From positions 124,001 through 188,000 of the forward strand of contig NC_090127.1 in NCBI RefSeq assembly GCF_023973825.1: a stretch of 64,000 bases of DNA, read 5' to 3'. This document shows, piece after piece, positions 1 through 64,000 of this stretch (position 1 is the first letter of the stretch; every line of letters starts with the position of its first letter). The notes under the pieces are model-generated. The model made no database searches, was not told where the DNA came from, and saw nothing but the letters and a program-made list of their open reading frames with translations. Source of the stretch: Plasmodium brasilianum (Eukaryota > Apicomplexa > Aconoidasida > Haemosporida > Plasmodiidae). The translations under genes were made by a program, and so were the position numbers.

Positions 1-204
1 AACATATGATAATTGTTATAATAGAGAAAAAATAATGAGAGCAAATGTCCTATTTAAATCAGTAGGATAGACCTTTTCTTGACGAACTTAGAAATATTTT
101 AAAAAATAGAATGACTATAATTTGATAGATGAACGAAGATATAAAATAAATAATGTAACTAATTCCCCTAAGTGCAATTAAAAAGAAATTAAATGAACGA
201 AAAA

Positions 205-1478
205 AAGTTTATCAGAAAATATTAAATGGTACAAAACAAAAGGATGATACATTTCTTAACATTTTCCGAAGAACACAGGGTAATAATAAATCTACTGCAA
301 ATATAACTAGTTTAAAAAAAATATATTTAAAAAAATTAACTGAACAGGATATAATAGAACAAATAAAAAAAAAAAAAATGGAAAAAATTAGCGCTAATTA
401 TAAACGAAAAAGAACTACAAGAAGAAATTCATAAATTATTAACGGGGTTATCTACGAATGTAGAAAGAATATAAGAGGAAACATAAAATATTATGTAATA
501 GATATCTTGCAGAGATGGATTAAGAGGTAACTGATATTATTATTGAGAATTCAGCGTTAACGTATTCGAAGATAAAATAATTTACTACAAGGAATAAGGG
601 TAAAAGGTAAAGTAATAGAAGTATTTTATAATTTTTTAAAAGTTAATAGTAGTTCCATAAATTATAGATTGGAAAAAGCTAGTATAAATGATGTAACGAA
701 ATTGCAAAATTAAGTGATATACTTAAAAAAGCCGATAATTTAATAGATAATAAAAATAAATAATTGAACTACAAGTTCAGAAATCAAACAAAGCAAACAA
801 AATATTAGATGGTAACAGAAAATAATGATAATGAATTTATTCTTAAAATTGTGGACGAACCACAGAAAAATGAGTGAAGATACTAATCTTGGACAAAGCT
901 GCGTATGCGATGATGCCAGTATTCCTACTACCAAAATAACTAACAGTGCTCTTACCTAATCAGAGGACGTGGTAAACAAATTAGAAGACAACAATTACCT
1001 TACATAAAACCATGTTCATACAAGTTCAAAAATATGAAAATATTGATAATAGTTTAAAAGAAGCAAAACAAATTAAGTATATTGAAAAATATATTATTAG
1101 AATTATGTATGTTCACATTAATAGTAATTTAAACATTTCTAATCAACATTAAATACAGAAACTGATTTATTAACTTGAAAAAGAAAAATAGGAAATTCCA
1201 AATGTTTATAAATAACGTACATCAATTATACATAATGAGAATAATAAGTCACACAGTAATGATGGTTATTAGAATGTTAAATGTACAAGAAGAGTATTTA
1301 TTTATTGTGCACTTGTTCTAGTTTAGGTTTAATTGTCAAAAATAAAAACAGTGAGGAAGAAGTATATTATGCATGTGAAAATCAAGAACAATGGGTCAAT
1401 GAAGAAATCACGTATTTCACTAATAAAGAACAGGCTGTTGATTTGTCTTTTATAACGAGGATGCTGAATAAATATTAA
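205..1478 (+). pseudogene. Degraded multigene-family remnant (STP1/SURFIN-like?)
   Basis: No long frame is open, but pieces of protein-like sequence can be followed across frameshifts on the plus strand. Bases about 205-430 read as a Lys-rich, coiled-coil-prone stretch containing NIFRRTQGNNKSTAN and LKKLTEQDIIEQIKK. A shifted frame continues with LQEEIHKLLTGLSTNVER, followed by stops. Bases 1281-1478 hold a last open piece with SEEEVYYACENQEQW. The style (Lys/Glu-rich, many frameshifts, subtelomeric setting) fits a decayed STP1/SURFIN-type or other large exported-family gene. I cannot name the family with certainty. The piece probably continues beyond the left edge of the window. Confidence 0.4.
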
Positions 1479-1484
1479 GTAAAT

Positions 1485-1486
<2 letters not shown>

Positions 1487-1524
<38 letters not shown>
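1487..1524. repeat. (TA)n microsatellite
   Basis: Perfect run of about 19 TA units directly after the last open piece of the degraded gene. It is typical of Plasmodium non-coding DNA. Confidence 0.9.
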
Positions 1525-1532
<8 letters not shown>

Positions 1533-3546
1533 TTATGTGCATATTACATTTTCAGTCTCAAAAAATTTTAAACTTTTATGTTTAAAAAATTGTCAAGATC
1601 TGTTTAATATTATGGGCATTTACCAAGAAAAGGTACATTAATTTTATAAAATTATTCTTAGAATGTAGTAGGTATGAAAAACTCATATACTTATTTTATT
1701 ATATACGAAATTTCAAAGAAATGGCACAGTTAAAAAAAATAAATGAATTTATGTATAAAATAATTTTTCTGAGAACAGTGAACTTTAAATGCATATTTGT
1801 TGGATATGTAAATATATAAATGTCCTCTTTTCACCTATTCTAAGTTTATAAATTTTATTAAAAGTTAAAGTATATTACTTTATTCAATAAATTTTGTAGA
1901 TAAATTCCTTTGCAAAGGAGCTAGTAACAAATACAGAACTTGTAAGAAGATTTTAATGCATCTACCTATTTTTGCTATATACTTTTTTGTTAATTTTTTT
2001 ATGATTTTTATTGTCTTATACATTTTGCATATTTACAAATTTAATTGACATTAGGTTAACGTTAAAGTAAATGATAAAGGGGAAAATAATAAAAGGCGTT
2101 CATGAATTCTCAAAATGGGGATGAATAGTTTTAACTTTTTATAATGTGCTCATTTATTATTATTTATTATTCCAATATATTATATATGAATATATTTATT
2201 TATTTATATACCTATATATATGTAAATTCATGTTTATCTTATGAAAAAAGACCAAACGAAAGTTTTATTACAAAGTGAATATAGCTATATATTTTTAGAA
2301 ATAATAAACTATAAGCAATTAATATATTTTCATAATAATATGTAAACAAATATATAGCATCTTATTACATATAAACCTAATGTATCCCTTAAATATATAT
2401 ATGATTTAACGAATAAAATAATTTAGAAGAAAATGTAAAAATACCTTGTTAACTGTAGAATAAAAGCTAATGTCTGTCTAATATATAACTTTTGTAGAAT
2501 AATTCCCTTTTTTTGTACCTAACTTTACTAACATCTAGAGGCCGTTAAATTACATACTATTAACAATTTTATATATGTATAATTATAATTCTGCACCTTT
2601 AATATGTCCTCTGAAAAAAAGTACTCATACACTCAATGCAAATTTTGTGATAGAATGGAAATAACATATTCTATGAAAAATTGTAAAAAGAGAAAACAAG
2701 TATGTAATAATCCCGTATTATTATTTTTTTTCTCTCCTTTTCTTCTAGATTATCATACATATATTCCTTTTTTAAATATACAATTATATCCTTTTTATTT
2801 TAATAATTTTCGATGTAATTAACATACATATTATGCATCTATGTTTATATTTTAAAGCATTCTTTAAAAAATAATTTTTATAACGACTCCTGTTTCTTTA
2901 TGAATAATACAGCATAATACAGAATATATTTAAAAAAGTTTCAAATTGCAATTAAAAAAATATGAAAACGAGTGAAATAGGTCAAAACACTTGTATTAAT
3001 GTTCTAATAAAATTTACACACATGTTTATATGCTTCCTATAAATAACTGAAAATATTAGTTAAAATTTATAAAAAAATTTGACACTATGATAAAAAAAAA
3101 AAAAGGTGCTTAAATTATTGAAAATTAAAATAGTAAAATAAATTATCTTATAAAAAGTAATTATGTGTTTCATTTGTTACCTTCAGAAAACAATTAGAAC
3201 TCTTAGAAATATGTAATGCATTTATAATCTACTTATATCTATCTATCTTTATATATATATAAATATATATGCTCTGATATAATATTGTCTTATGTAAACA
3301 TAAGTCACTAAAAGGGTCAAAACATTAAAGAATTTTACAGAAACAACATTTAATTTATTTTCTCTCTTAAAAATAAATAGCCCATAAATTTTAAGTATAT
3401 TCAAAAGTTAGAACCAAAATCTTGTAAATTTATTTGATTAAAACTTCTAAAATTTTAATAATATCATATACTTATTTTTTTGTGTGTGCCATAAGGTCTC
3501 CAATTTTATTTTATTTGTATTTTATAGAAATATTTACATCATGTGG
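1525..3546. other. Gene-free AT-rich stretch
   Basis: I see no supported gene here. A 72-codon plus frame at 2604-2822 contains a Cys-rich start (CKFCDRME) and an intron-like segment near 2700-2749 (GTATGT donor, pyrimidine tract, TTCTAG acceptor). The putative intron is only about 50 nt and no partner exons are evident, so I leave it unannotated. Confidence 0.5.
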
Positions 3547-4557
3547 TTATTGTTGGAATTTTGGTGTGTTATCAGTATCATTCTTTTCATTTTTATTTTC
3601 TTCTATTTTTTTTAGTTTGAAGAAAATATATGTTACTACTACAAAAAGAGCAGTTAACAATATATTTGAAACATGTTTTTTAAAATTCTCTGAAGTTAAA
3701 ATGGTAAAAATCATTAACAAAATAGGTGGTGTAATAATACTGTAATTTTGTACATAACTATTTATTAACTGAGTCCTTACATCAGCATTTTGTGTTAAAT
3801 TGGTTTCCGTATTTGCTCGTTCAGCTTCTTCTTTTATTCTGCTTTCCATAGATGAATCTAATTTTACTAAATACTGTTTTACATTTTCTGAAATACCATC
3901 CCAGTTAACAGCATTTTCTACTTTTTCCTTAACAGCATTCTTAAAATCATTAAATTTTCGTTCAATATCCTTAATGTTTAGATCAAAATTTTGTGAACTG
4001 CGTGAACTTTGGGATCCTTCTTCATTTTCATCTTGTGTTCTTTTTGCTTCTCTCTTTCGTTCAGATTTTTCCCTTTCATTATTTTCTGCCAGTGATCTAT
4101 TGGTTACAAAACTTACTGCACTTCCATTACTATGCTTCTCATTACATGAATTGCCAAATTTATTCAAAAAATAAAAAAAGGGGAAATAAAAATATACAGG
4201 TTTAATAGGGATTTAAAGATATATATTCAATTTTCGTAAAAGGGAAAATTGTAATTTTGAAAATAAAAAAAATAGAAGAATTCAAAAAAAATTAATAATA
4301 AACAAATAAAAACTTATTTTAAAAGATTACAGAAAGTTTTTTATCCTTACATCATTGTAAGCACATTGTAGTGTCCAAACAAAAAAGGTAAATAAGAAAA
4401 TTTGGGTAAAAATGAGAAATAAATTCATTTTTTCTCTTTTTGTTTGATTATTTCTTAAAGTTTTCATATCTGCCATCTTATTAGGACTTCTAGCTACATA
4501 GTTGATGCATTCATAAGCCGTTGCACTATTTGAGGTATTCTTATTTTGCTTAAACAT
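3547..4557 (-). CDS. Plasmodium exported protein, PEXEL, two exons
   Basis: Two-exon gene on the minus strand. Exon 1 is 4351-4557 (69 codons) and ends at a GTAAGG donor. It carries a recessed hydrophobic leader (NLFLIFTQIFLFTFFVWTL, about residues 45-63). The best in-phase acceptor I can find gives exon 2 as 3547-4137 (intron about 213 bp), for a protein of about 265 aa. Exon 2 opens with NRSLAE: RSLAE at residues 83-87 is a canonical PEXEL (RxLxE), about 20 residues after the leader. A Lys/Glu/Arg-rich, probably helical middle follows, then two hydrophobic segments (SIITPPILLMIFTIL and ILLTALFVVVTYIFF) and a charged tail. Leader + PEXEL + two C-terminal TM segments is the architecture of exported subtelomeric families such as P. 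malariae fam-l/fam-m. The family assignment is inference. The acceptor is the weakest part: no AG lies further upstream in the intron, so exon 2 must start at or after 4137. Confidence 0.72.
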
Positions 4558-7329
4558 TTTCCCCCTATTCTTTTAAAATTCAAAATTAAAATTTTTTAAT
4601 TCAAAATTAATTATATATATAATTATTAAATACTTCTATTTTGCAAAAGAAAAAAATACTTTACAAATATTTTTACTTAAAATTTTTAATTTTAAAAACT
4701 AAATGAAAAGATTAAGAGTTATTCAGTTTTTTTTATTAATATGTATTATTTTATATATATGTTTTAATAACATTAGAATTACTATCTAATTATAAATTGT
4801 AATTTTTAAAAAATAAACTTTTTCAAAATAATAAAATTACGAAGCTAAATACTTCAAAAAATAAATTTAACTCTTGTGAAAATGGAATAAAACTGAATTT
4901 CTTGCGAAAAAAAAGAAAAATTTTATCTTTTTGCTTAAACAAACAAAAAATCCTATTAACTTTTAAAAATAAATTTTTTAATACTATATATGATGAAACG
5001 AATATTGTGAAATATTGTTAAAAATTACCATATTATTACAATATAATATATTTTATTACATTGTGTACATAAATAGCATATGTAATTGTATATAAATATG
5101 GATTTTAAAATATTCTATTTTTCTTAAACTAGGAATTGTATACTATACTGATGTCGTATATTTTAAACTCCAGTGAATGGATTAATTCGTTTATTTATAT
5201 ATATATTTTTTTTTTTTTATTGCGCAAAATAACAATCTAGTAAAGCATAAAAATCTAATATAGCTAGATTATAAAAAAAATTTATATAGTATGTTATATT
5301 ATATATATATATATCTTTATATATAATTTTTGTTTAACAAAAAAGACTGCGGTTTAAAAAAAGAAAATACATACCCTAGACATTTCTATATTTTAAAATA
5401 ATACAAATATTGCAGCTTCTATAAGAACATGTAATAATTTTGTTTTATTATTATTTTTATTAGTAAAGATGGATAACATTTTAAAATTTGAAATGATCAA
5501 AAAAAAAAAAAATAAGTGGCACAAAACGAAGCTTGAATGTATATTTTTTTAAATAATTAAAACAATATGAATAATAAATAGTAAAATTATTATTAATATA
5601 TATATTTTTTTATTTTTTTTTTATATTATATTAAAAAAATATTTTTATTTTTTAATTATAAATAAAAAAATAAATTACACAATAATTATATGTTTCAAAA
5701 TCATTTTATATTCCTATATGATATTCAAGAAGAATAAAATAAATTTATCAACCTAATCATATAATAATTTATACAGATATAATAATAAAATATATAAACT
5801 TCTACATTAGGAAAAAATATATTATTATATGAAGTGATATTTTATTTGTTATAGAGAACCTGTTCGAAAATCCTAAGCTCTAAATAAATTTTATTAGTAA
5901 AATTTTGCAAGTCTATCAATTATGGATAATAAAAAAGAATCCATTACCCCGCTGTATAATCTCCTATCTGTTATTAGAACAAAAAAAATAGTAATAATAT
6001 TACAGCAAAAAATGAATTAAAATAATCTGTAATAATAAAAATAAGTAATAATATTCTTCTTTGAATAAGTCTTTTTGTTGAAATATTTATTGTTAATCAC
6101 CCAAAGTTTATGAATTCTATTTATATTAGATATTTTTAATGTGTTGCAAAAAAAAAAAAATTCTAATTTTGTATACTTTGTACAGTATAGTTAATTTAGT
6201 AGAAAACACACAGCTACAGAGAATAATTAAAAAATTTTAATTAAAACAATTAATTAAGAATTTTTAATACTATGTTATAATTTGTATATCCAATAAAATA
6301 TGAAACGATAATTCACTTATTTGCAATATCAGCAATGACTTCTAAAAAAAAGGTTTTCTTACTTAAAGAAGTAAATTTTTTTTCTTTAATTTGTTAATCA
6401 TTTCAAAGGAGAAAAATAAAAATGACCTAAAAAAAAAATTGTCATATTATTGTAGAAAAAGCTAAATGCATACTTTTATTGAAGTTCAAAGTTCTGACTT
6501 ATTCATAAATGTAGTAATATAACTAGTATAACAAAAATACTCATAACTTTTTTTTTTTTTTTTTTTATTTATTATCATTTATTATAGCACATTTTTCATA
6601 ACTTCTAGGTAAAATTTATAAGAAGTTAATTAGTTAAACAATACAATAAATATACGTTAGCATACGAAAAATGTTATGATTCACTAAAAAAAATAGCATA
6701 ATATAATGCAGATATTGGTATAAATTATAACGATTAAAACAGAATAATAATTAAAAGCACCAAATTTCATTTAATATAGCAATATACCATCATAATGGAT
6801 GCAAATGTTTGGAAAATAAAAACACAAATTAATTGTTTAAAATGCAATTATCTCTGTATTATGGTTTAATGAATTATATTTAACAACTATATATATTTTA
6901 TTCATAAGATATGTACACAAGTACTATAAAATAAAACATTATGTTAAACATATAAAAACAAATTAAAATAATAATTATAAATAATTTCTTTTTTTTTTTT
7001 AAATATAAGAAAATAACATTCATATAATTACGTCTTCAAAAAAAAAAATAATACTATTGTTACAAACACACGATATATAAAATTTACCTCAATAAAAGTG
7101 TAGAAATTTTAAAATATCATGTAAAAGAAAAATATTATATATTTTTACTCTTAAACTGTTAAATTTTTTTCGGTATATATAACAATATTGTTATATTTTA
7201 AGCTTAGATGAACATATTTCATTTTTATATTATTTAAAAATGTTCTAAAATATACAAAATTTTGCTTCATTTATTTCAAATACGGAAAAAAAGCTAATTA
7301 TTACAAAACATATTTATAATTTATTTTCA
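4558..7329. other. Gene-free AT-rich stretch
   Basis: About 2.8 kb of poly-A/T, TA runs and scattered stops in all frames. I see no gene, RNA or ordered repeat. It contains the probable promoter of the 3547-4557 gene (just above 4557) and the 3' region of the 7330-8333 gene. Confidence 0.6.
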
Positions 7330-8333
7330 TTATATAAAGCGTCTTCTATTTGGTTTACAAAATATTAACAAAGATAGTACAAATGCAACAAAAAATAGAG
7401 GTATAATATAATTCTCTGCTTTAAAACATATACATGCAAAGAAAGCGATCATAGCTATAAAAGCAATTCCTCGATGAAAATATTCTATTATTGTTATAAT
7501 CTTTCTCTTTTTCCTTTTTTCTATATTTTCTTTAGAAAAAGGGTCTTTATCTGTTGTGTAATTTGCTTCATCGCCCATGTAAAATTTTAATAAACTACAT
7601 TTATTTTTTAATATATCATCATTAATTTCTACATTAATAGTTTTTCCTGTTAATGAATCTAAATTTCGTCTATATAAATCTGTATCATCATTTTTATCAT
7701 TATAATTAGAACTCTTTTCTACATTGTCCATATGGTCTTTAGATACTTCACCATTTGACCTGAATTCCTTAATTTCGTTTTCTGATTTAAATTCATGTTT
7801 TTTTTTTCATTTGGTTCTGAATTTGTTTCTTCTGGTTCTTGAATCTCAACATAATCAACTGTAACTAGTAATCTGTAAGGTCTTAAAATTAATGTGGCAT
7901 TTATTCCTTTTGCTTCATCATATACGCCATAATGTGAACGCTAAAAATTGAGTTAAATGTTGTACATAATGCATCAGTGTATATATATATATATATATCC
8001 TTTTTCAAACTTTATGAAATTTTAATAATATATATAAATAACAAAGCAAAATGCAGAACAACAAGATTAACATATAAATATAATTTTATTTCCTACATTA
8101 CTGTTAGAATAAAGTAATATCCAAAGGTAATGTGTAAATAAAAAATATTTAATAAAAAATTTTGTTTTATCTATTTTTTTCCTCTTATAGCTTTTGTTTG
8201 AAATCACATAATTTCTAGCAATTAAACGTTTAGTCACATACTCGTTATAATAACTAAGTTTAGTATTATTTAATATACTATTGTTTTCTCTTGTCATTAT
8301 AAAATGCTTTGAATTTTTAAAATAACACTTCAA
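7330..8333 (-). pseudogene. fam-l/fam-m-like exported protein, poly-A frameshift
   Basis: Two-exon exported-protein gene. Exon 1 (8097-8333, 79 codons) has a basic N-terminus and a hydrophobic leader (FFIKYFLFTHYLWILLY), and ends at a GTAGGA donor. Exon 2 (7330-7940) follows a clean TTTTTAG acceptor in the same phase and begins RSHYGVYDEAKG. Shortly after comes RPYRLLVTVDY, which resembles the RxYRLLA-type export-motif region I associate with P. malariae fam-l. It is not a strict RxLxE PEXEL. The C-terminus has two hydrophobic segments (GIAFIAMIAFFACICF and YIIPLFFVAFVLSLLIF). The frame is interrupted at a run of ten A on the coding strand (plus positions 7798-7807): eleven would keep one continuous frame of about 282 codons, whereas ten gives a stop. 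Either this is a young pseudogene or the homopolymer is miscounted in the assembly. Confidence 0.6.
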
Positions 8334-8509
8334 TTTTATACATTAAATTTTCATTGTTATTTATGTATTCTATTTAATATGATACACATACAGAAATAAT
8401 TTATTTGATTTTTATTTTCTCTTTAAAAAATTCAAGTCCAAAAAAAAAATAAAAAATAAAATAAAAAAACAATTAAAATGCATAAAAGTAATACATAATA
8501 GATTAATGT

Positions 8510-8830
8510 CTACAGAACAACCAAACACAGATACTTAATAGTGAATAATAAATAATAAATACATAAATATGAATAAGGAACAAAGGATATACTTACTACT
8601 AAATAATTAATAAAAAATAAACTTGTAAATAATAAACAAAATATAAACTTACTAGAAAATAATGAACAAAAAATACTTCATAGTGAATAATATAGAATAA
8701 ATAAGCTAAAGTGGGTAAAATACAATAAATATTTAATAGTGAGTTACAAACAATAAATAATTAAAGGTGAATAATAAACGATATATAATTAATAATGAGT
8801 AACAAAAAGTTAACATTGTAAATAATAAAT
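8510..8830. repeat. Degenerate AT-rich minisatellite
   Basis: Irregular recurrences of AATAGTGAATAATAAA-like words with AAACTTACTA or ATACTT connectors, with no strict period. It is probably a decayed tandem repeat. Confidence 0.45.
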
Positions 8831-10440
8831 AACAGCTGATAAAAAGAATATTATATAAAAAATTCAGAAAAATTAGTTCAAATCAAAAAATTCAGTAAAA
8901 GTACGTTAAATGTTCTAGGTTTATAACAGAAATTATAAAGTATTTACATTTTATTGAATATAATGAACAGATCGCAATCATTTTAATGATAATAACACAA
9001 TAACTTAAATACTAAAAAATAATAGTTCATATTTCTTATTTATTTTGGCTCTTTTTTAAGTTATAATTTATATTGTATATATAATATATTAGTAATTTTT
9101 TATTTTAAAAGGATATAATATAAAAAAAGAAAACTCGGTAATGATTAAAATAGAATTTCATATATCTTTTAAAGCTAGTAGTACAACTTTACGTAGTCTC
9201 ATAAATACTTTAATTTTTTTGGACTCAAATTTGTATTTTTCATATTATATAGTTGAGATAATACTTTATAAATTTAATAAATAATAATGATATAAAACTA
9301 TTTTAGCATGATATAAGTTGGGCAATCTATGTAACATACAACTAAAAAGCATTATTACGCATTAATTTTTAAATGTAAATTATTCACTAATAATGTATCG
9401 CCATAGAGAAGTTCAGGAAATAAAATTTTTTCTCATGTAATAAATAAATATGATATATATGTACCATATTAATTTAATTTTTTTTTTTTGTAAAGAAGTA
9501 TTATCTTAATAATTTATTGTATCTAATTAAAATATGTTTTCTATAATATTAGGACCAAAGTTATACTGTAACAGTCATGAAATTAAAATATAAAAAATGA
9601 ATTGTATTATGAAGAAATAATCTTACAATTTAAAAAAAGGCAATCAATATGATTGTAAAAAATATAAACTTACAACAAAAAAAACAAAAAAAAAAAAACA
9701 AAAACAAGATAAAGATAGAATAAACATAAAATAAAAACACATTAAATAAAAAAAAATTAATTTAATGGTTATATTGAAGTACTTGTATGACAGAAACCAC
9801 TTCATATTTATTTTTTTTGGCAACACAATTTTAATGATAAAAATAACAGAGTTTGGAATTAAAATAATTTATAAAAATGATAATACCTAACTTTTAAAGT
9901 CAAAATGATAAAAAAAAAAAAAAAAAAAACAATATAACATTTAGTTTAACATGTCTACTATAAAGGATCATATATAAATATAATATTAATATGAACAATG
10001 CTTTCTCTGTTATTGATTGTTCACACCTATTTATGTTCTACAATCATAATACAACATTATGTGTACCATGAACTTGACGTGAACCTCATCCAAATACATT
10101 ACTATCAAACAAAGAAAAGATAACTAATATTTTTTTAATACAGATATATTTTCTATCTGTATTTCTTATGTCCTTTTTTGCTGTAAGTTACTGACCTAAT
10201 TTTTATATAAATAATAAAATATTCAAAATGGAACAAAAGATTAAAATTTTCATCAGTAAACTTATTTTATAAATTCAAAAACAAAACATAAGAAAAAAGA
10301 TAATAAATGTAAATTTATAATAATTACTGCTGCAATGTACCTTTGAAAAAGAAAAGCCTTTGTATGAATAAAATAATTTTTTTTATTACTATATTTCTTT
10401 TCCTTTGGAAAAAAATGCATTTTTATTTGGAATTAACCTA

Positions 10441-10686
10441 ACTAAAATGTATTTTTATATAGATCAATCTATTTAACCAAAATGTATTTTTATATAGATC
10501 ATTCTAATTAATTAAAATGTATTTTCATATAGATTTATCTATTTAACCAAAATGTATTTTTATATAGATTTATCTATTTAACCAAAATGTATTTTTATAT
10601 AGATTAATCTATTTAACCAAAATGTATTTTTATATAGATCATTCTAATTAATTAAAATATATTTTTATATAGATCAATCTAATTAA
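10441..10686. repeat. 35-bp tandem repeat, seven copies
   Basis: Seven consecutive 35-bp units built on AAAATGTATTTTTATATAGA, each ending in either CTATTTAACC or CTAATTAATT variants. Units differ by only a few substitutions. The alternation of the two end types suggests mixed unit duplication. It is non-coding on both strands. Confidence 0.88.
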
Positions 10687-11864
10687 TAATTGGTATGTAC
10701 CTTATATCAATATTTACAATAAAAAATAGTAATGAAAATCTGTAATTATATATTGTCACTGTCAAAATGAGAATGGCATAATTTCAAGAAAATATATTTT
10801 AGATTTTAAATACTATTAATAAAAGCTTTTTCTTTTTTTTTTTTTTTTTTTTTTTATACATACATAACCGCTGTATAAAAAACCACAACCAAAGTGTACA
10901 CTGAAAATGCGAGCTAGTCATTTGAGCTTTTTTTTAAATATATTTACTGGTATATTGTTATACATATATATATGTGATGAACATTTTTTATATTTCATAT
11001 ATATGTACACACATGTATAAAAGTAGATGTGTCTAAAAAATATTAAGAACAAAACTAATGGTTAAAAATAAAGAAATAGTACTAATTTTGTGTAAATATA
11101 GGGAATGTAACTTAAAAAGTAATATGAAGATTTCTATATATTTATCTGATAAAATAATTTTAATTCTGAAATTTACGCCTTCTGAAAAAGTGGTCTTTAT
11201 TACATTTTAAATAGATTTCTGTTTATTTTTTAGTTGCAACAATACCCCTAATATAGAATAAAACTAATGTTGCTACAATATATATCTGTCTCATGAAGTC
11301 ATTTGTAGCATAAATTTTTACGAAAAAAATAAAATAATATACAAATTTTTATAACATTAAATGATTTTAATATTATAGAATTTTTTTTATTAATATTTTT
11401 CTTCTTACTGTAAGTCACGAAATAAGATGTAATGTTAGGAAGAATAACGAACATTTTAGTAAAAACTTTTTCTAAGAATTATTTTAGGCATTTTAAAAAA
11501 AAGCAGTAAACATAATATTTTATGAAAGCTCAAATGATACATCCAATTCGACAACAAGAATGGGCAAATTAAAAAAAATCACTGCAACTTCTGTTATAGC
11601 TTTAAAATCAGGGGATAAAAATGTAAAAATAAATATTGGTACGCCCCTTAATATGATTTTGTCATTTATATTAATATAGAAATACCATTATTCTTAAAAT
11701 ATTAAGCAATATTCATTTTTGAAAAATTTGTAAATACATAACCCGTTATTAGTATAACTATCCATTATATGCATTTACTTATGCATATACGTGTTCGCAT
11801 ATGTTCATACAAATGTATATATATATATATATATATATATAAACAAATTTTTTGAATATATTAT

Positions 11865-12300
11865 AATTTCAGAATGTCCATTGTGCATTGTATCTATGAG
11901 GTACTCATTATATGAGCAAAATAACTTTCAAAAAAGGTTAAGAAACAGTCATAAAAGAATAATGGTAGAAGCAAATATGGACCCATGGAAGCAAGACTTT
12001 TTTATAAAACCAATAATTTACAATGAAAAAGAAGTAGAAAAATGCTCAACAGATGAATACAAAGCCATTTCCTTTGAGAAAATAAAAATCATCTGTATAT
12101 AATAATCCAAATTATGGAAAAAGATCGTCGCTAATATAAAAGAAAAATATTCTAAAGAAACATTTAACATGAATGACGCATAGAGAAATTATATGTGGAA
12201 TAGTAAATAGGTAACTTATTTAGAACAAGTACATTCTGCTATAAATGACAACTTTAATGATAAAAATCTCTCTGGAAAATATTATTGAAATGTTTTTCAT
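11865..12300 (+). pseudogene. Degraded multigene-family fragment (STP1-like?)
   Basis: A 103-codon plus frame (11791-12102) begins in a TA repeat, so its N-terminal part is probably spurious. From about 11865 it looks protein-like: a Trp/Lys/Glu-rich segment with HKRIMVEANMDPWKQDFF. After a frameshift and stops (12103-12300) it continues with pieces such as KIVANIKEKYSKETFNM and LEQVHSAINDNFNDKNL. The pattern of His/Glu/Trp-containing helices is reminiscent of the C-terminal region of STP1/SURFIN-type proteins. This is a weak visual impression only. It may be the same decayed family as the remnant at the left edge. Confidence 0.38.
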
Positions 12301-14099
12301 CATCTGCATACTCTACATTGAAACACATTTTAATGCATTTTTTGAAGACCTTAATCACCAATGGTATAATGAGTACATGTCACGAAATCCTCTACAAGAT
12401 TAAGATATACATAATTAGAGGAAAAATATAAAAAAAAAACACATTAGTGAAAATATTCGAAGTTAAATAAATTTGTGAAATTTGTTAAATTTGTTAAATC
12501 TGCTATATTGGTTTTATAAGTTAAGTTGCTTTAATTGCTTAAAATGTCTTGCTCGATTAAGATTCTTAAACTGATTACTCAGCATAGTTGATAACTATAA
12601 AAGAAGTTCATTTTGATTTTTATATTTATATACAACCAATACATACCTTGAAACACACAACTGATAGTCTAGTAATTTTTAAAATATATTAGGCCAACAT
12701 AATTTATGGTGGTAGTTATTATAATAAAAAAAGGTTGTACTTTTATTATTTGGATTCTTCGTGTTTCATTAGCATATGTTATAATTCACTCACTTGTGTC
12801 GATGAAAACACAGAAATTGTAACTTTGCGTACAAAATATACATATTATGCATACATGTAATATTCTTAGTGTCAAAGGACTACAAATGCGAGTAATTCCT
12901 CCTATATTTTTACCATCGATTCTACGTAGGTTTACCATCCTCCATTTAGATCATTAATTATATTTTTGTGTTATGTTTAATCAATGTTAATAATATCTCC
13001 ATATTTTATTTTATTCACAGAAACTTCATACACATTTAAAAAGTATAACAACTTATTTTACTAATAAAGGAAAGAACTATTTTACACTCCAACTTCACCC
13101 CTACTTCAAAAAAAAAAGAAAGGCGGGAAACTTATTAATAGTGTTTAAAATAACCCTCAAGAATAAGGGGAAGCTTATTAACAGTATATAATATAACGCT
13201 AAAGAAAAAAGGGAAACTTATTAATATAGTATAATATAATAATAAACAAAAAGCTGAAACTTATTAATAGTGTTTAAAATAACGCTCAAGAATAAGGGGA
13301 AGCTTATTAACACTATATAATATAACGCTAAAGAAAAAAGGGAAACTTATTAATATAGTATAATATAATAATAAACAAAAAGCTGAAACTTATTAATAGT
13401 GTTTAACATAACTCTAAAGTAAAAGGGGAAGTTTATTTATAATGTTTTATAACGTTTGTAGTGATATGGAAATGGAACAAAGGACATATATGTAGTAGTC
13501 AAAGGATGAAACAATTAAAAAAGAAAAAAATATACACTAACTGATAATAATATGAAATTTATTTAGAGTGAGAAATATGGATATATAGATATATGCGTTA
13601 TTCTCTATATATTAAAAAGAAAGTTATAAAAAATTTCAATTTCATAATTTATCTGCTATGTAAACAGTATAAATACACTGACAATTAAATTAAGGATCTA
13701 TAGTTTATATTCATTGATAAAATATAACCTTTTTTTTTTTTCTTATTTGAATTATCGATAAATACTATTACAATAATGTCTTTAGCACAATGAACAAATT
13801 ACATAATAATATTTCTCATAATATCCCTATGCAATATGACAACATTAGGTACATAGAAATAAGAAAAAACAAAATTAACATAGAAAATTGGAAATATTCC
13901 TAAACATACATATAAATATAAGCTAACATAATAATTAAGACATTCTTGGTAACCAATTTTATAATATACTGTTAGTATTTAATTGTACGTATATACAATA
14001 AATTTAATTTTATATTCTTTCTCGCACATTATATGCAAAATTAAAGAAAATAAGTTTTTTTCTTTTTTTTTCCTTTCTTTTGTTTTTGATGTTTATTAG
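12301..14099. other. Gene-free stretch left of the array
   Basis: No open frame of note. It contains the 129-bp higher-order repeat (13131-13440) and several less AT-rich patches (12340-12420, 12860-12960) that may be old gene debris. Sequence resembling the array spacer starts near 14100, which I take as the left limit of the tandem array. Confidence 0.5.
13131..13440. repeat. 129-bp higher-order tandem repeat
   Basis: The word CTTATTAATAGTGTTTAA recurs at 13131, 13260 and 13389, an exact 129-bp period. Each 129-bp unit consists of three diverged submotifs of about 43 bp, each with a GGGGAAGCTTATTAA, GGGAAACTTATTAA or GCTGAAACTTATTAA core. There are two full units and a partial third. Confidence 0.9.
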
Positions 14100-14656
14100 A
14101 AAATTTTTATATACTAATCAGTTTTTTTTTTTTTTTTCTCTTTTTGAATAAATAGCTACAATAAATACTACTACTTACGATAAGAACTCTTAAATACGTA
14201 AACTTCTCACTATAAAATAAACTCATAAAGTAATACAATAAATTACATGGTTAAAACATGATGTATAATGAAAAAAGTTCAATTAAACACACTACAATGT
14301 TTAAATTTATTTTCAACAAAAACGTACACAAATATATATAATATATATACAACTAAAATATTCCATACTTCCAATTACTTCAATAATTTCAGTACCTTCA
14401 TAATACATATTAAATAACATATTATATGTATATAAAAAAGAAAAGATGCGTGGAAAAAAAAATAATATAACGCACACGATTCTTTATATATGTTGAAAGG
14501 TGTTAAAAATAACTTCATTAATTAAGAACTACTAGTGCAAATGTGTAGAGTGGATCAGCAAATGAAAGTCAGAAATCATTACTTCATATCAGATTGCGAG
14601 TTTACACTGAAGAATGCATCTGGTTTATGATGGTCTTGATCTTCAGGACTTTCATA

Positions 14657-15346
14657 TTAGTATTTTGATCGTATGAATGTAGATTCTCTTAGTATATCAA
14701 CAAGGAAGCTCCCAACTGTAACTATATTATTATGGATCATTTCCGGTGAATATTTGATACATTTTTCTTTTTCATAATCATTTTTAACTTTTTTTATTTC
14801 ATTTTTATTGTAACACATTTTTCTTTTATCTGGATACTGTTTCGCACTGTAGACCTTCACAGACATTTCCTCACCAACTCTTTGTTCAATCCAAAAAAAA
14901 ATTTCGCCCTGCTTCAAATATTCTTCTGTTAAAACACCTTCAATCACAAATGAATTAAGACGCTTTTTTATTCTGCTAACACAGTTATTCTTGGATTCGT
15001 CGTCAACAAATTTATATCCATACTTTTTTTCAAATCCGCGTAAAACTGTTAAAATATTTTCGGTTTTCTCTATTTCTAAAAACATTTTTGCTTCATCAGC
15101 ACCATATAGCAATAATTGATACAAAAGGTCAAATGATACATTAAACTCTACATTTCCCAGTTTCTTAGCTTCTTCTGTAACATCATCCTTAAAGTATTCA
15201 TAGTTGTATTCACTCTTCTTCTTATCCTTGGTATGTGTTTTTGCAGCTTATCCCTTAAATGGACGTTCCTTCATGTCTCCAGCAGCGCACTTAGTAAGTG
15301 CACGCATAAAGAAAATTTGGATTTGTAAATAGGTATATATATTCAT
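14657..15346 (-). pseudogene. Array gene 1: P27/25-like, one premature stop
   Basis: Leftmost copy. The start at 15346 and leader (MNIYTYLQIQIFF...KCAAG) are in place, but codon 33 is TAA (15248-15250). The rest stays in one frame to 14657: NVEFNVSFDLLYQLLLYGAD, then KTENILTVLRGFEKKYGYKF, the NNCVSRIKKRLN helix, and a diverged EEYLKQGEIFFWIEQR in which the usual YC is YL. It ends about 25-30 residues short of the other type A tails. The only visible fatal lesion is the nonsense codon, but the lost Cys and altered FFWIEQ context suggest relaxed constraint. Confidence 0.82.
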
Positions 15347-15727
15347 GGCAACTAATTAATTCGTAGACAGTACAAATATTCGAGAATACGAATGAGTAAA
15401 AATAAATTTATTATTTTCTAAAGGAAAATTCTCCAAAAGAAATATATACTTAAATGTGCATTATATTAGCTATAAATATTCCAAAGTAACAGGTAAAATA
15501 AAGGCATCTAATATACACACCAACAAAAAATATATAATAAAATATATCCTTAAATGATTGGAGAAATAAAATGTTTTCTAATTCGTTGTAAAATTATTTT
15601 CTTTTATGCTTTCATTAAAATGTTTATTCATTTATAATTATATTGTATAAATCATGAGATATATCGTTTTCTATTTCAATATCTTCTTTAATTTTAAAAG
15701 CACAATAATATTTTTGAATATTTAAAA

Positions 15728-15767
<40 letters not shown>

Positions 15768-16374
15768 TGTTATGAATTAATATTGTTTTTAAAAAAAAAA
15801 AATTAAAAGTACATTAATTTTTTTTTTTTTTTTGGGATTAAAATTATTAATGAGTTCTATTAATCGATAGATTCGGCTTATATATAATTATTTCCCTTAT
15901 ATCTAAAAAAATATGCTCAAAAAAAATAGTAAATTTTACAGTATTTTTATTTTAAATACTTATAATCCATAAAATTTAAATAATATATTTTCTCCATGGA
16001 TAATAAAATTACACATCATACACATTAATCCATTACTTGGCAAAATATGTATTTTATTTACAATTAAAAAAAAATAATTCATTTAAAAAAAAAAAAAATT
16101 GCCTTATTATTCTTATTCGTACTTTGTTTAATATAGTACTATATATCTATGTTAAATAAAAAAACTATGGAGCTTTTCTGTCTTTTTTTTTTTATTATTT
16201 TAACTGCATTTAATTTAACTTCAACTTTAGTTACGAACATGTAAAAAATTAAAATTCACAATTAAAAAAACTCAAAGAACTGTAAATAAATAACCATATG
16301 GTTAAAAAACTATGTATGGAGAACAAAATGTTCAATTTAGTACCTTACAATTTAAAAATTCTTTTAACGAAAAC

Positions 16375-16380
16375 GTACAC
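16375..16380 (-). promoter_or_regulatory. GTGTAC sites, candidate AP2-G motifs (representative)
   Basis: GTACAC on the plus strand (GTGTAC on the coding strand) occurs at the homologous spacer position at 14324-14329, 16375-16380, 34862-34867, 38981-38986, 45352-45357, 47724-47729 and 53996-54001; 32812-32817 has GTACAT. A second set, the palindrome GTGTACAC, lies just past stop codons at 22972-22979, 30989-30996 and 41256-41263. The GTAC core matches the known binding motif of the sexual-commitment factor AP2-G. A role for these sites is inference; each lies about 1 kb upstream of the next gene's start. Confidence 0.35.
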
Positions 16381-16625
16381 ACATACATATGGGGAACAAG
16401 AATACTACAAAAGTTCTAACACTTAAACGTTTTCATTAACTTTTTAATACAAACTTAATTACATACTACTCGTATAAAAAAAAGGGCTCAACGAGAAAAA
16501 AATTATTTAGCACTCACAATTATTTATATATATTTAAGGACGTTCAAGAAAAAATCATTAAAATATTAATGGAAAAATAATGCTCTATACATTATGCCGA
16601 GAGGAGAAGCGATGAAAATCTGGTA

Positions 16626-17693
16626 TCAGTTTTTATCTTCAGTAGTCGAGTTTTCTTTTTCTTTAACTTCAGGTTTTTTATGGCTTGAATCTTCTGGATT
16701 AAAATATATTGGATCTAGAGGTTCAAAATGACTTGGTTTTTCTGATTTTTTATGGCTTGGATCTTCTGGATTAAAATATATTGGATCTAGAGGTTCAAAA
16801 TGGCTTGGTTTTTCTGATTTTTTATGGCTTGGATCTTCTGGATTAAAATATATTGGATCTAGAGGTTCAAAATGGCTTGGTTTTTCTGATTTTTTATGGC
16901 TCGGATCTTCTGGATTAAAATATATTGGATCTAAAGGTTCAAAATGACTTGGTTTTTCTGATTTTTTATGGCTTGGATCTTCGGGTGCTACGGGTAAGAC
17001 CTTGGATGGTACTACTATTTTGGATGTTCTTAATACATCAAGAAGGAAATTCTCTACTGAACTAACAACACCATCTACCATTTTTTCGGAAAGTTTTACA
17101 CTTCTACCTTTTTCTATAGAACCTAAAAGTTTTTTTATTTCAGCTGCATTATGACACATTTTCTTTTTCTCTTCCTCTGTTTTTAGTTTATCTACCTTAG
17201 CAGACATTTCCTCATCTAATCTTTGTTCAACCCAAAAATATTTCTGTGCTTGTTTGCAATATTCTTCTGTTAAAATGTTTTCCATTACAATCAAATTAAG
17301 ACGTCTTTTTATTCTGCTAACACAGTTATTCTTGGATTCGTCGTCAACAAATTTATATCCATACTTACCTTCATATTCATTAAGAATTTCTAATATCTTT
17401 TCAGTTTTCTCAATTTCTAAAAATAGTTTTGCTTTATCAGCACCATTTGGCAATAATTTATACAAAATGTCATTTGAAGCATGAAACTCCACATCTCCAA
17501 GTTTCTTAACTTCTTCCTTAACTCCGCCATTCTTCAAATGATCATATGTATATGCATAAGGTAAAGCATTTTCTGTTTTTAAATTTAGTCCCTTCTTCTC
17601 GGCTTCCTTCATGCATCCAGCTGCGCACTTAAAAAGTGCGTATATAACAAAAATTTGGATTTGCATAAATGTATATATATTCATAGCGAACAA
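16626..17693 (-). CDS. Array gene 2: P27/25-like protein with C-terminal repeats
   Basis: Intact type A member, 355 aa, about 100 residues longer than its paralogs. Leader is residues 1-26 (hydrophobic 10-21, KCAAG at 22-26). The core runs from KEEVKKLGDVEFHAS (about 59) to FLLDVLRTS (about 216-224), with conserved Cys at 124, 146 and 180 and YFWVEQRLDEEMS at 152-164. Residues 238-333 are four near-perfect 24-aa repeats (EDPSHKKSEKPSHFEPLDP followed by IYFNP), then a fifth partial copy and an acidic end. The tail is Pro/Ser/Lys/Glu-rich and probably disordered, a composition typical of antigenic repeats. Other members have a short, similar E/K/N-rich end, so the repeat looks like an insertion into an existing tail. 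Confidence 0.88.
   Translation of the reverse strand: MFAMNIYTFMQIQIFVIYALFKCAAGCMKEAEKKGLNLKTENALPYAYTYDHLKNGGVKEEVKKLGDVEFHASNDILYKLLPNGADKAKLFLEIEKTEKILEILNEYEGKYGYKFVDDESKNNCVSRIKRRLNLIVMENILTEEYCKQAQKYFWVEQRLDEEMSAKVDKLKTEEEKKKMCHNAAEIKKLLGSIEKGRSVKLSEKMVDGVVSSVENFLLDVLRTSKIVVPSKVLPVAPEDPSHKKSEKPSHFEPLDPIYFNPEDPSHKKSEKPSHFEPLDPIYFNPEDPSHKKSEKPSHFEPLDPIYFNPEDPSHKKSEKPSHFEPLDPIYFNPEDSSHKKPEVKEKENSTTEDKN
16695..16982 (-). repeat. 72-bp in-frame tandem repeat (4 copies) in gene 2
   Basis: Four 72-bp units coding for 24 aa each, differing by a handful of bases (for example GGATCTAGAGG versus GGATCTAAAGG, TGGCTTGG versus TGGCTCGG on the plus strand). The near-identity indicates recent expansion. 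No other member of the array carries it. Confidence 0.95.
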
Positions 17694-18390
17694 TAAATTT
17701 GTTCCTTAAAAATTTAGGAATTCGCAAATAAAAATAAATTTATTATTTTCTAAAAGCAAATGTGCTAAAATAATGCAATGCACTTATACGTATGATTTAT
17801 TTTATTTATAAACTTTCCGGGCGTATGTAAAAATATATAATACACAGTAATAAAATTAATACAATAAAATATAAAACTTTTATTCGTTTAAAGGAAAAAT
17901 ATTTTTTTTAAAATTCGTTTAAAATTTATATTTTCCTATGGTTAAGAAAAAAGTTTATGTATTACACTCTTATATATATAATAAGATATGTAGTTTTATA
18001 TTGATGTATCCCCTATTTCGTTTAAATTCTTAAGTGAATCTTAAAATTTAAAATAAAAATAAAATTTTTTTTTTTTTGTGTCATAAATTAATTACAATTT
18101 AAAAAAAAAAATAAAAACACATTAATTTTTTTTTTTTTTTAAGTTTAAATTCTTAATTTATTATGAGTTCTATTTCAACATATATTTATTTTATATATAT
18201 TATTCTAGTTTTTCCAAAAAAAAAATAAGCTCAAAAATGCGAGCAAAATATATAACATTTTTCCTTTAAATATATATTTCTGAACTAGATATATTACACT
18301 TGTATTTTTCTTTATGATATAATAAAATTGTGCATTAAATGTCTGCACTTCGTTTTAACTAGATAAAAATAATATATAGTTTATAAACAA

Positions 18391-18430
18391 TTGGAAAAGG
18401 AAAAAATTCCTTTACAAATACAAATATTAC
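18391..18430. promoter_or_regulatory. Recurring spacer element with small inverted repeat
   Basis: Here the sequence is GTTTATAAACAATTGG then AAAAGGAAAAAATTCCTTT. AAAGGAA and TTCCTTT form a 7-bp inverted repeat around an A-rich loop. Equivalents occur at about the same place in most spacers (near 20415, repeated near 20490, and near 24455, 30450, 43020, 45020, 49480 and 51580), with decay in the CPYK-subgroup spacers (34535, 36600, 38655). Function unknown: promoter element, replication or recombination site, or simple inheritance from the ancestral unit. Confidence 0.45.
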
Positions 18431-18951
18431 TATTTTTTTGATTCCATTTTCAGTAATATAGTAGTAAATAACTAGGTTAAATAAGAAATAAAAGACCTTA
18501 TTGCTCTTTTTTCATTTTTTATTAAATGAGTGCACTTCGAACTTACTTTAAAAATTCTTAAAAACATAAAATTCAAGATTAAAAAAACTCAAAGAAATGC
18601 AATAAAATATTATTTTGTTAAAAAATAAAATGCATTATGAAAAAAGTAAAGTTAAATATACTATACAAATGTATCAATATATTCTTAATGAAAAACTACA
18701 CATTATATAAGTGAAATAAAAAAAAATTCAAAAGTTCTCTGCACATTTATATTTTCTGTGCTGCTTTAATTCAAACTGAACATAAATATGTAAAAAAAAA
18801 AAAAAAAAGAGCAACGAAAAGAGAAAAAAAGTAATTTAACACGTACGACATATTATATATTTTAAAAATTGTTAGGAAAAAACTTTAAATTATTGAATGA
18901 AAAATAGTGATATACACATTATAAGTTGGCTTTGCAATCTAAGTTATGAAT

Positions 18952-19718
18952 CGGTTTTTCTTATCATTAATCGAGTTTTCATAAGGGGGTTCACTATTTT
19001 TATGAGGTTTGTCTTCATGTTTTTCGGGTGACTGTTTACATTGTACTTTTTTTGGATTATTTTAAAACATCTAAAAGGAAGGACACAAGTGTAGTAACAT
19101 TATTGTATATCATTTCTTCTGAAAGTTTTATACTTATACCTTTTTCCAAAACACATATGAACCTTTTAATTTCAGATTTATTTTTGCTCATTCCTTTTTT
19201 CTCCTAACTTTTCTGCTTATTTAGAAAAAGAGCCATTTCCTCATTAACTCTTTGTTTAATCCAAAAAAAATTCTCAGCCTGCTTGCAATATTCTTTTGTT
19301 AAAACATCTTCAATTACAATAAAACTCAGGCATTTTTTTATTTTAATGATACAGTTATTCCTGTATTCGTCATCATTAAATTCATACCCATACGTCACTG
19401 GAATTTATTCAAAAATATATAAAATATTTCCAGGTTTCTCTAATTTATAAAATATTTTTCCTTTATCAGCACCATATATTAATAATTAGCACAAAAAGTC
19501 AGTTGATGCATTAAACTCTACATTTCCAAGTTTTTTAATCTCTGTAACTTGACCAGTCATCATATAATCATACAAGTAGTCATAGGAAAGCTTTTAATAA
19601 TTATGAAATGTTACCATTCCATTATGTCTAGTATTAGGTGCTCTGAATTTCCAGCTGCACATTTAATAATTGCGTATAAGAGGAAAACATGGATTTGTAA
19701 AAAGGTATGCATATTCTT
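18952..19718 (-). pseudogene. Array gene 3: heavily degraded P27/25-like copy
   Basis: The start codon is destroyed: the usual CAT on the plus strand is CTT at 19716-19718 (ATG to AAG). The leader is still readable (MHTFLQIHVFLLYAIIKCAAGN), followed by multiple stops and frameshifts. One open piece remains (19204-19398) with TYGYEFNDDEYRNNC, EYCKQAENFFWIKQR and VNEEM. Further readable fragments lie down to about 18952. The MC motif reads GMSKN, so that Cys is also lost. This is the most decayed copy of the array. Confidence 0.85.
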
Positions 19719-21043
19719 GGCTAACAATAAATTTGTAAAAGAAAAATTAGGAAGAACATGAATCAAAATAAATTTTTTTTATTTAAGAATATTAAGCAAA
19801 ATTCTCTAAAATAATGCACTTAAATGTTTTATATGTGTACACATTCTGCAATAGTAGGTAAATAAATTAACTAGAATGCAGCAATAAATTTAAATGATAA
19901 AATAAAGACTTCAGTATTTTAAAGAAATAAAATATATTTTTAATATTCTTAAAATTTATAATTATTCATGATTTATGAATAGAATTCATTTAGATGAAAC
20001 CATAATATGTAAATTATATATGTTGTTCCATATTTCTAAGCCTTGTTTCAATTGTAAAATATTATGTTTAGTAATTTTTGAAAGGAAAAAAAAATGATTT
20101 TCTTTTTTATTATGAATTAATTTTCATTTTTTTTAAAAAAGCAAAAATGAATTATTAACTTTTTTTCTTTTTATATTTGAATTCTTAATTATTGTAAGTT
20201 TTTTTATTCCATGATAGATGCCTATTATATATATTATTATGGTTTCGCTAAAGATATATTCTGAAATATACTAGTAATGTAATTAACATTTTTCTTTTAA
20301 ATGGATAGTTCTAGGCAAGTAAAATTATATCAGTACAGTTACTGTATAGTAAAATAAAATTATGCATTAGATATATCTCCTTCACCTATTTATAGACAAG
20401 AAAATATATCCTTTATAAACAATTAGAAAAGGAAAACATTCCTTTATAAAATGCAAAATTACAGTTATATTTCTTCATATCGTTTAAAAGCACTTCGAAA
20501 AGGAAAAAATTCCCTTATAAAGACAAATAATTACTATTTTTTTTGTTCTATTCTTATTATCTTACTATATTTCTATATTAAACAAGAGATATGAGAAATC
20601 TATAACTCTTTATTTTTATTAAATAACTACAGTTCACTTCAACTTAAGTTACGAATTCATAACATAAAATTCACAATTAAAATGACTCAATAAGATATTC
20701 AAAAAAAATATATGTGGTTAAAAAAGAATGTATAATGAATACATATCAATTAAATACAATTCAAAAGAATAAATTTATTTTTAAGGAAAACTCACAAATT
20801 ATAGAAATATGGACTATAAACATATGTCAAATATTCCATAAATTTGATATTTATAATATCTTCTCAATGAAGGTTTAACCGTGTATTATACATGTTTAAA
20901 AAATAGAGATATACAGATATAAAAAAAACTATTTAACCCTCACAATTATTTATGTAGTTTAAGACGTGTTAGAAATAAGTTTAAATTATTAATAGGATAC
21001 TCGCATTATATATATTATTCGGAATGGATAGGAAAGGAAGAAC

Positions 21044-21792
21044 TTGCATTCCCTTTTCTTGTCAGTAGTTCTGTTACTACCTGGATCTTCTGGTTTAATG
21101 GGTAAACTTTAGGATTGTAAAATTATTTTTTACTTCTTATTACATTATTGAGGAAGTTTTCAATTGTAATAACAGTACTGTCTTTAATTCAATCTGGTAA
21201 TTTTATATTTCTTTTTCTAAAATACATAAAAGTCTTTTTATTTCATCGTCGTCATTACCCATTATCCTTTTACCTTCATCAGTTTTTTGCTTATCTACCT
21301 TAACGGACATTTCCTCATCTATTCTTTGCTCAATCCAAAAATAATTTTGAGCTTGTTTGCAATATTTCTCTCTTAAAACACCCTCAATCACGATTGAATT
21401 AAGACACTTTTTTACTCTGTTAACACAGTTATTCTTCGATTCTTCGTCAACAAATTTATATTCATACTTTTTTTCAAATCCTCGTAAAACTTTTAAAATA
21501 TTTTCGGTTTTCTCTATTTCACTAAATATTTTTTTTTTTATTAGCACCATGTGGCAATAATTGATACAAAAGGTCAATTGATGCATTAAACTCTACATTT
21601 ACAAGTTTCTTAATTTCTTCTCTAAGGAGGCCACTCTTATAATAATCATTTGTATTCGTAGTTCTTATCACCCACTCTAACTGTTATGCGCTCCTCTATG
21701 TTAGATTCTTCTTCGTTCATGCATCCATCAAAGCACATAAAAAGTGCGTATATGACGAAAATATGGATTTGTATAAACGTTTATATATTCAT
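21044..21792 (-). pseudogene. Array gene 4: frameshifted P27/25-like copy
   Basis: The start codon (21790-21792) and leader are present. The N-terminal part then breaks before the core. The open piece 21203-21586 covers SEIEKTENILKVLRGFEKK, NNCVNRVKKCLN, EKYCKQAQNYFWIEQR and IDEEMSVKVDKQKT. There is a frameshift around a T-run near 21531-21540 and another before the C-terminal helix, after LLCILEKE. The MC motif is MGND, so that Cys is lost. The 3' end position is approximate. Confidence 0.82.
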
Positions 21793-23014
21793 AACTAATA
21801 ATAAATTTATAGATGGAAAATTATCTAGTATGTAAATAAAAATAAGTTTATATACTAAAAGTATTCCAAATTCTCTAAAATAATGCACTTATTGATGCGT
21901 TATATTATCTATAAACTATAGAGTACTTAAAAAAATATATATGCTATTCAGAGATAAAAATTTCTATAGTATAATACAAGAATTTCAATAGATTATAGGA
22001 ATAAAATATTTTTTATTTAGTTGAAAACTCATTCTTTCATAATTAAAAGAAGGGTTCATTTATATATATCAGTATTATATATATATTGCTAAATTAATGG
22101 TTTTATATATTAATATATCCCTTTTAATTTTTGTATTTAAAATGGTATGTTTGAAAAATTTTGAAAAATAGAATAAAAAAAAAAAAAAATTCATTATTAA
22201 TTTTTTTGTGCCTTTTAAATTTAAATTCTTAATTATTATAATTTTATTCCTTAATAGATGCCTTTAATATAAATTATTCTTGTTTTACTAAAGATCAATT
22301 ATGCTGAAATACTCCAGCAAGAGATACAACCATTTTCTCTTTTGAATAATTTTTTGTAAGATTCAAAAATTATAGCTGCATTTTTTCCTCATAGTAAAAA
22401 AAAAACTACGCATTAATTATATTACTTCACTGATTATTAAGAGAAATATAGAGTTTATAAACAAAAGAAAAAAATATTTTATAAATATAGAAAATTTAAT
22501 TTTTTTTTCATCTAATTTATTTAATATCTTTTTATATATCTTGGTCAAAAGAGAGAACATATCATATATCTACTTTTTTTTATGCATAAAAAAAATACAT
22601 TTTCACGTTAACATAAGTTACGAATTAGTAAAAACGTAAAATTCATAATTAAAAGGAGTCATAAAAAAATGCATTAAATTATGTAGTTAAAAAAAAATGA
22701 TGCACGAAGAAAAAAGAACAATTAAAAGAACTATACAAAATTATAAATTTATTTTCAACAAAAAATTGCATAATATATATATGAATTAAAGTGCCTCAAA
22801 AGATCTATCCTCATCCATATTTTCCGTATCGCTTTAATGCAAAGATAAAAATAAATTATGCATAAAAATTGGAAGAGAACATAAGAGAAAAGCATCCTTA
22901 AGTACAAATAATTATTCATACATCTTAAAGCGTGTTACAAAAATATTTGAATTATTAATAGAAAAATAGTGGTGTACACATTATAACGAGTGATTTGGTT
23001 ATCCCAGTAGTGAG

Positions 23015-23791
23015 TCAGTTTTTCCTATCAGTAATCGAGTTTTCTTTAAGGGATTCATATGGTCTACGTGGTTGATCTTCAGGATTTTTGGGTATTTTCA
23101 TGGGTTCTTCATTTATGGTTATTCTTAAAACATCAAGAAGGAAATCTTCAATTGTAATTATGGTATTTTCAATCATTTCTTCAGAAAATTTTATATTTTT
23201 ATCTTTTTCTAAAACACTTATAAGTCTTTTTATTTCGGTTTCATTATAACAAATGTCTTCTTTCTCCTTCTGACTTTTTTGGTTATCTATCTTAAGGGAC
23301 ATTTCCTCATCTACTTTTTGTTCAATCCAAAAATATTTTATAGCTTGTTCGCAATATTCTTCCGTTAAAATACCTTTAATTACGATTAAATTAAGACGCC
23401 GTTTTATTCTACTAACACACTTATTCCTGGATGTGGTATCCTTAAAATTGCATCCTTCCATCAATTCAATTTGTTTAACAACATTTAAAATATTTCCAGG
23501 ATCCTCCATCATATGAAATATTTTTGCTTTATCTGTACCATACTGCAATAAATAATACAAAAAGTCAACTGTTGCAAGAAATTCTATATTTCCAAGTTTC
23601 TTAACTTCTTCTTTGACTGGGCCAATCTTCAATAGATCATATTTGTATACATGAGGTGGGGAATTTTCTGAATTTAAACTCTGTTCCTTTGATTCACCGT
23701 TCTTCATACTTGCAGAGGCGCACTTAATATGTGTGCATAGGACGAAAAAGTGGATGAATAAAAAGGTGTATATATTCATGACGAACAACAA
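23015..23791 (-). CDS. Array gene 5: P27/25-like protein, type A
   Basis: Intact, 258 aa. The leader starts at one of two in-frame Met (MLFVMNIYTF); the paralog-consistent start is Met5. The hydrophobic stretch ends at HIKCAS (residue 24 Cys). The core has Cys 125 (NKCVSRIKRRLN), 147 (EEYCEQAIKYFWIEQK) and 181 (ICYNETEIKRL), plus an extra Cys 114 (EGCNFKD) not seen in neighbours. The tail after FLLDVLR is Pro/Glu/Asn-rich and hydrophilic. No membrane segment other than the leader and no RxLxE motif near it, so it is predicted to be secreted rather than PEXEL-exported. Confidence 0.85.
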   Translation of the reverse strand: MLFVMNIYTFLFIHFFVLCTHIKCASASMKNGESKEQSLNSENSPPHVYKYDLLKIGPVKEEVKKLGNIEFLATVDFLYYLLQYGTDKAKIFHMMEDPGNILNVVKQIELMEGCNFKDTTSRNKCVSRIKRRLNLIVIKGILTEEYCEQAIKYFWIEQKVDEEMSLKIDNQKSQKEKEDICYNETEIKRLISVLEKDKNIKFSEEMIENTIITIEDFLLDVLRITINEEPMKIPKNPEDQPRRPYESLKENSITDRKN

Positions 23792-25003
23792 TTTTTTAGA
23801 AGAAAAATTCTCTAATAAATAAAAACAACTGTTTTATTTTCTGAAATTGCTCAAATTCTCTGTAATAATACAACTATATGTGATATTTCTATAATTATTC
23901 CACAGAAATAAATAAAATATATCTAATAAACATCCATTAATTCTTATAATAAAATATAACTTCAACAGATTAAATGAAATATTTTTTAATTTATTTAAAA
24001 TTTAGATTCTTTTTGAATTAACAAGAATTTTCATTCATACATAATAGTATAATATAAAATGCTAGACTAATTGTCTTATGTTAATATACCTTGTTTCTTT
24101 CTAGTTGTAAAATAGTAACTTTTAAAAAATTTTGAAATAAAAAAAAATATATATATTTGTGTTCATAAACTTTCCTTTTATTAGAAAAAAAACAAAAACG
24201 AAAATACATTTTTAATTTTTTTGTTTTTAACATTAAATTCTTAATTATTCTAACTTCTTTTATTGCACGATACATTCCGTTTATGCATATTATTCCCTTA
24301 ACAATAAACAAAAAATTTCAAACAAAACATATAATATATTCCTTTTACATAATGATTTCTAAGATAAAAAAATAAGTATATTTTTTCTATATAATATAAA
24401 AAAAATTGGTATTAAATATACCACTATCACATACTACGAATTAAAATATATATTTCATAAACAAAAAAGGAAAAACCTTTTTTATAAATACAAAAATTGC
24501 AATTTTTTTGCTTCTATTTTGTTAAATACTAATTATATAACTAATTTAAATAATAAACTATTGAAAGCTTTGATTTTTTTTTTTTTGTTCTATAACTTCC
24601 ATTTTACTTCAAAATATGTTTCACATTCATAAAAATGTAAAATTAAAGACTACAAACGCAATAAAATTGTGTAATTAAAAGAAAAACATGTATAAGAAAA
24701 AAAATATTAATTAAATATACTACAAATGTACATATTTATTTTAACCAAAAAAATTATACATTATATCAATGAACTACAAATATACATCAAACGTTGTATC
24801 TCCTTGATATTTTTTTTAATCATTAATGCATTTTTAAGAAAACATCATATTCATAAAAAAGAGAAGAGCGAATATATGAGAAGTTTACATTAAAACGGAT
24901 TATTTATATAATTCCAGAGATGTTAAAAAAAATTTTTTTTAAACTAATACAAAAATATATAGGAAAAAATTAATACATGTGGTTCTACAATCTAAATCAT
25001 AAA

Positions 25004-25789
25004 TCAATTTTTCTCGTGAGTAGTCGAGTTTTCACTGGGGGCTTTATTTGGTTTATGCACTTTGCCTTCACTCTGCTCGCGTGCATTTTTAGATGGTACT
25101 TCTTCTTTGGGTATTCTTACTAAATCAAGAAGGAAATCCTGAATTGTACTTACAATGCATTCAATCATCCCTTCTGATAGTTTTAAGGCTTTAGCTTTTT
25201 CTAATTTACTTATAAGATCTTTTATTACAATTTTATTAAGGCACATGCGATCTTTCTCTTCCTCACTTTCTAGCTTATCTACCTTAACAGACATTTCCTC
25301 ATCTGTCCTTTGTTCAATCCATAAAACTTTTTTAACTTCTTCGCAATATGCATCATCCGTTAAAACACCTTCAATTACAATAAAATTAAGACGCTTTTTT
25401 ATTCTATTAATACATTTTTCTCTGGATAATTTATCCTTAAAATGATATCTATACTTGCTTTGAAATCTGTCAAGACTGCCTGTAGTATAAAAATTTTTGT
25501 CTATCATATTATGTGTTTCTTTTTTACCTTTATAGGGATACTTAAAGTTATACATAGTATCAAGTGTTGCATGAAACTCTACATTTCCAAGATCCTTAAC
25601 TTCTTCTCTAAGTGAGTCACTCTGTAAATTCTTATATTTGTATTTATAGGGAGGATCATATATATAAGTTACTGTTGTTGAATTACCCTTCTTAGTAACA
25701 ATCCTTTTGGTCCAGGGACCAGAACACTTAATAAATGCGCATAAAATTAAAAATTGGATTTGTAAAAACGTATATATTTTCATGCCCAA
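25004..25789 (-). CDS. Array gene 6: P27/25-like, type A, YKY subgroup
   Basis: Intact, 261 aa, start MGMKIYTF (the usual MNIYTF is changed to MKIYTF). With genes 7 and 8 it forms a subgroup marked by a WTK/WTR motif just after the leader, an inserted Thr-rich stretch, PPYKYKYKNLQS, LYNFKYPYKGKK-type sequence after the first core helix, and VKKVLWIEQR in place of QKYFWIEQR. Cys 22, 126 (EKCINRIKKRLN), 149 (AYCEEVKKVLW) and 183 (RMCLNK). The tail is charged (EGKVHKPNKAPSENSTTHEK). Confidence 0.85.
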   Translation of the reverse strand: MGMKIYTFLQIQFLILCAFIKCSGPWTKRIVTKKGNSTTVTYIYDPPYKYKYKNLQSDSLREEVKDLGNVEFHATLDTMYNFKYPYKGKKETHNMIDKNFYTTGSLDRFQSKYRYHFKDKLSREKCINRIKKRLNFIVIEGVLTDDAYCEEVKKVLWIEQRTDEEMSVKVDKLESEEEKDRMCLNKIVIKDLISKLEKAKALKLSEGMIECIVSTIQDFLLDLVRIPKEEVPSKNAREQSEGKVHKPNKAPSENSTTHEKN

Positions 25790-27021
25790 TTATAAACTTT
25801 TGGGAAAATGTTTTGGGTTAATATTAATAAAAACAAATTTATTATTTTCAAAAATTGAATGAATGCTCTAAAATAATGCATCTACTGCGATATTATTATA
25901 AATGCTACATAGCAATAGATAAATTATATCTAATATACCTTCGCTAATTCATATAATAAACCTCTATTTCAAAAGATTAAATAAAATATTTTTTAATTCG
26001 TTTAAAATTTAGATTCTTTCATAATTTACAGAATAAATTCATTTATAACAGATTTATATAAATCGCTATATTTGTACTTATATATTAATATATGTTGTTA
26101 TTTTTTTGTAGTAAAATAGTATGTTTAAAAAATATTGAAAACAAAAAATATGTATTTTTATTTTTATTAATATTTTTCTAAAAAATAAGAGAAATACATT
26201 TAAAATTTTTTTATTCTTTTTAATGTAAAGTTCATAATTATTCTGATTTCTTCTATTACATGATGCATACCTTTTATATATATTAATCCCATTCCACTAA
26301 AGAACAATTTGCTATTAAAACATACAGTATTTTTCTTCTAAATAAGTATTTTTAAGCTAAAAAAAAATATATATTTTTTTTTTGTATAGTATAAAATAAA
26401 TAAGCATTAGCTATACACCCTTCGCCAATTACTAAGTAAAATATATTGCTCATAAACAATAATGGAAATACTTCTTTTATAAATAAAAAAAGTTGAATTT
26501 TTTTGATTCCATTTTGCTTCATATGTAAATGTATATCTAGTTTAAATAAGAAACTACCAAGAGTTTTGGTTTTTTATTTTTTTTTAGTGTATAACTGCAA
26601 TTTTACTTCAACATATATAACAAATTCATAAAAATATAAAATTAAAAATTAAAAAGACATAAAAATAAATGAAATAAAATATGTAAATTAAAAAATAAAA
26701 ATAATGCATAAAGAAGTAAGTTCAATTATATATTCTACAAATGAATAAATTTATTTTCACAAAAAAATTTCAAATAATATAAATGAACTACAAATATACA
26801 TCAAACATTCTACCGCTTAGATATTCCTTTAGACTCATTAATGCATGTTTAAGGAAACAGTATATATATAAAAAGAAAGAAGAGGAAATATTTGAGAAGT
26901 TTATTTTAAAACGAATAATTATTTATATATTCTCATACGCTTAAAATTTTATTTTTTTAAATTAATAGAAAAATAAATGGGTACAAAATATTACGTGTGG
27001 CACTAGAGTTTAAATTACAAA

Positions 27022-27804
27022 TCAAATTTTCTTATGAGTAGTTGCGTTTTCTTTGGGGTGTTCATTTGGCTTATTATGTTTGCCTTCTTTCTTTTCGTAG
27101 GCATCTTTAGATGGTAATTCTCCTTTGTACGTTCTTACTATATCAAGAAGGAAGTCCTCAATAGTACTTAGAGTGTTTTCAATCATCCCTTCTGATAGTT
27201 TTAAGGCTTTAGCTTTTTCTAATTTACTTATAAGGTCTTTAATTTCAACTTCATTACGACACATGCGATCTTTCTCTTCTTTACTTTCTAGCTTATCTAA
27301 GATAACAGATATTTCCTCATCTACCCTTTGTTCAATCCATAAAACTTTTTTAACTTCTTCGCAATATTCATCATCTGATAAAATGCCTTCAATTACAATA
27401 AAATTAAGACGCTTTTTTATTCTACTAATACAGTGTTTTTTAGATATTTCATCCTTGAAACTATATTCATACTTCTGTTGAAATCTTGAAAGGCTACCTG
27501 GAATGTAAGCTCCCTTCTGTATCATATCAAATAATTCTTCTTTAGATATACGAAGATACTTTAAGTTATACAAAGCATCAAGTGTTGCATGAAACTCCAC
27601 GTTTCCAAGTTTCTTAACTTCTACGCTAACTGGGCAACTCTCTATGTTTTTATATTTGTATTCATAGGGTGGATGATACTCCACATGCACTGTTGCTATT
27701 CCATTACGCCAAGTAATATACTGTTTGGTCCAGGGTACAGAACCGCCCTTTATAAGTACAAATCTTATGAAAATTTGGATTTGTAGAAACGTGTATATAT
27801 TCAT
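27022..27804 (-). CDS. Array gene 7: P27/25-like, type A, YKY subgroup
   Basis: Intact, 260 aa, start MNIYTFLQIQIF. The Cys usually found at the leader end (KCAAG) is missing here (IKGGSVPWTKQ), while the three core Cys are kept: HCISRIKKRLN, EYCEEVKKVLWIEQR and RMCRNE. It shares the WTK motif, PPYEYKYKN and the KAKALKLSEGM segment with genes 6 and 8. The tail is basic and hydrophilic (KKEGKHNKPNEHPKENATT). Confidence 0.85.
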   Translation of the reverse strand: MNIYTFLQIQIFIRFVLIKGGSVPWTKQYITWRNGIATVHVEYHPPYEYKYKNIESCPVSVEVKKLGNVEFHATLDALYNLKYLRISKEELFDMIQKGAYIPGSLSRFQQKYEYSFKDEISKKHCISRIKKRLNFIVIEGILSDDEYCEEVKKVLWIEQRVDEEISVILDKLESKEEKDRMCRNEVEIKDLISKLEKAKALKLSEGMIENTLSTIEDFLLDIVRTYKGELPSKDAYEKKEGKHNKPNEHPKENATTHKKI

Positions 27805-28988
27805 GGAGAATAAAAAATTTTTGTAAAGAAAATATGGGTAAACATAAATAAAAATAAATTTATTTTTTTCAAAAATTAAACAAATGATCTAAAATAGTGC
27901 ACCCATATATAATATTTTTATAAATATTCCTCAGCAATGGATAAATTATATCTAAATTTATTAATTCATATAATAAAATGCAACTTCAAAAGATTAATGA
28001 ATATATTTTTTAATTTGTTTAAAATTTTGATTCTTTTATAATTTACTAAATGTTCCATATAAAAAAGAATTATATAAATCGAGAGATTTATATGTATGTG
28101 CTAATATATTTTGTTTCTTTCTAGTTGTAAAACAATATATTTAAAAAATTTTGAAAAACAAAATAAGAAAAAAAAAACAAAAATATATTTTTAATTTTTT
28201 TTCTCTTTTTAAGTTAAAATTCATAATTATTCTGACTTCTTTTATATCACGATCCATTCCATTTGTATATATTATTTACATATTAATAAAGAACAAATTA
28301 CTATCAAAACATACAATTTTCATTTAAATCAATATTTCTAATTATAGAAAATAGTAAGCATATTTTTTCTGTATAATATAAAAAAAATACATATTAACGT
28401 TTCCCCCTTAACCATTTACTAAGTAAAATATATCATTTATCAACAAAAAAGGAATGACTTCTTTCATAAATACAAAAATTGCAATTATTTTGCTTTTATT
28501 TTGTTTCATATCTGACGATATATATATTTTAAATAAAAAACTACTGAAAGTTTAAATTTTTTTCTTTTTTTAGTGAATAACTACCATTTTACTTTAAGAT
28601 TTGTTACAAATTCATAAAAATGTAAAATTAAAAAGACAAAAGAAATAAAATATAATCAGTAATTTAAAAAAGAAGGTGCATAAAAAAACAGCAATTAAAT
28701 ACAATGCAAATGAATAAATTTATTTTCACCAAAAAATTAAACATGATACAAATAAACTACAAATATATATCAAATATGCTACTGCTTTGCTATTTCTTTT
28801 TTACTAATTAATGCATGTTAAATGAAACAGTATATCTATAAAAAAAGAGGAGGGAATATATCAAATTATTAAAATAAAACAAATAATTATTTATATATTT
28901 CCAGACGTTAAAAAACAACTTTGAACAATTAATAGAAAAATAGATGGATACAAATCATTATGTGTGGTTTTACAATTTAAATCTTTAA

Positions 28989-29771
28989 TCAATTTTTATT
29001 ATCAGTAGCCGAGTTTTCATTCATCGATTTAGTTGATTTATTTTGTTTGTTTTCACTCTTTTCGTGTGAGTTTTTAGATGGTACATCTTCTTTGGATGTT
29101 CTTAATACATCAAGGAGGAAATCCTCAATTGTACTTACAATGCATTCAATCATCCCTTCTGATAGTTTTAAGGCTTTAGCTTTTTCTAATTTACTTATAA
29201 GATCTTTAATTTCAACTTTATTATGACACATTTGATCTTTCGCTTCCTCACTTTCTAGCTTATCTACCTTAACAGACATTTCCTCATCTGTCCTTTGTTC
29301 AATCCATAAAACTTTTTTAACTTCTTCGCAATATGCATCATCCGTTAAAACACCTTCCCTTATTAAATATGTAACACGCTTTATCATTCTATTAATACAA
29401 TTTTCCTTGGATATTTCATCCTTAAAATTATATCCATACGTGCTTAAAAATCTTAGAAGACTACCTAAAAAGTAATAATTTTTTTTTATCATTTCAAATA
29501 TTTTTTTTTTACCTCTATAAGGAAACTTAAAGTTATACAAAACATCAAGTGTTGCATGAAACTCTACATTTCCAAGATCCTTAACTTCCTTTCTAAGTGC
29601 GCCATTCTGTAAATTCTTATATTTGAATTCGTAAGGAGGTTCATATACCACATGTACTGTTGTCCATCCATTACGAGTAGTAGTATACTGTCTGGTCCAG
29701 GCTGAAGAAACGAACTTCATAAGTGCAAATGGTATAAAAATTTGGATTTGTAGAAACGTGTATATATTCAT
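28989..29771 (-). CDS. Array gene 8: P27/25-like, type A, YKY subgroup
   Basis: Intact, 260 aa. The leader-end Cys is missing here too (MKFVSSAWTRQ). The core begins RKEVKDLGNVEFHATLDVLYNF and contains NCINRMIKRVTYLIREGVL, where the usual FIVIEGIL helix has changed locally, then AYCEEVKKVLWIEQR and QMCHNKVEIKDL. The 3' half is nearly the same as gene 6 (ESEEAKDQMC versus ESEEEKDRMC, then identical KLEKAKALKLSEGMIECIV), whereas the 5' half differs. This suggests recent exchange between neighbours. Confidence 0.85.
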   Translation of the reverse strand: MNIYTFLQIQIFIPFALMKFVSSAWTRQYTTTRNGWTTVHVVYEPPYEFKYKNLQNGALRKEVKDLGNVEFHATLDVLYNFKFPYRGKKKIFEMIKKNYYFLGSLLRFLSTYGYNFKDEISKENCINRMIKRVTYLIREGVLTDDAYCEEVKKVLWIEQRTDEEMSVKVDKLESEEAKDQMCHNKVEIKDLISKLEKAKALKLSEGMIECIVSTIEDFLLDVLRTSKEDVPSKNSHEKSENKQNKSTKSMNENSATDNKN

Positions 29772-31063
29772 GGCGAATAATAAATTTTTTGGAGAAAAAT
29801 TAGGGAGAACAATAAAATTAAATTATTTTCAAAAATCAAGCAAATGATCTAAAATAGTGCACCCATATGTAATATTTTTATAAATATTCCTCAGCAATGG
29901 ATAAATTATATCTAATATAAATTTATTAATTCATATAATAAAATGCAACTTCAAAAGATTAATGAATATATTTTTTAGTTTGTTTAAAATTTTGATTCTT
30001 TCATAATTTACAAAATGGTTCATTTATAACATAGTAATATAAATCGCTAGATTTGTTGTAATATATTAATATATCTTTTTTCTTTTTAGTTGTAAAATGG
30101 TATCTTTAAAAAATTTTGAAAAAAAAAAAAATAAATAAAATATATATATATATTTTATGTTTATTATCCTTCCTATTTTTTTAAAGAAAAACAAAAATAC
30201 ATTTTTAATTTTTCTTTTTTTTTTTACTTTTATCTTCTTAATTATGACTGCTTTTACTGCACAATGATGCCGCTTATATATATTGTTCGCGTTTTATGTA
30301 AAGAAATAGTCTAGCAAAATATAAAATTTTTTATTTTTTTTAATAGTCATATCTGAGCAAAAAATTATATCTATATATTTTCTGTAATGTATAATAAAAT
30401 TACGCTTAAACTATTCACCATCATCTATCACTACGTAAAATATATCGTTTCTAAACATATAAGGAAAAAATCCCTTTATAAGCACAAAAAATTCATTTTT
30501 ATGACTTTTATTTTGTTTAAAGTCATACTATATATCTACGTTAAATAATAAATAACAGAAAGTATTACTCTTTTTTTATTTTATTTTTTTATTTTCATTA
30601 AATACGGTTTACATCAATTTAATGTGCAAATTATTAAAAATGTAAAATTAAAAATTAAAAATTAAAAATTAAAAATCACAAAACGAAATTCACCAAATTT
30701 TATATGGTTAAAAAACGAGGTATCGTGAAAAAAGTACAGTTTACATACACTCTATAAATGTATAAATCTGTTATCTATATAAAATTACGCATTATATGAA
30801 CAGACTACAAAAATACGTCAAACGTTCTACAACTCTGATAGTTTCTTCATATCATTAATGCACGCTTACTAAAACAAAATATCTTTAATGAAAAAATCAA
30901 AATATATGAGAAAAACATACTTTAAAATCGATAATTATTTATATATTTTAAAACGTGTTAAGAAATTTAAATTAATAGAAAAATACGGGTGTACACATCA
31001 TTATAAGAAAGCGTGATCATCCTATATATTTAAGAATCTTTCTTATTACTAATTTAATTTTCA

Positions 31064-31804
31064 TTAAAAATTCCACATGCTGTACTGCTCTGGAGCATTC
31101 ATCTCATTCATGAAGTCAAAGTCTGTATCTATCATGGATGTTCTTAATACATCAAGAAGGAAGTCCTCAACTGTATCTACAGTACTTTTTATCATTTCTT
31201 CTGATAGTTTTATACCTCTACCTTTCTCTAAAACATTTATAAATTTTTTTATTTCATCTTTATTTTTACACATTTCTGATTTCTCATCATAAGTTTTTTC
31301 CTTATCTACCTTAAGAGACATTTCTTCATCCACCCTTTGTTCAATCCAGAAATATTTTTGAGCTTGTTTGCAATATTCTTCTGATAAAGTACCATCCTTT
31401 ATAATAAAATCAAGACGCCTTTTTATTCTACTAATACAGTTTTCCTTGGATACTTTATCAATAAATTGATATCTGTACTTAAATTCAAATTCTCGAAGAT
31501 GCAATAAAACGATATCAGTGTTATTTATTTTATGCAATAACATTTTCTTATCTGTGCCAAAATGCAGTAAAACATACAAAATGGAAATTGAAGTATCAAA
31601 CTCTACATCTCCAAGTTTCTTAACTTCTTCACTAATTGGGCCAATCGCCAAATGGTCATATGTAAATTCATACGGAGATTCAAATTTGTGACATGCTGTT
31701 TGCGTTGAAGCATCATAGGAATAACTGTTCTCGCATCTAGCAATGCACTTAAGAAGTGCGTACAGGACAAAAAATTGGATTTGTAAAAAGGAATATATAT
31801 TCAT
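31064..31804 (-). CDS. Array gene 9: P27/25-like protein, type A
   Basis: Intact, 246 aa. The leader ends LLKCIARC; the following segment has an additional Cys (TACHKFESPYEF). Core: SEEVKKLGDVEFDTS, NCISRIKRRLD, EEYCKQAQKYFWIEQR and EMCKNKDEIKKF. The tail departs from the Lys/Pro type and is acidic/aromatic (DTDFDFMNEMNAPEQYSMW), somewhat like the Asp/Phe tails of type B genes 15 and 16. It sits between the YKY subgroup (6-8) and the CPYK subgroup (10-13). Confidence 0.85.
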   Translation of the reverse strand: MNIYSFLQIQFFVLYALLKCIARCENSYSYDASTQTACHKFESPYEFTYDHLAIGPISEEVKKLGDVEFDTSISILYVLLHFGTDKKMLLHKINNTDIVLLHLREFEFKYRYQFIDKVSKENCISRIKRRLDFIIKDGTLSEEYCKQAQKYFWIEQRVDEEMSLKVDKEKTYDEKSEMCKNKDEIKKFINVLEKGRGIKLSEEMIKSTVDTVEDFLLDVLRTSMIDTDFDFMNEMNAPEQYSMWNF

Positions 31805-33126
31805 GGAGAATAAAAAATTTTTGGAAGAAAAATTCGGGAATAAGTAAATAAAAATATATATTTTATTTCCTTAAAATTAAGCAAATGCTATAAAATAAAA
31901 TGCCTATTATGTAATATATTTATAAATGTTCTACAGTAATGCATAAAACGTTTCCAATATACATTCATATATTTTATTTATATTAATAAAATATAGTAAC
32001 TTCAACAAATTAAAATATTTTTTAATTTATTTAAAATTTAGATTCCTTTATAATTAACAAAAATATTTATTCATATATAACATCAATATATAAAGCGCTA
32101 AATAAGTGGTTATATATTAATATATCTCAATCATTTTTAATTGTAAAATAATATGCTCGAAAAATTTATAAAAAAAAAATATATATATATTTATATATAT
32201 ATATATTTTTGCAATCATTTACTTTTTTTAAAAAAAAAAAAACAAAAATACAATATTAGACTTTTTATTTTGTAAATATAAATTCATAATTATGACTCTT
32301 TTTATTTTACCATAGATGCTAATATATGTTATTCTCGTTTTCTAAAGAAAAACGTGTTCATAAAAAATAGCAAAATACATAATTTTTTTCTTTTAAAAAG
32401 ATGTATTTCTACTAGAAAAGTTATACCCCTATTTTTTCCATATAGTATAATGTAATTAAAAATGAATTATATCCCTTTCACTCATTACTACTTAGAATAT
32501 ATCGTTCATTAACAATAAGGAAAAAAATCCTTCATAAGCCAAAAAAATTGAATCTTTTGGCTTTCATTTTGTTTGATGTCGTACTAATTAATATACATTA
32601 AAAAATAAATAGCAGAACGTACTATTTTTTTTTTTTTTTATTAATTACATTTTACATTAACATAGATTACGAATTTTTAAAAATGTAATATTTACAATTA
32701 AAAGAAACAAAGGAGGAATTCCTTAAATTTTGTGTGGTTAAAAAAGGATGTATAGTTAAAAAAGTTCAATTAATTACACTAAAAAAAAGTATATATTTTC
32801 AAGGAAAAATTGTACATTATATAAATGTACGATAATAATACATAAAAAATTCAACACATCTGAAGTTTCCCTTTCTTCTTTAACGCAAGTTTAAGAACAC
32901 AAAATATATATATATATAAAAAAAAGACAGAAGTGAAAATTTTACTTTAGAACGGATAATTATTTATATATTTTAATAAGAGTTAGCAAAAACACCAAGT
33001 TATTGATAAAAAAATAGTAGTGTATACATTATTTGGAGTTATATAGCATTCAGCATCTGCAATCAGTTTTTTTTATCATATATGGATATTTCGTTGGGGG
33101 GTTTACATCATTTATGAAGTGGAAAT

Positions 33127-33858
33127 TCATTTTATTTTGGGAGAATCTTTGGATTCTTCTTTTGTGTTGGGTTTTCTTAATAAATCAAGAAGGAAGTCCT
33201 TAACACAACTTACAGTATTAGCTATCATTCCTTCTGATAGTTTTATGCTCCTACCTCTTTCTAATTTGCTTATAAGATCTTTTATTACAACTTCATTTTT
33301 ACACATTTTCGTACTCGCGTCGGTACTTTTTTCATTGAACACCTTAATAGACATTTCCTCAATTACTCTTTGTTCAATCCAGAAATATTTTTGTGCACGT
33401 TTGCAATACTCATCTGTTAAAATACCTTCAATTACAATAAAATTAAGACGCCTTATTATTCTATCAATACAGTTATTCTTGGATATGTTGTCCTTAAAAT
33501 GATATCCAAGATGTCTCATAAAATAATCAATAGAGATTTCAATATTTTCATAGCATATTTTTAAAAATAGCTCTTTCTTGCTTGTACTACCTTGTATGCC
33601 TCTATTATAAGACAATAATGCTTTAAACAAAAAGTCAGTTGATGAATGAAACTCTAGATCAACGAGTTTCATAACGTCTTTTCTAACAGTACCATTTGGC
33701 AAATGTTTATAAATTAATTCATATGGTCATTTTGCTGTGTTACGCCTTGTTCTCTTTTCAACATCAGGAGGATAAACTTCCTTTACGCATTCCGCAGAGC
33801 ATATAATAAATGCTTGTATAACTAAAATTTGTACTAGTAAAAAGATATATATATTCAT
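33127..33858 (-). pseudogene. Array gene 10: P27/25-like, single nonsense codon
   Basis: The start at 33858 and leader (MNIYIFLLVQILVIQAF) are intact. Codon 44 is TGA (33727-33729), where subgroup relatives have TGC, the Cys of KCPYKLIYKH. The remaining 191 codons stay open to 33127: TVRKDVMKLVDLEFHSS, NNCIDRIIRRLN, EYCKRAQKYFWIEQR, KMCKNE and LSEGMIANTVS. It belongs to the CPYK subgroup (genes 10-13), marked by SAECVKE after the leader and a longer Lys/Asn-rich loop before the second core helix. One base change closes the gene. Confidence 0.85.
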
Positions 33859-35179
33859 GTCAAACAATAAATTTGTAAAAGAAAAATTATGGAATATCTT
33901 AATAAAAATAAATTTATCATTTTTTAAAAATTAGTAAATGCTCAAAAATAATTCAGTAAAATATTTATAATATTATTTATAGATACTGCACAGCAATATG
34001 TAAAAAAGTATATAAAATATTCAGCTATGAATTTGTATAACATAAAACAACGTAATTGCTTAGTTTAAAGAAATGAAATATTTTTTCTTTTGTTTAAAAT
34101 AAATATTCCTTTACAATTAACAAAATAAGTTCGCATATGTATAATAATATAATATAAAATGTAAGATATATATTTCTACATTATGTTACAATAGTAACAT
34201 AGATCTTGAACAAACTTAAAACAAATTTTTTTTATTATAAATTAATTTCTTTTTTTAATATAAAACCAAAAATATACATAATTAAATTTTTTCTTGTTAA
34301 AATTTAATTGTTATTTATTATTACTTTTTCTATTCCACGATATATTCCATTTCTCTTTATATTATTTCCGTTTTGCTAATGAAATAATCTGATACATATA
34401 AACATAACATAGAACATTTTACATTTATGTTGTTAATGCTAAACTTTAAATATTATAGTTATATTTTTTGCTAATAGCATAAAAGAATTACTTATTTATT
34501 ATCACCCATTTACTTATTAACAGATCATATATACCATTTATAAATTATTAAACTAGGAAAAAATAACTTTATAAATATACAAAAAAATTCAATTTTTTTA
34601 CATCCATTTTTTTTAATATTATAGAACATATCTAAGTTAAATAGAAAACTATTTAACCCTATAAATTTTTTTTTTTTTCCCATATAAAAATATTATAGTT
34701 TACTTCATCATACGCTACGATTAACTAAAAACACGCGATTAACAACTAAAAAGTCTGATAATCAAATATAATAAAATATGTATTTTGAAACAAGTGAAAT
34801 ATAAAGAAAAAAGTTCATTTAAATAAATTATACAAACACATAAATTTATTTTCAGCAAAAAGTACACATTATATATATATACTAAAAAAAACAATTAGTA
34901 TGTTGTACTAATTCCAAATTTTCCTTGCGCCTTAATGCAGGTATAATAATAAAAAATATGTAAAAAGATGGAAGAAATGATATGAGAAAATCAAACATTA
35001 GAATCGATAATTATTTATATATATCTTAATAAGTGTTAGGAAAACACCAAGTTATTAATACAAAAATAGTGGTGTATATATTTTTCAGAGTAGCATGCAA
35101 ATCAACAATTACTATTAGTGTATTTTATCGCATGTAGGGTTTTCGTTGAGGGGATTTACTTGATTTATCAAATGGAACT

Positions 35180-35929
35180 TCATTCTTTTTTAAGTGATTC
35201 CTTGGATGGTTTATTAATTTCGGCTTCTCTTAATAAATCAAGAAGGAAATCCTCAACTGTACTTACAGTATTAGCTATCATTCCATCTGATAGTTTTATG
35301 TTCCTACCTCTTTCTAATTTGCTTATAAGACTTTTTATTGCAAGTTCGTTTATGCACATATTCCTTTTCTTGTCATCAGTTTTTTCTTTAAATACCTTAA
35401 CGGACATTTCCTCAATTACTCTTTGTTCAATCCAGAAATACTTTTGAGCTCTTTCGCAATAATCCTTTGTTAAAATACCTTCAATAACAATAAAATTAAG
35501 GCGCCTTATTATTCTATCAATACATTTATCCTTGGATCTCTTATCCTTAAAACGATTTCCAAAGTGTTGTATAAAATAATCAATAGTCGTTTCAACTTCA
35601 GAATAGCATATTTTTGAAAATAGTTCTTGTTTATTTGTATTATCTTTTCTATGTTTCATATAAGCTAGTAATACTATAAACAAAAAATATACTGTTGCTT
35701 GAAACTCTAAATCTGCAAGTTTCATAACATCTTCTCTTACAGTACCATTCGGCAAATGCTCATAAATTAATTTATATGGGCATTCTCCTCTGTTACGTGT
35801 TGTTATCTTTTCAATATGATCAGGGTAAGTTTCCTTTACGCATTCCGCAGAGCACTTAATAAATGCATGTATTACTAAAATTTCGATTAGCAAAAATATA
35901 TATATATTCATATCGAACAATAAATTCAA
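35180..35929 (-). CDS. Array gene 11: P27/25-like, CPYK subgroup, intact
   Basis: 249 aa, and the only one of the four CPYK-subgroup copies that is open throughout. The start Met is either the first (MNLLFDMNIYIF) or, consistent with paralogs, Met7. Leader, then SAECVKETYPDHIEK, ECPYKLIYEHLPNGTVRE, a loop with HRKDNTNKQELFSK, KCIDRIIRRLN, DYCERAQKYFWIEQR, NMCINELAIKSL and LSDGMIANTVS. An extra Cys pair (AEC and ECPY) distinguishes this subgroup. The tail is short and charged (EINKPSKESLKKE). Confidence 0.85.
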   Translation of the reverse strand: MNLLFDMNIYIFLLIEILVIHAFIKCSAECVKETYPDHIEKITTRNRGECPYKLIYEHLPNGTVREDVMKLADLEFQATVYFLFIVLLAYMKHRKDNTNKQELFSKICYSEVETTIDYFIQHFGNRFKDKRSKDKCIDRIIRRLNFIVIEGILTKDYCERAQKYFWIEQRVIEEMSVKVFKEKTDDKKRNMCINELAIKSLISKLERGRNIKLSDGMIANTVSTVEDFLLDLLREAEINKPSKESLKKE

Positions 35930-37247
35930 AAAGGAAATATTATGGAATGTGTAAATAAAAATAAATTTATCATTTTCGAAAAATATTTAAATGCTCAAAG
36001 ATAATTCACTTGCTTATTTTATTATTTATAAATATTCCTACAGTAATACATAAAAAAATATATATATTATGCAGCGATGAATTTATATAATATACTAAGT
36101 AATTACTTAGTTTGAAGGAATAAAATATTTTTTATTTTGCTTCAATTGCATATTCATTTATAATTAACAATAAAATGCAATTATAATTAAGAATATTATA
36201 TAAATCATAAGAAATGCTTTTTTTTTTTTTATATTTCTATATCGTTCTCTTATAAAAATATAAATCTTAAAAAAACTTGAAAAAAATAAATATTTTTTTA
36301 CTATAAATTAACATTCCTTTATTAATATAAAACGAAAAATATACATAATTATTTTTTTTTCGTTCTAAATTTTAAATCTAAATTATTAATACTTTTTTTA
36401 TTGGACGTTGATTGCATTTATACATATATTATTTCCATTTTACTTACGAAGTATTCCGAAATGTATAAAGAGAACATACAATATTTTACTTTTAAATAGT
36501 TATTGCTAATCTTTAAATATTATAGTTCTATTTTTTGTATATAGCATAGTAAAATTACGTATTTGTTATCGCCTATTCTCTTATTATTTGATGAAATATA
36601 TTATTTATAAACTATTAAATACGGATAAAATAACATCATATATGTTCAAAAAAATTGAATTTTTTTGGATCCATTTTTTTTAATTTCTTAAAAAAAATAC
36701 ATTTAAGTTTAATAAGAAACTATGTAACGCTCTGTTTTTTTTATTTAAATGCAAAAAGTCTAATTTACTTCAATATATGTTACGAAAAAACTAAAAACGA
36801 ATAATTAACAATTAAAAAGACTCTAAATGAAATGGAACAAATAATGCGGTTAATAACAAATGATATATAAGGAAAAAAGTTCAACTAAATAAACTATACA
36901 ATTATATAAATCTATTTTCAGCAAAAAAGTTCACTTTATATACATGAACGAAGAAAATAATTTCGTATGTTCTACTCCTTAAACATTTCTCTTCCCACGT
37001 TAATGCAGATATAATAATACAAAATATATACAAAAGAGATAAGAAACGATAAAAGAAAAAAATACTTTAGTACCAATATTTGAACATATATTTTAGTTAA
37101 TTATTGGAAATATACTAAGTTATTAACAGAAGAATAATGGTGTATAAATTATTTAAAGTGACATGAAAATCATCATCTGCAATCAGTTCTTTTTATCACA
37201 TGTGGAGTTTTCGTTGAGAGTTTATACTTGATTAATGCAGTGCACCT

Positions 37248-37976
37248 TCAGTTTTTTTTGGTAAAATCTTTGGATTTTTCTGTAGTTTCTGGTTTTCTTA
37301 ATACATCAAGAAGGAAGTCCTTAATAGTACTTACAGTATTAGCTATCATACCTTCTGATAACTTTATGCTCCTACCTCTTTCTAATTTACTTATAAGATT
37401 CTTTATTTCAACTTCATTTTTACACATATTCGTTCTTGCATTCTCAGTTTTTTCATTAAATACCTTTAGAGACATTTCCTCCATTACTCTTTGTTCAATC
37501 CAGAAATATTTCTGAGCTTGTACTCAATATTCCTCTGTTATGATGCCTTCAATAACAATGAAATTAAGACGCCGTTTTATTCTATCAATGCATTTTTTCA
37601 TGGATGTGTCATCCTTAAAACTATATCCAAGGTATCGCTTAAAATAAATAATAGGGAAATCAATATTATAATCAATTATTTTTGAAAATAGTTCTTGTTT
37701 GTTTGTTTTATCTTGTATGCGTGGGTTATGCAATAATTGTCTAAACAAAAAATCAATTGTTGAATAAAACTCTAGATCTGAAAGTGTTATAACATCTTTT
37801 CGAAGAGCACTATTCTGCAAATGTTTATAAATTAATGTATATGGGCATTTTGATGTGCTCCGTCCTGTTCTTAATTTAATATGATGAGGATATTCCTTCT
37901 TCAAGCATTCAGCAGAGCTCTTAATAAATGCATGTATAACTAAAATATTGTTTAGTAAAATGATGTATATATTCAT
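37248..37976 (-). pseudogene. Array gene 12: P27/25-like, nonsense in conserved Cys codon
   Basis: Start 37976 (further in-frame Met codons upstream make a longer frame possible). The leader and first half are open down to TEEY, where the codon for the conserved Cys of EEYCKQAQ is TGA (37524-37526). The rest of the gene (WIEQR, MEEMSLKVFNEKT, NMCKNEVEIKNL, LSEGMIANTVS) stays open to 37248 in the same frame. This is again a Cys codon converted to TGA and the only clear lesion. Confidence 0.85.
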
Positions 37977-39291
37977 GTCGAAGAATAAAATTGTAAACAA
38001 ATAATTAAGGAATATGCAAATAAAGGTAAATTTATTATTTTCTAAAAATAGTAATATACTCAAAAATAATTAACTAACATCTTTATTACATTTTTCTTAA
38101 AAATATTCTATAGCAATATGTAAAAAATATATATATAATATTCAACGATGAATATATATAATAGAATACAACTTAATTGTTTAAATCAAAGGAATAAAAT
38201 ATTTTTTATTCTCTTTAAAACGTATATTCTTTTATAATTAACAAAAAGGTTCATTTACATTTAACATTATTATACAAACAATAAAATTTTTTTTTTTTTT
38301 TATGTTTCTGTGTCTTCTATTAATATTAAAATAAATATTGTAAAAACATGGAAAGAAAAATAATATTTTTCATACATATTTTCTTTTTTTAAAATAAAAT
38401 AAAAATAAGCAAAGTTTATATTTTTTCCTTTTAAATGCTAATTTTTAATTATAACTACCTTTTTTATTCCGTCATTGAAGCCATTTATATGTATTATTCC
38501 TATTTTATTAAAGAAATATATACAAGAAAATAAACAATATTATTCTTCTAAATATTTATTGCTAAACGTTAAATATTAAAGTTATATTTTTTGTTTATAG
38601 AATAATAAAATTATGTATTTCTTATCACCAGTTCACTAATTACCAGATGATATTCATCATTCAGAAACTATTAAAAGAGCAAAATTAACTTTATGAATAT
38701 ACAAAAAAATTAAACTTTTTTACATCCATTTTGTTTAATATCATAGAACATATCTAAGTTATATAGGAAACTAGGAAATGCCTTTTTTTTATTTTTTTTC
38801 GTTTATATAAAAAAACTGTAGTTTACTTCAATATATGTTACCAAAAACTAAAAACGTTTAACAATTAAAAAGACTCAAAACAAATGCAATAAATTCTGTA
38901 GTTAAAAACTAATGATAAATAAAGAAAAAAGTTAAATTAAATAAACTACACAAATTTATGAATTCATTTTCAGCATAAAAGTACACATTATATATATAGA
39001 TAAAAAAAAACATTTCGTATTTTCTACCACTTCCATATTTTTATCCCTCTGCTAATGCAGGTATAATAATATAAAAAAAGTACAAAAAATAGAAAAAACC
39101 ATATACGAATATCAAACTATAAAACCCATAGTTAATTATATATTATAAATATTGTTAGAAAAAACTCTTATATATTAACATTGGAGAACACATTGTTCAG
39201 ATTGACATGAAAATCAATACCTACAACCAGCTTCACTCATTACTTGTAAAGTTTTCGTTGTAAAGTACATCTTCATTTATGAAGACGAACT

Positions 39292-40023
39292 TCAACTTTT
39301 TTTAGGAGAGTCTTTGGGTGTTTCTTTAATTTTTGATGTTCTTAATACGTCAAGAAGGAAGTCCTCAATTGTACTTACAGTATTAGCTATCATTCCTTCT
39401 GATAGTTATATGCTCCTACCTCTTTCTAATTTGCTTATAAGACTTTTTATTGCAAGTTCGTTTTGGCACATATTCCTTTGCTTGTCATCAGTTTTTTCTT
39501 TAAATACCTTAACGGACATTTCCTCAATTACTCTTTGTTCAATCCAGAAATATTTTTGAGCTCGTTCGCAATATTCCTTTGTTAAGATACCTTCAATTAC
39601 AATTAAATCAAGACGCTTTTTCATTCTATTAATACAGCTATTTCTGGATCTCTCATCCTTAAAACTATATCCAAGGTGTTTCATAAAATAAAGAATAGGT
39701 AATTCAAGATAATCGAAGCTTATTCTTGAAAATAGTTCTCGTTTGTCTGTTTTATCTGCCTTGTGTTTGTTGAGAGGCAATAATTCCAAAAACAAAAAAT
39801 AAATTGTTGCTTGAAACTCTATATTTAGAAGTTCTATAACGTCTTCTATTACAATACCCTTCGGCAAAGGCTTATAAATTAATTTATATGGGCATTCTCC
39901 TCTGTTACGTGTTGTTATCTTTTCAATATGATCAGGGTAATTTTCTTTTACGCATTCCGCAGAGCACTTAATAAATATATGTATTCCTAAAATTTCGATT
40001 AGCAAAAATATATATATATTCAT
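39292..40023 (-). pseudogene. Array gene 13: P27/25-like, C-terminal nonsense codon
   Basis: Open from 40023 through the leader, CPYKLIYKPLPKG, NSCINRMKKRLD, EYCERAQKYFWIEQR and MCQNELAIKSL to RGRSI. There an AAA-type codon is TAA (39406-39408), just before LSEGM. After the stop the frame continues to a natural end at 39292 (DSPKKS). The N-terminal leader and the SAECVKE to CPYKL segment are nearly identical to gene 11, suggesting recent copying. A product lacking the last helix (about 37 codons) could still be made. Confidence 0.82.
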
Positions 40024-41386
40024 GTCAAACAATAAATTCAAAAAGGAAATATTATGGAATATACAAATAAAAACAAATTTATCATTTTTTAAAAATAATG
40101 AAATGCTCAAAAATAATTAAGATGTTTATTATATTTTATATAAATATTTTTACATTACTATGTAAAAAAATATATATAATGTACAGCAATGAATTTATAT
40201 AATATACTATGTAATTGCTTAGTTTTTGAAGGAAAAAAATATTTTTTATTTTTTTTCAAATGTATATTCATTTATAATTAGCTGAAAAGTTACTTTATAT
40301 ATAATAATATTATGCAAATAATTAAATGTTTTTTTTTTTGAATTTACATATATCGTACAAATAGAAACACAAATCTTGAAAAAAGTTGAAAAATATAAAT
40401 ATTTTTCTTATTATAAATTTTACTTTTTTAAAATAGAACTAAATATTTACTTGATTATTTTTTCTCTTTTTAAATTTTAATACTTATTTATTATTCCTTT
40501 TTTTTTTTTTTTGCACGATAGATGCTACCTATATGTGTTTTATTCCCATTTTACTAAACAAATATTCTGAAATATACAACCAGAACATACAATATTTTAC
40601 TGTTAAATAGTTATTCCTAAGCTTTCAATATTTTAGTTATATTTTTTGTCTATACTATAATAAAATTCGTATTACTTATTACCTATTCATTTATTACAAG
40701 GTGATACATATAATTTATAAACTATTAAAAGTGGAAATAATAACATTACAAATATACAAAAAAAATAAATTTTTTTACGTCAATTTTCTTAAATATTATA
40801 GAACATATTTAGGATAAATAAGAAACAATGTAACGCTTTGGATTTTTTGCTTTCCATATGAAATGACTATAGTTTACTTTAACGTGCGAAACAACTGAAA
40901 AGGTGTAATTAATAATTAAAAAGACTTAAATTGAAATGCAATAAATTATTAGGATAAAAACAAATCATTTATAAGGAAATATGTTTAGTTAAATAAACTA
41001 TACATATATATATATATATATATACTTATTTTCAATAAAAATTTATAAATTATATATATGAATAAAAAAAAAATATTTATTATATTTTACTACTTTTATT
41101 TTCCCCTTACTCCCCTAAAGCACGTATAATAATACAAACTGTGTACAAAAGATAGAAGAAACGATAAGAGAAAAGCACACTTTAGAACTAATAATTATTT
41201 ATATATTTAAGAACAAGTTTTAAAAAAGATTTAAATTATTAATAAAAAAAGCGTGGTGTACACTTTATGGCGTGAGACAAGGCAATTAAACTGCGGAATT
41301 AGTTTTTCTTATGAATAGTCGAATTTTAATCGTCGGGATTAATTTAGTTTGTAATGGCTTGTTTATTCTGGTTTTACGGGGAAGTC

Positions 41387-42094
41387 TTAGGATGGTACTG
41401 TTATTTTGGATGTTCTTCTTAATACATCAAGAAGAAAGTCTTCAACCGTACTTACAGTATTTTCTATCATTCCGTTTGGAAGTTTTATACTTCTTTTTTC
41501 TTCTAAAACACTTAAAAGGTTTTTTATTTCAGCTTCATTCTGACACATATCTTTTTTCTCTTCTTCAGTATTCTGATTATCTACCTTTGCAGACATTTCT
41601 TCATCTAATCTTTGTTCAATCCAAAAATATTCTTGAGCTTGTTTGCAGTATTTTTCTGTTAATGTATTTTCATTTACAATAAATCTGATACGTTTTTGTA
41701 TTCTACGAATACATTTTTTCCTGGATTCGTCATCATTTAAATGATATTCATAAATCTCTTCAAAATCTTTAAGAACATTTGAAATATTCTTAGTTTTCTC
41801 TATTTCACGAAGCATTATTTTTTTATTAGAACCATATTTTAATAAACTATACATAAAGTCAGTTGATGCATTAAACTCAACATTTCCAAGTTTCTTAACT
41901 TCTTCTCTAACATGACCATTCTCCAAATCATTATATTCATATACATACCTATAGGGCATTGGGTAATATAATAGCTCCATATCATTTTCATTAGTTGAAT
42001 TTTCTTCCTTTCTGCTTCCACTAGCGCACATATTAAGTGCGTATATAACAAAAATTTCGATTTTTACAAAGGTAAATATATTCATACTTAACAA
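41387..42094 (-). CDS. Array gene 14: P27/25-like protein, type A, short tail
   Basis: 235 aa (MLSMNIFTFVKIEIFVIYA leader, CASGS end). It follows the type A pattern (REEVKKLGNVEFNASTDFMY, KKCIRRIQKRIRF, KYCKQAQEYFWIEQR, DMCQNEAEIKNLL) and ends SKITVPS at a stop. The sequence after the stop still reads like the tail of its relatives (DFPVKPE), so this copy has lost a dispensable hydrophilic tail through a nonsense codon while keeping the whole folded core. It is the last type A gene before the switch to type B. Confidence 0.83.
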   Translation of the reverse strand: MLSMNIFTFVKIEIFVIYALNMCASGSRKEENSTNENDMELLYYPMPYRYVYEYNDLENGHVREEVKKLGNVEFNASTDFMYSLLKYGSNKKIMLREIEKTKNISNVLKDFEEIYEYHLNDDESRKKCIRRIQKRIRFIVNENTLTEKYCKQAQEYFWIEQRLDEEMSAKVDNQNTEEEKKDMCQNEAEIKNLLSVLEEKRSIKLPNGMIENTVSTVEDFLLDVLRRTSKITVPS

Positions 42095-42445
42095 TAAATT
42101 TGTTTAAGAAAAATTTGGGAATAAAAAAATAATAACTTTATTAATTTATAAAAATAAGTTAATCCTCAAATATAATGCACTTATATGTGTGTTATATTAT
42201 CTGTTCATGTTCGACATCGCAAAATGAAAAAATATATTTTATATACAACAATGAATTTATATAATAAAATATAGCTTTAATACTCTATTGTGGTTAACTA
42301 TTTTTTAACTAGTGTAAAACTTTATATTTTTTTATAATTAGCAAAAAATGTTATCTATATATAACAGTATTATATAAGTCAAAAAAAATCTTGTATTGTT
42401 CCATATCTTGTATAATTTTAATTGCTATATAATTCTTAAACATTT

Positions 42446-42712
42446 TTGAAAAAAAAAAAAAGTAAAATAAAGTAAAACAAACTAAAATAAAATAAAATAA
42501 AACAAAATAAAAGAGAATAAAACAAAATAAAAGAGAATAAAACAAAACAAAACAAAACAAAATAAAACAAAACAAAACAAAATAAAACAAAATAAAACAA
42601 AATAAAACAAAACTAAAACTAAATAAAACAAAACAAAATTAAACTAAACAAAACTAAACAAAACTAAACAAAACTAAACAAAACTAAACAAAACAAATTA
42701 AGGAAAGATAAA
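42446..42712. repeat. AAAAC/AAAAT pentamer minisatellite
   Basis: More than 250 bp of AAAAC, AAAAT and AAACT pentamers in mixed order in the spacer upstream of gene 14. It accounts for part of the longer interval to gene 15. A Phe-rich frame across it on the minus strand is low-complexity and not a gene. Confidence 0.9.
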
Positions 42713-42979
42713 ATAAAATATATTTTTTTGTTTTAAATTTTATTCTTTTTTTCTAAAAGAAAAAAGAAAGCATATATTAATTTTTTTTCTTTTTAATTTT
42801 AAATTCTTCCATATTATTATGGCATTTATACCACGATAGATACCTTATATTTTTCCTGTTTTCCGAAGTATGATCAAAAATAATAACAAAATATATAGAA
42901 TTTTTCTTTTAAAAAAATATTTCAAACTAAAAAAATTATAGCTATATTTATAGCATGATAAAATTTAGCATTAAGTAAT

Positions 42980-42989
42980 CCCCCCCCCC
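42980..42989. repeat. Run of ten C
   Basis: A C10 homopolymer in DNA that otherwise has almost no C or G runs. It lies where other spacers have short C runs before the TTACCAATTACTA-type block, so it is an expanded version of a shared motif. Confidence 0.85.
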
Positions 42990-43573
42990 TTTACCAATTA
43001 CTACGTAATACATATAGATTATAAATAATTAAAAGATGACAAAATTCCTTTATAAATACAAAAAACTTTTATTTTCTTACCTTTATTCTGTTTAATATCG
43101 TAGTACATGATTATGTTAAATATTAAAATACATAGTGTGTTGGTCTTATTTTTTTTTTTTTTTAAATTAAATAACTACAATTTAGTTCAACTTAATTTTT
43201 AAAAACGTAAAATTCAAAGATTACAAAGACTCCAAAAGAAATGCAATAAATTATTATGTAGTTGAAAAGTGTAAAGAGAAAAAAAGTTTAATTGTATACG
43301 TTACAATGCATAAATTTATTTTCCATGAAAAAGTAAAAAATATATGTATACGAACAACCAAATTAATTCAAACTTTCTATGAACTTCCATATTTTCCGTG
43401 TATCTTTAATGAAGATTTAAGAACACAAAATATTTATAAAAAAACAAAAAAATCTTAAACACTCACAATTATTTAAATATTTTTAAATATTTAGAAAAAA
43501 CTATAAATTTATTAATACAGAAATGGCTGTTTCCCCATTATGCTCAGGCGACAAAAAAAGGTGTAGAAACTGT

Positions 43574-44356
43574 TTAAACTCTATAAAAATCATCGAAATC
43601 GAATTCGCGATTAAAATTAAAATCTGAATCTACTTTTTCTGGAGACGTATCATCATCTCGATTCATTAGTAAATCTGTAGAAGGTACAACAGTTCCTTCT
43701 GCTTTTAGTAAATCTAGAAGGAATCCTCTAGCTAAACTTAGAGTAAAATGAATTATATCATCTGTTAATTTCACACCTGTACCTTTTTCATAAACACTTA
43801 TAACTCTTTTCATTTCATCATAATCATTACAAACGTTTTTTTTTTCTGGAATAGTTTTTGCCTTATCCACCTTAACTGACATTTCCTCTTCTAATCTTTC
43901 CTCTATCCAAAAATATTTCTGTATTTGTTTACAATATTCTTCTGTTATATAATCCTGACGTAGAAAGTAAAGAAGACGTCCCTTTATTCTACTAACACAA
44001 CTCTGTCTAGCATTTTCATCAATAAACCTAAATGAATACATCTCTTCAAATTTACGAACTGCATTTGTAATATGGCTCGTAAACAATATATCATAAAAAA
44101 TATTCCATTTATGTTTACTAATACGCAATAAGTAATATAGCACATCAGTAGATGCATGAAACTCTACATCTAGCCATTTCTTAATTTCTTCTCGGACGGG
44201 ACCATTCTTATAATGCTCATAATTGTATTCATAATTAACTTCTTCGGAACCTAAACTGCTTCTGATAGACTCACCTAAATATATACTTCCTGAAGCGCAC
44301 TTAATAAGTACGCATATGACGAAAATTTGAATTTGTAAAAAGATATATATATTCAT
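43574..44356 (-). CDS. Array gene 15: P27/25-like protein, type B
   Basis: Intact, 260 aa, first of the type B run. The leader MNIYIFLQIQIFVICVLIKCASG is followed by NYEYNYEHYKNGPVREEIKKWLDVEFHAS, where type A has KKLGNVEF. The central motif is EEYCKQIQKYFWIEERLEEEMS instead of IEQRVDEEM. Other Cys: SCVSRIKGRL and NVCNDYDEMKRV. The C-terminal helix reads TLSLARGFLLDLLK. The tail is long, Asp/Phe-rich and acidic (DDDTSPEKVDSDFNFNREF). Confidence 0.86.
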   Translation of the reverse strand: MNIYIFLQIQIFVICVLIKCASGSIYLGESIRSSLGSEEVNYEYNYEHYKNGPVREEIKKWLDVEFHASTDVLYYLLRISKHKWNIFYDILFTSHITNAVRKFEEMYSFRFIDENARQSCVSRIKGRLLYFLRQDYITEEYCKQIQKYFWIEERLEEEMSVKVDKAKTIPEKKNVCNDYDEMKRVISVYEKGTGVKLTDDIIHFTLSLARGFLLDLLKAEGTVVPSTDLLMNRDDDTSPEKVDSDFNFNREFDFDDFYRV

Positions 44357-45357
44357 CGTGAATAATAAATTCCTGGAGGGAACGAGTATACGGAATTAAC
44401 AGTATATAAAAATAATTTTTTATAATATTTTAAAAGTAAGCAAAAATGCAGTAAAATAATTCACTCTTCTATATGTAATATATCTTATTTATAAAATTTT
44501 TACACGAATACATACAAATAATATATCCAATATATACAGCCACAAAACTAATATAATAACATATATCTTTTTTGTTAAAAGGAATAAAATATTTTTTAAT
44601 TTGCATAAAACATAAATTCTTTTATAATTATAACTCTTCATTCACAGATATTATACTATTATATACGTCAATAGGGATAAGTCGTTTTTTAATTTCTATC
44701 TTTAGTTTTAATTGTATTTGAGTGCTTGAAATTTAAAAAAAAAATAAAATTATGTTATGCATTTTTTTAATTTTAAAAGTTAAATTCCTAATTATTATGA
44801 GTGCTATTGTTAAACTATATAGATTCCCTGTGTATATATTATTCCCGTTTTCCGTAGAAAAATATGCTCAAAAATAGAAGCGAGAAATATATAGCATTTT
44901 TCTTTTAAAAAAATATTTTTCTAGCTAGATAAATTATAACTATAATTTTTCTGCATAGTATAATAAAATTCAGCATTGGATATACCCCCCTTCAACTATT
45001 ACTAGGTAATAATATATATAGTTTATAAATAATTAAAAAACGAAAAAATTCCTTTATAAATACAAAAAACTGCAATTTGTTTGCTTCATTTTTGTATATT
45101 ATTGTAGTATATATAGCTAGGTTTATAAATAAGATATTATTGAACATTTATCTCTTTTTTTTTTTTTTTTTTTTTTTATTAAATAACTACAGTTTACTTC
45201 AACTTATATTAAAAACTCTTAAATACGTAAAATATACAATTAAAAATACTCAAAATTAAATGAAATAAATTACTATGAGCTTAAAAAATGTATAGAAAAA
45301 AAACGTTCAGTTATATAAACTACAATTTATAAATATGATTTCAATGTATGAGTACAC

Positions 45358-45388
<31 letters not shown>

Positions 45389-45611
45389 GTCAACAAAAAT
45401 AATTCATACGTTCTGTGCACTTCCACATTTTATAGGAATATTTCATAAAGACTTAATACTACAAAATATGTATAATAAGAAGGGAAAAACCTTAAACACT
45501 CACAATTACTTAAATATTTTTAAATGTGTTAGAAAAAACTATAAATTTATTTATAGAAAAATGCTGGTGTCCCCATTATGCTCAGGTGACAAAAAAAGGT
45601 GTATAATCTGT

Positions 45612-46409
45612 TCATCTTCTATTAAAACTAGGGCATCCGTGTCCACGATCAAAATCTATATTAAAATCTGGTATTTCTGGGGACGTATCATCATCTGGTT
45701 TCATTGGTAAGTCCTTAGAAGGTACAATAGTTTGTGCTTTTAGGAAATCTAAAAGGACAGCCCTAGCTATACATACGGTATGAAGTATCATATCCTCTGT
45801 TAAATGCACATTTCTATCCTTTTCATAAGTACATATAAGTCTTTTCATTTCTTCGGAATTACGACACACATTTTTTTTATCTTTGAATGTTTTTGCCTCA
45901 TCCATCTTAACTGACATTTCCTCTTCTAATCTTTCTTCTATCCAAAAATATTTCTGTACTTTTTTACAGTATTCTTCTGTTACATATTCCAAACCTAGAA
46001 AATAAAGAAGACGTCCTTTTATTCTTCTAACACATCCTTCTCTAGCACTTTCATCAATAAATCTAAATGAATATTTATCTTCAAATTCACGAACAGTATT
46101 TAAAACAATGTCAGTATTCTTTATTTTATCAAAAATATCTACTTTCTGTTTAATGAGAGGCAATAAGTGGTATAACACATCAGCAGACGCATGAAACTCT
46201 ACATCTAGCCATTTCTTAACGTCTTCTCTAGGGGGGCCATTCATATAATGTTCATATTCATATTCATACTTCTTATCTTCTGCAGTATCTGTTTTGCGAA
46301 CCTCTACCTTAGATTCATCTTCCCTCATACATCCAGCATCGCACTTAATCAGTGCGCTTAAGACGAAAATTTGCATTAGCAAAAGGGTATATATATTCAT
46401 GTCGAACAA
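45612..46409 (-). CDS. Array gene 16: P27/25-like protein, type B
   Basis: Intact, 265 aa (MFDMNIYTLL start; Met4 matches paralogs). REDVKKWLDVEFHASADVLYH, REGCVRRIKGRLLYFLG, EEYCKKVQKYFWIEERLEEEM and NVCRNSEEMKRLI. It shares the DDDTSPE acidic tail with gene 15 but ends DRGHGCPSFNRR with an extra Cys. The C-terminal helix has a further Cys (LHTVCIARAVLLDFLK), also seen in gene 17. Confidence 0.86.
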   Translation of the reverse strand: MFDMNIYTLLLMQIFVLSALIKCDAGCMREDESKVEVRKTDTAEDKKYEYEYEHYMNGPPREDVKKWLDVEFHASADVLYHLLPLIKQKVDIFDKIKNTDIVLNTVREFEDKYSFRFIDESAREGCVRRIKGRLLYFLGLEYVTEEYCKKVQKYFWIEERLEEEMSVKMDEAKTFKDKKNVCRNSEEMKRLICTYEKDRNVHLTEDMILHTVCIARAVLLDFLKAQTIVPSKDLPMKPDDDTSPEIPDFNIDFDRGHGCPSFNRR

Positions 46410-47020
46410 TAAATTTATTGAAACAAAATTAGAGAATAGGTATATAAATATATTTATTATATGCTAAATTTACGGAAATCCTTTAAAAAAATACATTCAT
46501 ATATTATATATATTTATTAAAATTCTACAGAGAAGAATAACAAAATATATTTAATACAAAGCAATGAAATTAATATAATAAAATAAAACTTTATGGTTAA
46601 AAGCGATAAAAAAAAGTTCTACTTTCCTTAAAATATATATTATTATATGCTTTAAAAGAGTATTCATTCATATATTATGTACTACTACATATGTCATAAA
46701 GATTTGTTTTTCAGTTTTTCCTTATCTTTGTTTTGTTTTAAATGTGTAAAAATAGTTGAAAAATTATGAAAAAAAAAAAAAAGAAAAATTATTTGTGTAT
46801 TTAAATTCGGTTTGTTTAAAAGAAGAAAAAAAAATGTGTGTTATAAATTTTGTTTATTCATTAAAAAAAAAAAAAAAAAAAAAAAAAATTTATTTTGTTT
46901 GTTTTAAATTTTGTTTATTTAAATAAAAAAAATATATTTACATCATTAATTTTTTTTTCTTTTTTCTTTTTAAATTTAATTTTAAATTTAAATTAATAAC
47001 TAATTTGAGTCCTCTTGTTA

Positions 47021-47380
47021 CCTTATATAGATGCTGTTTATATATATTATTTCCGTCTTCCGAAAAAAATATGCTCAAAAATAATAGCAAAATACATTAC
47101 ATTTTTCTATTAAAAAGTTACTTCTAGTTAGAAAAACTATTCCTATATTTTTCCTGCATAGTATAATTAAATTAAGTATTAATTATTTATCACCCCCTTA
47201 CCTTATATAGATGCTGTTTATATATATTATTTCCGTCTTCCGAAAAAAATATGCTCAAAAATAATAGCAAAACACATTACATTTTTCTATTAAAAAGTTA
47301 CTTCTAGTTAGAAAAACTTCCTATATTTTTTCTTCATAGTATAATTAAATTAAGTATTAATTATTTATCATCCCCCTTTA
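47021..47380. repeat. 180-bp direct duplication in a spacer
   Basis: Sequence starting CCTTATATAGATGCTGTTTA at 47021 recurs at 47201 with exactly 180-bp spacing and only a few differences. It covers the ATGCTCAAAAATAATAGC block that is present once in other spacers. It explains part of the longer 2383-bp unit between genes 16 and 17. Confidence 0.92.
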
Positions 47381-48114
47381 TATATTACTAGGTACTATAT
47401 ATAGTTTATAAAAAATGAAAAAATTCTTTTATAAATACAAAAATTCCTATTTTGTCGCTTCTTTTCTGCTTAATATCGCAGTGCATAACTATGTTTAAAA
47501 AAAAAAAATAACGGAACGTACGTCTCCTTCCTTTTTTTATTTTATTTTATTTTTTTATTAAATAACTACAAATTTACGTCAAGTTAAAAATTCTTAAAAA
47601 CGAAAAATTCAAAGATTAAAGACTAAAAAAGAAATACAATAAATTAATATGGGGTTAAATGTAACAAGAAAAAATGCTCAAATTATAAAAACTACAATGT
47701 ATAGATTTGTATTCAATTAAAAAGTACACACATATATATATATATATATATATGGACAACCAACGTAATTCAAACGTCCAATGAACCTCCTTAATGTCTG
47801 TGCATCATTTTTAATAAGGCTTTAAATACACAAAATATGTATAAAAAAAAAAAAAAAAAAAAAAAAGTGAAAAATTTTTAACTCACAATTATTTATATAT
47901 TTTAAAATGTGGTAGAAAAAACTATATATATTATTAGTAGAAAAATGGCCATGTTCTAATTATGCTCAGGTAGGTGGAAAAACAAAGTGTAAAATTCATT
48001 TATGTTTTATCAAAATCCAGTGAATCTGAATTTACCATCAAAATCAGAATCTGGTATTTGGATAGTCGTACCATCATAACGTTGTATTGGTAAAAATTTA
48101 AAACATAAAATTGC

Positions 48115-48792
48115 TTATACTTTTATTAAATCTAAAAGCACGCCCCTAGCTTTACATACTGTATGAAGGATCATATCTTCTGTTAACTGTACACTTCTAT
48201 CTTTTTCATAAATACTTACAAGAGCTTTCATTTCTTCAATATTACGACACATCTTTTTTTTCTCTTGCATTGTTTGTTCCTTATCTACCTTAACTGACAT
48301 TTCTTCTTCTAATCTTTCTTCTATCCAGAAATATTTCTGTACTTGTTTACAATATTCTTCTGTTATTTCTTTTAAACGTACAAAAAATAGAAGACGTCCT
48401 TTTATTCTTACATTACAATGCTATCTAGTATTTTCATCAATAAATCTGAATGAATACTTATTTTCAAAATTACGAAGAGTTTTTAAAACAAGGTCACTAT
48501 TATTTATTATATCAATAATATCATGTCCCTCCTCACTTAAAGGCAACAATGCGTATAACACATCAATAGACGTATGAAACTCTAGATCTAACCATTTCTT
48601 AACTTCTTCTCTAACGGGACCACCCTTATAATGATCATATTTGTATTCATACTTCTTATGACCTGGAGTTAATGTTCTTGAATCCTTTACTTTATAAGCA
48701 TCTTCATTTATACTTCCAGCAGCGCACTTAATAAGTGCGTATAAGACGAAAATTTGGATTTGTAAAACTGTAAATATATTCATATCGAACAA
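48115..48792 (-). pseudogene. Array gene 17: type B P27/25-like, single stop
   Basis: Open from 48792 (MFDMNIFTVLQIQIF leader, KCAAGS) to RFIDENTR, where TAG (48421-48423) replaces a codon that is Gln or Glu-like in relatives (ARQSC, AREGC). Downstream the same frame continues through HCNVRIKGRL, EEYCKQVQKYFWIEER, LEEEMSVKVDKEQT, KMCRNIEEMKAL and GVLLDLIKV to a stop at 48115-48117. It lacks the acidic tail of genes 15/16: tail-like sequence follows out of frame (up to about 48000). Confidence 0.84.
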
Positions 48793-50132
48793 TATAATTG
48801 CAGATGAAAATTTTGGGCATATGTATATATAAAAATAAATTTATTCTTTTCTAAAATTAGGTAAATGCTCCAAAATAAGGCGTTCATATATGTTATATTA
48901 TTTATAAATATTCTACAGTAACGGATAAAAAAATATATCTAATATACAACGATAAAATTAAAAGGGGGGAAATAAATTTTTAATTTACTTGAAATATATA
49001 TATATTCTTATTTATTATATGTTTTAGAAAAGCATTCATTTATATGCATATATAATTGTATTATCACATAAATCTATAAGAGTTATATCGTTTTTCATTT
49101 TTTCTTTTTCTTGTTTAGTTTTAATTTGTATAATAATGTTAAAAAATTTTGAAAAAAAAAAAAAAAAAAATTTTATTACTAATTTAATTTTTTTCTTTAT
49201 ATAAAAAAAAAAATAAAAATTATGGTATTAATTTTTTTCTTTTTGAAGTTAAATTCTTCATTATTATGATAGCTTTTATTCCATGATAGATGCTGCTTGT
49301 ATATATTATTCTCCTTTTCCAAAGAAAAATATCCTTAAAAATAATAGAAAAATACAGCATTCTTCCTTTAAAAAAATATTTCTATCTAGAAAAATTATAT
49401 CTATACTTTTTCTACATAGTATAATAAAATGAAGCATTAATTGGGTATCCCCTATTTACTTATTTTACTAGGTTCTATATATAATTTATAAACAATTGAA
49501 AAAGGAATGAATTCCTATACATATACAAAACATTGCAATTTTTTTACTTTTACGTTGTGTAATACGGTAGAACATAATTAATAAATATGAAATAATTGAA
49601 TATTTTATTATTTTTTTTTTATTAAATAATTACAAATTTAAGTTAAAAATTCTTAAAAACATAAAACTCACAATTAAAAAACGTTTCAAAAAAAAATTCA
49701 AAAAATTATTTAGTTAAAAAATTATGCATATAGAAAAAGAGTTCAATTATTTACACTACATATCATGTATAAATTTGTTTTCAATGAAAGCATATACATA
49801 TATATTATAAAATATATGAAAAACCAAAATAAACTAAAACGTTTTATGGACTTCATATTTTCTGCGAATCATTAATGAAGATTAAAAATAACACAAAATA
49901 TATGTATAAACAAATGAAAAAAAAAAAAAAAAAAAAAGGAAAAACTTTATAAATACCCACAATTACTATTTATATACGTTACAACATGTTAAAAAAAAAT
50001 ATAAATATATCAATAAAAAAAGGGTAATATCCCCATTATTTTGATGTCAGCGCGCAAACAAAAGTGTAAAAACTATTTAAGTTTTATAACGATCAAGGAA
50101 ATTAGGTTCACATTTATAGTATCCAATCTAGA

Positions 50133-50873
50133 TTATTTTTGTTTTGTTTTATCATTATTTGTGGGGGAAAGTTTATCATATACTTCAGTATATAATTTTA
50201 GGTAATCTTCAAGGAAAACCTTTGCTATACTTATAGTAAAATGGATCATATCGTCCGATAGTTTTATACTTCTACCTTTTTCATAAATACTTATAAGTCT
50301 TTTCATTTCATCTTCATTTTTACTCATTGCCTTCTTATCTTGGTAAGTTTCTTCCCTATCCATCTTAACAGTCATTTCCTCTTCTAATCTTTCTTCTATC
50401 CAAAAATATTTTTGTATTGTTTTACAATAATCTTCTGTTAATGGTTCCAAATATAGAGGATAAAGAAGACGTCCCTTTATTCTTTCAACACAAGATTCTC
50501 TGGCTTCTTCATCCCTAAATTTAAATTTATACTTATCTTCATATTCACGAACGGTATCATATATACGTTCAGAATACTCTATTTCATTAAAAAGTTTCCA
50601 TGGATCTTTAGCTAAAGGCAATAAGTGGTATAACACATCAGTTGACGCATGAAACTCTACATCTAACCATTTCATAACTTCTTCCCTAGGGGGACCAGAC
50701 TTATAATGATCATATTTGTATTGATATGTTTTATCTCCTACAGTAATTGTTTTTTGAACTTGTGGATTATACGAAGGAGCTTGATTTTTCGAGCTACCAG
50801 CAGCGCACTTTATAAGTGCGTATATAACGAAAATTTGGATTTGTATGAAGGTATATATATTCATGGTGCACAA
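50133..50873 (-). CDS. Array gene 18: P27/25-like, type B (twin of gene 19)
   Basis: Intact, 246 aa (MCTMNIYTF; Met4 is the start shared with paralogs). From Met4 on, its 243 residues are identical to gene 19. Core: PPREEVMKWLDVEFHAS, ESCVERIKGRLLYPLYLEPL, EDYCKTIQKYFWIEERLEEEM, LSDDMIHFTISIAKVFLEDYLK. The third core Cys is replaced by Ser (AMSKNEDEM). The tail is short and lacks acidic repeats. Reading the two copies base by base I find only two differences inside the coding region, both synonymous. Confidence 0.88.
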   Translation of the reverse strand: MCTMNIYTFIQIQIFVIYALIKCAAGSSKNQAPSYNPQVQKTITVGDKTYQYKYDHYKSGPPREEVMKWLDVEFHASTDVLYHLLPLAKDPWKLFNEIEYSERIYDTVREYEDKYKFKFRDEEARESCVERIKGRLLYPLYLEPLTEDYCKTIQKYFWIEERLEEEMTVKMDREETYQDKKAMSKNEDEMKRLISIYEKGRSIKLSDDMIHFTISIAKVFLEDYLKLYTEVYDKLSPTNNDKTKQK

Positions 50874-51905
50874 TAAAATTTGTATAAGAAAAATTAGGTT
50901 ATATGTGTGAATAAAAATAAATTTATTATTTTCTAAGTGGATGCAAAAGTTATAAAATAATGTACTTATTATATATATATATATATATTATATATTTATA
51001 AAGATACAAAAGTCAGTGATAAAAAAAAAACATATTTAAATTGTTCAAAGATAAAATCGATATGAATAAAATAAAACTTTAATAAATTTTTACAAAAATA
51101 AATTATTTTTTAATTTGTTTAAAATTTAAATTCTTTTCTATACTTAAGAAAAAGGTTCATATAAATATATATAAAAATATTATGTACATCATAAATATAT
51201 ATTTTATATTTCTGAATGTTCTGTTTTAATAGATAGAATTTCAAAAAATCAAAAATTAAAAAAAAAAAAAAAAAAAATATTTTTATGTTTAAAATTTTGT
51301 TTCTTTATTTAAAAAAAATATAAAATAAAATAATTACATTATATTAGTTTTTTTTTTTCTTTTTAAATTTAAATTCCTAATTATTATGAGAGCTCTTGTT
51401 ACATCATATAGATGTCGTTTATATATAATTTATTTCCTTTTTCCAAAAAAGATATGCTAAAAAATAACAGCAAAGCTCAACATTTTTCTTTTAAAAAAAT
51501 GTTTCTAGCTAGAAAAATTATAGCTATATTTTTTTACTGTGGTTTAATAAAATTACGTGTTACTAAGTAAAATATATAGTTTATAAACTATTAAAAGAAG
51601 AAAAAATTTCTTTACAAATACAAAAAATAGCTTTATTATTATTCTGTTCTGTTTAATATCGTAGTAGATAACTACGTAATAAATAAGAAATAACAACGGA
51701 ACGTTTATCTTTTTTTTTTTTTTTTTTTTTTTTTATTAAATAATTACATTTTACTTCAACTTAAAAATTCTGAAAAAAGTAAAATTCACAATCATTAAGG
51801 TAGGAAAAGAAAAGCAATAAATTAATATGTGATTAAAAAATGTATAAAGAAAAAATTTCCAATTACATATGCTACAATTTATAAATTTGTTTTAATTAAA
51901 ACGTA

Positions 51906-51908
<3 letters not shown>

Positions 51909-51952
<44 letters not shown>
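51909..51952. repeat. (TA)n microsatellite
   Basis: Perfect run of about 22 TA units at the spacer position that carries shorter TA runs in other units (for example 45363-45389 and 47732-47752). Confidence 0.9.
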
Positions 51953-51954
<2 letters not shown>

Positions 51955-52235
51955 GCAACCAAAATAATTTAAACGTTCTGTGCACTTCATATTTTCCGTA
52001 CATCGCTAATGAAGATTTAATAGAATAAAATATGTATACAAAAGAACAAAAAACTTAAAACTCTCAAAAACTGTTTATATATTTAAAAACATGTTAGAAA
52101 AAACTATAAGTTATTAATTGAAAAATGGTGCCGTCCCCATTCTGCTTATCTAAGCGGAAAAACAGGGTGTAAACTATATTTAAGTTTTACAACGATCATA
52201 GAAATTAGGTTCACATTTATAGTACCCAATCTAAA

Positions 52236-52967
52236 TTATTTTTGTTTTGTTTTATCATTATTTGTGGGGGAAAGTTTATCATATACTTCAGTATATAATT
52301 TTAGGTAATCTTCAAGGAAAACCTTTGCTATACTTATAGTAAAATGGATCATATCGTCCGATAGTTTTATACTTCTACCTTTTTCATAAATACTTATAAG
52401 TCTTTTCATTTCATCTTCATTTTTACTCATTGCCTTCTTATCTTGGTAAGTTTCTTCCCTATCCATCTTAACAGTCATTTCCTCTTCTAATCTTTCTTCT
52501 ATCCAAAAATATTTTTGTATTGTTTTACAATAATCTTCTGTTAATGGTTCCAAATATAGAGGATAAAGAAGACGTCCCTTTATTCTTTCAACACAAGATT
52601 CTCTGGCTTCTTCATCCCTAAATTTAAATTTATACTTATCTTCATATTCACGAACGGTATCATATATACGTTCAGAATACTCTATTTCATTAAAAAGTTT
52701 CCATGGATCTTTAGCTAAAGGCAATAAGTGGTATAACACATCAGTTGACGCATGAAACTCTACATCTAACCATTTCATAACTTCTTCCCTAGGGGGACCA
52801 GACTTATAATGATCATATTTGTATTGATATGTTTTATCTCCTACGGTAATTGTTTTTTGAACTTGTGGATTATACGAAGGAGCTTGATTTTTCGAGCTAC
52901 CAGCAGCGCACTTTATAAGTGCGTATATAACGAAAATTTGGATTTGTATAAAGGTATATATATTCAT
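52236..52967 (-). CDS. Array gene 19: P27/25-like, type B (twin of gene 18)
   Basis: Intact, 243 aa, identical in protein to gene 18. The two base differences are at 52845 (G, versus A at 50742) and 52950 (A, versus G at 50847), both silent. Similarity continues about 100 bp past the stop with several differences. Immediately upstream of the ATG the two genes diverge (CATGCTAAACAG versus CATGGTGCACAA on the plus strand). The homogenised tract therefore nearly matches the coding region, as expected from gene conversion rather than whole-unit duplication. Confidence 0.88.
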   Translation of the reverse strand: MNIYTFIQIQIFVIYALIKCAAGSSKNQAPSYNPQVQKTITVGDKTYQYKYDHYKSGPPREEVMKWLDVEFHASTDVLYHLLPLAKDPWKLFNEIEYSERIYDTVREYEDKYKFKFRDEEARESCVERIKGRLLYPLYLEPLTEDYCKTIQKYFWIEERLEEEMTVKMDREETYQDKKAMSKNEDEMKRLISIYEKGRSIKLSDDMIHFTISIAKVFLEDYLKLYTEVYDKLSPTNNDKTKQK

Positions 52968-53997
52968 GCTAAACAGTAAATTTTATTGAAGAAAAATTTT
53001 GATCTCTATGTAAATATAAATAAATTTGTTATTTTCGAAAAGCGAACTTGCTAAAATAATGCACTTGCGTATGCGATAAATTTTATTTCTAAAATTTTTA
53101 CAGCGCTATGTAAAAATGTATATCCAATAGAATGCAATGAAATTTATATAATTAAAATATAATTTAAACATACTAAGGGAATAATATATTTTTTAATATT
53201 TATAATTTTTTTATTCTTTTATACAAAAGAAACAAGTCCATTTATATAAATAATAATATTATTTAAATTATAATATATGTCGTTTTATATTTCTATATCT
53301 TCAGTTTTAATAGTAAAATATTAAACTTGAAAAAAAAAAAAAAAAAAAATATATATTTTTGTTTTAAATTTAGTTTATTTAAAAAATAATAAAATAAAAT
53401 TACATTAATAATTTTTTTTTCTTTTTAAATTTAAATTCTTAATTATTATGAATACTGTCTTCGTGCGTTAGATGCTATTTATATAACTCCCCCTTTTACG
53501 AAAAAAAATGTTCTCAAATACATGCAAAATATATATAGCATATTTTTCTTTCAAAAAAAATTTTTCGAAGTTGTAAAAATTATAGCTATATATTCTCTGT
53601 ATATTATAACAAATTTACTTATTGCATATTATCCAGCCTTCACCTATTATTAGGTGAAACATATAGTATATAAACAATTAAGGATAAAAAATTCATTTAT
53701 AATTACAGAAAATTTGTTTTTATTACTTCTTCTTTGTTTTATATCTTACTATATTATATCTATGCTAAATAAGAATCTACTGGAACGTTTTGATCTTTTT
53801 TTTTTTTTTTTTTTTTAATTAAATAAAGCTATAATTTACTTCAACCCAAGTTAAAAATTCTTAAAAACGTTAGGTTCTAAATAAAAGAAACAAAAAAAAA
53901 ATTCAATAAATTATTATGTAGTTAAAAAAAGATGTATATAGTAAAGATGCTTAATTATTTACAATATAATGTACAAATTTGCTTTCTATAAAAACGT

Positions 53998-54001
<4 letters not shown>

Positions 54002-54063
<62 letters not shown>
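54002..54063. repeat. (TA)n microsatellite
   Basis: Long TA run with a single phase break (TATTAT), directly after the GTACAC element of this spacer. Confidence 0.9.
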
Positions 54064-54403
54064 CAACCAAAACAATTCAAACGTTCTATACATTTCCATA
54101 TTTTCCATTCAAATTTAATATAGATTTAAAAACACAAAATGTGCATAAAAAATTCGAACAAAAAAAAAAAAAAAATTAAATATACACAATAATTTTTTAA
54201 ATATTTTAAATAATATTAGAAAAAAGATAAATTATTATTAGAAAAATAGTGATACCCACATTATGCTCAATTAGGAGGAAAAAGAAATTGTAAAATGTGT
54301 TTAATTTTTATCAGGAATGTTTAATGGGATTATCAATGTTTATATATCTCGATTATTATGTGGATCTTCACCATTATTAAAATTCAGAACATCGGGGATG
54401 ATT

Positions 54404-55096
54404 TTAGAAGGTGGAAAATGTTTTTGATTTTAGTAAATCAAAGAGGAACATCTTAGCCATACGTATAATATAATTAATAATATCTTCTGATAGTTTTATA
54501 CCTCTACCTTCTTCATGAACACCTATAATTGTTTTCATTAAATCTTCATTACGACACATTTTCTTTTGGTATAGATTACTTTTCTGACCATCTAATTTAA
54601 CAGACATTTCTTCTTCTAATCTTTCTTCTATCCAAAAATAGTTTTGTACCTTTTTACAATAATGTTTCGTTAAACATTCAAAATATAATGCACTAAAAAT
54701 GCGTGCCTTTATTCTACTAACACAACGCTCTCTGTCATCTTCATCAATAAATCTAAATGAATACTTATCTTCATATTTACTAACACCTCTTAAAACAAGG
54801 TCGGTTTGCCCAATTTCATATAATATTCTATTTTTATCATGTCCGAAGGGTAACAATGAATGCAGTACATCAACAGACGCATGAAATTCTACATCTAACA
54901 ATTTCTTAACTTCTTCTCTAACGAGACCACAATTATAATGATCATATTTGTATTCACACTCATCGCCTTCGGTAGCTGTTTCTATGTCCTCTACCCGAGA
55001 TTTAGCATTCTTCATGCATCCGGCAGTGCACTTAAAAAGTGCGTATATGACGAAAATTTGGATTTGTATTAAGGTATATATATTCATGTCGAACAT
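54404..55096 (-). CDS. Array gene 20: P27/25-like protein, type B, rightmost
   Basis: Intact, 230 aa (MFDMNIYTLIQIQIFVIYA leader, KCTAGC end). REEVKKLLDVEFHASVDVLHS, intermediate between the A (KKLGNVEF) and B (KKWLDVEF) forms. RCVSRIKARIFSALYFECL, KHYCKKVQNYFWIEERLEEEM, KMCRNEDLMKTI, MAKMFLFDLLKSKTFSTF end. It has an additional Cys in the helix after SRIK (YFECL). No acidic tail in frame, although sequence below the stop still resembles one. It is the first unit on the core-proximal side. Confidence 0.86.
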   Translation of the reverse strand: MFDMNIYTLIQIQIFVIYALFKCTAGCMKNAKSRVEDIETATEGDECEYKYDHYNCGLVREEVKKLLDVEFHASVDVLHSLLPFGHDKNRILYEIGQTDLVLRGVSKYEDKYSFRFIDEDDRERCVSRIKARIFSALYFECLTKHYCKKVQNYFWIEERLEEEMSVKLDGQKSNLYQKKMCRNEDLMKTIIGVHEEGRGIKLSEDIINYIIRMAKMFLFDLLKSKTFSTF

Positions 55097-55880
55097 TAAA
55101 TTTGTAGAAGTAAAATTTAGGAATTAGTATAAATAAAAAAAAGGTTATTATTTTCTAGAAGTATGCACATTTCCTTAAACTAATAGGCAAATGTGATGTA
55201 CGATATTAATTATTTATAAATATTCCACAAAAGGAAAAATAATACATATAATATATTCAGCAATTAATTTAATTTAGTAAAATATAACTATGACAATTTT
55301 CATGGCCATAATTTATTTTTTAATTTAATTAAAATTTATATTTTTCCATGCTTAGGAAAAAAATGACATTTATATATAATACAATTACAAATATCCTAAG
55401 ATATTTCCTTTTATAATCTTTCAATATTTTGTTTTAAATGTAAAATAATTCTTAAAATTTCTTGAAAAAAAAAAATAAAATAAATAAAAAAAATAAATTA
55501 TTAATTCTTTTTCTTTTTAAATTTAAATTTGTTTTCATGAGCATTTTTCCAATGATGGATTCTATATTATATATATATATATATGTATATTTCTCACCTT
55601 TTCGGAAAAAGATGTACCCAAATAAAATAGCAAAATATATAGCATATTTGTTTTAAAAAGATATTTTTACTCTTAAAAAATTATAGCTACTTTAGTTCTG
55701 TATTCTACAATAATATTGTGTATTTCACTCCCCTTCATTTTTTATACTAGGGAAGATAAATCGTTTATAAATAGCTAGATGAATAAAAAATTCCTTCATA
55801 AATAGAAAATATTTCACCTGCTTCGCTTCTATTTTTATTCATACCGTTACATATCTAGGTTAAAAAATTACAGAATTTTT

Positions 55881-56213
55881 CTTTTTTTTTCTTTTTTTTT
55901 CTTATTTTTTCTTAGTCTTTCTTAGTCTTTCTTATTTTTTCTTATTTTTTCTTATTTTTTCTTATTTTTTCTTAGTCTTTCTTATTTTTTCTTAGTCTTT
56001 CTTAGTCTTTCTTATTTTTTCTTATTTTTTCTTATTTTTTCTTATTTTTTCTTATTTTTTCTTATTTTTTCTTATTTTTTCTTAGTCTTTCTTAGTCTTT
56101 CGTAGTTTTTCTTATTTTTTCTTAGTTTTTCTTATTTTTTCTTATTTTTTCTTAGTCTTTCTTATTTTTTCTTATTTTTTCTTAGTTTTTCTTTTTTTTT
56201 CTTTTTTTTTCTT
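55881..56213. repeat. Decamer minisatellite, 33 units, at array edge
   Basis: Thirty-three strictly 10-bp units starting with C. The two main types are CTTATTTTTT and CTTAGTCTTT (8 copies of the latter, in an irregular order); a few are CTTAGTTTTT or CGTAGTTTTT. Two CTTTTTTTTT units flank the tract at each end. It begins where the spacer homology upstream of gene 20 stops, so it marks the right boundary of the array. Confidence 0.95.
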
Positions 56214-58009
56214 CTGTCCGTTGTACCTTTAATAATTCTCATAAATATGTATACTACTATTGTAACATAAGAATTTTTACTTGTAAATTAAAGTATATAT
56301 AAATTTTTAAAATATAATAAGAAAATTATTAAAAGAAAAAAAAAAAGCGTTCACATATTTATAAATGGTAATAATCATAAATCTAGAAAAATTGAGTACA
56401 TATAATATTTTTGTATATATTTATGAACGCTTAAATGCATTATTGTTTGTATTCTATTATGTTGTAATAATACTACAACTGTATGTTTTATTTTACCATA
56501 TACATTACGCATTTTTATTACATAATATCCTCTTGTAATTAAATAATCGTATTAAAAGAATAATCTTTTATGTATATATAAAAAGTAAGTGAACATAGTA
56601 TATTTATAATAGGTTTAAATATCAAATTATAATATATAAGTACGTAAAACATTTATTGCGTTATAATCATATTATTATTTTTCATATTTTTATGAATAAT
56701 AAAATTTGATAATTTAAAATTTTCATTTACGATAAATATTAAGAATAACATTAATAAGATAATTTAAGAAAGACACTTTAATAATAAATTCTTATTAAAA
56801 TATATATTCACATAAAATTAATTTTACCTTGTACATAAATTATCTATATATGGTTATTTCCCATTAGCATAATCATGTTGTACCTTAAAAAGTTTTTAAT
56901 CAAACAGAGAATGTACTATTCGTACAAGTACTTTATAAATGTGAGTAATTCCATAGTATAAATTAGAATCTATATACGATATTATATTGTATCATCTAAC
57001 ATTAAATATATGCAATTAAATTAGTATCATTCATAAAGTAGCATAAGCATATTATCAATTAAGTTTTTATATATTCTAAATTAAAAAAACAAGTTATTAA
57101 TGTTTATTTTTTTTTTTTTTTTTTTTTTTGTTGATACAAATTTTAAACGAACTACTTATTAACTAAAAAAAAAAAAAATTTTATTAAAATTAACATTTTT
57201 ATAATTTTAAACATTTAATTATATTAACCTAATTTTTATTGTATCATTAATTATATAAACACTCTCATAATATATAAGCACATTTTGTACACATTAACTT
57301 GAACCCTAAAACATAACGTAACACAAAAAAAAAAAATTTTACATAAAAATAAGAAAAATTTAATAATTTTATTAAAACATCTAATTCTTATATATTTATT
57401 AATGATATATATTAATTTAATTCTTAAATATTAAACATTTTTTGATAAAAAAAATGTTTGTTGATTCAAATGAAATATGCTTAATTTTTTTCCCTAAAAT
57501 GTGCGTTCATTTCAAAGAAGATAAGGAAAACAAAATAGATTACTGAACGAATGACAAATAATCATACACATATATATGTATATATATATATAAAAGCTAA
57601 GTTAACGTAAAAAATTTGCTTTTAAATTATATTAAAATAAAATTTATAAAATGACATTTATAATAGAATAAATGAAAATTAAATATATATCATTTTTATA
57701 TTCTTCATTAACAGGGTTATACAAAATTTAGCTTAACTATTTAATTATTAATTTTATTATTAGTTAATTCTTTTCTTCTATAAAAAAGTTATATATGTTT
57801 ATATTACAACACCACACACACTTAAACATATACATAATTATTTATTTACCTATTTATATATTTATTTACCTATTTATATATTTATTTATCTATTTATATA
57901 TTTACTTAACTATTTATACATGCTTACGTCTATGAACATAAATATATTATGAGCAATCTTTTACACTATTAAAATCTATAATATGTTTTAAAGGAATATG
58001 TTCCTCTCT
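56214..58009. other. Gene-free AT-rich stretch
   Basis: No supported gene. It contains a T-run (57103-57129), shorter poly-A runs and the 20-bp repeat at 57841-57920. Unique sequence resumes here after the array. Confidence 0.55.
57841..57920. repeat. 20-bp tandem repeat, four copies
   Basis: TTTATTTACCTATTTATATA repeated with a 20-bp period; the third and fourth copies carry substitutions (TTTATTTATC, TTTACTTAAC). It lies about 90 bp past the stop of the exported-protein gene. Confidence 0.9.
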
Positions 58010-58783
58010 CTATAAAATGTTCTCATCTCTAGATAAATCAGTAATGCGTTCAATAATTCTGGATGCTACTGCATTAATTTGATCTTCATCATATGTAAAC
58101 TGTATAGTAGTCAATTTTCTCTCTATTTTATCTTTTATTCTGTCTTGATCCAATATACTAGATATGCTTTCTCTTCCATTTAGGGTACTAACTTTTTTCA
58201 TTATTTCTTTTGCTAAATTATTTTCAAGTTCATACAGCTTCATCAAGCGTCTAAATACTTCTGATGTTGTTCCAAGTGAACGAATTTCGTCGTGGCGTTC
58301 TTTTGTTCTGAGAACTTCATTACTTACAGTTCTATTTGATAAGGTAATACCTTCATTATACATTTGCTTTCTAATTATTTTTTCAATCATTTCATTATCA
58401 CTTAGTGTCTCATTTCCATCAGGTTTATAGAACTTTTCAGTTAACCACATAAGGGTGTCTAAAAAACCTCTAAATAAGCAATCCAAAAGTCTATCCATCT
58501 AAGAATAAATAGATCTCCTCCTAAAACGCATTAAACCATTCCTCGTGGTCATCACTTCTTGCGATAGAATTCTACCCAATGCCCCCTTCTGACATGTTTC
58601 CTTATTTTTTTCTACTATGCTTCTAGAGGATATGGACGTAAAATTAGAATCATATAAAACTATTATGGATAATGTAACCACAAACAACAACCTATAATAA
58701 TTAAATTTCCTTAAAATTTTCATTCTGACTGATAATAGAGAAAATTTGTATATAACAGTTTTGTTTATCATACAATTCCTCAA
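58010..58783 (-). CDS. PEXEL exported protein; in-frame TAG or tiny intron
   Basis: Two abutting frames in the same phase. The upstream one (58499-58783, 94 codons) has a recessed hydrophobic leader (YRLLFVVTLSIIVLY, residues 30-44; probable start Met21) and RILSQ at residues 71-75, a PEXEL of the RxLxQ form. It ends in TAG immediately followed by ATG and a 162-codon frame (58010-58498). That part is helical and charged, with LMWLTEKFYK and LMKLYELENNLAKEIMKK. A GT..AG segment of exactly 57 nt (58499-58555) would, if spliced, remove the stop and keep the frame (QE joined to MDRLL). Alternatively the gene has a nonsense mutation. Overall length and layout resemble PHIST-type exported proteins, but I see no decisive PHIST signature. 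Confidence 0.6.
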
Positions 58784-60140
58784 TAATCTTGAAGCAGCTT
58801 TTTTCTAAACACAGCACATATACATTTATATATATAAATATACTTAAATGCATTTATATATATATTTATTTATTTATTTATTTATTTAATTACAAATATC
58901 ATTTCATAAAAACTAATAAAAAGGAAAATTATATCGATATTTAACTATTTTTATATTAATTAAAAATTTTAAAACTTCAAAAACTATGTGCTTTATGAGA
59001 ATTTCCATTAGAATCAAAAATATTTTTAATATAATAAAAAAATTTTACAAGAAAAAAAATATTTGTTTTATTATTCTTAAAGAATTTAATTTTTATTTGT
59101 ACACTTAATTTTTTTTTTAAAATTGTATTTTTTCAATAATAAAATAATATGTATATATATATATATATATATTCCGACACAAAGTTCTCCTTTTTTTTTT
59201 TTTTCTTTTGTTACTGTTTAATACATGTTTATACTTTTTTAAAACATTTGAATAATGTACACCCTTTTTTACGATAACCTCCATTTGAAAATTTTATTTT
59301 TACACTTAAAAATGAATATACATAAAATAACATATAACCCATTATATATCGTTCTACATTAAATCTAATAAACACTTTTAACCGAATTGTAACAACAATA
59401 ATTTATATGTATATTTTGTACTAGAATTATCTAAAATGAGCATAAAAAAACTCTATGAAGATATCCAAAATTTTGCATAATTAAATGGTTTCTGATTAGC
59501 TTGCAAATTTAGTTGGTCATAGCTAAAAAAAAGCACATGCAAAATTAATGATTATTTAATAAAAAAAATATTATGTGCATTTATAAAACGAAGGAACAAA
59601 TATCTTTAAAAAATGTAAGATTATACAAAATAATATTAGCAAGATTTATTTTATTTATTAATATTATTATATATTTTTATTTTTGCTTGAAATATTGAAA
59701 AACGTATAATTAAATATTGTTTTTAATTATAGCCAAAAAATAAATAAAATAGAATAAAATAAAATAAATACAATCCGAATGCTTTATTTATTATTTTATT
59801 AATATGTGAAAAATGGAGATCCGGTGAAAATGAAAAATATTTAAAGAAAGGATGATTATTCTATTTTTTATTTTTTTTCAATAGAAAAGTGAATGAATTT
59901 ATTATTTATAGATTAGATTTTTATTTTATTAGACAAAGGACATTTTATGTAATAGAAGTAGAATGTTGTAATTTAAAGTAAAATTTTTTAAATTAATAAG
60001 AATAAATTGTTAGGACTTAAAATCGTATAATATTTAATAATATATATTTATAAAAAGTAATTTAAAAATTTATTAAACTAATCAAAAATTGGTGTGTAAA
60101 CGCATATAATATATATTATATAAGCATTCATCGTTCCAGT
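58784..60140. other. Gene-free AT-rich stretch
   Basis: Nothing supported. It includes a TTTA/TTTAT run (58861-58890), a TA run (59149-59171) and the probable promoter of the exported-protein gene. Confidence 0.55.
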
Positions 60141-60697
60141 TTAATAACTAAAAAATAGCTGAAAAATGAAAAAATTATAAATATACCAATAGGCCAAAAC
60201 CATACCACCTACTAAATATGTTAAAGTTGTAACAAAATGATAAGATTTAAATGAAAATTGTAAAGTATATGTAATGTGTTTGTTTTTATTTTGTTTCACC
60301 TTTTTATTACCTATAAAAAGAATATATATAAATAAAAGGCACTTCAAAAATTTTTAATATATTGCATTTTTAAGAAATTTATATTTTAATATTATAACTT
60401 CCTCCTCGAATATCTTGTTTTCCATTTAGAGATATTTTTTTTATAAGATGTTTTATATAAGATTAAGAATAGTATTTACATAATAATCATATTTATGTAG
60501 TTATACCAAATATGTAAATTTTCAAATTTATTTAAATAAGTCACTATATAATTCGTATAAGTTGTATATAACAAGTATAACAAAAAAAGAAAAGCAATAC
60601 AATAGAAAACTAAAATTCTCCGCAAAAATGGCAAATATTTAAACATGTTATTATCAATATAAACATTTGCATCTTTTTTTACATTTTCGAATCTCAA
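60141..60697 (-). CDS. Possible small two-exon membrane protein
   Basis: Two short frames that may be exons of one gene. The upstream frame (60476-60697) has a charged start and one strong TM segment (RILVFYCIAFLFLLYLLYTTY), and runs into a GTAAATAC donor-like site near 60479. The downstream frame (60141-60347) contains a Lys-rich stretch and a TM segment (LTYLVGGMVLAYWYIYNFF), preceded by a TTTTTATAG acceptor near 60311. The phases of this donor and acceptor do not match by one base, so either the splice sites are different or the pairing is wrong. No family recognised. Confidence 0.3.
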
Positions 60698-62955
60698 ATT
60701 TTTAAAATAAAAAATTTATCTTCTTATTAATTTATATAGAATTCTCAGAAAAAATATGGCATATCAAAGATAAAAAATTAATAAAAGGAATAAAAGTTAC
60801 ATATTATTTCATTGAATTATAGTTAAATAACAATTTTTTTCAATGCAAACGAATTCTAAGTACAAATATTTTTATTTTATTGTTTTTAAAAAACTTATTC
60901 CATATATATATGTGTATATACTTACATATGTGCTGTATTATAGACATAATTTGAGCAGACATATTTAAGAGGGGACTGTTCAGTAAGTGACTTTTATGAT
61001 TAAAATAAGTTAATAATTACGTTGCACACTAACTTATCAAAATCACTTAATCAAATATAAAAGATAAACATACTTCCTGAATTGTTCAAGTCTATGCGGG
61101 AACCATGTAAATAGTAAAATGATAATTAAAAATGAAAAATACTTAAAAAATATAACCCGTAATAAAGTTGTATATTCACTACATGACATAAGTGTAATAC
61201 ATTTTTTTTCGTATTCCTATTCATACGGGGGTCTTAAAATTTATCTTTTATTTCCTTTTAGCACCTTAAAGACTACTAATATGTGATTAAAATTAATTTA
61301 ATATAAAAATAACTTTAATCATATATATTTCTAACAAAAAAAAATATATATATATGCAAATAAAAGATATGTAAAAATCAGTACACATATATACATATAT
61401 ATAAACATATATATACACATATAAGTATCTATACTTTATATGACTATCTTCAATTTGTAATGAATTCCGAAATGCATTTTAAAGTGTCTCTATAATTTTA
61501 TAAAAAAGAGAAATAAATATTTTAAAAAACGAAACTTTTTTTTTCCTTTTTTCATTATAAAATGAAAGCAATTATTATCAAGAAGGCTTTTTTACATCAC
61601 CTTTTTTTCTATAACTATAATATCATATTTCATATATGTTACGATCTCTTATAAATCTACATATACAGATGTATATATATACATATATGCAAGTCTATTT
61701 ATAGTACATAATTCAATTAGAATAGGACCTCCTTTAATTACATTTCTCTTTTTTATTATAACTTAATCTTGATGTACAACACTAACGAACCCTTGTGTTA
61801 CTTTACATTCTCATCGATAAAAATACCATTTCTAACCAAATATTGCCTAAAAAAAAAAAAAAAAAAAAAAGTACCTTCTCTTCTGGGCCTTTATTTTTTT
61901 TTTTTTAACTACAGAATATAAATTATGTCTTAAATAATGAAGGAAACGTTTTTCATATTATATATTTATTTGTTAAGAGCTAAAAAAAATTAAATTGAGC
62001 CTTAATAATATATATATATACATATATATATATGTGTATGTGCACCCTTGTTCATGTATTGTTTTAAGCCCAATTAGCTCGATCATAAAACAAATGAAAA
62101 ATTCGAAGTGTTATATAAAAGATTAAATTTTTAATAATACAAAAAAAAAAAAAAACAACAACAAAAAATTAAATATATATTACTGTACAAATGTATTTTC
62201 CTCTAAAATGGGAAACACACATTGTGACATTAAAAAAATTATTACATCTTAAAAAACATTAATACATTTTGTTCAAGTAATAATATATAAGTGATTTAAT
62301 TATGAAGTAATAATTGTAAAGAAAATTTATTGTTCGACAAAAGAATATTTTAATATTAATCAGTAATGTGCAATATGTTAAATAATATCTTAATTAGATA
62401 TATGTAACATATTTTCCTGCGTTTACAGAATTTATATGTTAAAAGAATGTAAACTTTATATTGAAATGAAATAAACAGCCATTAAACATGTATTTAAACT
62501 CTTCTTCTTCTTGATTTTTCTACCTAGCAGATTTCCACAAAAAAATATATCCTAAACGTGAACAATACAACGTTCATCTTTTTGCGTGGGTTACCAACTG
62601 TACCTCTCAGCAGATAAAGAATACCTAGCACGATTCATTATTTTACTCTCCTTCCTTATTGATTAATTTATATTCATTGTTATTCATTTTATCTTGTGTA
62701 ATTATTCATAAATTTTTATCTTTTTTTATATCATCTATAAAATATAGTGCAACTTGTAAATGGTTATATTATATCACATAAGAAAAAAAAATAGGTTTAT
62801 GACGGTCATATTGTTATCTATACAATCTTCTACTTACTTTCACGTTTAAAAAAAAAAAAAAATTCATATAGCATTCACAAGACATATACATATAATATAT
62901 ATATACATATAGTTATACATGTGCATATATATATATGTAGAAAAGCATCTGCTAA
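60698..62955. other. Gene-free stretch with a GC-rich island
   Basis: No coding frame of note. It has TA runs at 61345-61356, about 61385-61425 and 62008-62036, an A-run (61850-61870), and a conspicuous island of higher G+C at about 62500-62650. Confidence 0.5.
62500..62650. other. GC-rich non-coding island (candidate structured RNA)
   Basis: Counting 62571-62640 gives 29 G/C of 70 (about 41%), roughly twice the surrounding level. No frame longer than about 15 codons crosses it on either strand. In Plasmodium, isolated GC islands in non-coding DNA have often proved to be structured RNA genes. I could not match it to U1-U6 or U3, tRNA or any C/D box pattern. It could also be a gene remnant or a short exon. 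Confidence 0.3.
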
Positions 62956-63597
62956 TTAGTAATTGTTCATATTATCCAAGAAACGTCCCATCTGTGAAAC
63001 CGCTTTATCTTCTTGAGCTCTGGAAAGTGAGACACTTCTTTTCTCTTGTAAAGACTGAACAATTTTTCTAATATAAGAACTATCATTTTTAAAATATTGC
63101 TGTTGTATGACAGATAAATTATTATAATGATGTTTTAATGCAATCTTTGCATTATCAAGAAAAACATTAAACGTTTTTATAGGAATATCTTTCTCATTAG
63201 TATTTACTTTTATTGGGCCCTTTATATTTACTTTATTTATCCCTAGAGGTTCAACATAATGCATACTTGTACTTGGTTTTTGCCCATCATCAGGGTTTTT
63301 AAAATTAAATTTTTCGTGAGGTAACCATATAATGTCATTGAAATCATAATTTTCGTCACTTTTATTCAAATAATATCCAATTCCAAGTGCAAAAGTAGCA
63401 AACATAAGTATCCCAGATACTATTATAGCATAATTAATTTTTTTTTTTTTAAATCTTTCTTTTATTTTTTCACTAATATTTTTTATTGGTAATAAATCTT
63501 TTTGAGTAAAAACTGTATTGCTACAAAGACATGGAATTAATAAATTTACAGTCAAACAAAATAGATAAAAAAAGGAAATTCCTCTTGAAATATTCAT
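62956..63597 (-). CDS. Signal-peptide/TM protein, function unknown
   Basis: Single-exon frame of 213 aa. N-terminal signal peptide (ISFFYLFCLTVNLLIPCLC, about 7-25), a short Lys-rich segment (KNISEKIKERFKKKK, 39-53), then one TM segment (YAIIVSGILMFATFALGIGYYL, about 56-77) and a C-terminal region of about 135 residues. That region is Asn/Lys/Asp-rich and ends with helices containing LQEKRSVSLSRAQEDKAV. No RxLxE motif. Signal peptide + Lys-rich linker + TM + charged C-terminus recalls the topology of parasitophorous-vacuole membrane proteins (ETRAMP-like), although this C-terminus is longer. I do not recognise the family. It is complete, with a stop at 62956-62958. Confidence 0.65.
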   Translation of the reverse strand: MNISRGISFFYLFCLTVNLLIPCLCSNTVFTQKDLLPIKNISEKIKERFKKKKINYAIIVSGILMFATFALGIGYYLNKSDENYDFNDIIWLPHEKFNFKNPDDGQKPSTSMHYVEPLGINKVNIKGPIKVNTNEKDIPIKTFNVFLDNAKIALKHHYNNLSVIQQQYFKNDSSYIRKIVQSLQEKRSVSLSRAQEDKAVSQMGRFLDNMNNY

Positions 63598-64000
63598 ATT
63601 ATAAATTTACTTATATAATTTTATTTATACCCCCAAAATTGCGAAAAAATTATCTGAGAATAAATAAATAAATGTACGTATACACAATTTATAGTTAAAT
63701 AATATATTTCTTCACTTGTATACATATAAAAAAATTTAAACAGAAACAAATATTTACATATATATTGAAAAAAAAGAACATGACAAATATATTCAATATT
63801 CTTTTATATTATAATTACATTTAAATTTTAATATAGGCACTAATTTTTTGAATTTGTTCCTTTATATAAAATGCAAAAGATTAAATCTGTTTTGCTACAT
63901 GCTTTTATTAAATATGCAAATATTTTATTTATATCTTAAAGATAAATGCATACAAAAACTGAGATTTTAAGAAATTATATATGCAGCTATACAATAACTT
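63598..64000. other. Right edge, no gene seen
   Basis: AT-rich sequence upstream of the 62956-63597 gene, probably its promoter and 5' UTR. No other feature seen. Confidence 0.5.

What the first reader, a model, noticed from the sequence alone, without database searches (positions are those of the whole stretch)
14100..55880. Twenty-copy tandem array resembling gamete antigen 27/25
Seen: 20 head-to-tail paralogs, 13 open and 7 broken, about 2.05 kb period, all on one strand, filling two thirds of the window. Established knowledge (from memory): Pfg27 (gamete antigen 27/25) is an early-gametocyte, RNA-binding, all-helical protein, usually single-copy, and a roughly 20-copy expansion has been reported for P. 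malariae. Inference: this is that array, and its copy number implies selection on gametocyte biology or dosage.
Basis: partly seen in the sequence, partly recalled or inferred. Interest (0 to 1): 0.85.

Follow-up and report, generated by a model that had tools for sequence, protein, structure and literature searches.

The report
Secreted-looking Pfg27 gene array in malaria
A malaria parasite of monkeys carries twenty side-by-side relatives of Pfg27, a known sexual-stage protein; the array itself is known from its human twin, but here the proteins carry an export-type start and new cysteines, suggesting they work outside the parasite's cytoplasm, unlike the textbook protein.

Summary

Not found in my paper searches: (1) the copies begin with a signal-peptide-like segment that Laverania Pfg27 lacks; (2) two cysteines in 13 of 13 open copies are absent from Laverania Pfg27; (3) copies 18 and 19 are near-identical only across the gene, pointing to gene conversion; (4) a distant 21st gene on contig 4 also has such a start and also lies beside an ETRAMP gene.

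Best reading: a diversifying family moved into the secretory route, probably to the parasitophorous vacuole. Dosage is unlikely (median identity 43%). Gametocyte expression was not shown; the AP2-G motif is not enriched upstream.

The parts
14624..15346 (-). copy 1, broken (stop at codon 33, otherwise open)
16626..17684 (-). copy 2, open, 352 aa, C-terminal 24-aa repeat (4 full units; 3 in P. malariae model P0011)
19051..19712 (-). copy 3, broken, many lesions
21067..21792 (-). copy 4, broken, many lesions
23015..23779 (-). copy 5, open, 254 aa
25004..25783 (-). copy 6, open, 259 aa
27022..27804 (-). copy 7, open, 260 aa
28989..29771 (-). copy 8, open, 260 aa
31064..31804 (-). copy 9, open, 246 aa
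33136..33858 (-). copy 10, broken (stop at codon 44); the shortened model P0017 lies on 3 contigs, the longest being of P. malariae contig length
35180..35911 (-). copy 11, open, 243 aa
37254..37976 (-). copy 12, broken (stop at codon 151)
39328..40023 (-). copy 13, broken (stop at codon 206); the same shortened model P0016 lies on 3 contigs, the longest being of P. malariae contig length
41387..42085 (-). copy 14, open, 232 aa
43574..44356 (-). copy 15, open, 260 aa
45612..46400 (-). copy 16, open, 262 aa; the copy that was modelled
48067..48783 (-). copy 17, broken here (stop at codon 121); an uninterrupted 222-aa protein P0003 is in the protein database
50133..50864 (-). copy 18, open, 243 aa; near-identical to copy 19 over the gene only
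52236..52967 (-). copy 19, open, 243 aa
54404..55087 (-). copy 20, open, 227 aa; nearest to UIS3
62956..63597 (-). UIS3/ETRAMP13-like gene flanking the array
   Evidence: PfUIS3 E 2.4e-29, ETRAMP E 1.3e-16

Best explanation
The array is the P. brasilianum form of the Pfg27 locus beside UIS3, expanded by tandem duplication of a roughly 2.1 kb gene-plus-spacer unit and reshaped by gene conversion and pseudogene formation. Its proteins keep the all-helical Pfg27 fold but are most likely co-translationally secreted: an N-terminal signal sequence takes them into the ER, and the lineage-specific cysteines form one or more disulfides there. With no PEXEL motif in the expected place, the default destination is the parasitophorous vacuole. 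There they most likely act as variable partners at the vacuole membrane, plausibly with ETRAMP proteins. Shown: array, family, fold (one copy modelled), location beside UIS3, signal-like start, cysteine pattern, a near-identical tract between copies 18 and 19. Inferred: conversion as its cause, secretion, disulfides, vacuolar location, ETRAMP partnership, gametocyte timing.
Against: P. falciparum Pfg27 is described as cytoplasmic, nuclear and RNA-binding (passages), and its fold relative PFB0115w as nuclear. The signal was judged by hydropathy only, no trained predictor being available; 12 of 13 open copies lack the Lys/Arg usual in the first residues. Shuffles, run for 3 copies only, were as hydrophobic in 0.6-3.5%. 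Cys145 is absent from 2 further array proteins (P0014, P0018) and Cys179 from copies 18 and 19, so no single pair is universal, and no distance between the cysteines could be measured. The AP2-G motif GTACNC is not enriched upstream (19 found, 21.4 expected from other DNA of this genome). The order of gene and ETRAMP differs between the two loci here.
Confidence: 0.6

Rival explanations
1. Plain Pfg27: the proteins remain cytosolic RNA-binding gametocyte proteins as in P. falciparum, and the array raises dosage.
For: Same fold and 14 of 19 array-invariant residues shared with Laverania Pfg27; same neighbour UIS3.
Against: Signal-like start; the 12 distinct open copies are only 31-68% identical, median 43%, which does not suit dosage; 7 of 20 broken.
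Confidence: 0.15
2. A decaying array: expansion by recombination near the subtelomere, most copies under little selection, with one or a few working genes.
For: 7 of 20 broken; neutral-corrected omega averages 0.76, range 0.55-1.19 over 12 chosen pairs; copy number differs between P. malariae as reported and this assembly.
Against: 13 long frames persist; coding DNA is less diverged than the upstream spacer in 15 of 15 chosen pairs, one of them a near tie; core residues and two cysteines are invariant among the open copies.
Confidence: 0.2
3. A secreted, antigenically variable family, kept diverse by immune pressure rather than for a vacuole function.
For: Diverged copies, a conversion-like tract, a repeat-length difference in copy 2 (4 against 3 units), relaxed domain with a more conserved signal.
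Against: After residue 24 no 19-residue stretch exceeds a hydropathy of 1.6 in 12 of 13 open copies (copy 11: 1.75), so a membrane anchor is unlikely; no PEXEL in place; omega not above 1 on average; no evidence of surface exposure or of expressing one copy at a time.
Confidence: 0.2

Closest known systems
Pfg27 array of P. malariae UG01 (PMC5326575, passages and a figure legend read)
   Same: Same family, array on one contig; 22 copies reported, against one in P. falciparum. Named P. malariae proteins P0010 and P0014 also start with a hydrophobic segment (for P0014)
   Different: 20 copies here; P. malariae proteins P0014 and P0015 have no close counterpart in the window (best matches 49% and 85%). 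The paper counts 20 of 22 functional; by open frame I count 13 of 20 here
Pfg27 (gamete antigen 27/25) of P. falciparum and Laverania relatives
   Same: Fold, core residues, UIS3 neighbour
   Different: Laverania protein has no signal-like start and lacks the three cysteines; single copy in P. falciparum
PFB0115w / PF3D7_0202400 of P. falciparum
   Same: Reported to hold a C-terminal Pfg27-like fold; its locus tag is next to ETRAMP2, PF3D7_0202500, as the contig-4 paralogue is next to an ETRAMP
   Different: 1192 aa against 335 aa; reported nuclear, yet also listed among proteins trafficked into the red cell by alternate routes, with no specific signal shown; orthology inferred, sequences not compared
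ETRAMP proteins
   Same: Neighbours of both Pfg27-type loci in this genome
   Different: A separate Pfam family (PF09716) of small membrane proteins

Membership tests
Pfg27 domain family (PF09216) | Profile match above the curated cut-off | tested here: met
   12 of 12 distinct open copies match at E<=0.01 with no other family; 21 of 21 own-genome matches over the cut-off, 20 of them in the array
Pfg27 domain family (PF09216) | All-helical Pfg27 fold | tested here: met
Pfg27 locus orthology | Position beside UIS3/ETRAMP13 | tested here: met
   UIS3 domain at 62956-63597; P. falciparum adjacency rests on consecutive locus tags in papers
Functional equivalent of P. falciparum Pfg27 | Cytoplasmic/nuclear protein without secretory signal | tested here: not met
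   Signal-like start in the copies, absent from Laverania P0020; hydropathy only, location itself not testable
Functional equivalent of P. falciparum Pfg27 | RNA binding and regulated oligomerisation | not testable with these tools
   pI of mature open copies ranges 5.05-8.98, no verdict
Functional equivalent of P. falciparum Pfg27 | Early-gametocyte expression driven by AP2-G | tested here: inconclusive
   GTACNC motif not enriched in 20 upstream regions (19 against 21.4 expected), though 12 of 20 hold at least one; no expression data
PHIST | PHIST domain (Pfam name PRESAN, recalled) | tested here: not met
   Only Pfg27 matched among Pfam models at E<=0.01 in 12 of 12
fam-l / fam-m | Fam-L/Fam-M profile (PF12420), PEXEL, transmembrane segments | tested here: not met
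   No PF12420 match in 12 of 12; no PEXEL in place in 13 open copies

The most novel reading that the evidence does not exclude
The Pfg27 fold is at root a secreted protein of the parasitophorous vacuole that evolved beside, and works with, ETRAMP membrane proteins. The cytosolic, RNA-binding Pfg27 of P. falciparum is the derived exception that lost its signal, while the P. malariae/P. brasilianum lineage multiplied the secreted form and stabilised it with disulfides.
Probability: 0.25. Interest if true: 0.7.

Novelty: new variant of a known kind. Interest (0 to 1): 0.45.

Why it matters
Pfg27 is an established marker of early gametocytes and is read as a cytoplasmic RNA-binding protein. If the array's Pfg27-type proteins are in fact secreted, that function cannot simply be carried over to P. 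malariae, and the abnormal membranes reported for the P. falciparum knockout gain a possible link to a vacuole role of the fold. The array is also a compact case of a gene family diverging, converting and decaying between two near-identical parasites of people and monkeys, and the copy-number difference, if real, is a possible typing marker. Some public models start downstream of the signal (P0011 lacks it, though the same gene is open upstream here), which could have hidden the point.

Tried and rejected
PHIST, fam-l and fam-m membership: rejected, only Pfg27 matched. Dosage: rejected on divergence.

AP2-G control of the array: against shuffles the motif looked enriched (19 against 6.1) and GTACAC ranked 10th of 1590 six-mers. 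Against other DNA of the same genome the enrichment vanished (7.35 against 8.27 per 10 kb, P 0.73). I do not claim it.

Positive selection: raw dN/dS of about 0.6-1.3 among the 24 closest pairs shown that differ is inflated by base composition; against neutral simulations 12 chosen pairs average 0.76. No claim of positive selection.
Full report
What is there. The window is G000:C14:124001-188000 of a 31,374,054-base genome in 43 contigs. Two things identify it as P. brasilianum. The published assembly is 31.4 Mb with 14 chromosomes and 29 unplaced contigs, organelles apart (PMC9671904, passages). Proteins named 'Plasmodium brasilianum' in the protein database lie on contigs of 3,271,130 and 1,238,050 bases, exactly the lengths of C14 and C4.

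Already known. Rutledge et al. 2017 (PMC5326575; passages and a figure legend read) report 22 copies, 20 functional, in P. malariae, one in P. falciparum, and mention 17 described before. They also found P. brasilianum indistinguishable from P. malariae. In the P. brasilianum genome paper (PMC9671904) a term search of the main text found 'gamete' 0 times. Two P. malariae proteins, P0014 and P0015, have no close counterpart in the window (best matches 49% and 85%), which would account for 22 against 20. Whether that is real or an assembly effect is open. Copy 17 is broken here but an uninterrupted protein P0003 is in the database (2 contigs, the longest of 3,564,281 bases, the length on which named P. 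malariae proteins lie); the shortened models of copies 10 and 13 also reach that contig length. Differing annotation choices may explain 20 functional against 13 open.

Secretory-type start. All 20 copies have a recognisable hydrophobic N-terminal segment (copy 4 is interrupted inside it). The full-length Laverania protein P0020 (gorilla parasite, 217 aa) begins without one. The 335-aa paralogue on contig 4 has one. In 13 of 13 open copies the most hydrophobic 19-residue stretch starts at position 3-6. The segment changes less at the protein level than the domain (pooled pN/pS 0.60 against 0.88, 12 copies). In the 13 open copies PEXEL-like matches occur only at residues 87-164, in 4 of them, so export past the vacuole is not predicted from sequence. 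Against it: no trained predictor was run, 12 of 13 open copies have no Lys or Arg in the first four residues, and the P. malariae model P0015 as filed lacks the segment.

Cysteines. Cys123 and Cys145 (copy 16 numbering) occur in 13 of 13 open copies and Cys179 in 11 of 13. Laverania Pfg27 has I, I and M there, the contig-4 paralogue M, L and I. Of 19 columns invariant in the 12 array rows, 14 are identical in Laverania; the rest are one signal residue, the two cysteines and two conservative changes. Against a fixed pair: P0014 and P0018 lack Cys145, and copies 18 and 19 lack Cys179.

How the array evolves. The 12 distinct open copies share 31-68% identity, median 43% over 66 pairs. Well-supported tree clades group neighbours in the array (copies 6-8; 10, 11 and 13 with P0015; 15, 16, 18 and 20 with P0003 standing for 17), as tandem duplication would give, though several copies and the Laverania protein are unresolved and copies 3, 4, 12 and 19 were not in the tree. 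Copies 18 and 19 differ at 2 sites across the 732-base coding region while their upstream spacers differ at 28% of aligned sites; the upstream break falls at or within a few bases of the start codon, the downstream one within some 60 bases after the stop. A recent gene conversion over the gene is the simplest reading; an assembly error is not excluded. Coding DNA is less diverged than spacer in 15 of 15 chosen pairs, one a near tie. Neutral-corrected omega averages 0.76 (0.55-1.19; 12 chosen pairs): weak constraint, no sign of general positive selection. Copy 2 carries a 24-residue repeat, 4 units here and 3 in P. malariae P0011, the rest being identical over the shared part.

A 21st gene and the ETRAMP neighbours. 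The Pfam search of the whole genome found one more gene, C4:1058552-1059049 by domain, intact, and the best-scoring of all 21. The full gene is L014:4471-5478, named gamete antigen 27/25 in the database. An ETRAMP lies 4.3 kb away on the same strand. A uniform-placement estimate of both Pfg27-type loci lying within 10 kb of one of 12 ETRAMPs is about 6e-5, which ignores that both kinds of gene may favour certain chromosome regions. P. falciparum shows the same pairing by locus tags: PF3D7_0202400 (PFB0115w), reported to hold a Pfg27-like fold (PMC4053738 passage), next to PF3D7_0202500 ETRAMP2 (PMC5679621 and PMC6921578, passages). A cross-link between Pfg27 and ETRAMP10.3 is reported in P. 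falciparum gametocytes, with membrane defects in the knockout (PMC13200099, passages). Gene order relative to the ETRAMP differs between the two loci here, so a simple block duplication is not shown.

Mechanism and doubts. I read the array as a secreted, disulfide-bearing, diversifying form of Pfg27 acting in or at the parasitophorous vacuole. Secretion I hold likely (about 0.8), the vacuole and ETRAMP part less so (about 0.35). Gametocyte timing is inherited from P. falciparum and untested: the AP2-G motif GTACNC (PMC7083873, passages) is as common upstream of the array as elsewhere in the DNA of this genome that I held. Passages on P. falciparum Pfg27 itself place it in cytoplasm and nucleus (PMC4053738, PMC4552133, PMC2880792). 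That I saw no paper reporting the signal, the cysteines or the conversion rests on ten searches of an open-licence library, of whose hits only passages of a few papers were read, and on no supplementary files.

Noticed in passing
window 58010-58804, minus strand: A gene between array and UIS3 with a hydrophobic start and a PEXEL-like RILSQ motif, interrupted by one in-frame stop at 58499-58501; no Pfam family at E<=0.07.
   Followed up: partly
window 3547-4212, minus strand: Weak fam-l/fam-m-like match (PF12420, E 0.0011, below cut-off): the array may lie between a subtelomeric gene-family region and UIS3.
   Followed up: partly
window 13125-13445 and 55876-56213: Short-period repeat blocks (43/129-base and 10-base units) lie near each end of the array, which might mark its borders.
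   Followed up: no
window 48067-48783 (copy 17): The public P. brasilianum model P0005 (187 aa) leaves out a stretch around the stop, apparently by a predicted intron; likely an annotation artefact.
   Followed up: partly
G000:C4:1058471-1059478 (L014:4471-5478): Single distant Pfg27-domain gene beside an ETRAMP, likely counterpart of P. falciparum PFB0115w.
   Followed up: yes
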